Origin: Closterium sp. NIES-65 | Taxonomy: Eukaryota > Streptophyta > Zygnematophyceae > Desmidiales > Closteriaceae | Assembly: GCA_948144175.1 (NCBI GenBank) | Contig: CANXME010000315.1 | Coordinates: 47,641 to 111,640, forward strand | Length of the DNA stretch: 64,000 nt | Direction: 5' to 3' | In this document: one piece after another, positions 1-64,000 of the stretch | Numbering within the stretch: position 1 is the first letter of the stretch | Layout of the letters: each line of letters opens with the position of its first letter | Notes under the pieces: model-generated | The model's input: only the letters and a program-made list of their open reading frames with translations | Databases searched by the model: none | What the model was told of the DNA's origin: nothing | Program-made: the position numbers and the translations under genes

Positions 1-513
1 GTCGCTAGAGCTGGACCCATCGCTACTATCGCCATCACCTTCGTCGTAAGCATGCGACTCCTTCCCGCCGCGTCGCCTTGCCGTTTTCCGCCATAAACGC
101 GAAATGCCTACCCAGCTTTTCTTCCTCTTACGACCAACTCCGTCAGAACCCACTAAATTGTCCACTTCGGAATCATCCCGGTCGTTTCTCTCTAAAAGCT
201 TCCTGTCCAGCCACGAACTGGGAGGTTCATGGTTACTCTCGCCACCATCTCGCCGCGCGGGGTCAGCAGCAGCGAAATCGTAACCGTCAGAAGCTCCCAG
301 GCTTGCGACAGCCGCACAACTGCTGCTGCCCTCGCTGCTGCCGGCGAAACCCTTCCGGTCGTCAACATTACCGGCGGCAGCCGCAGCTTGCCTTCGCGTC
401 ATGTATTCCTGGGGACGCGTGGAGCGAACGGAGTTGCTTGCGCTGAGATGCTCGGACACGTCGGGCGAAGATTCCGCGGAAGGTGATGCGAACACACTCA
501 TTTCCGCCATCAT
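1..513 (-). CDS. Unrecognised protein, N-terminal part, runs off the window
   Basis: An open minus-strand frame runs from ATG at 513 to base 1 without a stop (171 codons) and continues beyond the window. I do not recognise the protein. It begins with a Ser/Ala-rich, low-complexity segment. A basic cluster follows around residues 127-152 (GRKRKKSW, then WRKTARRRGGK), resembling a nuclear localisation signal, and then an acidic Asp/Ser run ending in SSDGSSSSD. Two ATG codons lie in tandem at 513 and 510. Such composition is common in nuclear regulatory proteins, but no domain is visible here. The frame is supported only by its length and codon-like composition, so it may not be coding. Confidence 0.5.
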   Translation of the reverse strand, partial: MMAEMSVFASPSAESSPDVSEHLSASNSVRSTRPQEYMTRRQAAAAAGNVDDRKGFAGSSEGSSSCAAVASLGASDGYDFAAADPARRDGGESNHEPPSSWLDRKLLERNDRDDSEVDNLVGSDGVGRKRKKSWVGISRLWRKTARRRGGKESHAYDEGDGDSSDGSSSSD

Positions 514-2830
514 AGAAATCTGGAAATCATATCTAAAACTAGGATTTTCGACGCAAGCTTCAAGTGGATATAATTATGTATTTTACGCAAGTTCTATAAC
601 GACTTAACAGGGTTTTCGACGCGAGCTGTCAGTCTCACAGTTCGAATGCGATAGCCGACAGCGGAATAAGCGGTCTGTCTATTAGCTTCAGCTATCTCGT
701 TTCCATGCTGCAAATAAAATCGTAAATTAGGTGCGCAGAGATGATACATGACCTAGCCGCCTACGACGGCTCCTCCTCGCACAACTACTCTTCAGACGAC
801 TGCGATGACGATGATAGATAACAAGCCGAAACGCAGGACAAGTCTTGAAAAATGTGGGAGGATGGCGTAGGAGAGAAAGACGGGGGAAGTTGGATCATCT
901 TGCAGGGATGCACTGTAGCGTGCTCGATGTTCCCGGGGAGGACACGGAATGATGGTCACAATAGGGACTGCGATGCGAAGCGAAGAATGACAATGAAGGG
1001 TGGTGCAGCAGTGTCGTGTTCTGTTTCAAAAATTAGGACCGAGATGCAACAGACAGACAGGGTTGGGGAGGAGGGGGAGGAAGCTGGGCAGCGGGCAAAT
1101 CGGCTGCTCCTATCAAGCAAGCGAGGGGTGGAGGGGGTTGCCACGTGTACCTGATCGCACAAGCCGAGCGCCAGCGCACAAGTGGGCAACCCTAGATTCT
1201 GGGGCACACCCAAATTGACTGCTTGCGATCAGTTGCCGTGCATTGATTGCTCAGCTTCCAGCGAAAACGTCCTTCCGTTATCCGGAAAGTCGACGGATGA
1301 ACTCAAGGGTCGCTGTACAACTGTAGAACGGTCAATGCTGCAGTTGAGTCAGAGAGGGTGGCGCAACATTGATATTTCCGAATCAGCATGTTTCGTGACG
1401 TTTTTAAGTGTCACAACTTAGCAGCAGCATTGGAAATGGATGGAAAACTCTTAGGCGAGGGAGCAACAGCAAACAGACACGAGATAATGATACAGAAGCA
1501 CAATTGCAGTTCGGAAATCAAACTCGGCTTGAACCACATTGTGCCAACGAAGAAGCGCTAAGTGACAGGAGAAGACTTCGGGTAGGGCAAACACGATTTA
1601 TACCTCCCGTAATAGATCAATTTACAGTATCACGCCCTTCTCTCTTGCCACACCATTCCCCTGGCACCTAGGGTGCACCAGGAGGTACTGGTGCTCAACC
1701 AAATGTCACATGCTCGCAGAAAATGTGTTTTTGGGTTGCGAAGCAACCTAATACGATCGTTATGTACAATTTTTTTTTTCCAGTCCTCAATATTTTAAAA
1801 AATAGAGGATGGAAAAAATAAAGTGAACGGTACCGTACTAGCTAAGTGACTGACTGCTATGTATCTGCCGCGTCAATTTACCATGTGCTGAACCACATTC
1901 CTTCTCATTTCGTAGTTTACTTTGACTGAACCTATATTACATGAGTCGCCCAAATGATGAACTGTGAACGCGTAACTGTTTATTCCGTGATGCATGTCTG
2001 ATGATGATATAAGTAGATGAAGTAAATGCAAATGCATTAGTATAATGCATATTCTACCGGTAATGAAATAAATGCACAGCATGATGGAAGTGCGTAACAG
2101 TTAATTGACGCAGACCCTATGCTACCGCATCCCCTGCCTAGCATGGGGGGGAGCTCAATAGCATAATTTCTGAATCATCCAACTGTTACATGAAACAACA
2201 CAATCTATGTGATCTAAAAAACGGGTCAATTCCATCAAATCCAGTTCGAATGGACACACTCACTCAGTGCGCAAAGAACCTTCTCGGAAATGATAGTTTG
2301 ATCCCAATTTTTAAACCCCACAGACATGTGTTATTAATGCAATAGAAACATGAATGAAAACGCATACGCACACAACACAACGCATACACATCATCATACA
2401 CATTCACACATACACGCACACACGAAGCCAACTAACAAAGCATATTAACCGCAGATGAAATAGAAACCTAAATCACCAAGACATTATGTATCCTATACTG
2501 TAAGTCACAAGCAATATCAGTCTACTCCTCATATTGAGCTCGACTGCCTGAAAAGTAAGACAAAGCTGGGTTGAGGAAAGGAAGGCAAATGGGAAATAAC
2601 AAGGCATAATGAAATTACGAGAAAAAGGAATAATGAAGAAACAAATGAAACAATACAAGGGCCAAGAAAAACGCCATGAGCATTGAAGGGTTAGAGCTGA
2701 CAAATAACAAGGAGAAAATGTACTAAGGCATAAAACGAAAGTAAAGAACGAGAACAAAGGGAAAAACACATAACGGGACAGTAAACGAACGAAAAGAATA
2801 TAACAAATACGTTGACCGAGAACAACGGAG
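514..2830. other. Non-coding interval
   Basis: No reading frame here looks like a gene. The interval should contain the promoter of the gene at 1-513. It holds an AT-rich inverted repeat near 1770-1820 and is otherwise unremarkable. Confidence 0.5.
1770..1820. repeat. AT-rich inverted repeat (hairpin)
   Basis: A left arm reading TTTTTTCCAGTCCTCAATATT is mirrored by AAATAGAGGATGGAAAAAA, giving a near-perfect stem of about 20 bp. Just upstream (about 1735-1749) lies GGGTTGCGAAGCAAC, whose reverse complement occurs at about 4549-4563. It may be the remnant of a foldback element. Confidence 0.45.
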
Positions 2831-2837
2831 ACCGAGA

Positions 2838-3690
<853 letters not shown>

Positions 3691-3699
3691 AAGAGAATG

Positions 3700-5380
3700 C
3701 TCCAACCTAATAATTTAACTCTCTGAACATAATTGTTAATAATCTTGTCAAATTTCAATTAAGGAAGAGGAATAAATCAAGAAACAGCGTACGGAAGAAG
3801 ACAAAAGTAAGAGCAAGAGCTGAAAAGAGCAAGCAAGTAGAATGTAAATCGAAATAAAGGAGAGAACAAAAGTACGGTGCATAACCTAGGAAGAAAGGGA
3901 GGTTAAGAAACAAAATACGTCTACATCTCGTTTAAAAAAAAACAACTCTCAACCAAATGAGCTAAACTAGAGCCCACTCTCAACTAGAATGAACTTAAGA
4001 ATAGAGAGAATGAGGCTTACCTTAACTAGGAGTTATAGTCTGAGTGGTGTGAGTGGCGTGAGTGGCGTGAGGGACGGGGAGAAGCTAGAGTAGTCTGACT
4101 AGGTGGAAGAGAAACGGAGGAAAAAGACATGTGACGAAACCCTAGAATGGGAAGTTTCTTATTGCATTAAAGAACAATATTAAGTTTTGCCAGATCTAAA
4201 CATGGGTTGTATAGCATAGCTCTGTCGACGTCGTCGTTATCGCGAAGGTCGGGAGTTCGAAACTGATCATGGCCGATGATTCGGTTAAAAAACGCTCTTC
4301 CTTTCTGTAGTTTTATTTGTTTCAGATTTTCAGTCACCCTAAAACCAAATCATATGAACACAACAAGAATAACTTACCCTAAACAACCACACCCATCTGT
4401 TATGTACACCCTTTCATTTGTATACTACCATATTACATGAAACATGTATCTATGAATAGCAATGATTCAGCAAATATCAAAGTCATGTTACGATATTATA
4501 TAATTCTCACTATAGATCAGATGTATCTAAAAATAACAGTGTAATGTTGCTTCGCAACCCTAAGACGATTTCGTCGCCTCTTGTTTTTTTTTTTGTTGGA
4601 CGGCTCGTGCGCCAAGTCAGCACCTCAGGGTTGGGGGTCCGTTTGAAGAAATCATAAGTTGGTGCTTGTAAATATATTATCTTACACTCAATATTCCATA
4701 AACTGCAATTGAGTATGAAACACTGGCACTGACCTAGATGCTATGAGCCTAAAGGTATCAGCCTAACGTGGAAACTTCAATCCTGGCTGTATAGCATGTT
4801 GTTTAGTACCATGGTCCATGTCTCATTGGGCCCGTATGCTCATACAAGCTACCTAGTCCAGCCCTTTTTGGAACACATTCACTCAAGAAGTGCATAAATA
4901 CAGCACCGTTGGGCAAGCATTGAGTGGAACTTAGAAGGAAGAAATTTGCCAGCAATGTTGCAGCCTTACACATCCCCACATACTGTATCCGACATCACAT
5001 GGACTCAGTGTGGCCATATACCCGTTCCTAGCTGGATTGTGATGCGAATACACGACTATTGTTGAAAAACAAATGCTATAATGAAAAGAACTAATTGCAC
5101 TCAAGGCGAATCAAACCCAAAGACACGGAAGACACCTGCGACAAGGACACAAACAGGAAGTATGTACGGTACAGTATTATTGAAGATATAGGAGCCACAA
5201 TCCTTCCACTTCACACAGCGAATGCCACTACACACCGCACTCCACACTCTATGTCATGCCACCACAGGCACTCCACTCCACATGAGTGCGAAGCAGACTC
5301 AAAAAGAGAACAAATGCTGCTCGAAAAGCATATGTGAGCAACTGGCAATGCAGCCGCTCCCTACGGTTCCACCTCGAAAT
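3700..5380. other. Non-coding AT-rich interval
   Basis: No credible gene is visible. The stretch contains the tRNA-like segment near 4205-4300 and the GTTGCTTCGCAAC motif near 4550. Confidence 0.5.
4205..4300 (+). other. Possible tRNA-derived (SINE-like) segment
   Basis: TATAGCATAGCTCTG resembles a Pol III A box. About 35 bases downstream, GGGAGTTCGAAACTG resembles a B box. There is no convincing acceptor stem, so an intact tRNA gene is unlikely. A second A/B-box-like pair lies near 46930-46985. Confidence 0.25.
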
Positions 5381-5385
5381 GTGTC

Positions 5386-5518
5386 ACAGGGGGCGATCGA
5401 TCATCCGAAGGGTCGTCTTTGTGGGGTTAGAAAAGGCTCTGAAAGCTGCGATTGCAATTAGCGTGATTACACTGCGGTGGCGGATCGATATTGGACGATC
5501 AATCGCCCCCTGTGACGC
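5386..5518. mobile_element. MITE-like inverted repeat
   Basis: TCACAGGGGGCGATCGATCA at the left is mirrored by the complement of GATCAATCGCCCCCTGTGA at the right, about 95 bp apart. The arms continue for about 24 bp with two mismatches. No target duplication is obvious and no protein is encoded. The short length and TIR-like ends suggest a miniature DNA transposon. Confidence 0.5.
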
Positions 5519-5593
5519 GTCCCCAAGGCACCTCACCGAGAGGGGCAAATAAGCACTTTGCTTTTTCATGGCAACAGCCAATAAGCAGGCTCA

Positions 5594-5940
5594 CTCGCCC
5601 CAGTAAGGGTGTTTGCCATCGTCGTCAGAGGCATACGCCATAGTCAGAGGCATACGCCATAGTCAGAGGCATACGCCATAGTCAGAGGCATACGCCATAG
5701 TCAGAGGCATACGCCATAGTCAGAGGCATACGCCATAGTCAGAGGCATACGCCATAGTCAGAGGCATACGCCATAGTCAGAGGCATACGCAATAGTCAGA
5801 GGCATACGCCATAGTCAGAGGCATACGCCATAGTCAGAGGCATACGCCATAGTCAGAGGCATACGCCATAGTCAGAGGCATACGCCAAAGTCAGAGGCAT
5901 ACGCCAGCTGCGGGTGCTTGGGGTTCCACTCGAGTCATTT
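5594..5940. repeat. 19-bp minisatellite grown inside a copy of the last THOC3 exon
   Basis: About 14-15 copies of a 19-bp unit (core GAGGCATACGCCATAGTCA) lie between two fragments that match exon 10 of the THOC3 gene. On the minus strand, the flanks read AWNP-like sequence before and DDDGKH after the array, so the array amplifies the codons for AYASD. In this copy the frame would end at a TGA soon after DDDGKHPYWGE. Confidence 0.85.
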
Positions 5941-5997
5941 CAGTCAGGGCCAGGCCCCCTAAGGCACAAAAAGGCAATGCTTTCATCGCAACCAGGT

Positions 5998-6041
5998 GAC
6001 TTTTGAGTCGACTCAAAGAGGTGACTTTTGAGTCGACTCAA
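5998..6041. repeat. Tandem pair of TCGA-centred palindromes
   Basis: Two copies of GACTTTTGAGTCGACTCA lie 23 bp apart, between the two decayed copies of THOC3 exon 10. Confidence 0.85.
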
Positions 6042-6217
6042 TAACAACCAAGAGGCTCACTCACCTGGGGATGAGTGCTTGCCATCGTCGTCACATGCAT
6101 ATGCGAGGAGCAGGTGCTTGGGGTTCCACTCAGATCATTCCAGTCCAAGCAGCACCCCTGAGGCATAAAACAGAAGTGCTCTTGGGGCAACAAAGTACTA
6201 GCAGCAGGCTCACTCAC

Positions 6218-9200
6218 CCGGGGATGAGTGCTTGCCATCGTCGTCAGAGGCATATGCGAGGAGCAGGTGCTTGGGATTCCACTCCACACTGTTCATCGCC
6301 GCCCAGGATGGGATCTGATGCACCGACCGCCCCGTCTCCACCTCCGCCTGTTGTTGGAAGGGGATCCGGAGGAGAGGGTTGGGCGGCAGAGCATAGGACG
6401 TGGGGAATGCGGGGGAAAGAGAGGGATGGAGGGGATGTGTGAGGTCTGGGGGCTTACATCGCTGAGATGAATCTTGTGCTGAGATCTGGGGTGGCTTGCA
6501 TGAGATAGGGAAGAAGGATGGGGGAATTTTGCGCTGAGTTTAGAACAGTTTGGGAGGCGGGAGAGGGTGGTGAAGGAGGGAAGACAGGAGACAGGGATGG
6601 AGGGAGGCAATGGCGTGGTAGCTGCATGCACGGTGTGTTCTATGCACGGTGTGTTCTATGCACGGTGTGTTCTATGCACGGTGTGTTCTATGCACGGTGT
6701 GTTCTATGCACGGTGTTTTCTATGCACGGTGTGTTCTATGCATGGTGTGTTCTATGCATGGTGTGTTCTATGCATGGTGTGTTCTATGCATGGTGTGTTC
6801 TATGCATGGTGTGTTCTATGCATGGTGTGTTCTATGCACGGTGTGTTCTATGCATGGTGTGTTTTATGCACGGTGTGTTCTATGCACGGTGTGCATGCAT
6901 GATACACCGGCACAATGAGTGAGCTCGCAAGATACAGCACTATACATGCATGCTGCATGGCCCACAGTGCTGCACGGCCCACAGTGCTGCACGGCCCACA
7001 GTGCTGCACGGCCCACAGTGCTGCACGGCTCACAACACGGCACGCCTTACAATGTCAACAAAGAGGTCTTCACTAGCAGACGCGAGATACCGCCCATCGT
7101 GGCTGAAGCTGACAGTGCGTACGGGCCATCTGAGGAAGAGTGGTTGAGAAGGGAAGGGAAGGGAAGGGAGATGCATTGACCGAAGGGGGAAATAAGGGGA
7201 TTGGAGGTTGGATGGGATGGGACGCATGAGCCGCTCGAGTTGACAGCAAAGCCTCCAACTACGCCTTATAACAAAGCCTTATAACAAACTACGAGAATGG
7301 AGGGTAGGAAGGGACCATTTTTGAGACGCCTTAAAAACGGAAAGGGGGAACGGACAAAGCTGACTTTTGAGTCGACTCAAAGGGATGAAGGAGGGACGAC
7401 TTTTCAAAAAGGGACGAATTAATGAGCCACTGGAGTTGACAACAAGGAGAGGCGGAGCGGCATTGGAACATTGTGGGCACTAGCCAGCCATGGTAGGGGG
7501 CACAGGGGGCAGGCAGATATGAACGAAGCATGCAGCCTGACAGGTGCTGCTCACTCAATGGTGTGAGGGTGCAGACACACAATGTGTGCTGTATGTTGCA
7601 CACAACAGGGCACTTGGTACGTACTCGTGCATGCACTTATCAACTCTCTCGAGGCGTGTGAAGGTGCGCTCACACAGCATGTGCCGCATGTCCCACAGGG
7701 CGAGACACTTGATAGTCACTCGGGACATGCATACTGTTCAACTCACTCTAATCGTGTGAAGGTGCGCACACACAGCATGTGCTGCATGTCCCACAGGCTC
7801 ACCAGTGCGTCTGCACTGCCCGCTGCAAAGTACCTGTGGGTGATGGTGATGGTGGGGGGAGATGGCGTGGCGTGGAGAAGGAGACAGGGGAGGAGATATG
7901 AGGACTTGTGGTGGTGCCGATGGTCCCATCGGCTCGGCTCACCAGCAGTCTGCACTACCTGCTGCAAAGTACCTGCAAGCTGATGGTGATGTGAAAGGAG
8001 AAAACGGGAAAGAAAGAGAACGGGAAAGAAAGAGAACAGGAAAGAAAGGAGACGGAGAAATTGAAGTGTGCGGGGAAGGGATGAGAAGAAGCGGAAGGGA
8101 ATAAGGAAGAAGAAAAGAACTTCAATGGAGCAAGTGGAAAACATACCGAAAAGCATTTTTAGATAAGCAGACGGGAAACTATATCGCAGAAGAGAGGATA
8201 ACATGTGCAATGCAACTACATGCTTACATCCTCCTCACGCCCTCCCATACACACCCTCACTCTACCACTTCATTTTCTGATCGACTGACAAATCGCACTC
8301 CCACTCGCACTTCCACACACATTCCCCTCATCACACACTCCCTCCCTCCCACCGGCCACTCTACCACCTCCCTTATGCAATGCCTCAAACACACGCACCT
8401 GCCAAGGGGGTCAATGGCCAGCGAATACACCCCTGCTGTGTGTGCGTGCAGGGTGTCTAGTGTCTGCAGGGAGGGGTAACCCAAAACTTCCACTGCACCT
8501 GCAAATTGAGGTGTGGAGAGAATTTGAGGTGTGGTGGAGAATGGGGTGTGGTTGAGTTGAGGTGTGATGGGAAGTCGATGTGCAAAAGGAAGGTGAGTGA
8601 GTCAATGTTAGTTTTGAGGCGCCTCAAAACTGAAGGAAGGTGAGCGAGTCAACGCCAGGGGCCGGGTTGATGCCACCGAACGGACAGTTGCTCAGTCCCA
8701 CGGCTCATCAGCGCACCACAGCCACACCGTTTTGCACCGCACTCCACACCTGTGCACCGGAGCTCACCTGTGCCGGTTGTGACAAGGAAGATGGACCCTG
8801 TTCGGTCCCACGCGAACTCGTTCAGCTGCCCAGGGTACAGGTGGGTGGGAGAGAGACAGTGAGAGGCAGGGAAACAGCATGCAGACAGGTGAGAAGCGAG
8901 GCTGAACTGGACGGTGGGCGGAAGCGGAGAGGTAAGAAGAGGATACAGGAGACAGGGGGAATAGACGGAGGTATTGGTGTGAATGTGAGAGCCGTAAAAC
9001 GAACTCAGCTGCAATAAGTGGGGGCCAGGCAGAGATGCGGGTGAGGCAGAGAAGGGGCAATGGTTAAGAATGGCTGACCTCGTAGGTGAACTTGCGCTTG
9101 TGGATAGGCTTCAGCTTCCTCACATCCAGAATAGTCAACTCGTCCGCCTGCAGCATGCATGCAACCCCAGGCACCATGCATGCATGCATGCAACCCCAGG

Positions 9201-12200
9201 CACCATGCATGCATGCATGCAACACCAGGCACCATGCATGCATGCATGAAACGAAGTAGGTGAGGTGAGCGGTCTATCCATGAAACGAAGTAGGTGAGGT
9301 GAGCGGTCTATCCATGAAACGAAGTAGGTGAGGTGAGCGGTCTATCCATGAAACGAAGTAGGTGAGGTGAGCGGTCTATCCATGAAACGAAGTAGGTGAG
9401 GTGAGCGGTTTATCCATGAAACGAAGTAGGTGAGGTGAGCGGTCTATCCATGAAACGAAGTAGGTGAGGTGAGCGGTCTATCCATGAAACGAAGTAGGTG
9501 AGGTGAGCGGTCTATCCATGAAACGAAGTAGGTGAGGTGAGCGGTCTATCCATGAAACGAAGTAGGTGAGGTGAGCGGTCTATCCATGAAACGAAGTAGG
9601 TGAGGTGAGCGGTCTATCCATGAAACGAAGTAGGTGAGGTGAGCGGTCTATCCATGAAACGAAGTAGGTGAGGTGAGCGGTCTATCCATGAAACGAAGTA
9701 GGTGAGGTGAGCGGTCTATCCATGAAACGAAGTAGGTGAGGTGAGCGGTCTATCCATGAAACGAAGTAGGTGAGGTGAGCGGTCTATCCATGAAACGAAG
9801 TAGGTGAGGTGAGCGGTCTATCCATGAAACGAAGTAGGTGAGGTGAGCGGTCTATCCATGAAACGAAGTAGGTGAGGTGAGCGGTCTATCCATGAAACGA
9901 AGTAGGTGAGGTGAGCGGTCTATCCATGAAACGAAGTAGGTGAGGTGAGCGGTCTATCCATGAAACGAAGTAGGTGAGGTGAGCGGTCTATCCATGAAAC
10001 GAAGTAGGTGAGGTGAGCGGTCTATCCATGAAACGTCAGGCTTTGACACGACCGACTGACATCGAAGCAACTAGAATGTCAGTAGCTTGGCTGTAGTGTC
10101 AAGCCATTAGTGACCTAACTCACAGCGCAGCCCATTCACTCACATCACAAGACAGCTCACTAGCATAGTACGGAAGGTTGACGTTACAATACCACCCACA
10201 GCACAGCACGTTAGAACACACGTTACAGTACAGCACTTTCACGTTACAGTACAGCACTTTCACGTTACAGTACAGCACTTTCACGTCACAGTACAGCACT
10301 TTCACGTTACAGTACAGCAATTTCACGTTACAGTACAGCAGACTCACGCTGTTGCCCACAGCGATGTGCGTGCCATCAGGCTTGTACGTGACGTTGATGT
10401 TCTCGCCCTTTAGAGTCACACTCTGCTGACACCTGGCCGCTGACATGGCAAGGAGAGGAACACACAACGGACAGAAGACAGCAGCACTTGTGCAAAATGA
10501 ACAAATAAGAATACTCATGAAATGTTTGCGTGTGTGCATGTGTGCATTGCATGAACGTGCACGTGCACGAATAAGGATAACCGAAGATCTGCACAACATC
10601 TTAAGATGTTTTGAAGATTTGCAAAACATCATCAGATTGCTGCGTGTAACCTTCACTCCCATCTCGCGTGTCGCCAATGTGAACAAATTTGTCTTGAGAC
10701 AGTCTGGACACGAGTAGGTCCAGATGGAGGGGACGTTTGAGAATTCTTAAAAGTGATTTTCATATAACACGTCTGGACACAAGCAGGTCCAGATGGTCTT
10801 GAAGAACTTTTGAAGCGCCTCAAACTCCGCCCATACCATGCGCCCTTCACTCCCATCACATCACACTGCACCCGCACGCATCCGAAAGCGTACCCCCTGC
10901 ACTCACATCCTATCCCACACCCCCTGCACTCACATCCCATCCCACACCCCCTGCACTCACATCGTGTGTCCCAGATGCGCACGGACTTGTCTTGAGGCGC
11001 GGACGCAAGGAGGTCCGTCCGGGTGGGTGGGGGAGGAGACTCTGAGGCGCCTCAACATGCGTCCCATACCATGCACCCTGCACGCTTATCCCATCCCACA
11101 CCCCCTGCACTCACATCGTGTGTCCCAGATGCGCACGGACTTGTCTTGAGGCGCGGACGCAAGGAGGTCCGTCCGGGTGGGTGGGGGAGGAGACTCTGAG
11201 GCGCCTCAACATGCGTCCCATACCATGCACCCTGCACGCTTATCCCATCCCACACCCCCTGCACTCACATCGTGTGTCCCAGATGCGCACGGACTTGTCT
11301 TGAGAAGCAGACGCAAGGAGGTCAGGGTGGAGGGGGTCCCAGCACAGGTTGTCCACACTCTCGCTGTGGCCCCTCAACTCCACCTCCCGATGCTTGCTCT
11401 GCACCATGGCACATAGTATGACATGACATTCCATGACATGTCATCACATGAATGACATGACATGATATGTCAGAGTGGTGAAAGGGGCCTCTTTCCCAGC
11501 ACAAGTTGTCACCACTCTCGCTGTGACCCCTCAACTCCACCTCCCGCTGCTTGCTCTGCAGCACCACGGGCAGCACGTGAACGGCATGACACGACAACGA
11601 TGGGAGGAATGAGGCGGATGGAGGCTCAGAGTCGGTCGGATCGGAAACGTTACACTGGGATGGGGTGCTGGACTGGGATGGGGTGTTGGACTGACTGGAA
11701 TGAAACTTAACAAATGGAATGGGGCGTTGCCAGGCTGACTCACGGAGTTTGATTGGCCGCTCGGATCCACTTGCCACACGCGAATGGTTTGGTCCACCGA
11801 ACCTGACCCGAGCTTCTCGCCGAGGCAGTTCCACACCACCGAATGCACCTGGGTCAGAGAAAGAGAAAAACGTCATAATGAAACACAGAAAATGATGCAT
11901 TCAACGTTCTTTGGAACGGAATCCGTGTTACCTTGACCTAGCATCCTTTCCCTTCCCCTACCTTCAGTTCTGTATGACCTCATTCTGTATGACCTCATTC
12001 TGTATGACCTCATTCTGTATGACCTCATTCTGTATGACCTCATTCTGTATGACCTCATTCTGTATGACCTCATTCTGTATGACCTCATTCTGCATGACCT
12101 CATTCTGTATGACCTCATTCTGTATGACCTCATTCTGTATGACCTCATTCTGTATGACCTCATTCTGTATGACCTCATTCTGTATGACCTCATTCTGTAT

Positions 12201-12976
12201 GACCTCATTCTGTATGACCTCATTCTGTATGACCTCATTCTGTATGACCTCATTCTGTATGACCTCATTCTGTATGACCTCATTCTGTATGACCTCATTC
12301 TGTATGACCTCATTCTGTATGACCTCATTCTGTATGACCTCATTCTGTATGACCTCATTCTGTATGACCTCATTCTGTATGACCTCATTCTGTATGACCT
12401 CATTCTGTATGACCTCATTCTGTATGACCTCATTCTGTATGACCTCATTCTGTCTGTCAACTCCATACCTCCACAAGACCTCATGCCCCCAACACACTCC
12501 TACTCCCCCCCTCTCCCCCGTGCCTCCCACGCGCCTCCAACGCTCCCGCATGCCTCCCACCTGCTTTCTACTCCCTCATTGGTCCACGTGTCTCGTACCT
12601 TCTTCTTGTGCCCAACAAACTCTCGGCTGTACAGGTTCCTAAAAGGGTCCTTTCCCGCTCTTAGTTGCGACGGCAGCGGCGCGGGTGCCGGCGGCTGCTG
12701 TGACTGCCCTTGCGCCTGGCCCTGCCCCTGCGCCTGTCCTTGCGACTGCTGTTGCTGCAGCTGCTGCTGTTGCTGTAGTTGCGCTTGCGCCTGCTGCTGT
12801 TGCGCCTGCTGCTGCGGGTGCGGAAGCGGAGGCTGCGCGGGGGGTCCGCCGGGGTATTGCGCGAATCCGGTTGCGCCGGGGTGCGGCGGAGTGGGGTAGC
12901 GGTGGGGGATGTGGCCGTGTGTGAAGGGTGAGGGGTGGTGCTGCTGGTAGTGCATCGGCCCTCCCATTCCGTACAT
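6218..12976 (-). CDS. THOC3: THO complex subunit 3 (TEX1/THOC3), WD40 protein; 3' end unresolved
   Basis: WD40 propeller subunit of the THO/TREX complex, which couples transcription to mRNA packaging and export in the nucleus. Exons (minus, all GT-AG, phases consistent): 12976-12599, 11848-11744, 11398-11269, 10439-10348, 9147-9079, 8825-8768, 8498-8399, 7833-7747, 7129-7051, 6347-6218; about 409 residues. A Pro/Gln-rich N-terminus of about 110 residues precedes the first blade (FVGHKKKVHSVVWN). Then come GHSESVDNLCWDP, DKSVRIWDTR, GENINVTYKPDGTHIAVGN, ELTILDVRKLKPIHKRKFTYE, TLHAHTAGVYSLAIDP, SADALVSLWDM, SASEDLFVDI and GRSVHQIP...NSVEWNPKHLLLAYAS, collinear with plant TEX1. The usual C-terminal blade end was not found: exon 10 ends in phase 1 at 6218 and is followed by two decayed copies of itself (6150-6084, 5925-5594). 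The Gln-rich head is unusual for the family. Confidence 0.92.
6629..6890. repeat. 16-bp minisatellite
   Basis: About 16 tandem copies of TATGCACGGTGTGTTC, with a subset carrying CATGG instead of CACGG, lie in the 3' part of the THOC3 locus. The repeated Met-His-Gly-Val frames come from the array. Confidence 0.95.
6957..7035. repeat. 17-bp minisatellite
   Basis: Four to five copies of GGCCCACAGTGCTGCAC lie directly downstream (minus sense) of THOC3 exon 9. Confidence 0.9.
7364..7382. repeat. Palindrome of the TTTTGAG-CTCAAAA family (TCGA centre)
   Basis: CTTTTGAGTCGACTCAAAG sits between two diverged copies of a local sequence: ATGAGCCGCTCGAGTTGACA near 7225 and ATGAGCCACTGGAGTTGACA near 7420. 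A decayed family member lies at about 7316-7337. Confidence 0.85.
8611..8630. repeat. Palindrome, GCGC centre
   Basis: GTTTTGAGGCGCCTCAAAAC is a perfect 20-bp palindrome in a THOC3 intron. It separates GGAAGGTGAGTGAGTCAATG (left) from GGAAGGTGAGCGAGTCAACG (right), an obvious local duplication. Confidence 0.9.
9158..9246. repeat. CATG-rich minisatellite
   Basis: Three to four copies of a unit with CATGCATGCATG and AACCCCAGGCACC lie just beside THOC3 exon 5. Confidence 0.9.
9245..10035. repeat. 34-bp minisatellite, about 23 copies
   Basis: An almost error-free head-to-tail array (unit contains GAAACGAAGTAGGTGAGGTG and AGCGGTCTATCC) fills the intron between THOC3 exons 4 and 5. Only one clear variant base was seen, near 9409, which suggests recent expansion. 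There are no unique spacers, so it is not CRISPR-like. Confidence 0.97.
10208..10345. repeat. 21-bp minisatellite next to the THOC3 exon 4 donor
   Basis: About six to seven copies of GTTACAGTACAGCACTTTCAC abut the 5' splice site of exon 4 (minus sense). Confidence 0.9.
10963..11270. repeat. About 145-bp tandem duplication carrying part of THOC3 exon 3
   Basis: Two nearly identical units repeat the 3' part of exon 3 with its splice donor (DKSVRIWDTR then GTGAGT in minus sense). Each unit ends in a degenerate palindrome, CTGAGGCGCCTCA, at about 11041 and 11195. The functional copy is the one at 11269-11398. Confidence 0.9.
11965..12455. repeat. 15-bp minisatellite, about 32 copies
   Basis: TGTATGACCTCATTC is repeated head-to-tail in the first THOC3 intron. 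Because 15 is divisible by 3, it creates long artificial frames on both strands. Confidence 0.97.
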
Positions 12977-13442
12977 CGCGGCGCGCTGAGTAGTAACCGC
13001 GGAGCTCTCGAGGCGTCGAAAAAACAGCTGACTGACTAAGTAAAAGCGGACAATTACTACGATCGTCGCACGTACGGACGAATGAGCAGCAGCAGCAGCA
13101 GCTGCGGGAAGTTTGATTAAGTCCGCGAGGCAGAACAGGGCGATTGCTGGATTTTGAAGCGAGTCGCGGTTATGCGATTGTCGGAAGAAACTGGACGCAT
13201 CAAGCAGGAGAGACTAGTGTGCAGGAGCACAGCTACGGCGCCTTGATCGGAAACGTAATGGGGGCGTGACTTTTAGGGAATAAAATCCACGTTACGAGAA
13301 GCAAGAATATAGTGACGAGACGACTCGTGGCACTGAAGAGCTACACTTCGTGAATGAATTACGTTCATGACCTTACATACAGCATTTCCTAGTTCCTCAT
13401 CCAGAATAATGTTCGGATTACTCATTTAATTTCTACAACTGT
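12977..13442. other. Intergenic: THOC3 promoter and Pta 3' flank
   Basis: Short interval between the THOC3 start (12976, minus) and the Pta stop (13443, minus). It contains a CAG-rich run near 13087. No gene is seen. Confidence 0.6.
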
Positions 13443-21882
<8,440 letters not shown>

Positions 21883-23065
21883 GGCTCCCGGGACTGCGAT
21901 GTGTCTGTGTAACAGCCGAGTCTTTTGCGTTACAGTCTGCTAGCAATGCGTGGAAAGTTCGAAGGCCACGAGTTGACAATTGAGGGGAATTAAGACGATG
22001 CAGGCCAAGACGATGCTCGCCAAGGCTATTTCGTGTCTCTGCCAGAGTCAGAGACCAGGACAGGGCAGCAAGAGCAACCCTTGGGAGTATCGACTCTTGA
22101 GATGATCAAACTTCGCTGAGTATCAATGGCAATGGGTCAATGGGGTCCAAGAGAACCGTCCCTAGTAGAGCGCTAGCTGGAAGTTCTCAAGGGCTTGCTC
22201 CCCCTATCTTGTCTTCCCTTGAGCTTGTCAGACGAGGTTTCAAGAAGACCTTGATCCGTTTCAAGCAGCTCGGGTATTCTTCTCCCAGAGAATAGAAAAA
22301 TAGACTACATAATTTGAGCATGGAGTACTTCAACGATTGGACAAATAAGCATTCAGGGATGCCCTTTGATTGGACATTCGGGCTACTGGGCTGTGCTGCT
22401 TCGTTTTGCAAGATTCTTGGGGCTGACACCGAGAATCAAGGCACACGTCCGCCACGGGTCCAGCAACATCGGAAAATCAACGCCACGTCATGCCAGAAGA
22501 AGCATCTCCGATTTCCTTCCTACCTACCATCATGCATTTCCTCCTCCCTTCCCTGCTTGCCTGTGCTGGTTTGGTTCACCATCCCTGACTGAGGGCGTAT
22601 CCCCGGGTGGTGGCAGGGCCACTGTAGATGGCAGAGTTGGTGGCATGCGGGAAAACCGCATGCCACCAACATTTTTACCGAGGCGCGCGCGACTCGTATT
22701 TGGTGGCATTGAAGTGACATTTTTGGGGCATTGCCCAATCACGCACCTGTATTCGCGCGCCAAATTTCCTGACACCAACCTGGCGTTTTATGTGTTCGTG
22801 GCAGGCTGCCATCTACAGTGGCCCTGCCACCACCCAGGGATACGCCCTGAATCACACAACACTCACCGAACACATCATTCAGAAGATCTCACATCAGTTT
22901 CTGTTGTTCGAGTCAAATGTAGTCAGGCCAAGTCAGCCGCTGATCCCCAGAAATTGTTAAGAGTCCTCCGCTACCACCAATTCTTCCTAAATCTGCAGTC
23001 GCGTTTTTGTTTTAGCTCGCCAAGCGTCGTCAAATCATTCGCTTTCTCGTGAAGCCTGACTGAGC
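21883..23065. promoter_or_regulatory. Shared divergent promoter region of Pta and AckA
   Basis: 1.18 kb separate the two start codons, so the region must hold both promoters. I see no certain TATA box. A MITE occupies 22592-22849, closer to AckA. Confidence 0.6.
22592..22849. mobile_element. Foldback MITE in the Pta-AckA promoter
   Basis: About 45-bp terminal inverted repeats beginning AGGGCGTATCCC and including GGGTGGTGGCAGGGCCACTG are nearly identical (one clear mismatch). Inside is a second perfect hairpin: TTGGTGGCATGCGG, loop GAAAA, CCGCATGCCACCAA (22637-22669). No coding capacity and no clear target duplication. Confidence 0.75.
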
Positions 23066-26027
23066 ATGGCGAAGTCGAAGACGATCCTTGTGCTGAACGC
23101 AGGGAGCTCGTCTCTCAAGTATGTCTCCTGCCTTGGTCTAACATGCGTCCTGATCCCTGGAACCAAGCGCCGTTCGGGAAAATCCGTTTTCCCGCATTGC
23201 GATGATTGCTGGTGTATTATTCACCCTTTTCTTTGAGAGAGCATTGCAGCTGGTATGCACCTTCACGTTTGGTTTAAGACTTTTTAGCGGAAACGATTTT
23301 CTTCGTCCCTCCATCTGCGCATGACTGAAGGTACGCGCTGTACGAATTCGCGGATGCGCTGAAGGCGAAGCTGGCGGTGTCGGGTCTGGTGGAGCAGATC
23401 GGCACTCCCAAGGGCGTCATCACGCACAAGGCCCTCGCCACCAACCAGACCGTCCATGAGGTCAGCCGCCGTCACCTTCATCGCTTTCATTGCGAATTCG
23501 GGACCACCCTCAATCAAATCAAACCGCTCTGCCTCCCCTCTGCACTCTTCAACCACCTTCTTTCTCTTCAGCCACCTTTCTCGTTTATTCACTCATTCAG
23601 CTCACTCCGATAAAGTGCATCTCTGTGTTTGTTTACCGGCTCTGTGTTCTAACCTTTAACCATAAATACTCACTGTAACTCTCAATGCCTCACTGTAACC
23701 CTTCCTGTGTGACGTGCTTCAGAAAGCGGTGTTCAGCGACCACAAGGAGGCCATGTCGCACGCGCTGAAGCTGATGGGGATCAGCAAGGGCAGCAGCGCC
23801 GTGACGGCAGTGGGGCACAGAGCGGTGCACGGCGGTGAGGAGATCAACAAGTCGTGCATCATCACGGAGCACGTGAAGGACGTGCTCAAGAAGTTCACGC
23901 CGCTCGCCCCTTTGCACAACCCTCCCAACCTCCAGGTACGGCCTTGAACCGCACTACACCGCACAGACCCGCACAGAACTGAACCGAACCCTCAGAACCT
24001 CGTGCTAATGTGCTGGAATGGACATAGCGATTGTGAAGTGCATGCAAGAATCAAATCACACACAGCCATGACCAGATATGATCAGTTGTGAAGGACAGGC
24101 AAAACACACTCAGACTCCTAGTCTCGCAAGCCACCCCAGCCCTTGCAAGCACACATACCCACAATGCAGGCACACACAACACATCCTATAGGACTGCGGG
24201 TTGGTCCTGGCGTGACCATGTCTCGCCCCCCAAGGTTCCGTTTCTGCCTTCTTAAATCCTTGACCACCATACAGGGCATGGCGTGAGCGCAGGATGACTG
24301 GATGGCTGGATGGCTGGATTTCTGGCTTCCCATGCTCTATCCCCACCTCCTCCTGAACGCTTACTCCGCTTATGAGATTGATGGAGCTGCTGCATTGTTC
24401 GCATTCTACCTGCTTCATTGTTGGGTCCAACCACCATGCTCTGTACCTACTTAACCTGCCTGCAAATCTACCATCTCATCGCTCTTCCCCCCATTCCCCT
24501 TCCTATGTCATCTCCCCACCCCACTCCTCCCTCTTCCCCCGCGCTGGCATGGGCAGGGCATGGCGGTGGCGCAGGAGCTGCTGGACTGCCCGCAGGTGGT
24601 CCCCACCCCACATTCCCCCCGACCTCATCTCCCCACCCACCCCCTCCTCCTCCCTCCCTGACTGGCATCCCAAGGGCATGGCGGTGGCGCAGGAGCTGCT
24701 GGACTGTCCGCAGGTGGCCCCCGCCCCACACCCAACCCACCCCCTCTCCCTCTGACTGCCATGGGCAGGGCATGGCGGTGGCGCAGGAGCTGCTGGACTG
24801 TCCGCAGGTGGCGGTGTTTGACACGGCGTTCCACAGCACCATCCCGCCGCACGCCTACACGTACGCCCTGCCCTACCGCCTCTACAAGGAGCTGGGCGTG
24901 CGGCGCTACGGTTTTCATGGCACCAGCTACATGTACCTGCTCAGGGAGACGGCGAGGCAGCTGGGGAAGAAGGAGAGCGAGATGAACATGATCACGCTGC
25001 ACCTGGGGGCCGGTGCGAGTATGGCGTGCATCAAGGAGGTGAGTGGGACAGCAGTGCTGGAAATTATGGGTTCACTGTGCGACTGGCCTTTGGGTCGACT
25101 CTAACGAAGGAAAGAGAGGTGAACACGATCACGGCTGGGAGTCGGTGCCAGCATGGAGAGCGAGTCCCATGCATGCATCAAAGATGCGTTCCTGCATGTT
25201 TTAAGTCCACTTTGAAGTTATCTCGAAGGAGAGCGAGGTGAACACGATCACGCTGCACCTGGGGGTGGGTGCGAGCATGGCATGCATCAAAGAAATGAGT
25301 GGGTCAACAGATTCAACGGACAATGGTTTCGTCTGTGTGGCTTGGCTCATTTCGTTCTTCGTTCTGTTCTTGTTCACCCCTTCTGGAATGAACCTCTTCT
25401 TAACCACTGTTATTTCTCCCTGGGTGAGTGCAGGGCAAGTGCATCGACACAACCATGGGAGTAACCCCCCTGGAAGGCCTCGTGATGGCCACTCGGTGCG
25501 GTGACATCGACCCAGCCATCCCCAAGATCCTCTCAGACCTCCAAGGCCTCTCCCCTGCTCAAATCGACTCTCTCCTCAACAAGGAGTCCGGCCTGGTGGG
25601 CATCTGTGGAGACAAGGACATGAAAGCAGTCGTAGACCGCACCGAGGTTGCTGAAGCTGCATGCATACCTGCAGGGGATGACCTGGAAGGGGGCGGCCGG
25701 CACCGGCTTGCTCTGGAGGTGTTTGTTCATCGCGTGAGGAAGTATCTGGGAGCGTATTTGGTCCAGCTGGGAGGGAAGGTGGACGCTATTGTGTTCAGTG
25801 CAGGGATTGGGGAGAGATCGGCGCCAGTGCGGGCGCGGGTGTGTGCGGGATTGGAGGCGTTTGGGATTGAGGTGGATAAGGCGCGGAATGAGGAGGGGAA
25901 CAAGGGAGCACGAGAGATTTCTGTGGCAGGGGCGAAGATAAAGGTGATGGTCGTGCCGACTGATGAGGAGCTGTGCATTGCGCAGGAAACCCTGCGTGTG
26001 GTTGACGAGGCTCGCAAGGAAGAGTAG
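23066..26027 (+). CDS. ACK: Acetate kinase
   Basis: Transfers phosphate between acetyl phosphate and ADP, forming acetate and ATP (reversible). Exons: 23066-23118, 23331-23460, 23723-23935, 24769-25038, 25434-26027; 419 residues, against 400 for the E. coli enzyme. Family motifs are in order: [11 protein letters not shown] (first signature, residues 7-18), [18 protein letters not shown]-like [83 protein letters not shown], and [13 protein letters not shown] near the C-terminus. An in-frame TGA at 23057 fixes the ATG at 23066, so no transit peptide precedes the signature unless an upstream exon exists. Partial copies of exon 4 occur at 24557-24598, 24677-24718, 25105-25165 and 25228-25300. Confidence 0.97.
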
Positions 26028-26512
26028 GACGGAAATGCGTGGCTTAGTCAACACTATTTCTCTCTCAGGTGGCATTATTTCGTCGCCCCGGTAATTATAT
26101 ATACAAATGCTAAAACGGATTACTTTATTGAACATAAGAAATAATTCTCTGTATGTCATCTCACATAATTCTACAAATTTACATGCGCTTATAAGCCCGG
26201 CAGAAATCCATGACGTGGCAGCTAATGGTCCTTTGCCTTGGAAATTCCTCAACCACGAATTCCCCACTGCTGACTTTGAAACACCCGCCGTGGTTATTCC
26301 GCCGTGACTCTGGTTGCTATGATCATATGCTGCTCCCCTAGCGTCGAAAGTCTGAAGTAGGAGCCATAATCCATCGCTCGCGCCAGAATCTCTGTCATCG
26401 TTCGCGGAGACGAGCAATTCTGGATAAGTGCGCGACCAAGTGTTGCTGTTTGGACTCTCGACTTGGCCCAGATACGCTGATACGTCAGACCGCGAACGAC
26501 GTTCGTCGTTCC
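26028..26512. other. Intergenic: ACK 3' flank and NARS promoter
   Basis: 485 bases between the ACK stop and the first ATG of the synthetase. The first 150 bases are AT-rich, as expected for a 3' untranslated region. A minus-strand frame of 402 codons spans this interval and the ACK 3' exon but is antisense noise. Confidence 0.6.
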
Positions 26513-29500
26513 ATGTCAACCAGTATGAATTGGACGGCGGGCCGATGCGTGCCGGCGCTGAGAGTCGCAGCCCTGTGCCTGCGCCAATCGATGGTTCCCG
26601 CTCAGGCGATCCGGCGCCTCGGGTGTCCCGCGTTGCGTGAAAGCATCGCCGGATGCACGCAGATAAAAACTGACGGCTGTAATCGATCGATTCATGGCTT
26701 CGGCCAGCAGCGGGCTCTCCGGAGACAGCTGGACCACTCATCGACAGTCCTTACACACGTGGCACCTGCTGATAGGCGGAGCCGCAATGTACGATGCTTG
26801 GCTTCGAGTGCAACTGGCGACGGCGGAGCGACGGCTGGAGCCGAGTCAGCAGTTGCGGACGTGGCAGCAGCTTCGTCAACTGAAGCAGTAGCTGACGTGG
26901 AACAGACGAGTGAGCAGAAAGCGGAGAGCGGGGCTGCTGGGAGCGGCAAAGCAGGCGCGGGGAGGCGCAAGGAGCGGCGGATGGTGAAAGAGTTCAAGAA
27001 GCGGTTGAGAATCGCGGATATTAAGAACGGACCGAACGAAGGGATGGATCAGGTATGAATTGAGGGAGGTTTAATGGCATGAGAAGGTTGTAGGGGATAC
27101 ATATGGGGGTTTGCACGTGGAATGCTTTGTGGGGCCTTGTATTTGTCTTGCATTATCCTCAGTTTGCTAGTCTTTGATGCATTTGTCTCAGTTTGACACC
27201 ATTGCACGATATGTTCTGCCAGTTAACTCTATTTCTCTGGGTTTTTCCTTATTGCCTGATCGGATTCAGGTTGGGCGCCACGTGGAGCTCCGTGGTTGGG
27301 TGCGGACGGTGCGCTCTCAGAAGGCCTTCTCTTTCATTGAGGTGAGCGAGTGCATGAACATTCTTATGTGGTGTATCTGTAATGTAGTGTAATGTACTGT
27401 AATGTAGTGTAATTTACTGTAATGTAAACGTATGTAGTCTGATGTGATGGTAAAACGCCTGACAGTCCCACTCTCATGTCTCCCATCCCACTCCCAATCA
27501 TGCCGTTAACCCTCGGTCCTCTACGCCTCCTCACTCCTCCTCTTCTCCTCGTCCCCGCATGCGTCCTGTTCTTTCACACCACTCTCCCCTCCCCACCTGT
27601 TTCCCCACACCGGTTCCCCCCTCCCCACCTGCGCCCTCCATCCAGCTCAATGACGGTTCCTCCCTTTCAGGCATTCAGGTGGTGGCCACACCTGAGGTTG
27701 AAGGCTATCAGGAGGTAACAACAGAAGCTACCAGGAGGTAACAACAGAAGCTACCTGGAGGTAACAACAGAAGCTGCCTGGAGGTAACCACAGAATCTGC
27801 CAGGAGGTAACAACAGAAGGTAGCAACAGAACGCTTTCAAGAAGAGGTAACAGCCAAAATAATCAGCAAATGTCAATGAAAGGCCACCAGGAGGTAGAAA
27901 CAGGTAGGCATCTGGAGACTTGACGCAAGGTACAGCCTGGGCAGGCAGTATAGCTGGGCACCATGGTTAACTAGCCGTAGCCAACCGTGAAAACATTTCT
28001 TGTGGTATCTCTCCTGTCGTGGCTTGTGAGCTAGTGCTAGCTAGAGAAGAGCGACTTCACCAGTTCTCCTCACGTCCCAAGCTCCAAGCTCGCCTTGTTG
28101 GCGCTCCAAGCTCGCCTTGTTGGCGCTCCAAGCTCGCCTTGTTGGCGCTCCAAGCTCGCCTTGTTGGCGCTCCAAGCTCGCCTTGTTGGCGCTCCAAGCT
28201 CGCCTTGTTGGCGCTCCAAGCTCGCCTTGTTGGCGCTCCAAGCTCGCCTTGTTGGCGCTCCAAGCTCGCCTTGTTGGCGCTCCAAGCTCGCCTTGTTGGC
28301 GCTCCAAGCTCGCCTTGTTGGCGCTCCAAGCTCGCCTTGTTGGCGCTCCAAGCTCGCCTTGTTGGCGCTCCAAGCTCGCCTTGTTGGCGCTCCAAGCTCG
28401 CCTTGTTGGCGCTCCAAGCTCGCCTTGTTGGCGCTCCAAGCTCGCCTTGTTGGCGCTCCAAGCTCGCCTTGTTGGCGCTCCAAGCTCACCTTGTTGGCGC
28501 TCCAAGCTCGCCTTGTTGGCGCTCCAAGCTCGCCTTGTTGGCGCTCCAAGGCTACCAAGCTCCATCCATGCCATCTCCTTTCTTGCTCCGTCTCCTTTCA
28601 GTTCCGCTCCCTGCTCTTGCTCCTTGCCTGCTCTTGCTCCATGCCTGCTCTTGCTCCATGCCTGCTCTTGCTCCATGCCTGCTCTTGCTCCATGCCTGCT
28701 CGTCCTCTCCCTCACGGTCTTCCCACCAGGTGGAGGGGGGTGGCATCACCACAGGGGCAGCGGTGTCAGTGGAGGGAGAGGTGGTGGAGAGTCAGGGCAA
28801 GGGCCAGAAGATTGAGATCAAGGCTAAAAGACTCACGCTAGTACGTGCCTGGTACTTTTTGCACTTATTCTCACTCTGATATAAGTACCTTGCATGTAGG
28901 CTAGGCATTACCACCATATGTTTCAGTGGAGGTACTGTATTCAGCCCTTACCTGTCTGATGTGTGGTGGATGACTTTTGAGACGGGGGTATTGTATTGGA
29001 GGTACTGGATTCAGCCAGTTCCCCATCAAAAGCTGTTTCAATGGGGGTACTGTATTCAGCCCTTCCCTGTCTGATGTGTGGATGGGTGTATCTTCTCAGC
29101 ACCGTGCATGAAACGCCTCACGCTCACTCTGGCCTGGCTGAATAAGCCTTCCTTCTGCCTTGTCAGCAATCCTATTTCCTGCTGTCAACTCCTTCCTATG
29201 CGCGCTTATTCTGTTGACTTTTGTCCATGTTAATTTGTTCCCCTGCCTCTTGTTTCCTCTCCTCCCCTTTCGTGCAGGTGGGTGGCAGCGATGGCAGCAC
29301 GTACCCTCTGCAAAAGAAGAAGAGTTTTGAGACGTGCTGCCATCGCTACTGCCCCTCTCAAGACTCTTCTTCTTTCACGTGTTTCCTCTCCTCCTCTATC
29401 GTGCAGGTGGGCGGCAGTGATGGCAGCACGTACCCCCTGCAAAAGAAACGGCACTCCTTGGAGTATCTTCGCACCATAGCTCACCTGAGACCTCGCACCA

Positions 29501-32500
29501 ACACCATTGGCGCTGTGAGTTGACCATGTTTAGACGGGAAGATAAGAAGCGCCTTGAAGTACGCGGCATGGTTTGGAGTATCTTTGCACCGCATCGCACG
29601 TTAGACCATTCACCAACACCAGATCACATCCCACTGCTGGCTGCTACTATCACATCCAAACCCACCCCTGTTCACATCCCACTGCTGGCTGCTACTATCA
29701 CATCCAAACCCACCCCTGTTCACATCCCACTGCTGGCTGCTACTATCACATCCAAACCCACCCCTGTTCACATCCCACTGCTGGCTGCTACTATCACATC
29801 CAAACCCACCCCTGTTCACATCCCACTGCTGGCTGCTACTATCACATCCAAACCCACCCCTGTTCACATCCCACTGCTGGCTGCTACTATCACATCCAAA
29901 CCCACCCCTGTTCACATCCCACTGCTGGCTGCTACTATCACATCCAAACCCACCCCTGTTCACATCCCACTGCTGGCTGCTGCTATCACATCCAAACCCA
30001 CCCCTGTTCACATCCCACTGCTGGCTGCTGCTATCACATCCAAACCCACCCCTGTTCACATCCCACTGCTGGCTGCTACTATCACATCCAAACCCACCCC
30101 TGTTCACATCCCACTGCTGGCTGCTACTATCACATCCAAACCCACCCCTGTTCACATCCCACTGCTGGCTGCTACTATCACATCCAAACCCACCCCTGTT
30201 CACATCCCACTGCTGGCTGCTACTATCACATCCAAACCCACCCCTGTTCACATCCCACTGCTGGCTGCTACTATCACATTCCACTCCGTGTGGTGTCTTG
30301 AGTACACTGCGCAGTGCTCTGGCCCAGACCTACCACCGCTTGTTCCAGTCACATGCCTTTGTGTGGGTGGCAATGGCGTTGTCTTTCCTTATTACCTTTC
30401 CGCGCATCCCACCCCTCTCCCTCGCACTGCAGGTGTCCCGGGTGCGCAGTGCCTTGGCACAGGCATCGCACCGCTTCTTCCAGTCGCACGGATTCGTGTG
30501 GGTGGCATCGCCCATCATCACTGCCTCTGACTGTGAAGGGGCGGGCGACCAGTTCCGAGTCACCACGCTGGTGGGTGGGTGGGGGTGGGAGTTTGTGTGT
30601 GTGGGTGCAGAGGGATTGGTGCACGTGTCTGGTGGGTGGGTGGGGGTGGGAGTTTGTGTGTGTGGGGGCAGAGGGAAAGGTGCACGTGTGTGGTGGAAGG
30701 GGCGGGTGGGTGGGTGGGTGGCCCATCATCACGGCATCCGACTGCCAAGGGGCTGGGGATCACTTCCGAGTCACCACGCTGGTGGGTGTGCATGGGCGGT
30801 TGGGTATGCTGTGCTGTGCTGTGCTGTGCTGTGCTGTGCGGCCATGGCTGTGGTAGACCATGACAAGGAGTTGACCAGCCATGGTCAAGTGATGCCCTTT
30901 CTCTTCACCCATCCCTGTTCCCTGTCCGCACTTTTGATACGTCAAAAAAAAAGAAACTTTCCTGCTCTCTATCCCCCGTAATGTAGAGATGAATGGTGAA
31001 TCTCATGCCTGCCCTTTCCTCCTCTCCGCATCAACATCCCCTTCATGCCCCCCTTTCTCTCTATCCCTGTGCTTCGAGTCGACTCAAAATCTCTCCCCCT
31101 CGCTCTATCCCTATGACCATCTTTTCCCATTACATTTCGATTCCTGCAGATACCAGGCACCCCTGATGCATCCACGCCAGTGAAGGCCATCCCCACCAAC
31201 AAGGACGGATCCGTGGACTGGTCTCAGGTGAATGACGTGGCTCCGATGAATGACGTGGCACAGGTGAATGACGTGGCACAGGTGAATGACGTGGCACAGG
31301 TGAATGACGTGGCACAGGTGTATGACATGGCACAGGTAAATGACGTGGCACAGGTGAATGACGTGGCACATGTTAATGACGTGGCACAGGTGAATGACGT
31401 GGCACAGGTGAATGACGTGGCACAGGTTAATGACGTGCCACAGAAATGCGTAATGTCATGAAGTCAGGGGACCTAGGTGAGCGCGAAGTGTAGGAACATA
31501 CATAGTACATTGCTACTGTGACATTGCCGTGCCTCCTTGTAGATTCAGTCAGAGGCAGTGCAAACAATGTGGAAAGAGTGCAGAGCAGACAGTGCATACT
31601 CTACCTGACTGTGGCATCCCTGCGTCTTGATTTGTCTCTGCATCTTACTGTACCGCATTGTACCGCGCGTGTGCTGTGTGTGCATGCATGCCGCAGGATT
31701 TCTTCAAGCGCCCGGCGTACCTCACAGTGTCGGGGCAGCTGAATGCGGAGATCTATGCCTGCGCCCTGCACGATGTGAGTGAGACAATATGCTCCTTAGC
31801 CTGCTCGTCCCTCCCTCCGTCCTCCTGCATTATTTTCAGGCCCCTTAGAAAAAATACTGTCGCATAGCTCACAGTGTGTCAGCCCAGCTGAAGTGGAAAT
31901 GCACTCGTGTGCCCTGCACAGTTTGGCGTCCCTCAAAACGCTCTTCCTCTTTCCTCCACGCCTCTCCTCTCCTCCCCACACCCCTCCCCTCCACGCCTCT
32001 CCCAACCACCCCCTGTCCCCAGGTGTACACGTTCGGTCCCACCTTCCGAGCAGAGAACTCCAACACCTCGCGCCACCTCGCCGAGTTCTGGGTATGCCTC
32101 GCTGTGTTTCGGTCGGGTTGGGTATGCCTTTTGAGGCGCCTCAAAAGTCGCCGAGTTCTGGGTATGCCTTGTCCAGGGTTGGGAGTGCCTTGTCCAGGGT
32201 TGGGAGTGCCTTGTCCAGGGTTGGGAGTGCCTTGTCCAGGGTTGGGAGTGCCTTGTCCAGGGTTGGGAGTGCCTCATTCCCAACCAAACAATGGGAGTGC
32301 CTCATTCCCAACCAAACAATGGGAGTGCCTCATTCCCAACCAAACAATGGGAGTGCCTCATTCCCAACCAAACAATGGGAGTGCCTCATTCCCAACCAAA
32401 CAATGGGAGTGCCTCATTCCCAACCAAACAATGGGAGTGCCTCATTCCCAACCAAACAATGGGAGTGCCTCATTCCCAACCAAACAATGGGAGTGCCTCA

Positions 32501-35500
32501 TTCCCAACCAAACAATGGGAGTGCCTCATTCCCAACCAAACAATGGGAGTGCCTCATTCCCAACCAAACAATGGGAGTGCCTCATTCCCAACCAAACAAT
32601 GGGAGTGCCTCATTCCCAACCAAACAATGGGAGTGCCTCATTCCCAACCAAACAATGGGAGTGCCTCATTCCCAACCAAACAATGGGAGTGCCTCCTTCC
32701 CAACCAAACAATGGGAGTGCCTCATGGAATCGGGTTCTTTAGTCACCATTTTGCTCCGACCATCTTTCCCGGTCGCCCAACCAAACCACCTCGAATCGGC
32801 TCCCCCAACTTACCCTTCCCTATCCATTTTGAGAATTCTCAAAAGTGATTCCCTATCCATTTTCACTCACCCCTCCCTCCTTACTCGCATCACTTCCCGT
32901 CCCTTTCCTCATCCTCATCCTCGTCCTCGTCACCTTCAGATGATCGAGCCTGAGCTGGCATTTGCTGACCTGGCAGATGACATGGCATGCGCCACGGCAT
33001 ACCTCAAGTACATTGTGAGCACACCATGCATGCACGCACCTACACGCACGTACGCAAATGCGCACATGCCCACATGCACTGATGCACCCATGCACACATG
33101 AACATGAAATCTGTACTAGCTTTCCAAGTTTAGGGTGGGTGAAGAAGGATAAGAAGGAGGTTATACTCGCTATGCCAGCTCTGCTAGCTTGCCCTTTCCT
33201 CACAATCCTCCTCCCTTTCACCCTTTCCTCTTTTTCTCTCTCCTCCATCTCCACCCCCTCCCCTCCTCTCCCTTTTCTCTCCTCTTCCAGCTTCAGGAGG
33301 GGCCATGAGCGAGTGTGCGGAGGACTTCAGGTATCCCTACTCTGCCCTTTCCTCATGCCCCTCCTCCTCACCCTTTCATTCCTCTTCTCCTTTCGCCCTC
33401 TCCCCTCTTCGCCTTTCTCTCTCCTCTTCCAGCTCCAAGAAGCCATGAGCGAGTGTGCGGAGGACTTCAGATTCTTTGACAAGTTTGTCGAGCCGGGGAT
33501 CATCCAACGGCTCACGGTGAGCGATCAGATGGCGCCCCCGCCCTTGCTGTGCCACCTCTGTCTAGGTGGCATGGCATGCAACCCCTACCTCTCTACTTCA
33601 CCTCCTTGTTCCCTCTTTCCCCCAGTCTCCTTATTGAATGCGTTCAACTAACCTCCACAGCTGTTCTCCCTTCGCCCGCTCTGCTTCCCTGTGTTCTTTC
33701 TTATCGTCAGGTTGTCCAGGTAGTTTTTGAGAATTCTCAAAAGCCTGTTCTTTCTTATCGTCAGGTTGCAGCCTTCATGGCTGACTTGCTGCAAACCAAA
33801 TCCCCCCCCCCTTGCTGTGTTCTTTCCGTGTGCCCCGTTCCCCCACTCCATTTCTACGTGTCCCAATCAGTTCTCTAGTCGGTGGTGGAGAGTGAGTTTG
33901 AGCATGTGCCCTACACAGATGCCATCAACATCCTCAACAAGGCTAAGACCAAGTTTGACTCAGTATGCATGCATCTATTTCCTCGTGATCCCTGCTCCCT
34001 GTGTGCCCATCTCCCCATTCCCCAGTCGGTGGTGGAGAGTGAGTTTGAGCATGTGCCCTACACAGATGCCATCAGCATTCTCAAGAAGGCTAAGACCAAG
34101 TTTGACTACCCGGTCAGTGGGTTGTCAAAAAATTTCGATTTGGAATCTCTTCTACATGTGGCATCGTTCCTGCTCACATGTGTGTATGTATGCCCATATG
34201 TCCAGATGCCATGTTCCCGCATGCCTATGCTTACACGCATCGTTTCTCGTGCCTGTGCTCGCCCTCGTTTGGCATGCATGCATGCATGCATGTGTGCAGG
34301 TGGAGTGGGGCATTGACCTGCAGAGCGAGCACGAGAGGTACCTCACAGAGAAGGCCTTCAAGAACCGTCCCATCATTGTCACTGACTACCCCAAGGTAAG
34401 CAGACACGTTAGAAACGTCTCAGACGATTCTTGAGTCGATTACACAATTCACCGCAAGCGGAGAGGACGAATTTTGAGACGACTCAAAGGAGGTACCTCA
34501 CAGAGAAGGCCTTCAAGAACCGACCCATCATCGTCACCGGCTACCCCAAGGTGAGAACCCACCGAGTACCCCTAAGGTAACAAATCACGGACTACCCTAA
34601 GGTAAGTATGTGCCGACTCGCTGACTTGTTTCCTGTGACAAGTCACCTTTGAAGACGTCCCGACTGAGGTACCTCACAGAGAACGCATTCAAGAACCAAC
34701 CAACCCATCAGTGCCACCGACTACCCCAATCGTAAGCATGCATGCCCTGCATCCTCCCCCTCTCTCCCCTTTTTCCTGCATCCCCCATTTCGGCCCCTCA
34801 ACACCCCGCACATGGTCAGGACATCAAGGCGTTTTATATGCGGCTCAACGATGATGGCAAGACCGTACCCCGGTGATGCAATGATGCAGCACATCCCCCC
34901 CCCCCTCTCTTCCCTGTGGCTTACTGCCCTCTCCCCCCCCCTTTTCTCGACCCCACCCCCGCACATGGTCAGCACATCAAGGGGTTTTATGTGCGGCTCA
35001 ACGATGATGTGATGGCACGACCATAACTCCCGCTCTTTGATGGAAGCCGCACTCCCCTCGCCCTCTTTCCCCCGTGCCTTACTGCTCTCTTACCCCCCCC
35101 CCCTCCCCCCCCACACATGGTCAGGACATCAAGGCATACTACATGCAACTCAACGATGACAGCACGACCGTAACTTAGCGATGCGACCGGCACATCCCCC
35201 GGGGGCCCTCACTTCCTCGTGATTTACAGCTCTCCCTCGTCCCCTCTTCCCCACCTCTACCTCCCCCTTCTTGGCACATGCGTCAGGGCATCAAGGCGTT
35301 CTACATGCCATGCCACTCACCTGCTTCTTTTCCAGCGATCATTATGCCATCTGCTTTTCACCATTGTCAATCTCTCTCCTACCCCTCTCTCCCACCCCTC
35401 TCTCCCACCGCTCTCTCCCACCCCTCTCTCCAGGACATCAAGGCATTCTACATGCGACTCAATGACGATGGCAAGACCGTTGCAGCCATGGATGTGCTCG

Positions 35501-36572
35501 TGCCGCGGGTGGGGGAGTTGATAGGCGGCAGTCAGAGGGAGGAGCGGCTGGAGGTGCTGGAGGGGCGCATGAGGGACGTGGGGCTCGACCCGCAGGCCTA
35601 CTGGTGGTACCTCGACCTCCGCCGATACGGCTCAGGTGGGTACAGTGCGGTTCAGGTGGGTTTGATGCGGTTCAGGTGGGCTCGATGCGGTTCAAGTAGG
35701 TGTGCTGATAGGCGGCAGTCAGAGGGAGGAGCGGCTGGAGGTGCTGGAGGGGCGCATGAGGGACGTGGGGCTTGACCCCCAGGACTACTGGTGGTACCTC
35801 GACCTCCGCCGATACGGCTCAGGTGGGTACAGTGCGGTTCAGGTGGGATGGAGGGGACTTGAGTGGTTCTAGTGTGCCTGAGCCAGACAAGTCCCCTTCT
35901 TCCCTTTCTCCTCCACTCCATGCAACCCCTCATGCAGGGTTATGGTCTGGGCTTTAAGAATCTGATCTTGTGCAGCTTGAAACAATGGTTGAGTTGACCC
36001 CGACCTCACATCTACCAGCGGCTGGAGCTGCTGCTGGAGGGGCGCATGAAAGAGACATGGCCCATTCCGTCTGTGCCTCTCCCCTCATTTTCCCTCAATC
36101 CCCCCTTTACGCCCCTCGCGCCCCTTCTTCCCCTTCTCCAAGCAGCCTTTCATGCGGGCTTTGCTCTGGGCTTTGCTCTGGGCTTTGCTCTGAGCTTTAC
36201 TCTGGGCTTTGCTCTGGGCTTTGCTCTGGGCTTTGCTCTGGGCTTTGCTCTGGGCTTTGAGCGTCTGGTGTGGTTTTGCTTTGACGGTTGATTCGGCACA
36301 CATTCCCGTTCGCCTCTCCATTTATCCTTCGTGAATGTCACTCTCCCCCCTCAATCACCCCTAAATTCTCCCTCCCCTCCCCCCCCCCCCCCCCCCCTCC
36401 CCACCCACCCCCACCCACCCCTGTGCACCTCCTCTTTCTTCCCCTTCTCCAAGCAGTCCCCCATGCGGGGTTCGGGCTGGGCTTTGAGCGGCTGGTGCAG
36501 TTTGCAACGGGCGTTGAGAACATCCGCGATGCCATCCCCTTCCCTCGCGTGCCTGGATCCGCTGACTTTTGA
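26513..36572 (+). CDS. NARS: Asparagine--tRNA ligase, organellar type
   Basis: Class IIb synthetase that charges tRNA-Asn; most like plant SYNO (plastid/mitochondrion). Exons: 26513-27052, 27270-27341, 27646-27714, 28730-28840, 29407-29514, 30433-30570, 31150-31227, 31697-31774, 32023-32091, 32940-33014, 33433-33516, 34026-34112, 34300-34395, 35434-35635, 36457-36572; about 640 residues. The N-terminal 150 residues are a low-complexity leader ([20 protein letters not shown]). Then come the OB-fold anticodon domain ([20 protein letters not shown]), [20 protein letters not shown], motif 2 ([29 protein letters not shown]), [40 protein letters not shown] and motif 3 ([18 protein letters not shown]). 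Exon 12 has an almost complete second copy just upstream (33876-33963). Confidence 0.96.
27700..27835. repeat. 23-bp minisatellite built on the NARS exon 3 splice donor
   Basis: About five units of CAGGAGGTAACAACAGAAGC type follow each other, starting at the real exon 3 donor (GAG|GTAACA at 27714/27715). Each unit repeats a consensus-like 5' splice site. Confidence 0.85.
28079..28551. repeat. 22-bp minisatellite, about 21 copies
   Basis: CCAAGCTCGCCTTGTTGGCG-type units, 22 bp long, are repeated with only one obvious variant (near 28488). The array lies in the intron before NARS exon 4 and creates long artificial frames on both strands. Confidence 0.97.
28612..28702. repeat. 17-18-bp minisatellite
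   Basis: About five copies of GCCTGCTCTTGCTCCAT lie directly upstream of the NARS exon 4 acceptor tract. Confidence 0.9.
29625..30278. repeat. 48-bp minisatellite, about 13 copies
   Basis: A nearly perfect array (unit contains CACATCCCACTGCTGGCTGC) lies in the intron between NARS exons 5 and 6. Two adjacent units share a variant (GCTGCT for GCTACT), showing internal copying. Confidence 0.97.
31072..31089. repeat. Palindrome, TCGA centre, partly decayed
   Basis: CTTCGAGTCGACTCAAAAT separates TCTCTCTATCCCTGTG from CTCGCTCTATCCCTATG in the NARS intron before exon 7. Confidence 0.75.
31228..31445. repeat. 18-bp minisatellite built on the NARS exon 7 donor
   Basis: About 12 copies of CAGGTGAATGACGTGGCA follow the real donor (CAG|GTGAAT at 31227/31228). 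Most units carry a further CAG|GTGAAT, giving a ladder of potential 5' splice sites 18 bp (six codons) apart. Confidence 0.92.
32128..32147. repeat. Perfect palindrome, GCGC centre
   Basis: CTTTTGAGGCGCCTCAAAAG follows the NARS exon 9 donor region. It separates two copies of the junction GCCGAGTTCTGGGTATGCC (about 32080 and 32150). Confidence 0.92.
32155..32275. repeat. 21-bp minisatellite
   Basis: About six copies of TTGGGAGTGCCTTGTCCAGG grow out of a duplicated NARS exon 9 splice donor. Confidence 0.9.
32265..32725. repeat. 28-bp minisatellite, about 16 copies
   Basis: An array (unit contains CATTCCCAACCAAACAATGG) follows the 21-bp array and shares its GGGAGTGCCT start. One array appears to have seeded the other. 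Variants are almost absent. Confidence 0.96.
32827..32844. repeat. Perfect palindrome, AATT centre
   Basis: TTTTGAGAATTCTCAAAA lies between two copies of TTCCCTATCCATTTT in the intron before NARS exon 10. Confidence 0.92.
33725..33742. repeat. Perfect palindrome, AATT centre
   Basis: TTTTGAGAATTCTCAAAA lies between two copies of TGTTCTTTCTTATCGTCAGG upstream of the duplicated NARS exon 12. Confidence 0.92.
33876..33963 (+). other. Near-complete duplicate of NARS exon 12
   Basis: Preceded by a CTAG acceptor, this copy encodes [20 protein letters not shown], then KAKTKFD, with only a few differences from exon 12 at 34026-34112. It ends TTTGACTCA|GTATGC rather than GACTACCCG|GTCAGT. It could be spliced as an alternative exon without shifting the frame, but would lack the Tyr-Pro that joins to the next exon. 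Confidence 0.8.
34472..34488. repeat. Palindrome, ACGA centre variant
   Basis: TTTTGAGACGACTCAAA precedes a decayed second copy of NARS exon 13 (34490-34550). Confidence 0.8.
34819..35312 (+). other. Four decayed copies of the 5' part of NARS exon 14
   Basis: Fragments at about 34819, 34973, 35125 and 35287 each start with a CAG acceptor-like site and GACATCAAGG or a close relative. They encode [11 protein letters not shown]-like peptides before degenerating. The intact exon starts at 35434. A copy of the exon's 3' part lies at about 35705-35828. Confidence 0.85.
36150..36270. repeat. 12-bp minisatellite inside a copy of NARS exon 15
   Basis: About nine copies of GGCTTTGCTCTG lie between TTTCATGCG (like the exon's CCCATGCGGGG start) and GGCTTTGAGCGTCTGGTG (like the exon's FERLV codons). 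The GLGFERL coding stretch of motif 3 was duplicated and then amplified. The functional exon is at 36457. Confidence 0.88.
36365..36422. repeat. Poly-C tract before the last NARS exon
   Basis: A C run of about 20, then CCCACC units, forms an extreme pyrimidine tract upstream of the exon 15 acceptor at 36455-36456. Confidence 0.9.
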
Positions 36573-36915
36573 TTTAGGCATACCGCAGGAGTAGGTGTAG
36601 GAGCAAGCTGCTGGAAGGGCATGGTTTAGAGTGGGGATCTACACCACAGCACCTGAGAGAGTGTATACAGGTGGCCCTTACAGGCTCCCTCTTGCGATCA
36701 CTTGCTTCTTTTGTCCGTCACGCACCGAATATATTCGGTGAGGTCAGGCCACCGCCACCAGCCTTCTTAGTGCAACTGGCTATGGATGTTACTGCGCTTA
36801 GCACCACTCCAGCGCCACTCCAGCTACCCGCTTTACTCGCTGGACAAGCATGCAGGCAGATCACATAGTAGCACGATAAAAGCATTCCACTCATACCTTC
36901 AAACAGCTCTCACAA

Positions 36916-37091
36916 AATATGAATTTTTTCGAAAGTGTGTAACACTTTCTAAAAATGTGTATTGTGCAAGCGCAGCTGCCTGTAACGAAGCAAAGCAACG
37001 GCGAATTACAATTCGCCGAGTACATAACGAGAGTTGGAGGCCATTCGGCCTCCACCCACGACTTCATTTCAGAACTTTGCAGTTTCACTCC
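36916..37091. repeat. 176-bp structured repeat, copy 1
   Basis: Nearly identical to 39215-39390, with two differences noticed. It contains three consecutive short hairpins: GAAAGTGTGTAACACTTTC, CGGCGAATTACAATTCGCCG and GGAGGCCATTCGGCCTCC. Both copies are open in the same frame, but the observed differences change amino acids, so coding is doubtful. Confidence 0.85.
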
Positions 37092-37259
37092 AATTCTCGT
37101 CCAACCACCTCGACCGTTTCCTTGTCGCTAGAAACTACCTTCTAAGCTAATACTCACTTGCACGTTCAACCCAGGCGCTTGATTTTCCATGAAGGGCAAA
37201 CTATCACGAGTGCGACTGTAACTAGCGGGCGCTCAACTGAGATCGAAGTGCGTCGGACA

Positions 37260-37570
37260 AAACGCCAACAGGCGCGCCAGAGACGAAATCGCCAGTGGCG
37301 CGCGCTAGGGACAAAATTGCCAATGGCGCCAGTGGCGCACGATTGGGACGAAATCGCCACTGGCGCCAATGGCGCGCACCAGGGATGAAATCGACACTGG
37401 CGCCAGTGGCGCGCGCCAGGGACGAAATCGCCACTGGCGCAATTGCCGCGCGCCAGGGACGAAATCGCCACATGCGCGCATGTGGCGAAATTACCACATG
37501 CGCCAGTGGCAAAATCGCCACCAGCGCTCGAGGGACGAAATGGCCGCTGGAGCGGCAGTTACGAAATTGC
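37260..37570. repeat. Imperfect GGCGCGCGCCAGGGACGAAATCG-type array
   Basis: About eight diverged copies combine GACGAAATCGCCA with palindromic TGGCGCCA or GGCGCGCGCC. The internal palindromes suggest foldback potential. Confidence 0.8.
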
Positions 37571-37839
37571 TACTGCAGCGCCTAAAGTCGTTCGACTGGG
37601 CGTCATTTGTTGCCTACGTGCTGCAAGTCTTTTAAGTTTAAGTTTTTCTTCTGATATGATCTCTTCGATTATTTTCCATTAATCTCTATGCTCCTATTGT
37701 TACTTGGTGGCAGAAAAATAGGCTCAACACCACGGGTGCGGAAAAACACTTTTAAAGACTCTACTGGTCGCGCGGGAGAACTACATTTACGACAGGATCA
37801 ACTCAACGCGCACCCAAGGACGTCTCCCAATAAAAAGAA

Positions 37840-38345
37840 GGGACCGAGGGTCTTCGTGTGGCCTGAGAGCCGTCCCCCAGGGGAGGAAGGGGACCGAGGG
37901 TCCCCGTGTGGCCTGAGAGCCGTCCCCCAGGGGGGGAAGGAGACCGAGGGTCCCCGTGTGGCCTGAGAGCCGTCCCCCAAGGGGGGAAGAGGACCGAGGG
38001 TCCCCGTGTGGCCTGAGAGCCGTCCCCCAGGGGGGGAAGGGGACCGAGGGTCCCCGTGTGGCCTGAGAGCCGTCCCCCAGGGGGGGAAGGGGACCGAGGG
38101 TCCCCCTGTGGCCTGAGAGCCGTCCCCCAGGGGGGGATGGGGACCGAGGGTCCCCGTGTGGCCTGAGAGCCGTCCCCCAGGGGGGCAAGGGGACCGAGGG
38201 CCCCGTGTGGCCTGAGAACCGTCCCCCAGGGGGGGAAGGGGACCGAGGGTCCCCGTGTGGCCTGAGAGCCGTCCCCCAGGGGAGGGAAGGGGACCGAGGG
38301 TCCTAGCGTGGCCTGAGAGCCGTCCCCCAGGGGGGAAGAGACTCG
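37840..38345. repeat. 50-bp minisatellite, about 10 copies
   Basis: Units contain GAGGGTCCCCGTGTGGCC, GAGAGCCGTCCCCCAG and a G run of variable length. Frame changes between units follow the G-run length. Confidence 0.95.
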
Positions 38346-38604
38346 AAGGTCCACACGTTGGCCTTACCGTAAAATGGGCAAAAATTTCGAACAATGTGCT
38401 CGCTTGTATGACTGGATCATCCTTGGTTTTTGATGTACCCCATTTACTTTTTAATGTGACCAATAAAGGCTGGTTGGAGCCCCACTGAAATCTCGGGAAG
38501 CAACTGTTCAAGTGCACCTCAAGTTGGTTTTAAAATCTTGACTTGACTCCAGTTGGTGTTCACACACTTTTAAACCACATTCCGTGTTCTTCCAAATAAG
38601 GGCA

Positions 38605-39552
38605 ATGACAATGGGATCGGTTTTCGCCATCATTCTCATCCCACTTTGTTCGATAACACCCGACAAGGAAGCAAAAGCACACGTTGAAACGACTTGCATG
38701 CTGTCACCTGAATGGGCGTTTGGGAGTAAAAGGCAGCAATTGTGTGACCGTTCCTACCCAACCAACATGACGAATACCACACTCACCCGAGTACCACTTC
38801 AAACCCTTACATCCACCCACGTTGTAGTTATTCCGGCCGGAACATCAAACGACTGGAAGTGTAGGGTAAAGCAGAGCACATGGAAGCTAAATCCCAAGAT
38901 AAAAGTTGTACCGTACATTGGGCGTGTAGAGTACGGGAACCACCAGTTTCAACCACTATCCTGGTACGGGAACAACCAGTTTCAACAACCAGGGACATCC
39001 ACATCAACAGCACGAGCAACCTTCGCGCACAGCACCTCGGACGCCATCGACATGGAGCCCACGACTCACCAACGCCGCCCCTCCCGGCATTTCGTCAATG
39101 TCATCAACCGCAACTACACTCACCAAGTTTTCAACGCTCCAGCTGCACATGTCTCAGAAGACCCAATTGTAATGAAGCCAGTTGCCTTTGCAAGAACAGA
39201 AAGCAAGCTTTCTCAATATGATTTTTTTCGAAAGTGTGTAACACTTTCTAAAAATGTGTATTGTGAAAGCGCAGCTGCCTGTAACGAAGCAAAGCAACGG
39301 CGAATTACAATTCGCCGAGTACATAACGAGAGTTGGAGGCCATTCGGCCTCCACCCACGACTTCATTTCAGAACTTTGCAGTTTCACTCCCCACCTACCC
39401 GCCCTAGTTGTACCAATATTTGTATGATCCATAGTTGGACGAGAATGTTGTATTACTGCAATTGTAATGAAGCCAGTTGCCTTTGCAAGAACAGAAAGCA
39501 AGCTTTCTCAAAATGGAGATTGAGAGGTTGTGTCCACAAAGTATGTTTTTAG
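38605..39552 (+). CDS. Uncertain open frame with signal-peptide-like start
   Basis: A single uninterrupted frame of 315 residues from ATG 38605. The start (MTMGSVFAIILIPLCS) is hydrophobic, like a signal peptide. I recognise no domain. Residues about 205-262 come from the 176-bp repeat, and a Cys/Asn/Lys-rich peptide encoded by a 52-bp direct repeat appears before and after it in different frames. The frame may be a chance product of repeats; no splice or homology evidence supports it. Confidence 0.25.
   Translation: MTMGSVFAIILIPLCSITPDKEAKAHVETTCMLSPEWAFGSKRQQLCDRSYPTNMTNTTLTRVPLQTLTSTHVVVIPAGTSNDWKCRVKQSTWKLNPKIKVVPYIGRVEYGNHQFQPLSWYGNNQFQQPGTSTSTARATFAHSTSDAIDMEPTTHQRRPSRHFVNVINRNYTHQVFNAPAAHVSEDPIVMKPVAFARTESKLSQYDFFRKCVTLSKNVYCESAAACNEAKQRRITIRRVHNESWRPFGLHPRLHFRTLQFHSPPTRPSCTNICMIHSWTRMLYYCNCNEASCLCKNRKQAFSKWRLRGCVHKVCF
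39215..39390. repeat. 176-bp structured repeat, copy 2, flanked by 52-bp direct repeats
   Basis: Second copy of the three-hairpin repeat. About 52 bp beginning CAATTGTAATGAAGCCAGTT and ending near GCAAGCTTTCTCAA precede it (about 39164-39215) and recur at about 39458-39510, so the interval behaves like an insertion. Confidence 0.85.
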
Positions 39553-39917
39553 TATGTTAGCAATCCATACCACAAAGTATGCAATGCAACAACAAAACTG
39601 GTACACACTGAAAGCTGTGATTGGGTTTCAGATCATGGCGACCCACATGTCCAGTACACCTAACCACCGCTATTTTCTTTTGGTCTATTTTCAACCCCAC
39701 TTGCGCAAGTGGGTATACACCGTTTCTGGAATCTTCGACCGAGGGTTGTGTGGGCGTCAGAAATTTCACACCTCTTTCACAGTGAGTTAGTTCTTGACCC
39801 CCAAAAGGAGTAGAAGTGGCACAAGGGAATTCGCAACAGCAAGAGTGCCCCTTCACACGAGCGGTAATAGTCTCAGACTAGCTTTCATGCGTTTCTTAAC
39901 ATTGAAAATCGGGGTGC

Positions 39918-40057
39918 TCTTAGAAACTAGGAAGCAATGTGGACTATCGAGATGATTTTAGTACAAGAAGGAAACCTAAGGGGGTGTACCCCACAATATC
40001 TACCCCACTACGGCCTACCCAAAACTATAACACATATATATGTATATATGTTTGACA
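39918..40057 (-). repeat. Element 1, 3' LTR
   Basis: Begins TGTCAAAC in sense. It matches 47384-47523 apart from at least five substitutions and a variable (TA)n tract. It ends CTAAGA rather than the usual CA. Confidence 0.88.
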
Positions 40058-40291
40058 TACCCCCATAAGCAAAGTGGGGGAGAGCAAGAGGTCACAAGAC
40101 CAGTCAAGAGAAAGCAAAACAAGCTCAGGGTGGATCACAATGTCACCACACACACTGAGCACAAGCAAACGGCCCCAAGGCTAGTTCACATGCAGAGGTA
40201 TACATGCAACAAGAACAGTACAGTCATCTCTACCTAGCAAGAGTAAGCATGCAGATATGTACATATATATAGATCACAGTACAAGCTGAGA

Positions 40292-41815
40292 CTACAGCAA
40301 GAATGGAAACGAAGGTACAAGGCCCAATAAAGTACAAAAGCGCTGATGGTCACCAGACGGAAGTGCCTTGGTGAATATATCAGCAGTGTTGGCCCGAGTG
40401 GTCACGTGAGCAAGACGAAGCTGACCACGCTGCTGCAACTCTCGAGCCAGGAAGTAGCGCAAAGCAATGTGCTTCGTTATGTGCTCCAGTCTGTGCTCCT
40501 GACACAAGGCAATGGCGGCCTTGTTGTCGACGTACAGGACTGGAGGAGAACGAGGCCGCTCTCCCAGGTCGGTCAGCAGGTAGGTGAGCCAGCGTAACTC
40601 CTGTGCAGCCCTGGCTGTGGCGTAGATCTCAGCCTCACAACTGGAGCTGAGAACTGAAGACGAGCGTGTAGAACGCCAAGAAACTTAACGAGAGTCAAGG
40701 CTGAAGACGTAACCCTGTGACGACCGCTGCGTAGCCTGGTCGTCAACCCAAGAAGCGTTTGAGTGACCAGTGAAAACAATGCCGCCCCGTCCTCCAAGCA
40801 CGAGCCCCATGTCGATGTACTGCACAAGTAGCGCAGTACCCTCTTCGCAGCATCCATGTGCACCTTTCAGTGCCGACCAGGAGCCACGTAGCGAGCCACA
40901 AGGCCAAGAGGGTACGCGAGGTCAGGACGAGTGCAGGTCATCAGGTACATGAGGCAGCCAACTAGCTCTAGGTAAAGACCACTCGGCTCTACGGACTCGT
41001 CCGAAGGTGGAGCTGAGAGCGAGTAACCTGTAGCCAGAGGAGTGGTCTGTGCCAAGGACCAGGTCAAGCCGAAGGGCTGAAGGACCTGCTGCACCATGTG
41101 TGACTGAGTCAGGGTGATGGTGCGGCGTGCTCTGTCCCGGGTGATCTGCAAGCCAAGGTAACTGCGCAGCTCACCCAGGTCTGTGCACGTCTGCCTCTTC
41201 TCCAGCTCCGACTTCACCAGGGCGAGAGCCTCAGTGTCAGCGGTGGCAAAGACCAAGTCGTCGACGTACACTAGGATGTAGAACGGCGGCAGCGAAGTGT
41301 CGGTGCGCAGAAACAGCGAGGGGTCAGCAGTCGACGGAGTAAACCGAAGAGCTGCAAGTGTCGTCCTCAGTGAGTCGTGCCACTCGCGTGGCGCCTGGCG
41401 GAGACTGTAGACCGGCCGCCGGAGGCTCCACTGGGTACCACGAGGGAACAACCTAGTGAAGCCAGGCGGGCAGTGCAGCCAGATCTCCTCGTGCAGGCTG
41501 CCCTGTAAGAAAGTTGTGCTGAAGTCAAGAGAGTGAAGCTCGTAGTCACGCTGAGCGGCAATGTGCAGCAGCACCCAAAGAGTGGTCATCTTCGAGGTGG
41601 GGGAGAAGGTCTGGAAGAAGTCAACTCCCTCTCACTGACTAAAGCCTCGAGCAACGTAACGGGCCTTGAAGACAGGCGGAGAACCTGGCGGTTGCTTCAC
41701 CCCGAAAATCCACATGCCGTCGACGATGTTCGCCCCGGGAGGGGGAACCTCATCGACGTACGTGCCTGTGGACTTCCAGGATGCCATCTCTGCGTCCATG
41801 GCTGTCTGCCACTAA
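40292..41815 (-). pseudogene. Element 1 reverse transcriptase and RNase H
   Basis: Minus frames encode the copia RT core (HSLDFSTTFLQGSLHEEIWL, ILVYVDDLVFATAD with the YVDD catalytic pair), VGCLMYLMTCTRPDLAYPLG, then RNase H remnants (MDAAKRVLRYL) and HIALRYFLARELQQ...TADIFTKALP. In-frame stops occur at about 41815 (before WQTAMDAEM) and 41636 (after ARGFSQ). Frame changes between 40870 and 40500 break RNase H. Confidence 0.9.
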
Positions 41816-43400
41816 GAAGAGTACTCACCCGCGATCGCCTCAGCGTAAGAGCGCGGGGTCGGGATGTCTGGTGCATCCGGGTCTCCCTCAGGGGCAAGCA
41901 GCATGGCCACGAGATGAGGCGCAGCGGCCGCAAGACACTCAAGGTCCTCGTGCCTGTCCTCAAGGACGTCCGTGCTAAGAGCAGACTCACCCCCGACGGA
42001 CGGAGGAAAGACAGACTCAGACTCAGCAACAAGACTAGCAGCGTAGTCTATACGACACGCAGCAGCAAAGTCGACAAGCTTAGCGACGAGGGCAGACGCA
42101 GCAGTGGACTCAAACGATGGGTCAGTGACTACAGTGGCTAACAGACGCGTGACAGTAGGGTGCTCAGTACGGAACTGGTCAGACTCATGGTCCGCAACGT
42201 CAGGCAGAGAGGACGCAGGGGGAGACGGCAGAGGAACACGCGGCGGAGGAGAGAAAGGACGACGGACTACAAGGTGGGTGCCGGGGACACCCGGCTGACG
42301 CTGACGAGGAACACGACGACCGGAACGACCAGAACGGACAGGCGAGACAGGATGCGACGCAAGCTCACGACGCTCAGCAAGGCCCCCTGTCTGCTCAGTG
42401 TACGGAGAAGGAGCACGCAGCAGTGAGTCAGGCTGCAATAGAAGACCAGTAGACGAAGGGAGACTGAGAACCTAGCGAAGCGCATAGTCAGGCGGTGGCT
42501 GAGACTACGGGAAGGGCGGAGCGAAGAACAGGCGCGGCTGTGCAGTGCCACCAGCACTAGTAGCTCTAGCACCTCCAACAGCTCCAATACCCTCAGCAGC
42601 TCCAGCACCTCCAACAGCTCCAGAACCCTCAGTGCCAGCTCCTCCAGGACCAGCTCCACCAGCTGCAGCACCCCAAGAACCGGCACCTCCAGTCCCAGGG
42701 TCTCCACCCTCAGTGCCTCCAGCAGCAGCACCCCCAGACCCAGGGTCTCCAGCAGTAGCACCCTCAGACACAGCACCTCCAGCCCCAGCAACTCCAGTAC
42801 CTCCAGTACGAGCACCTCCGGGACCAGCGACTCCAGCACCTCCAGTAGACAAAGGACCAGCACCACTCCTAGCTCTAGGGACGTCAGCAGAAGTACGTCC
42901 AGCAGCAGAACCCCGAGCTCCAGAAGCGCGACCCTGACGGCGACCGTACCCGTCGTGCAACTGCTGTGAGGTGAGAGGCACACGCGGACGAAGACGTCTA
43001 CTCCAAGGAGACCACGTAACAGCAGTCTCAGAACCCTCAGGCGTCGCACCCCCAGACTCAGCACCCCCAGGCTCCTCACACGCAGCACCCCCAGGCTCAG
43101 GACCTCCAGGCTCCTCACGCGCAGGCTCAGCACCTCCAGGCTCTGCACCCTCAGGCTCCTCACGACCCGGCTCAGTGCCCCCAGACTCCGCACCCCCAGT
43201 CTCAGCACCTCCTGGGTCCTCACGTTCAGGCTCCGCACCCCCAGACTCAACACCCCCACGCTCCGCACCCCCAAGCTCCGCACCCCCAAACTCCGTACCC
43301 CCAGGGACAGCACCACCCCCAAGCAGGACCTGAGTCACCAGTGACCTCAACAAGAGCAGGTACGGAAGGGTCCACCTGAGAGACACCTGAAGGAGCAGGA
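41816..43400 (-). pseudogene. Element 1 Pol linker, Gly/Glu/Pro/Ser-rich
   Basis: Low-complexity region between integrase and RT, with GGAEPGG/GGAESGG-type repeats in one frame and proline/alanine-rich sequence antisense. Such spacers are common in copia Pol proteins; it contains no domain. Confidence 0.7.
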
Positions 43401-44977
43401 CCTGGCGCGGGGAGGGGGTCTACCTGGGGAGGTCCTGGGGCGAGAAAGAGCGGTGGGGGGGGGCGAGGGGCAGTGCGGTAGGGAAAGAGACGGTAAAAGG
43501 GGACGGACTTGTCAAAGGTGACGTCCTGAGACGCAATGATACGACGCGTGGCTGGGTCGTAGAACTGCCAGCCAGGCGCGTCAGGGACAAAGCCAAGGAA
43601 GACGCAGGGAATGGCGCGAGGGGAGAGCTTGTCCGCGGTGGTATCGCGGACAAAGGCACGAGCACCCCAGACCCGGAAACGCGACGCATCGCCAACCTTC
43701 CCCGTCCACAGCAGTGTGGGCGAGGTCTCCGGCAAGGAGACACGGGGCCAGAGGTTGAGCTGATGCATGGCGTACCGGACCGCAAACGGCCACAGAAAAT
43801 GGGGGGCAACCGCATGGATCATGGAGGTACGAGCGACCTCCATGACTAAGCCAATGCGGCGCTCAGCAACCCCATTCTGCTGCGGAGAGGCCGGAAGCGT
43901 GAACGTCTGGCAGATGCCGTGCTCCGCACAGAAGGCCGCCAAGAGGTCTGAGGAGAACTCACCACCTTTGTTGGAGTGCAGACGCAGGACAGGAAAGTCC
44001 GACTGGAACCGCTCACAGAGCTGGAGACGAACAGCGCGGATCCAGGGGATCAAAACATCAGGGACCTCCCCCTTGCGTTGCAAGGGGAAGACCGTGGTGT
44101 AACGCGTGTAGTCGTCGACGACCAGTAGGAAGTAGCGCTCGTGGCCCTGTCCACGGACGCGGGCTGGGCCCCACACGTCCAGGTGGAGAGTGTGCAGTGG
44201 AGCCTCTGTGAGAGGGAACGAGGAGGAGTGAGGAGCGGCGCGCTGCCGCCCCTCGACGCAAGGAATGCAGGGCAGCGCAGGCGAGGGAGGGAGCGCAGGT
44301 AGGGACCTGGGAAGGCCAGAGACCAGGAAGCGAGAGTGCATGCTACGAAGGCGAGGCAGGGAGGGGTGATCAAGGCGGTGGTGCCACAGGAGAGTGTCGT
44401 GCGACAGCCGGCGACACTCACACTAGGTAGCTACCTGAGCGGACGTGTACAGCTGGGGAGACAAAGGGGTGGAGCGTGACGTAGTGGTGAGGGTGTACAG
44501 ACTGGACCCAAGCGCACGTGTGAACGTGGCCAGGTGACGGCCGGTCCGGGATCACGTGCAGATCGCCACACGCTGTCCTCCAGGAGTAAAGGTGTCAACC
44601 CAGGGATCCTGAAGGACGGCATTGCTCACCAAGTTCGTAGAGAACGAGGGGAGGTGGAGACCAGACAGCTCACCAGACGGGACCACCGGACACGGAAGCA
44701 CAGTGGAAGACCGTGCAAGCACTGGGCCCCCAGAGGGGTCAGCCAGTGAGACAGGGACAGGTGCAGGGAGGGGAGTGACTGTGGTGCTGTCGCGAAAGAA
44801 ACAGCGGGAAGCACCAGAGTCAAGTGTGAAGGTGTGCAAGGCCTGTGCGGACGCAGTACCAGGGGGAGCAGACTCACAAGCACCTAGTGCCACAGGCGCT
44901 ATACCTGGGGCTATACCGGGCTCAGGCAGCACACACAAGTAGCAGTCACCCTCAGCACTAACAGTCAATGCATACAT
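43401..44977 (-). pseudogene. Element 1 protease and integrase
   Basis: Aspartic protease motif LDSGASRCFF lies near 44820. The zinc-binding integrase head LLWHHRLDHPSLPRL...CIPC follows, then the catalytic core HLDVWGP, HSNKGGEFSS and QNGVAERRIGLVMEVAR. The second acidic residue of the DDE triad is replaced: SNKGGEF where family members have SD.GGEF. An in-frame TAG lies just before the HHCC domain (near 44425). Confidence 0.9.
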
Positions 44978-45247
44978 GGCAGCAAGAATAGCCTCATAGT
45001 CAAGATCAAAGATAGGTACATCACGCCTAAGCAGGTCTGCCCAGTTGGGGAACTCAGTAGCATCAGGAAACTTGACGCGCCAGGCGTCGCTAAGCCGAGC
45101 GAAGCAGCGATACTCAGTATGAAACCCTGTGCACTGGCGACCAGCGCGAGGACCTGTGCGAATGATATAGGGGCAGCGACCAGGACCCCCAGACGCCCCA
45201 CGCCTGGCATACCAGTCAAGAAGCTGCTGGGAAGTGGGGGTCTGGCG

Positions 45248-46290
45248 CTAACGCTGCTGCGGTTGCTGCTGCTGTTGCTGCTGCCCTTGGCCACCACCGG
45301 TGTCACCCAAGCCCCCACCACCGCTGCCACCACTACTCCCCCCTCCGCCACCACCGCCGCCGCCACCGCCACCGCTCCCGGCACCACCACTGACCCCACC
45401 ACCACCGCCACCCCCACGACCACCCCCACCACCTCCACCTCCCCCGCCACCTCCACCACCGCCCCCTCCATTGCCACGTCCGCCACCCCTGCCACCCTTG
45501 CCTCCCTTGGAACCGCTGCGCTTCCCACTAGGAGCGGAAGCAACTGCGACCTTCTCGGCACCAAGGAAGTCGACAGCAGCAGCTGCGGAGGCGTAGGTGG
45601 GGGTAAGAGGGGAGGGGGAGCATCCCTCAAAGAGGGGAGAGCGAGGAGTACCACGAGCAGCACCTACAGCGAGGATGTTCTTCTCTGCTGCTAGGAGGTG
45701 CTTCTCGAAGTCGGCGACAGGGAGAGTGGTAGGGTCTAGGGCTAGGAAGTGGTCCCTGACGGAGCTAAGAGTGCCAGGGAGGCGGGTGACGAGGAAATAG
45801 AGAGTGAAGTACATTGTGGGGGGGGGGGGTTTGCGGCGCAGAACTTGGCTGGAAGGGCGGCACGAAAGCGAGTGTCACTAGTGCGAAGGTGAGAAATGAG
45901 GTCCTCAGCAGTGGTAAACGAGGACAGGTCGGGGAACAGGTAGGGTAGCATGAGCCGACCTAGGGCTGCAGTGGCCGGGGAGGAGTAGCGCGCAACTACA
46001 GCGCCGTACAGTGCCTTAGCAGTTTTGTGCCGGCTGAAATGCGCGCGCTCAGTGATCGGCAAATGGTTCCTAATAGCTAGGCGTCCAGCAGCATCACGAG
46101 TCTGCCACTGTGAGCGTTCAAGAGCAGTAGCATCGTCAGCAGGAGCAACGGCAGTGCCAGACACGTAATCGAACAGTGAAACGCCGTCTTTGGCATTGGT
46201 CAGAAGGAACAGTTGGAGATCGTCGAGCCACACAGCGAACTCGATCGGGCGACCGTCAGGCTCAAACGCGAGAACATCAAGCGTCGCCAT
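45248..46290 (-). pseudogene. Element 1 gag
   Basis: Starts at ATG 46290 (MATLDVLAFEPDGRPIEFAV). The copia gag pattern follows: FLLTNAKDGVSLFDYVSGTA, WQTRDAAGRLAIRNHLPITE, RYSSPATAALGRLMLPYLFP. At a G/C run of about 12 near 45820-45830 the frame shifts, continuing as YFTLYFLVTRLPGTLSSVRD and ending in a long Gly/Arg-rich tail. Confidence 0.88.
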
Positions 46291-46722
46291 AATCGTAGTG
46301 CAGGTAAAGCCAGTAGGCAAAGGCAGCAGGCAGCAGGCAGTAGACAGTAGGCAGCAGGCAGTAGGCAAAGGCAAAGGCAGCAGGCAGCAGGCAAAGGCAA
46401 AGGCAGCAGGCAGCAGGCAGTAGGCAGCAGGCAGCAGGCCGCGCGTGGGCTCCTAAGGCAGCTCGCGGGGCAGCAGCAGGCCGCGCGCGGGCTCCTACAG
46501 CGGCGTGCGGGGCAGCAGCGGGACGCGTTGGCGACGGACGCGACGCGCGGGGCCTAAGCGAGCCGCGCTGGCGATGGACGCGGCGCGCGGGGCCTAAGCG
46601 GGCTTCGCGTAGCGGCGGGCTGCGAGTGGCGGCGGGCTGCGCGAGCTCGTCGCGGGCTGCGCAAGCGATGCGCAGACGACGCGGGCTCAGCGCAGGCTGC
46701 GGGCGCGGCGCTCAGGGCCCAA
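46291..46722 (-). other. Element 1 leader with CAGG-rich repeats
   Basis: Untranslated leader with GGCAAAGGCAGCAGGCAG-type repeats and a very GC-rich, CGCG-rich stretch. Confidence 0.6.
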
Positions 46723-47192
46723 AATATCAGGGTAGAATACCCTTTTTGCCCTTTTTGTAGGCCGCTTTTATTCAGTTACCCTGATCAAGGCAGGCTAACA
46801 GTACAGTTACCCTTTCTTCAAATTAGTGGTTTTTTTTTACCCTTTCAAAAACAGTGTAGTAGTTTCCTTTCCCTGACTAAGAAGTGTCACACAAGGGTTA
46901 TAGTAGCAGCGATCTGAAGAAACCCGTATAGCCCAGGTAGACAGCCCGCACACATCAATGTTCGAACCTGCAACCTTATCATTCGGAGGAGATCATGTAA
47001 CTGACGAAGTCATTTACTGACGTCTCATGTGTTACAAATACCAAAGATGGAATGTTCCTTTGATTCAGTCAGGGTACTTTTTTTTTTAGCCTGTATTTGC
47101 CACCGTATCAGAAATTTTACCCTAGGCCATCAGGGTGGGACAGGCTGAGACCGAGATTAGGCAGGGTGGCCTAAAACCAATTTTGGGCCCTG
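46723..47192. mobile_element. hAT-like non-autonomous DNA transposon
   Basis: Ends are CAGGGCCCAAAAT and its reverse complement ATTTTGGGCCCTG. They are flanked by a perfect 8-bp target duplication, GCGGCGCT (46715-46722 and 47193-47200). TIRs starting CAGGG and 8-bp duplications are typical of hAT elements. 470 bp, no transposase. It is inserted in the leader of element 1, and an A/B-box-like tRNA-related stretch lies inside at about 46930-46985. Confidence 0.92.
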
Positions 47193-47383
47193 GCGGCGCT
47201 ACGGCGGGTTGAAGAGGCGGCTGCAGCAGTAGCGCGCGCTAAAAAAAAAAGGTACGTGCGCGTGCAGCCAAGGCGCGCGCGGGCAGCAGGCAAGGCAGGC
47301 AGGCAGGCAAGGCCGTAGGTGAGGTAACGCGGTAACCAGTGGGCCCTAATCTTAGGTCCTAAAGACCTACTTCTCTGATACCA

Positions 47384-47523
47384 TCTTAGAAACTAGGAAG
47401 CAATGTGGACTATCGAGATGATTTTGGTACAAGAAGGAAACCTAAGGGGTTGTACCCCACAGTATCTACCCCACTATAGCCTACCCAAAACTATAATATA
47501 TATATATATATATATGTATGTTT
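47384..47523 (-). repeat. Element 1, 5' LTR (main part)
   Basis: Homologous to 39918-40057. Element 2 has inserted 4 bp from its outer end; the remaining GACA lies at 54252-54255. Confidence 0.88.
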
Positions 47524-47960
47524 TGCTGCGATCAGCAGTTGATCGTGGCCTAGGATCTACTCAGGAAGGTTCGCACGCAGAGAAGTGATGTTGGTGGGCC
47601 CTTGACCTCAATAGCAGAGTGAATGTAAATGCTTGAGATGAATAAAACATGCAAATACAGCAAATATAAATATGAGTACAGCGAAGATGAAACGACCTAG
47701 CTAGCCATGTACTCTAAGGGGTACATTCCCTTATTCAAATACATTCCCAACCGTGCGGCGCGAACAGTTACGAAACTGTTCTCGCCGAAGCCATCCTGCC
47801 TGCAGCTGCCTGATGCTTGTGTGCTCCGACGGTTCAGATGCGTCCCAGCTGTCTGACGCTTCGAGTCGTTTCCAACCGTCTGACGCTTCACGTTCATTCG
47901 CGATACTGCGTGCTGTGGTGAGGAGTGCACAGTAATATTCAAGTATTACTATTCGTATCA
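47524..47960 (-). repeat. Element 2, 3' LTR
   Basis: Starts TGATACGAATAG and ends GATCGCAGCA in sense; partner of 53810-54246. Confidence 0.94.
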
Positions 47961-47967
47961 CCCCCCT

Positions 47968-49365
47968 TCACTCCTGGCCGCAGCTCGACTTGACCTGCTT
48001 GACCACGCCGCTGAGTTCGGAGCAATGCTGATACTGCTGGCGTGGCAGTCGCTTCGTGAGGAAGTCTGCTGCCATGTCACCGGTCGGGCAGTAGGTCAAG
48101 TTGACCTTGCCCTTGTCTACCTCATCCTTCACGAAGAAGTACCGCAGCGCAATGTGCTTGGTCCGGTTGACGAAACCAGGTTTGTTCGCAATGCGAATCG
48201 CGCTCTGGTTATCGCAGTGAAGGCGAAATGTGGGCGAAGCTGGAATTTTCGCCTCTTGCAGGAGTTCCTGCAAGTAGAGGCCTTCGCGAACTGCTGCGGC
48301 TGCTGCGATGAATTCCGCTTCGGCTGACGACAGGGCAACCAGCTCCTGCTTCTGCGAGTTCCAGGAGATTGGTCCCGTTGGCTCGAGTCGGAACAGGTAG
48401 CCAGTCCTGGACCGTCGATTATCGGGGTCTGCTGCGTGATCGGCGTCCACATAGCCGATGAGGTTGAAGGATGGAGTTGGTGCAGTGGAGTAGCACAGCC
48501 CAACCTTGGGCGTTGAGACGAAGAACTGAAGGGAGCGCTGCAGATCCAGAAGATTCTCAGCCGTTGGTTTGCATGAGTACTGCGCCAGCTGACTGGCGAT
48601 GTACGAGAGGTCTGGCCTGCAGGTGACAGAGGCGAAGAGGAGGCATCCCAACTGCTACTGGTAAGTTTGAATCCCAGCAGGGGATAGGGGTTTGTTGTCG
48701 TGTTTGTGGTTCGGTCCGGGAGTTCGGTAGGGAGTTGAGAGAGGTGCAGGTGAAATGTTGAACCGCTTCCCTAACTCCTCTGCGTACTTAGTTGCTGAGA
48801 GATGAATGGCCTCAGGCGCGTAGGAGATGTTGAGGCCTAGAAACTGCTTCACCTCGTAGTTGCACGTGATGTCGACGCGCCCTGCCAAGGCCTTCTCGAA
48901 CTGCTCGAGAAGCTCGTTGTTTGAGCTTGTGTAAAGCAGGTCGTCGACGTACACCGTGAGGAGAATGTATTCCCCCCGGAATTCGCGGCGATACATCCCT
49001 GGATCGTGCGGCATCTGCTTGAATCCGATTTCAAGCAGGATGTTGTGCAGGTACTGCTGCCACAGCCTCGGAGCATGTTTGATCCCGTAGAGTGACTAGC
49101 GCAGCTGGCACACGCGTGAGTCCCCTTCGCCGTAGGTGTGCGGCTGCTCCACGTAGATCACGGCGTCTACTAACGCGTACAGGGACGCGTTCTTCACGTC
49201 GATCTGGTGGAGTGGTAGGTGTCTTGCAGCTGCAATGGCGAGCAGGATTCGAACGGAGGTATGGCGACTGACTAGGGCGAACGTCTGATCAAAGTCGATG
49301 CCATGCCTCTGATCGTAGCCGTGAACCACCCAACGTGCCTTGAAGCGCTCGTGTCAACGGGAGTT
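47968..49365 (-). pseudogene. Element 2 reverse transcriptase and RNase H
   Basis: RT begins near 49355 with ERFKARWVVHGYDQRHGIDF, then DQTFALVSRHTSVRILLAIA, SLYGIKHAPRLWQQYLHNIL and LLTVYVDDLLYTSSNNELL (YVDD). RNase H is a clean 227-codon frame (GCLLFASVTCRPDLSYIASQ, GYVDADHAADPDNRRSRTGY, LSSAEAEFIAAAAAVREGLY, DNQSAIRIANKPG, TKHIALRYFFVKDEV). Two in-frame stops interrupt RT, at about 49097 (after CQLR) and 48655 (after TYQ), otherwise the frame is well kept. Confidence 0.92.
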
Positions 49366-50138
49366 GTGTGTTGGCCCCGTCCTCGCTTGGGCGGAGCCGA
49401 CTTCGTGGTCGGGTGTGTGGGGAGCAGCCGACCTGCAGCAGTGGGCGAGCGAGTTGACGAGGAGGTCGACCTGCACGGGGACCACTGCACGGGCGCCGAC
49501 TTCAGGGTGGCGCCGACTTCAGGGAGGTCGACTTGGGAGTCGACCTGCGGAGGACGTCAACTTGGTGACGTCAACTTGGGGAAGCCGAATTCGGTGGTCG
49601 GCTGACGGACTGCTGGTCGACCTGCGGGTGGTCGACTGGACCTGGTGGTCAACGAAGGAGGGGCCGACGTCGACCTCGACTCAGGACGCCGAGCAGTTGG
49701 GCGTCGAGTAGTGGGGCGTCAACTTCGTGACGCCAACTTTGGGTGGCCGACGTGGGTGGTCGGCCGACAATTGTGCTAGTCGACGAGGAGCAGGTCGACC
49801 AGGAGTGCTGGTCGACGTAGAGCTGGTCGACCAGAAGGGACGTCGACCTAGAGGAGGTCGACCGAGGGGCGTGGTCGACCTGGTGAGGTCGACGTGGAGG
49901 TGGTCGTCGACTTGGGAGGTCGACGGGCACGTACGAGAGCTGCTGGTCGACGTGGTTGCCTGGTCGATCAGGTTACCTGGGTGACGAAGTGCTGCGGAGG
50001 AGTGCGACGGTCGCCCAGGCGAAGTTGGCGAGCCCGGCCTCGGTGGTGGTATCGCGAGGTCGTCGTTGCGGATCAGAGGTAGTCGTCAGCTCGAGGTCGA
50101 CGTGGTGTGTGCGCTGTGCAGGTGACGAGACTCTGCAC
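49366..50138 (-). other. Element 2 GTCGAC-rich spacer where protease/integrase should be
   Basis: Dozens of GTCGAC/GTCGACC hexamers occur in a stretch with no open frame of note. It continues beyond element 3 as CGTCGACC-rich sequence at about 52420-52580. No DSG protease or HHCC/DDE integrase motif is visible. Confidence 0.75.
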
Positions 50139-50367
50139 TGTCAGAATATATCTGTAACTGCCTGTAGCTGTAGTTAGTGTAGTTATTATAAACTTTGTTT
50201 GGTGGTGCACCTTCTTTGTTCCTTTGCTATATGTTCTTGCAAACCTATAGTGAAGCCCCATTCTCTCCTTTCAGCTTTCTCGACATTCATCTTCAACCCT
50301 AAACCTAAGCTACTTAGACACTCACTAGCAATGGCTCCTAAGCCTAAGTCACGCTAGTATCTCAACA
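50139..50367 (+). repeat. Element 3, 5' LTR
   Basis: Starts TGTCAGAATATATCTG and ends ATCTCAACA; partner of 52179-52407. Confidence 0.94.
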
Positions 50368-51029
50368 TGGTATTCAGAGCAAGTACCTTCCTGCTGCATT
50401 CCTGCTTCCGCTGCCTATCGTCCTGCCGCGCGCCTTGGGCGCGCGGCGCGCACGGCGATTTTCTGCCCGCCGTGTGCTCGAGGCGCACGGCGGGCTTCTG
50501 CCCGCCGTGCGCCCTGGGCGCGCGGCGTCTTCCTGCCCCGCGCATGGCCTGCCCTCACGCCCTGCGAAGCGCCGTCCCTGCTCGTCGCGACGCACCTGCG
50601 GGACCTGGGCGTCGCCTTGCTTGTCGCGACGCCCCTGCGGGACCCACGGGGCGTCGCCACTCCTCGTCGCGGCGCCCCCTGGACGCCGCCCCTGCTCGTC
50701 GCGGCGCCCCTGGGGCGTCGCCCCTGCTCGTAGCGGCACCCCTTGGGCGCCGTCCCTGCTCGTCGCGGCGCCCTCCCCCCTGGCCACCGCCTCTGCCTCA
50801 CCTGCGCCCGCGCAAGCGTTGCAGCCGCGCGCGGGCCTACCTTGCACCAGCGCCGCCCCTGGAGCAGCCGCCCCTGGAGCAGCCGCCCCTGGCCACTGGA
50901 GCAGCCGCCCCTGGTGCAGCCGCCCCTGGACCTCAGCAGCCGCCCCTGGACCCCGCGAGCCGCCCCAGCAGCAGCCCACGGCGCCGACCTTACAGCTGTA
51001 TGCCCCGCCGCTCCTGGACTCGGTACGGC

Positions 51030-51780
51030 TGCCTTCCTGTGCTGCCCGTTGCTGCCTGTTGCTGCCCGTTGCTGCCTGTTGCTGCCTGTGCTTGTTCTGC
51101 CCGTTGCCGTCCGTTGCTGCCCGTGCCTGTGCTGCCCGTTGCCGCCCGTTGCTGCCCGTGCCTGTGCTGCCCGTTGCCGCCCGTTGCTGCCCGTGCCTGT
51201 GCTGCCTGTTGCCGCCCGCTGCTGCCCGTGCCTGTGCTGCCTGTTGCTGCCCGTGCCTGTGCTGCCTGTTGCCGCCCGTTGCTGCCTGTGCCTGTGCTGC
51301 CCGTTGCTGCCTGTTGCTGCCCGTGCCTGTGCTGCCCGTTGCTGCCTGTTGCTGCCTGTGCCTGTGCTGCCCGTTGCCGCCCGTTGCTGCCCGTGCATGT
51401 GCTGCCCGTTGCCGCCTGTTGCTGCCCGAGCCTGTGCTGCCCGTTGCCGCCCGTTGCTGCTCGTGCCTGTGCTGCCCGTTGCCGCCCGTTGCTGCGCGTG
51501 CCTGTGCTGCCCGTTGCCGCCCGTTGCTGCCCGTGCCTGTGCTGCCTGTTGCTGCCCATTGCTGCCCGTGCCTGTGCTGCCTGTTGCTGCCCATGCCTAT
51601 GCTGCCTGTTGCCGCCCGTTGCTGCCTGTGCCTGTGCTGCCCGTTGCTGCCTGTTGCTGCCCGTGCCTATGCTGCCCGTTGCTGCCTGTTGCTGCCTGTG
51701 CCTGTGCTGCCCGTGCGTGTGCTGCCCGTCGCCGCCCGTTGCTGCCCGTGCCTGTGCTGCCCGTGCCTATACTGCCCCTG
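51030..51780 (+). repeat. Internal array of element 3
   Basis: Imperfect tandem units combine GCCCGTTGCTGCC, GTGCCTGTGCTGCC and CCGTTGCCGCC, with a higher-order period near 45-50 bp. Preceded at 50580-50800 by a GTCGCGGCGCCCC-rich block. Confidence 0.9.
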
Positions 51781-52178
51781 CTCTTCCCCCTCCCCCTTCT
51801 TTGTCTACCTGCTGCGCGTGCAGCCGTGGAACAGAGGCTATGGGGGTGGCGGGTATGGGGGTGATGGGTGTGTGTGATCCCCTTCCCCTCCTCGTCCTTT
51901 CTCTCCCACTGCTGCAACTGCTGCTGGGGGGGGTGGGTGTGAGGGTGTGGGGGAGCTGGGGGAGAGGTGCTAGGGTTGTCGAGGAGTGTGGAAAGGGGAG
52001 TTGGAGGACTGAGGAAGGTTCTAGGAAGCAGCCGCCTTGGAGCCAGCAGCTTCACCTGCCAGCAGCTTCTCCTCATATAATCCCTCCTCCTCACTTGCCC
52101 TCTCCTCCTGCTGCGCTTGGTGTACCCCTTCAGGGGGTGTCTCTGCATTAGCTTCTGCTGGAGGCAGTTATGGGGGAG

Positions 52179-52407
52179 TGTCAGAATATATCTGTAACTG
52201 CCTGTAGTTATAGTTAGTGTAGTTATTATAAACTTTGTTTAATGGTGCACCTTCTTTGTTCCTTTGCTATATGTTCTTGCAAACCTATAGTGAAGCCCCA
52301 TTCTCTCCTTTCAACTTTCTCGACATTCATCTTCAACCCTAAACCTAAGCTACTAAGACACTCACTAGCAATGGCTCCTAAGCCTAAGTCACGCTAGTAT
52401 CTCAACA
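52179..52407 (+). repeat. Element 3, 3' LTR
   Basis: Partner of 50139-50367; followed by the TGCAC target duplication. Confidence 0.94.
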
Positions 52408-52599
52408 TGCACGCCAATCATCTGCGCGCACCTGCGAAGCGGGTGCACTGCTGTCCTGCGTGAGCAACGCTGGCACGCCGTCAACCTGCGACGTTAGCAC
52501 GCCGTCGACCTTGCCTTGCTGGAGCGCCGTCGACCAAGTCGTGCTGGAACGCGGTCGATCAAGCTACGCTGGCAGTTGACCGACCTGAATGCTTGCTCT

Positions 52600-53716
52600 G
52601 ATGTAGTCTTGCTATGCCAACTTCATTGTACCATTGTTCTGAACTTTTCCCAGTGGAACTCTTGCCAACTTTCCCCGTGAACTAGCAAGAAGTGTGTGCA
52701 CATCGATCCGCCAAATGCCCGAAGTTTCTGCAGTTTTTGCAGTAGAGGCGCCGAGGTCGTCGCTCTTCGTTGTTGTCGGCGTAGAAGGCGAGCCGTTCAC
52801 GTTCTCGTCGTGGCGCTGGTCGCTGCTGATCCATGTCCCGTTGTTCGACGAGAAGGGCGGCGCAAAGGGCGGCCTCCGAGATGACCCCCTGATGTCGGAG
52901 GAGCGCCTTGCAGGGCCGCCACTCTGGGCCAAGCCCTTGAAGCACAATGTTCACGAAGATTTCCTCAGAAATCGAGCTTCCCAACTTCACGATTTAATCC
53001 CGAAGGCTCCGACAGCGGTTGATGTAGCTGTTGACCTTCTCCCCTGAGGTAATCTTAGTTTCCAGCAGTTGCTGGAGTAGTCGGCTCGAGGAGATGGAGT
53101 CCTTGGGCTGATACACGCCGTTCAGGTGGCGCCAAGCGTCGAGGGCTGGGGCAGCCGATGTCTTGTATGAACGGATGTTCAGCTGCTCCGCCGGCGACAT
53201 GTTACGCAGAAGAATCCCGTACGCCATCAGGGACTCGTTATAATAGCGAGTCCTTGCGTCGTCGGTTTCCTCAGCAGGTCCCGAGTAGCTCCCGTCGAAG
53301 TTATGATGAATCTCCGCGTTTTGCAGCAGCAGCTCCAGCTCGAAGCTCCAGGTGTAGAAGTCTCTGCCGTCAAAGCATACGCTTGTCTTTATTTTTGATA
53401 TGCTCAAAAACCTTGATTGCGCGGAGAGAATTGCTTCATCGCTGGGACAGGGAGTCTTGGGCATTGAACCATTCGTATCTAGGGAGAAGCCTTGCGGGGC
53501 GGAGTTTTGGCCGTTTGGGGCCGGTTGAGTGGGTTGGGAAGAAGTTCCCGCATCGCCATTTCGCAATGTCTGGAGCCCTTGCTCTAGGCTCGTGAGTCGC
53601 TGAAGCAGTTGTGCGAGGACGGCGGAAGGAATCGTCGTCGTTTCCTCGTTTGTCGCTGCCGGGTTGGGCTGCGCTTCAGCCGTCAGATTCGTTTGACCTC
53701 CAGATCCTCCGGCCAT
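52600..53716 (-). pseudogene. Element 2 gag
   Basis: From ATG 53716 (MAGGSGGQTNLTAEAQPN). The copia gag/UBN2 pattern follows: VCFDGRDFYTWSFELELLLQ, RSYKTSAAPALDAWRHLNGV, SSRLLQQLLETKITSGEKVN, then FVNIVLQGLGPEWRPC and a CCHC zinc knuckle (CKNCRNFGHLADRC). One in-frame TAA near 52994 (after CRSLRD) interrupts an otherwise intact frame. Confidence 0.9.
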
Positions 53717-53809
53717 TCTTGCACGTGATCGTGTGCCGGACGCCACTTTCCGAATGTCGCAGATTTCGGAGATGGCGGTGCGAAGGATTCCTGAGTCGCT
53801 CTCATACCA

Positions 53810-54246
53810 TGCTGCGATCAGCAGTTGATCGTGGCCTAGGATCTACTCAGGAAGGTTCGCACGCAGAGAAGTGATGTTGGTGGGCCCTTGACCTCAATAG
53901 CAGAGTGAATGTAAATGCTTGAGATGAATAAAACATGCAAATACAGCAAATATAAATATGAGTACAGCTAAGATGAAACGACCTAGCTAGCCATGTACTC
54001 TAAGGGGTACATTCCCTTATTCAAATACATTCCCAACCGTGCGGCGCGAACAGTTTCGAAACTGTTCTCGCCGAAGCCATCCTGCCTGCAGCTGCCTGAT
54101 GCTTGTGTGCTCCGACGGTTCAGATGCGTCCCAATTGTCTGACGCTTCGAGTCGTTTCCAACCGTCTGACGCTTCACGTTCATTCGCGATACTGCGTGCT
54201 GCGGTGAGGAGTGCACAGTAATATTCAAGTTTTACTATTCGTAACA
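53810..54246 (-). repeat. Element 2, 5' LTR
   Basis: Partner of 47524-47960; followed in sense by the TGGTATGAGAGC primer site and on the outer side by the TGTTT target duplication. Confidence 0.94.
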
Positions 54247-54371
54247 TGTTTGACACTTGCTTCATAGCCCATGTTGATCAAGTGCCCAACTTAAATAGTC
54301 GAATGCGTGCAGGGTATTTTCGAAACGTGGGAACAGTGCAAGGGTTCGGGTTTGAAAATAGCGGTGGTTAG

Positions 54372-54893
54372 CGTAATCCCCCCCCAGTTGTAGACCCCCT
54401 GGTCTATAATACGGACCCGGGTACTCTATTCGAGTACATCTGAGTTAGACCCCCTAAATGGCTCCTAACATTATAAGACCCCCCCACATACTAGAGAAGT
54501 GCGGATTTTACAAAAATATGCAATTGAAAAGGTAACGAATTTCGAATTTCAAATGAGTCAACACCCATTTTCAATGTGTTTGACTTTCGAAGGCTTCACT
54601 TGTTGCGCGTCCAGTCAGGATGAGCTGGCACGTGGGCAAAGTGACGTGCCAAATCTCTGTGCACAGTCAGGGAAACGCCCTCGCGCGATTCTAATTCAGG
54701 ATGATGTATCAGTATGATTCGATTGAACTTACGAGACTGAAATGTACAACATCGTGCATTCTTATAAATGTCAATCTGAACAGACCCGGGTCTTCTTAAA
54801 AAATATACCATTTAATTATACCCCCCAGCCTTTTTAGGGGTGATTATCATAATACCCTAGGGTCTTATATACGGGGGATTACGGGTAGGTGTA
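54372..54893. mobile_element. Candidate DNA transposon remnant with CGTAATCCCCC ends
   Basis: CGTAATCCCCC at the left and GGGGGATTACG at the right are inverted. Just inside, both ends carry AGACCC/GGTCT-type matches. AT-rich, no coding region and no convincing target duplication. Confidence 0.45.
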
Positions 54894-54948
54894 CTGTATT
54901 TGAAGCAGAGGTGTTCAGCGGCCAGCCTGTAACATCACTTTCAAGGTG

Positions 54949-54988
54949 ACTTCTGAGTCGACTCAAAAGTCACCTTGTCGACTCAAAA
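54949..54988. repeat. TCGA-centred palindrome plus a partial second copy
   Basis: GACTTCTGAGTCGACTCAAAAG is followed by GTCGACTCAAAAGTC. Together they separate two copies of GTGTTCAGCGGCCAGCCTGT (about 54909 and 54993). Confidence 0.9.
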
Positions 54989-55273
54989 GTCAGTGTTCAG
55001 CGGCCAGCCTGTAACATCAATTTTATTGGAGAAAACAGCCACAGATATAATTCCACATCTGCAACCTGGATGATACAGGAGACACAACTCACCATGATAA
55101 ATACTGTACTACACATCGCAATAAGCTAAACACCGTCCATTACCATCAGCGCAACAACCGTCAGCATAACAGATATAGAGATTCCACCAGCACTGCAGCA
55201 TAAGAAAAGGTTGCGGCACAGCAGCAGCCTCACTCACCAATACCGTACTCATCAGACAGACATGATTCATGAA

Positions 55274-56724
55274 CTAGGCAGCAGCGGAGGCAAAGAGCTT
55301 GGCCACCTCACTCCACATGGCCCAGGGCTTGTCAATGAGATCAACGGTGTAGTTGATGTGATGCTGGCTGGGCAGAAACTCAAACTCGCACGGAATCTCC
55401 GAATCCACATACCCGTTAGTAAGCGCCATGGCAATCGTCCCTTTCACGTTGAGAGGCAGCGACGCGCTGTCTGGCGCCATGGCAGAAAGCTGGCGGAGAC
55501 TCGCGGCCATGTCAGCGAAGTTCATCAGGGTGAACCCGAGGCACGAGGAGCCCACATCAGGGGGCTGGTTGGGCAAACCACCCACGGTTACCATGGGCAC
55601 TTTGTGGCGTTTCCCCAGGATGTGCGTAAGGATGGCGCAGGCAGAGAAGCAGTTTCCGTCCGACAGGACCCGGAAGGGCCGGCCGCCAAACACCGGCTGC
55701 CGCTCCTTCCCGGTGAATCTGTCGGTCATCTTGAACGGCGCCGAGTAGTTTCCAGCCGGGCCGGCCGCTGTGAAGCGGCGCTCGCGGAAAGGAGCGTAGC
55801 CAAACACGCTTGTGAGATTCGTTCCGTTGAGGTCGGAGTATGCGTCGATGAAGTAGAGAGAGGCCGCGTTGACAGCGAGCAGGCCGATGGCGTTCTCGGT
55901 GTACTGCGAGCCGATGATGAAATCCATGCGCATGGTGAAGCTTGCGTCGGGGACCTTGGCTGCCCCCATGAGCAGGCGGATGGCTGTGTATGATGCCACC
56001 GTGGATCCGCCACCGTTGCCCCGCACGTCTATGATGACCTGAGAGGCGTTGGACCTGAAGAAGGGAGGGGCATGGGGGGAGTGTGGGGGGACGCATGGGG
56101 GGACATATGGGGAGAGACATGGGGGAACGCATGGGGGGAGGCATGAGGTCAGGGCGCTAGCATGAGGGGAGTGTGGGGGGAGGCATGGGGGGGAGTGTGC
56201 GGGGAGGCATGAGGGGGAGTGTGCGGGGAGGCATGGGAGGACGCACGCGGGAACACATGAGGGGATGGATGGGGAGCACATGGGGAGCACATGGGGAGCA
56301 CATGGGGAGCACATGGGGAATGCTTGGAGGAATGCATGTGGGGGCAAGGGAGGAGACATGGAAAGGATCATGGGGCAATGAGCAAGAGGGGGAAACGAGG
56401 GCGGACAAGTGCTGATGTTAAAAGGAGTGACATGTCAGGTGCATAGCATGAGACAGTGTCGTGTGCCATTGTAAGGAGCAGAAAGGCACAATGCTGGGAG
56501 TCGGGACCACATAAGGGTGAAAGAAGGAGTGTTTTGAGACGCCTCAAATCATAAGGGTGGCTGCAGGTAAGGGGTGTAAGGAGGGAGGTACTGACGCTGC
56601 TGCGGTTTGAAGAGCCTTGGTGACCTCCTGGTCCATGACGTCATCCTTGATGTCGTCACTGAACGTGTGCAGCCAGATCACGGCCGTGCTGTTGTCCATC
56701 AGGTACACCTGCACAGCCCCCCCC

Positions 56725-56755
<31 letters not shown>

Positions 56756-56771
56756 GCACACGCGCGCGCGG

Positions 56772-56810
<39 letters not shown>

Positions 56811-59080
56811 CACACGCGCGCGCGGGCACACACACACACACACGAAAACGAGTTGGACGCACATGATTGGTCTACGACTCTACGCAAGTGCAGCAGGCAC
56901 CTCAAAACAGATCAGGTAATAGCACATCAGGTGGCAGTCAGTTACTGTTGCACACCAGCTGGCACACGCAAGCAAGTCACTTGATGACTCCAGCTGGCAC
57001 ACGCAAGCAAGTCACTTGATGACTCCAGCTGGCACACGCAAGCAAGTCACTTGAAGCTGTGCCACACACGTCAAGCCACAGACGTCATCACAAGCCAAGC
57101 ACCCACCACGCAAGAACCCTATTACAACCACCAGCATTCACCCCAACGACTGAAGCCATCTCGCTCACCAGGAAAAGGTCATCCTTGGGTGAGATCCTCG
57201 TTACAGTCGGCCCCCGTACTGCACCAGAAGAGCCGTTTGCTGCTGCAGCAGAAAGCGACGCAATCTCGACATTCAGGTTGCCGCTGCCATCGCTGGTATC
57301 ATCATAGTAAACTGGATCGGGGTGGCGCTTGAGAAACTTGTAGATCACTGGTGTGTCTGCTGCATGTCCGTGTCCATGGAGTCCGAGCGTGCTTGCGTGC
57401 GCGCTAGTGCCGTCAGTGGCATTGCTTGATGGCTCCACGGCACAGAACGTCGCCCAGTATTCCGTGGCGTTTGTGAAAGCAGTCAGGTTTCCTGTCCCGA
57501 TCCATGCCACCTGAACGTCCTCCGTCGAAGCACTCTTTCTGAGAGGTGCGGAGGGGAGCAGCACAGAGAGGATTATTGAGTCGACTCAAAAGTCACCATT
57601 TTCCTGTCCCGATCCATGCCACCTGAACGTCCTCCGTGGAAGCACTCTTTCTGAGAGGTGCGGAGGGGAGCAGCACAGAGAGGATTATTGAGTCGACTCA
57701 AAAGTCACAATTTTCCTGTCCCGATCCATGCCACCTGAACGTCCTCCGTCGAAGCACTCTTTCTGAGAGGTGCAGTGCAGTGCAGAGGGGAGCAGCACAG
57801 AGAGGATAAATCTGGCAGCCGCGGAAGAGAGAGCGCGAGACATGTTCAAAACTGTACGTGAGACATGTTCAAAACTGAGCGTGAGACATGTTCAAAACTG
57901 TACGTGAAGAAGATGAGAGTGGCGAACGAAGGCAGCAAGCAAGAGAGCAAGTGAAAACAACGACACGCGTAGCGACAGGGAGAGCCGATAAGAAAGCATC
58001 GACTGTCTGTCACGTCACTCACTCGATTGCGAACGACACCAGTAAGGTGTCATTTTCGGGAGCATAGGCTCGCCGGGCGAAGTCGCCTGGCACCTGGACG
58101 ATGCCTGTCTCCCCCGACGACCCATCCACTATATTCGCCGCGAAAGATTTCGTGAATCGCGCAGACCCGATTGCGAAACATGCCCCCTTCCTTGTCCGCC
58201 CAGTTCAGGATGAAATCTTCCGCCTTTTCCCCGTTAATAGCCACCACCTGGGGCGTCGCATGAAACATGGAACATGGATTTGTAAAACAGGTGTGTAATG
58301 CATGCAAGCAGGGCGCTGCTGAATGAACCAGGTGCTTGAATGACATTAACGAACCGGGTGACTCTATCAGTTTGTTGCATCATTGCATGCATACCTGTCG
58401 GCCCTCGTAAAGACTGAAGTCAAAATTGTGCAGAACCTTTGCAACATGGTCCAACCCGTTGGGAGTGACATCTGATGGCAAGAGGGATTTTCAAAAGAGA
58501 GTTTATGGTTAAGCTTTTTTCGTGGTACGCTCTTTAGGATTGCTCTTCTTTGCAGCAGAATGCCGGGGAATACCATTGAACAACCCTAACTGTTAAGAGT
58601 GACACTTACATAGTGCAGCAGAGCAACCCACAGACAGTACTGCAACACTCACATCGGCGTGGCGCAACGCAGCAGAGGGAGGAAAATCTTCATTCACCAA
58701 CCCTCACCGGGAGGGAATGCATTGAGCAACACTCACATCGGCGTGGCGCAACGCGAATGATCTGCTGCCCGTTTTCAACAACAGCCATGAGCGGCAACGG
58801 CAAGTCGTAACTGCTCCCTCCGAAGCAAGTCGGGATGGAACGCGCTGTGCCCGTCGTTGAGGCGCGTTGGTCGCGCGGAAACGCCGCCATGTGCGCGTCA
58901 ACCAGCCGAGGGTACTTTCCCGCTTCGGCGTTCGCGACGATTTTCCGCAGGTCCGCGACAATATCGATGCTGCTCGGCAGGTTGGTCTGGTCCGGCGAGT
59001 CAACGGCGATGTGCTTGTACACGTAGTGATTGTCGAACGCGTTCGCGATCGACAGCAGGTCCTCCACGTCGCAGTCCTTC
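55274..59080 (-). CDS. Peptidase S41 family (tail-specific-protease-like) gene, 5' end unresolved, one frameshift
   Basis: Serine endopeptidase of the C-terminal-processing/CPAF-like family. Exons (minus): 59080-58737, 58471-58395, 58247-58023, 57538-57169, 56708-56596, 56054-55274. Motifs: LVDAHMAAFPRDQ and CFGGSSYDLPLPLMAVVENG early; VVAINGEKAEDFILNWADKE; LVSFAIE; VQVAWIGTGN; the S41 core VIIDVRGNGGGSTVASYTAI; RVLSDGNCFSACAILTHIL, holding the likely nucleophile Ser; and VPMVTVGGLPNQPPDVGSSC. Exon 58247-58023 is 225 bp, but the frame needs 224: translation stays in register only if the C5 run at 58183-58187 has one base fewer. A hydrophobic, signal-peptide-like segment (LLPVLVLALLLQAPSASARH) lies in an open frame near 59640, probably the first exon, but its ATG was not identified. 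Confidence 0.87.
56100..56340. repeat. ATGGGGGGA/GGGAGCACAT arrays
   Basis: Diverged G-rich units and four to five copies of GGGGAGCACAT lie in the intron before the last S41 exon. Confidence 0.8.
56532..56549. repeat. Palindrome with ACGC centre
   Basis: TGTTTTGAGACGCCTCAAAT lies between two copies of CATAAGGGTG in an S41-gene intron. Confidence 0.8.
56718..56845. repeat. Poly-C and (CA)n/(CG)n microsatellite
   Basis: A C run of about 22 is followed by CACA and CGCG runs, immediately upstream (minus sense) of the S41 exon at 56708. Confidence 0.95.
57500..57800. repeat. About 118-bp tandem triplication of an S41 exon start
   Basis: Three copies of the 5' part of exon 57538-57169, with its acceptor (CTCTCAG|AAAGAG in minus sense), are separated by two TCGA-centred palindromes at about 57576-57592 and 57688-57704. 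Only the first (rightmost in sense) copy continues into the full exon. Confidence 0.92.
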
Positions 59081-59719
59081 CTGCCATGTGGGAGATCGGC
59101 CGTGGCAATTGTACAACCGCAAATCAGGCCAACATAAACGAGACCAGAAAGCGTGGAGTTCGGTTTCAGTTCAGTGGCGCATGAAAATAGATAGCGGAAA
59201 AGAAAAATATCAGCAAAACTCTTTCACGGTACATGAACGGTGGCGGTACAATACAGTACCTGAACAGGAACGTGGAGTGGCACGCGCGGAAGAGAGAAGG
59301 AGCAGCGAATCCTTGCCCTCCAGTCTTGTCCCCAAGTTTCCCCCGCAGTGCGATTCAGCTCCGCTGCCAGCGCAGCACACGGGTCGGGCGCGGCTCCGGC
59401 TGCGATTGAATCCGTTCAGAGGGGCGTCGTGGCACGATACCGCAGGAGCCGGCGCCGGCGCCGCCGGAGCTGGCGCCGGGACTGCTGAAACTGGCTGCCA
59501 ACAGCCACCTCTGCCGGTCCGTCGGACTCCGCGGCAGTGAGAGTGGCGGGCTTCGCGGCGACGGGGAAGAGGCCGTCGTTCCAGAACCAGTGGCGGGCGG
59601 ACGCGGAGGGCGCCTGGAGCAGCAATGCGAGGACGAGCACGGGGAGAAGCCCCGCCGCCGTGGAGAACGCGCCGCCGCGCCCTTGAGTGACGGCCCGTCG
59701 CGGGGCAGCCAATTGCGCT

Positions 59720-61760
59720 GCGGGCAGATGGGGGACTGGGTCGGCTACGAGTGCAAGAGAGTGTCAGCGGGCGGTAGCAACGCACGCTACTTGTTGGTTA
59801 GGAGAGAAAACTGCGGGAATGAACTGTGAGGTGTGGATGGCCGAGCGGGGTAAATATATTCCGTGGGAGAGCAGAGCAGGAGAGGCGAATTTGGTTCGGA
59901 GCTTCGGTGCGAGTCGGGTCGACGATTTTCCGCCGCCGCGACGCCGCCCATGGTGTGCGACGAGACCCGCTCGGTCGCCCAGTACTAGGGCAGGGGCGAA
60001 GTATGGCGAGCGTACGAACCGAACCTGCCCTGGTGTGGAGAACGGACTCCAAAATCCCTGATTCGTCTTGCCCCTACGACACAGCCCCACTGCCTTGCGA
60101 CGGACTAATGCCATGCGACCTCACTACAGATTGGAAGGGCGAGGCGGCTCCGCAAGTCTTTCGATAGGTAGCTGGTGGGGAGATGTGCAAGACTTAGGAA
60201 GTCTTGTTCGGGTTGGTAGCTGGTGGCGAGAGGCGCAAGACTTTGCGTGACTCAGCTAATAGCAACATTGATGAGTTGTCTAGGGATCCGAGAGAGGGCG
60301 CATTCCTATGTATAGCGTCGCGAAAAGACGTGTCGAGGTTGATTGTGATGCCTGTTGGAGGTGAGGATGTTAGCAGCGCAAGTGCAAATTGTGTGGAGTC
60401 GTTTCCTATCAATTCCAAATGCGTGAGTCGCCACGATTTTTTCTCGTCGCGAGCGGCTGGAAATGTCGTCTTCGCACTCCGAGCACGGAGTTACCGATTT
60501 TTCGCAAGAATCAGTCTAACTGGACCCGGATCTGGAACTCGGGCCACCTCCTGTGCGGAGTCTGCTCGTAAATGTGGGCCCTAAGGTCTGAGGTTCTGGG
60601 AAAGCAGACGAAATAGAGTAACAGGTGTGTACAAAGTTGTTTTCTTCAAATAACACACATTGAAAGGAGTAACTTCAGAAAGGGTTACACGACGATACGA
60701 CTGACATCGCCGCAGAGACTTTCGTCAATCGCTTGACCACCCGCGAGGGCAGGCTGACTAATAAGCCCAAGGACCACTCTCCTATTTTTCGGCGGGCTGT
60801 CAGTCAGCCTACCACAAAAAAATAGGAGTTCTATGTAAGGAATCTGTTGGTTGTTCGCTCCTTCTCATACAGCTCATAATTGCACGTACCGCTCAAACGC
60901 GCTACCGACGTAGGTCGAAAACCGTCGTGGCAAGCTCGCACGTATTAGAGAAGCCGCTTGTTAAAAATCAATCTTCCCAGGTGCGTGCGTAACTGGATGT
61001 TCGCCTCCCCTTTCGCGTGTGTCGCACCCACCCTCAGTCTCCCTCTCGCGACCGTCTCGCAGGACTCGCGCGTTCAGATTTAGGGTTACCATTACGACTC
61101 AGCATGCGTGTTCAGAATTTGCGTAATCATACAGTCGTGATCCTTGTCACTCTTTTTCCACGTCTGTCGCGGTTAGCACGCGTTGTCGTGTTACGAAACA
61201 GGAGTGACGACTAGTCGCGATTTCCGGCGTTGCGCGTCCGGCGTTGCACACCCGTGGCAAGAGATGAATAGGTTGTGCTCAAGTCGCTTTTCCAGACGTC
61301 TCAAGACACGTTTCCCCACCTTCCTCGCTGCAGTGGACAGACGGAAGCTCAAGACAAAGGCAAGACGAGGGACAAGCCGTGGAAGGCGGTTCAGTGAGAG
61401 CCAGCACGTGCAGGAGCGACAGCAGGATATAGAGTCGTATGGTGGGTGTCTCGCACGTGTATCGCATGCTGGAGATGTGTCGCATGGTAATGGGTGTATT
61501 GCATGGTGGGTGCATGTCGACTTGGTTTTTTCCGGCTCCCCTGCTTTTCCTGTATTTTGCTCTCCCTTTCTTTAACCTCCCTCACAACAAACTTTTCGTG
61601 GCTGCCTTGGCACAATTCTCCTCACATTCATCTTACATTCGTCTCAGATTCTTCGCAGATTCTTCTCAGATTTGTCGCGGATTCTTTTCAGTTTTTTCCC
61701 AGATTCGTCTCAGATTTTTGCCGTCCCACCAAGCTGTTTCAAGGAGCTGTAGCTGTTTCC
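59720..61760. other. Divergent intergenic region between the S41 gene and PEX4
   Basis: Should hold both promoters and the unresolved first exons. A diverged direct repeat (GGTAGCTGGTGG...GCAAGACTT) occurs at about 60166 and 60214. CTCCTATTTTT and AAAAATAGGAG near 60778-60833 form an 11-bp inverted repeat. Confidence 0.5.
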
Positions 61761-61784
61761 ACCCCCACCACTTGCAGGTGTTGC

Positions 61785-61970
61785 AGTGGTGGCTTTTCAA
61801 GGAGCTCAAAGATGCACAGGGGCAGGCAGAGGTAGCAGCTGACGCTGACAACTCCTATCTCCCCACCCACCCCCCTGTTCCAGTCTCGTTCATTCCACCC
61901 CAGGCGTCGCGGTCACGGCTGTTCAAGGAGTTGAAGGAGGCGCAGCGGGAGGCACGGGTTGCAGCTGACG
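61785..61970 (+). other. Two decayed copies of the first recognised PEX4 exon
   Basis: At about 61790-61850 and 61908-61968 the sequence encodes LFKELKDAQGQAEVAADAD and RLFKELKEAQREARVAADAD, close to the start of exon 62049-62174. Further 3' fragments with the donor follow the exon at about 62196-62285. Confidence 0.85.
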
Positions 61971-62048
61971 CTGACAACCCCGTATCTCCCCACCCACCCC
62001 TCTGTCTTAATCTCGTTCCATCCCTTCCTCTCGTTCATTCCATCACAG

Positions 62049-63618
62049 GCGTCGCGGTCGCGGCTGTTCAAGGAGTTGAAGGAGGCGCAGAGGGAGGCAA
62101 AGGGATCAGCCGATGCTGACATCATCCTGAGCTGTGATGAGAGCAACATCTACAGATGGACGGCCCTCATCAAGGTAGAGTTGAATGGACGGCTGTGATG
62201 AGAGCAACATCAACAGATGGATGGCCCTGATCAAGGTATGCAGGATGTGACGGTTGTGATGAGAGCAACGTTTACAGATGGACGTCTATTATCACTGCTT
62301 CCGCATCTTCCTAAACCCCTTCGTAACTCAGCCCCCCCTGCTGTTTAGTACATTCAACCTATGATACGTAATGGCCCTGCCTCAAAGCCTAGGGTTGACT
62401 CGTGTGCCCCTTCCCTCCCTCCCCCCCAACCCCCCCTCCCCCCCTCTCCGCCTCTCGCTGCTGCCTACCCTTGACCCCGATGTTCTTTCCCCAGGGCCCA
62501 GCTGACACCGCCTTATTACGGAGGGCATTCACCCTCACCATCAACGTGCCCCAGCAGTACCCTCTTGTTCCGCCCCAAGTGCGGTTCGCTACCAAGGTCT
62601 TCCACCCCAACGTGCACTTCAAGGTCAGTCAACTCTGAGTCAACTCAAGTCAACCAAGATCTTCCACTCCCAAGTGCACTTCAAGGTCAGTCAACTCCGG
62701 GTCATCACATTTCGGCCAATGCACTTTATACATCATCCACATGGCATGGAATCAGCTTCAGTGTGTCTCTCACCTGACTCCCGTTTCTCTCACCTGACTC
62801 CCGTTTCTTTCTCTCACTCACCAACTCCTTCCCCTTGCACCCCCTCTTTCCCCCCCCCCTTCCCTCTTCCACGCCCTACCACCCAGACGGGGGAGATCTG
62901 TTTGGACATCCTCAAGACCGCATGGAGCTCTGCCTGGTCCCTCACACCCGTGTGCACTCGAGGGACTTCATCCCATGCGTGTGCATCTCCGTCATCACTC
63001 TCACCCCTTCGTCCCCCTTACCTCCCCTTCCTCCCCTTCCACGCCATGCCATGCAGACGGGGGAGATCTGTTTGGACATCCTCAAGACGGCATGGAGCCC
63101 AGCTTGGACCCTCACATCCGTGTGTCGCGCCATCATCACTCTCCTCTGCCACCCCGAGGCCGACAGCCCACTCAACTGCGACTCAGGTGAGTGAGACACA
63201 TCAGGTCAATCAAGTCCACCAAGTCGCTTCTAGTGGGAATTTTCTCGTGTCTCTGTGTCGCGCCATCATCACTCTCCTTTGCCACCCCGAGGCCGACAGC
63301 CCACTCAACTGCAACTCAGGTGACTGACATTCCAGCTTGGATCGGTGTCGAGTCCAACAAGTCACGTTCAAAATGAACCCGTCACGTCCATGAGTCTAAT
63401 CTCATGTCTCTCTCTCTCTCTTTCCCCCCCCTTGTGTACATACCCCCTCTCGTGTAAATACCCCCTCTCACGTACGTAACCCCTCTCGTGTGTTCCCTCC
63501 ATGCGACCCACCCCATTCCCCTGCAGGCAATCTGATTCGAGCAGGTGACAACCGGGGCTATTGCTCCATGGCTCGCATGTACACTAAACTCCACGCCATG
63601 CCGCCCGCTGCCAGATGA
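62049..63618 (+). CDS. PEX4: PEX4 / UBC21, peroxisomal ubiquitin-conjugating enzyme (first exon not found)
   Basis: E2 enzyme that monoubiquitinates the PEX5 receptor so that it can be recycled from the peroxisome membrane. Exons: 62049-62174, 62495-62623, 63057-63186, 63527-63618; 158 residues plus a missing N-terminal Met-Gln or similar (Arabidopsis UBC21 has 157). Sequence order matches: ASRSRLFKELKEAQREAKGS, DESNIYRWTALIKGP, PLVPPQVRFATKVFHPNVHF, then TGEICLDILKTAWSPAWTL with the catalytic Cys, VCRAIITLLCHPEADSPLNC, and GNLIRAGDNRGYCSMARMYT. The usual YxGGxF segment reads ALLRRAF, which looks like two compensating one-base changes near 62512 and 62524. Copies of exon 3 occur at 62887-62960 and 63260-63321, of exon 2 at about 62650-62685, and of exon 4 near 63690-63745. 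Confidence 0.95.
62620..62700. repeat. Decayed palindrome and copied PEX4 exon 2 end
   Basis: CAACTCTGAGTCAACTCAAGTC separates ACGTGCACTTCAAGGTCAGT from AAGTGCACTTCAAGGTCAGT; both carry the exon end and splice donor. Confidence 0.8.
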
Positions 63619-64000
63619 GGTTGATTTGGCTCACAGATCGACACCATGTTTCCGCGACCAGATGAATGTTGAAGGTGTTGAGAGTTTCCTGGGCTCACAT
63701 GTACACTACATTCCACGCCACACCGCCTGCAGCAAGGAACCTTGGAAGGCATCAGGTATATTGCATGGGTATATGTACAAGTTTTTTTTTTATCTATGGT
63801 ATGATGCGTGCATCATGATGGTCTTAAAGCGCCAATTTTGCTGCAGCTAGCTAGAATGTGAATGTGGCCTCTCATCTCTTTCGCAAACGGAGGACATGAC
63901 CTGCTGCAATCTCTTTGCGAACGGAGCACCTGACCTGCTGCAAAGCAGCCATTGCAACCTGCACTGTGCTGGGATTTTACAGAGTAAGGAAGAAGCGCAC
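63619..64000. other. PEX4 3' flank
   Basis: Contains a decayed copy of the last PEX4 exon (about 63690-63745) and a short tandem duplication of about 36 bp (CTCTTTGCGAACGGAGCACC type) at 63877-63945. Nothing else is recognised. Confidence 0.6.

Follow-up and report, generated by a model that had tools for sequence, protein, structure and literature searches.

The palindromes of the form TTTTGAG-N4-CTCAAAA dispersed along the window (the whole 64,000 bp stretch of Closterium sp. NIES-65 DNA analysed here) are probably copies of a mobile palindromic micro-element of about 18 to 52 bp, with no clear target motif, captured at long-staggered breaks. Sites filled on one side and empty on the other were found reciprocally in homologous contigs. 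In the first case (A), the window, which belongs to contig C315, carried two palindromes of the TCGA class, each with one mismatch (57574–57591 and 57686–57703), between three copies of an 86 bp unit on the forward strand (57488–57573, the others starting at 57600 and 57712). Contigs C2249 and C1653 had a single copy of the unit and neither palindrome. This single copy contained 10 extra bases, as did the third unit of the window. In the second case (B), the window showed one copy of a 49 bp sequence (57806–57854, forward strand) and no palindrome, and in C2249 and C1653 two identical 49 bp repeats flanked a 36 bp palindromic insert. Contig C2372 matched the window over the entire query at 100% (rounded) and so has the filled state in case A and the empty state in case B. 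As C2249 and C1653 were identical over the 350 bp fetched, and C315 and C2372 matched at 100%, each pair may amount to a single independent contig. The reciprocal sites indicate that palindrome and duplication arrived together at these positions. A single-copy site thus faced a duplicated site, as in duplications produced by break repair, and the single-copy state would be the ancestral one. The two palindromes and three units of case A, with the 10-base difference, imply a later tandem step.

A paralogous empty site was also found, for the copy C6:109299, in two neighbouring repeat units. The local paralogues of C6:106805 and C9:136264, tried as empty sites, aligned too poorly to be judged. 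Near-identical homologous contigs were rejected as a source of empty sites: ten predicted-empty queries all returned filled insertions in the homologous contigs found, which suggests that polymorphic copies may be rare. Three C6-type contigs differed solely by an exon-array unit, a 4 bp repeat and two single bases, and 2.4 kb of C2372, resembling the window at 97%, also possessed the palindromes at 32129, 32827 and 33725.

Chance can be rejected as the origin of the palindrome, since the assembly contained 30,327 exact matches to TTTTGAG-N4-CTCAAAA and four to the reversed control pattern. This excess bears out the proposed dispersed family; the figure of 30,327 is not a tally of independent insertions, because many regions are present in the assembly as homologous copies and tandem arrays are numerous. 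Perfect palindromes of at least 14 bp numbered 106, against 15 in one Markov shuffle. Simple repeats aside, the TTTTGAG-N4-CTCAAAA core was the sole recurrent long palindrome in a non-random sample of 264 kb, made of the window and 200 kb picked for known core matches. It was not found in one 3.9 kb locus of rbcL, a gene whose best PDB matches are Form I enzymes of green plants and whose start looks streptophyte. The spliced-leader pattern of dinoflagellates had no exact match, and a dinoflagellate origin was rejected. The conserved part of the palindrome was its centre, the ends being ragged, and the central tetramer was TCGA, GCGC, ACGT or AATT in 65 of 70 copies sampled.

Within the window, where the original prediction had counted about 20 copies, 21 were found with two mismatches or fewer (five exact, 13 with one arm mismatch and three with two), located among intron-bearing genes. 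The predicted coordinates were correct to one or two bases, except that the site at 15876 was a degenerate half beside the copy at 15901. The centre had been described as variable and itself palindromic; this held for 16 of the 21 copies but not for the five at 7319, 14403, 15901, 34472 and 56532. The left or first repeat copies given below with coordinates are on the forward strand, those of the variant at 29325 aside. A tandem pair of the TCGA class with a period of 25 and one mismatch in each member (6001–6018 and 6026–6043) was followed by a copy with the centre ACGC (7319–7336, one mismatch) and another of the TCGA class (7365–7382, one mismatch). The exact GCGC-class copy at 8612–8629 was surrounded by a 20 bp duplication (8586–8605 and 8633–8652). 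The copies with two mismatches belonged to the AATT (10735–10752), GCGC (10808–10825) and TCGA (31072–31089) classes. An ACGT-class copy with one mismatch (13665–13682) lay between diverged copies of about 90 bp. The palindrome at 14403–14420, with exact arms and the centre TCAA, stood inside a 31 bp duplication (14365–14395, adjoining a Pta exon, and 14427–14457). The copy at 15901–15918 had the centre AGAT and one mismatch, with the degenerate ACGT-class half upstream at about 15877. Two GCGC-class copies with one mismatch each (18946–18963 and 18989–19006) were in tandem with a period of 43, the first being flanked by a 23 bp duplication (18923–18945, next copy 18966–18988).

Around the exact GCGC-class copy at 32129–32146, the left member of a 22 bp duplication (32078–32099, right copy 32148–32169) extended across an exon end and its 5' splice site. 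The gene is asparaginyl-tRNA synthetase-like (NARS), the name and the splice site both coming from reading of the sequence without a family match. Two exact copies of the AATT class followed, one with an 11 bp flanking repeat (32827–32844) and one (33725–33742) inside a perfect 23 bp duplication (33692–33714 and 33746–33768). A copy with the centre ACGA and one mismatch (34472–34489) separated two exon copies. The TCGA-class copy at 54951–54968, with one mismatch and then an extra half-unit, was enclosed by a 31 bp duplication (54911–54941 and 54993–55023), and the copy at 56532–56549 had the centre ACGC and one mismatch.

A duplication score of at least 30 was obtained for 16 of the 18 window copies with no or one mismatch, and for 78 of 88 copies in the 264 kb, compared to 129 of 400 random positions. 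The flanks are thus more alike than the background, which is itself high in duplications. When tandem copies were left out and the controls were shifted positions of the same region, a flanking direct duplication accompanied 33 of 40 isolated copies, versus 96 of 320 shifted positions. Both repeat copies lay within 30 bp of the core for 33 of 67 isolated copies (46 of 385 controls), and no duplication closely abutted the core in the other 34 of 67. The claim that nearly every palindrome sits precisely between two copies is thus too strong, close abutment being seen in about half. In 33 events the length of the duplication was continuous from 16 to 113 bp, with a median of 51. This supports the earlier claim that it is too long and too variable for ordinary target duplications, and no fixed length, such as the short one of MITEs and cut-and-paste transposons, was found among these events. 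A clear motif at the insertion site was likewise not found at the two edges of each of the 33 duplications; an endonuclease without site preference might still be involved. The number of mutations in the palindrome dropped with rising identity of the duplication (Spearman −0.35, p 0.048, n 33), and some perfect palindromes stood between duplications just 79–87% alike.

It might be that generic break repair does everything, long-staggered breaks producing duplications genome-wide and the palindrome being a favoured filler (a hairpin oligonucleotide or small RNA) with no mobility of its own. In mammalian cells, fill-in at breaks with 3' overhangs yields small tandem duplications (PMC8355091), and in rice Vaughn and Bennetzen attributed local tandem duplications to nicks or breaks that are staggered, then filled in and rejoined by end joining (cited in PMC7407515); extra inserted DNA is sometimes present in such duplications. 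The commonness of local duplications at random positions, their continuous length and the want of a clear target motif all agree with this explanation. So do the recent gapped duplications (gap of 15–60 bp, identity of 95% or more), 38 of 60 of which, tandem arrays among them, had no palindrome, so that the duplication process is not palindrome-specific. The remaining 22 of 60 held one with three mismatches or fewer, versus 118 of 5000 random 60-mers. One sequence family recurrently occupies the space between the copies, unlike in those break-repair duplications. This share of the fillers, with the existence of subfamilies with paired arms, suggests a lineage of its own that was repeatedly copied, and we consider generic repair as the whole explanation to be rather unlikely.

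The outer arms varied between subfamilies and copies, while pairing tended to persist within a copy. Compensatory changes gave 114 double-change cells versus 52.8 ± 7.8 after shuffling, and a covariation score of 0.251 versus 0.112, in rows selected by a G...C anchor and including related copies. Taken by itself, the ACGT class had perfect arms in five of 34 distinct rows, a number that shuffles also reached (mean 1.05). The arm-pattern search covered the classes other than AATT. The strands of the palindrome were computed to fold as hairpins. The half-site GGTGACTTTTGAGTCGAD had 221 matches, and the 12 loci fetched among them were mutated, degenerate or compound palindromes. Beyond approximately 25 nt outside the core, no sequence common to different loci was found (70/197 rows, simple repeats and neighbouring palindromes aside), nor was a longer parent element found in the sample.

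The hairpin could instead be the 3' terminus of a retroelement that integrates through target-primed reverse transcription and almost always loses part of its 5' side, the duplications being long target-site duplications. Target-primed reverse transcription is compatible with long, variable duplications, and two TCGA copies, L026 and L027, had in common some 19 nt on one side, past the GGTGAC arm. Against this, no longer shared copy was seen among the flanks compared, the edges of the 33 duplications had no clear nick motif, truncation affected both sides and not the 5' side alone, and the insert of case B was symmetric. We regard a retroelement origin as quite unlikely.

MITEs are small and non-coding, with inverted repeats, a high copy number and direct repeats on both sides, and the present palindromes share all of these features as well as subfamilies. 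A DNA-transposon MITE shrunk to its terminal inverted repeats would agree with the variant at 29325–29363, in which the half-sites and arms are 25 nt apart instead of four, inside a 68 bp duplication (29251–29318 and 29380–29447). Separated half-sites with complementary arms formed just four pairs in the 264 kb. This variant, with its 25 nt interior, was the one clear pair; another consisted of two neighbouring palindromes, and the remaining two were 1.2–1.7 kb apart and had no flanking duplication. A parent transposon with separated half-sites was rejected on these pairs and on the flank comparison. The palindromes also differ from MITEs by having no distinct interior, by a target duplication that varies between 16 and 113 bp and by conservation at the centre rather than at the ends, and their parent was not found in the sample; a MITE origin appears improbable. 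That the palindrome was a pre-existing protein-binding or fragile site, beside which later breakage or template switching duplicated the neighbours, is very improbable despite the conserved core with symmetric half-sites, the hairpin potential and the tandem arrays of palindrome plus spacer, given that the empty homologues had neither palindrome nor duplication. Among the three origins first proposed, the insertion of a tiny element is thus favoured by the reciprocal sites and the paralogous empty site, with staggered cuts that we infer, and a protein site or a hairpin is unsupported as the primary event there, the empty copies being devoid of the palindrome.

For the micro-element that we favour, we propose that the donor would be a self-folding hairpin, either DNA or RNA copied to DNA. 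Its capture would take place where the two strands of a break were cut 16–110 nt apart. Fill-in of the long overhangs, and their joining to both sides of the palindrome, would then produce the long direct duplication, and later slippage or unequal exchange may turn some flank–palindrome units into tandem arrays. Since the hairpin is symmetric, both of its ends could be trimmed simultaneously, and either arm could template the other. More tentatively, these copies might represent a new class of mobile DNA: a non-coding, self-complementary hairpin without distinct terminal repeats, spreading in the nucleus via long-staggered breaks and arm-to-arm copying, with a host duplication of 16–113 bp per insertion. 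No description of such a palindromic element was found in the open-access literature, judged by titles and the starts of abstracts. The organelle genomes of Volvox carteri contain short palindromes (11–79 nt, average 50), many in introns and spacers, thought to be selfish and often nested in one another (PMC2670323). Short palindromes with a common core, dispersed in large numbers, were found here as well. The Volvox palindromes are organellar with loops of the TAAA/TTTA type, their nuclear copies being judged inert transfers, and flanking duplications are not mentioned in the available part of that article (PMC2670323), whereas the copies sampled here were in nuclear-type contigs, had a self-complementary centre and often a duplication of 16–113 bp. 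The PATEs of haloarchaea are also small, transposase-free mobile repeats named for their palindromes; these lie near both ends, with a link to IS605-type transposons and no target duplication (PMC3119063), in contrast to the single central palindrome and the duplications seen here.

If the capture model is true, it directly ties selfish DNA to break repair, gives a natural archive of breaks with long staggers and offers a source for some of the genome's minisatellites, duplicated exon edges and local duplications. The new-class reading, if true, would mean that the lineage is steadily supplied with local duplications, minisatellites and additional splice sites. Mobile elements mostly reveal themselves through their ends and a fixed-length target duplication; in this family it is the centre that is conserved, with ragged ends and a long, variable duplication. 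To our knowledge, no mobile element duplicates the neighbouring 16–110 letters in such a manner.

Ten ORFs of the window were compared to Pfam. The NARS-region ORFs gave nothing but a single match, under threshold, to a domain of unknown function, and neither the S41 ORF nor the ORF at 31800 had a useful match in the PDB. The THOC3 ORF was far under the Pfam cut-off (26.8 against 305 bits), and the Pta and S41 ORFs were above theirs. Searched against plasmids, the Pta exon had 46 matching records, the three listed being bacterial.

The 64-kb window held five exact copies of the core palindrome TTTTGAG-N4-CTCAAAA, another 13 that differed at one arm position and three that differed at two. The original prediction of a genome-wide excess was borne out: the 874-Mb assembly (2,400 contigs), in which the window spans C315:47641–111640, held 30,327 exact matches, versus 4 for the pattern read backwards. 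The window was combined with 200 kb from contigs C6, C9 and C10 into a 264-kb sample; these 200 kb had been picked for known core matches, so densities there do not represent genome averages. The sample contained 106 perfect palindromes of at least 14 bp, compared with 15 in one Markov shuffle, and 64 of the 106 carried the core TTGAG-N4-CTCAA. Simple repeats excepted, no second recurrent core was present among these 106. At 52 bp, the perfect palindrome at C10:472603 was the longest in the sample.

In the 200 kb, 70 copies had at most one arm mismatch. The centre was TCGA in 26, GCGC in 19, ACGT in 17 and AATT in three, and the remaining five had single variant centres. The outer arms varied with the class of the centre. 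The pattern G-N7-core-N7-C, searched genome-wide for three classes, gave 2,981 TCGA, 885 GCGC and 296 ACGT matches. Among the first 50 plus-strand matches listed per class, symmetric subfamily arms included GAGGTGAC...GTCACCTC, GAGTCGAT...ATCGACTC and GAGTCGGT...ACCGACTC for TCGA; GAGGTCGT...ACGACCTC, GAGGTGTA...TACACCTC and GAGGTGTG...CACACCTC for GCGC; and GAGGGTGT...ACACCCTC, GAGGGTAT...ATACCCTC, GAGGTTAT...ATAACCTC and GAGTGAAG...CTTCACTC for ACGT.

The two arms appeared to covary. In 56 distinct rows (33 ACGT and 23 TCGA), double changes that kept the pairing filled 114 cells versus 52.8 ± 7.8 after shuffling. The covariation score was 0.251 versus 0.112, falling to about 0.06 once one arm was slid by a base. 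Because kinship among rows and the very difference between classes both raise such a score, it is taken as supporting covariation without proving it. Within the ACGT class alone, an average of 3.76 of the 7 outer positions matched, compared with 2.78 in shuffles (maximum 3.53), and the arms were perfect in 5 of 34 rows (shuffle mean 1.05, maximum 5). Three or fewer outer positions matched in 16 of the 34 rows, as expected if many copies had been trimmed.

A local duplication straddled 129 of 400 random positions in the 264-kb sample, so a naive count of duplications is misleading. We used a stricter control, in which tandem palindromes were excluded, control positions were shifted by 250–400 bp within the same region and a score of at least 30 was required. 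The predicted excess of duplications at the palindromes persisted over this local background (33 of 40 copies versus 96 of 320 shifted controls). When both repeat copies had to lie within 30 bp of the core, abutting duplications were found at 33 of 67 isolated copies, including those of the fetched loci L026–L036, versus 46 of 385 controls; about half of the 67 had no closely abutting duplication. The 33 duplications were 16 to 113 bp long (median 51) and 79–100% identical. Conversely, a palindrome with at most three mismatches occupied the gap of 48 of 262 gapped local duplications. For recent ones (gap 15–60 bp, identity at least 95%) the figure was 22 of 60, versus 118 of 5000 random 60-mers; the other 38 were partly tandem arrays and partly had different fillers.

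Homologous contigs provided both filled and empty sites, and this comparison was the decisive one. Over window positions 54700–58000, contig C2372 matched throughout at 100% (rounded). Contigs C2249 and C1653 matched at 95% up to 57573, immediately before the first palindrome base (57574), and the match restarted at 57712; on the target contig, the segments before and after this break share 96 bp. In 350-bp pieces of these two contigs (L045 and L046, identical to each other), the unit present three times in the window was single and both window palindromes were absent. Ten extra bases were common to this single copy and the window's third copy, and absent from its first and second. Downstream, L045 and L046 carried a 36-bp insert, AGCTGAC-TTTTGAGTCGACTCAAAA-GTCAGCTCAGT, flanked on each side by the same 49-bp sequence. 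Counting the final four bases of this duplication, the insert forms a 40-bp perfect palindrome. The window has the 49-bp sequence once (57806–57854), with one base different and no palindrome. The insertions are thus reciprocal, each homologue having one that is missing from the other. Each state was known from two contigs, possibly redundant copies of one sequence, and the homologues may be alleles or homeologues.

A paralogous empty site pointed the same way. At C6:109299 the insertion duplicates 60 bp perfectly, and two neighbouring units of the exon array are uninterrupted and single-copy. C9:127264, which aligns with a deletion, is a weaker, possible second case. Several results weighed against this reading, among them the isolated copies without an abutting duplication. 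Ten insertions chosen as young had no empty state in the near-identical homologous contigs found, all being filled, and three palindromes in the region of the asparaginyl-tRNA synthetase-like gene were common to the window and C2372 (97% identity there); many copies are therefore not recent. Also against it, some perfect palindromes lay between duplications merely 79–87% identical, and decay of palindrome and duplication was only weakly linked (Spearman −0.35, p 0.048, n = 33). GCGC and ACGT palindromes at C6:104156 and C6:104215 separate copies of one unit, which suggests two insertions in succession. In some tandem arrays each unit holds a single palindrome (periods 37, 53, 42 and 24), so units are able to expand once inserted.

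At the sites where filled and empty states were both seen, the palindrome was inserted together with the duplication. The most likely mechanism, in which we infer the donor, its capture and the fill-in, is hairpin capture at a long-staggered break. A hairpin-forming molecule bearing the core would be captured at a break with strands cut tens of bases apart, and fill-in of the long overhangs would create the flanking duplication. One study describes small tandem duplications arising in mammalian cells from breaks with complementary 3' overhangs via Pol alpha-primase fill-in (PMC8355091), and a review relates a proposal for rice in which offset nicks lead to tandem duplications with insertions (PMC7407515). 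What is new relative to known break-repair duplications is that a single palindromic family serves repeatedly as the insert. The nearest named systems are Volvox organelle palindromes (PMC2670323) and haloarchaeal PATEs (PMC3119063), neither of which fits the family. No description of it was found among the open-access papers searched.

A MITE of the ordinary kind, with a distinct interior, was considered as the source. Flanks of 300 bp from 136 copies (272 arms; the piece L025 duplicates part of C9) were compared all-against-all, setting aside simple repeats and alignments running through neighbouring palindromes. Among the rows listed (70 of 197), similarity between different loci reached no further than about 25 nt from the core. 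A search for half-sites up to 3 kb apart whose arms are complementary gave four pairs in the 264-kb sample: one clear, one compound and two distant ones that lack a flanking duplication. Five pairs arose in the reversed control, four of them falling on the same elements or on other palindrome copies. The flank comparison and this scarcity of half-sites oppose such a MITE. The clear pair, at window 29325–29363, is of the ACGT type: 25 nt of non-palindromic sequence separate its half-sites, and a duplication of 68 bp flanks it. It may be ancestral, or a copy that was interrupted secondarily. No clear motif was seen at the edges of the 33 duplications, which argues against an endonuclease that strongly prefers certain sites.

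At window 32129, where the exon was read as 23 residues, and at C6:109299, both read by eye, the duplication covers an exon end and the 5' splice site, so that the reading frame is kept. This probably reflects tolerance and not targeting. In the asparaginyl-tRNA synthetase-like gene, named by reading, an exon is present twice (34335–34397 and 34490–34552, about 92% alike) with a palindrome between; each copy was read as 15 residues. The exon array at C6:108900–110200 (252-bp unit) differs by one unit from its homologues on C1658 and C347 (L037–L039), a recent copy-number change in coding units.

Other repeats were seen. Parts of window 54705–54892, a dispersed repeat beside the palindrome at 54951, recur at 92–98% identity in over 20 further places. 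A stretch of about 300 bp (L011:8903–9202 and places on C117, C1829 and C1976) has dozens of matches at about 75–93%, often in tandem. Long tandem repeats occupy window 2834–3608, 9245–10035, 11968–12453, 28081–28550 and 29624–30279, with nearly identical units except in the GA-rich array at 2834. A search for the dinoflagellate spliced leader gave no exact match. The rbcL gene gave 24 matches, many full length, on C40, C75, C97, C162, C824, C1848, C2174 and other contigs, which are either redundant plastid contigs or plastid copies within other contigs. The best matches of its protein were Form I RuBisCO entries, which we take to be from green plants, and the protein begins with MSPQTETKA, which looks like a streptophyte start.
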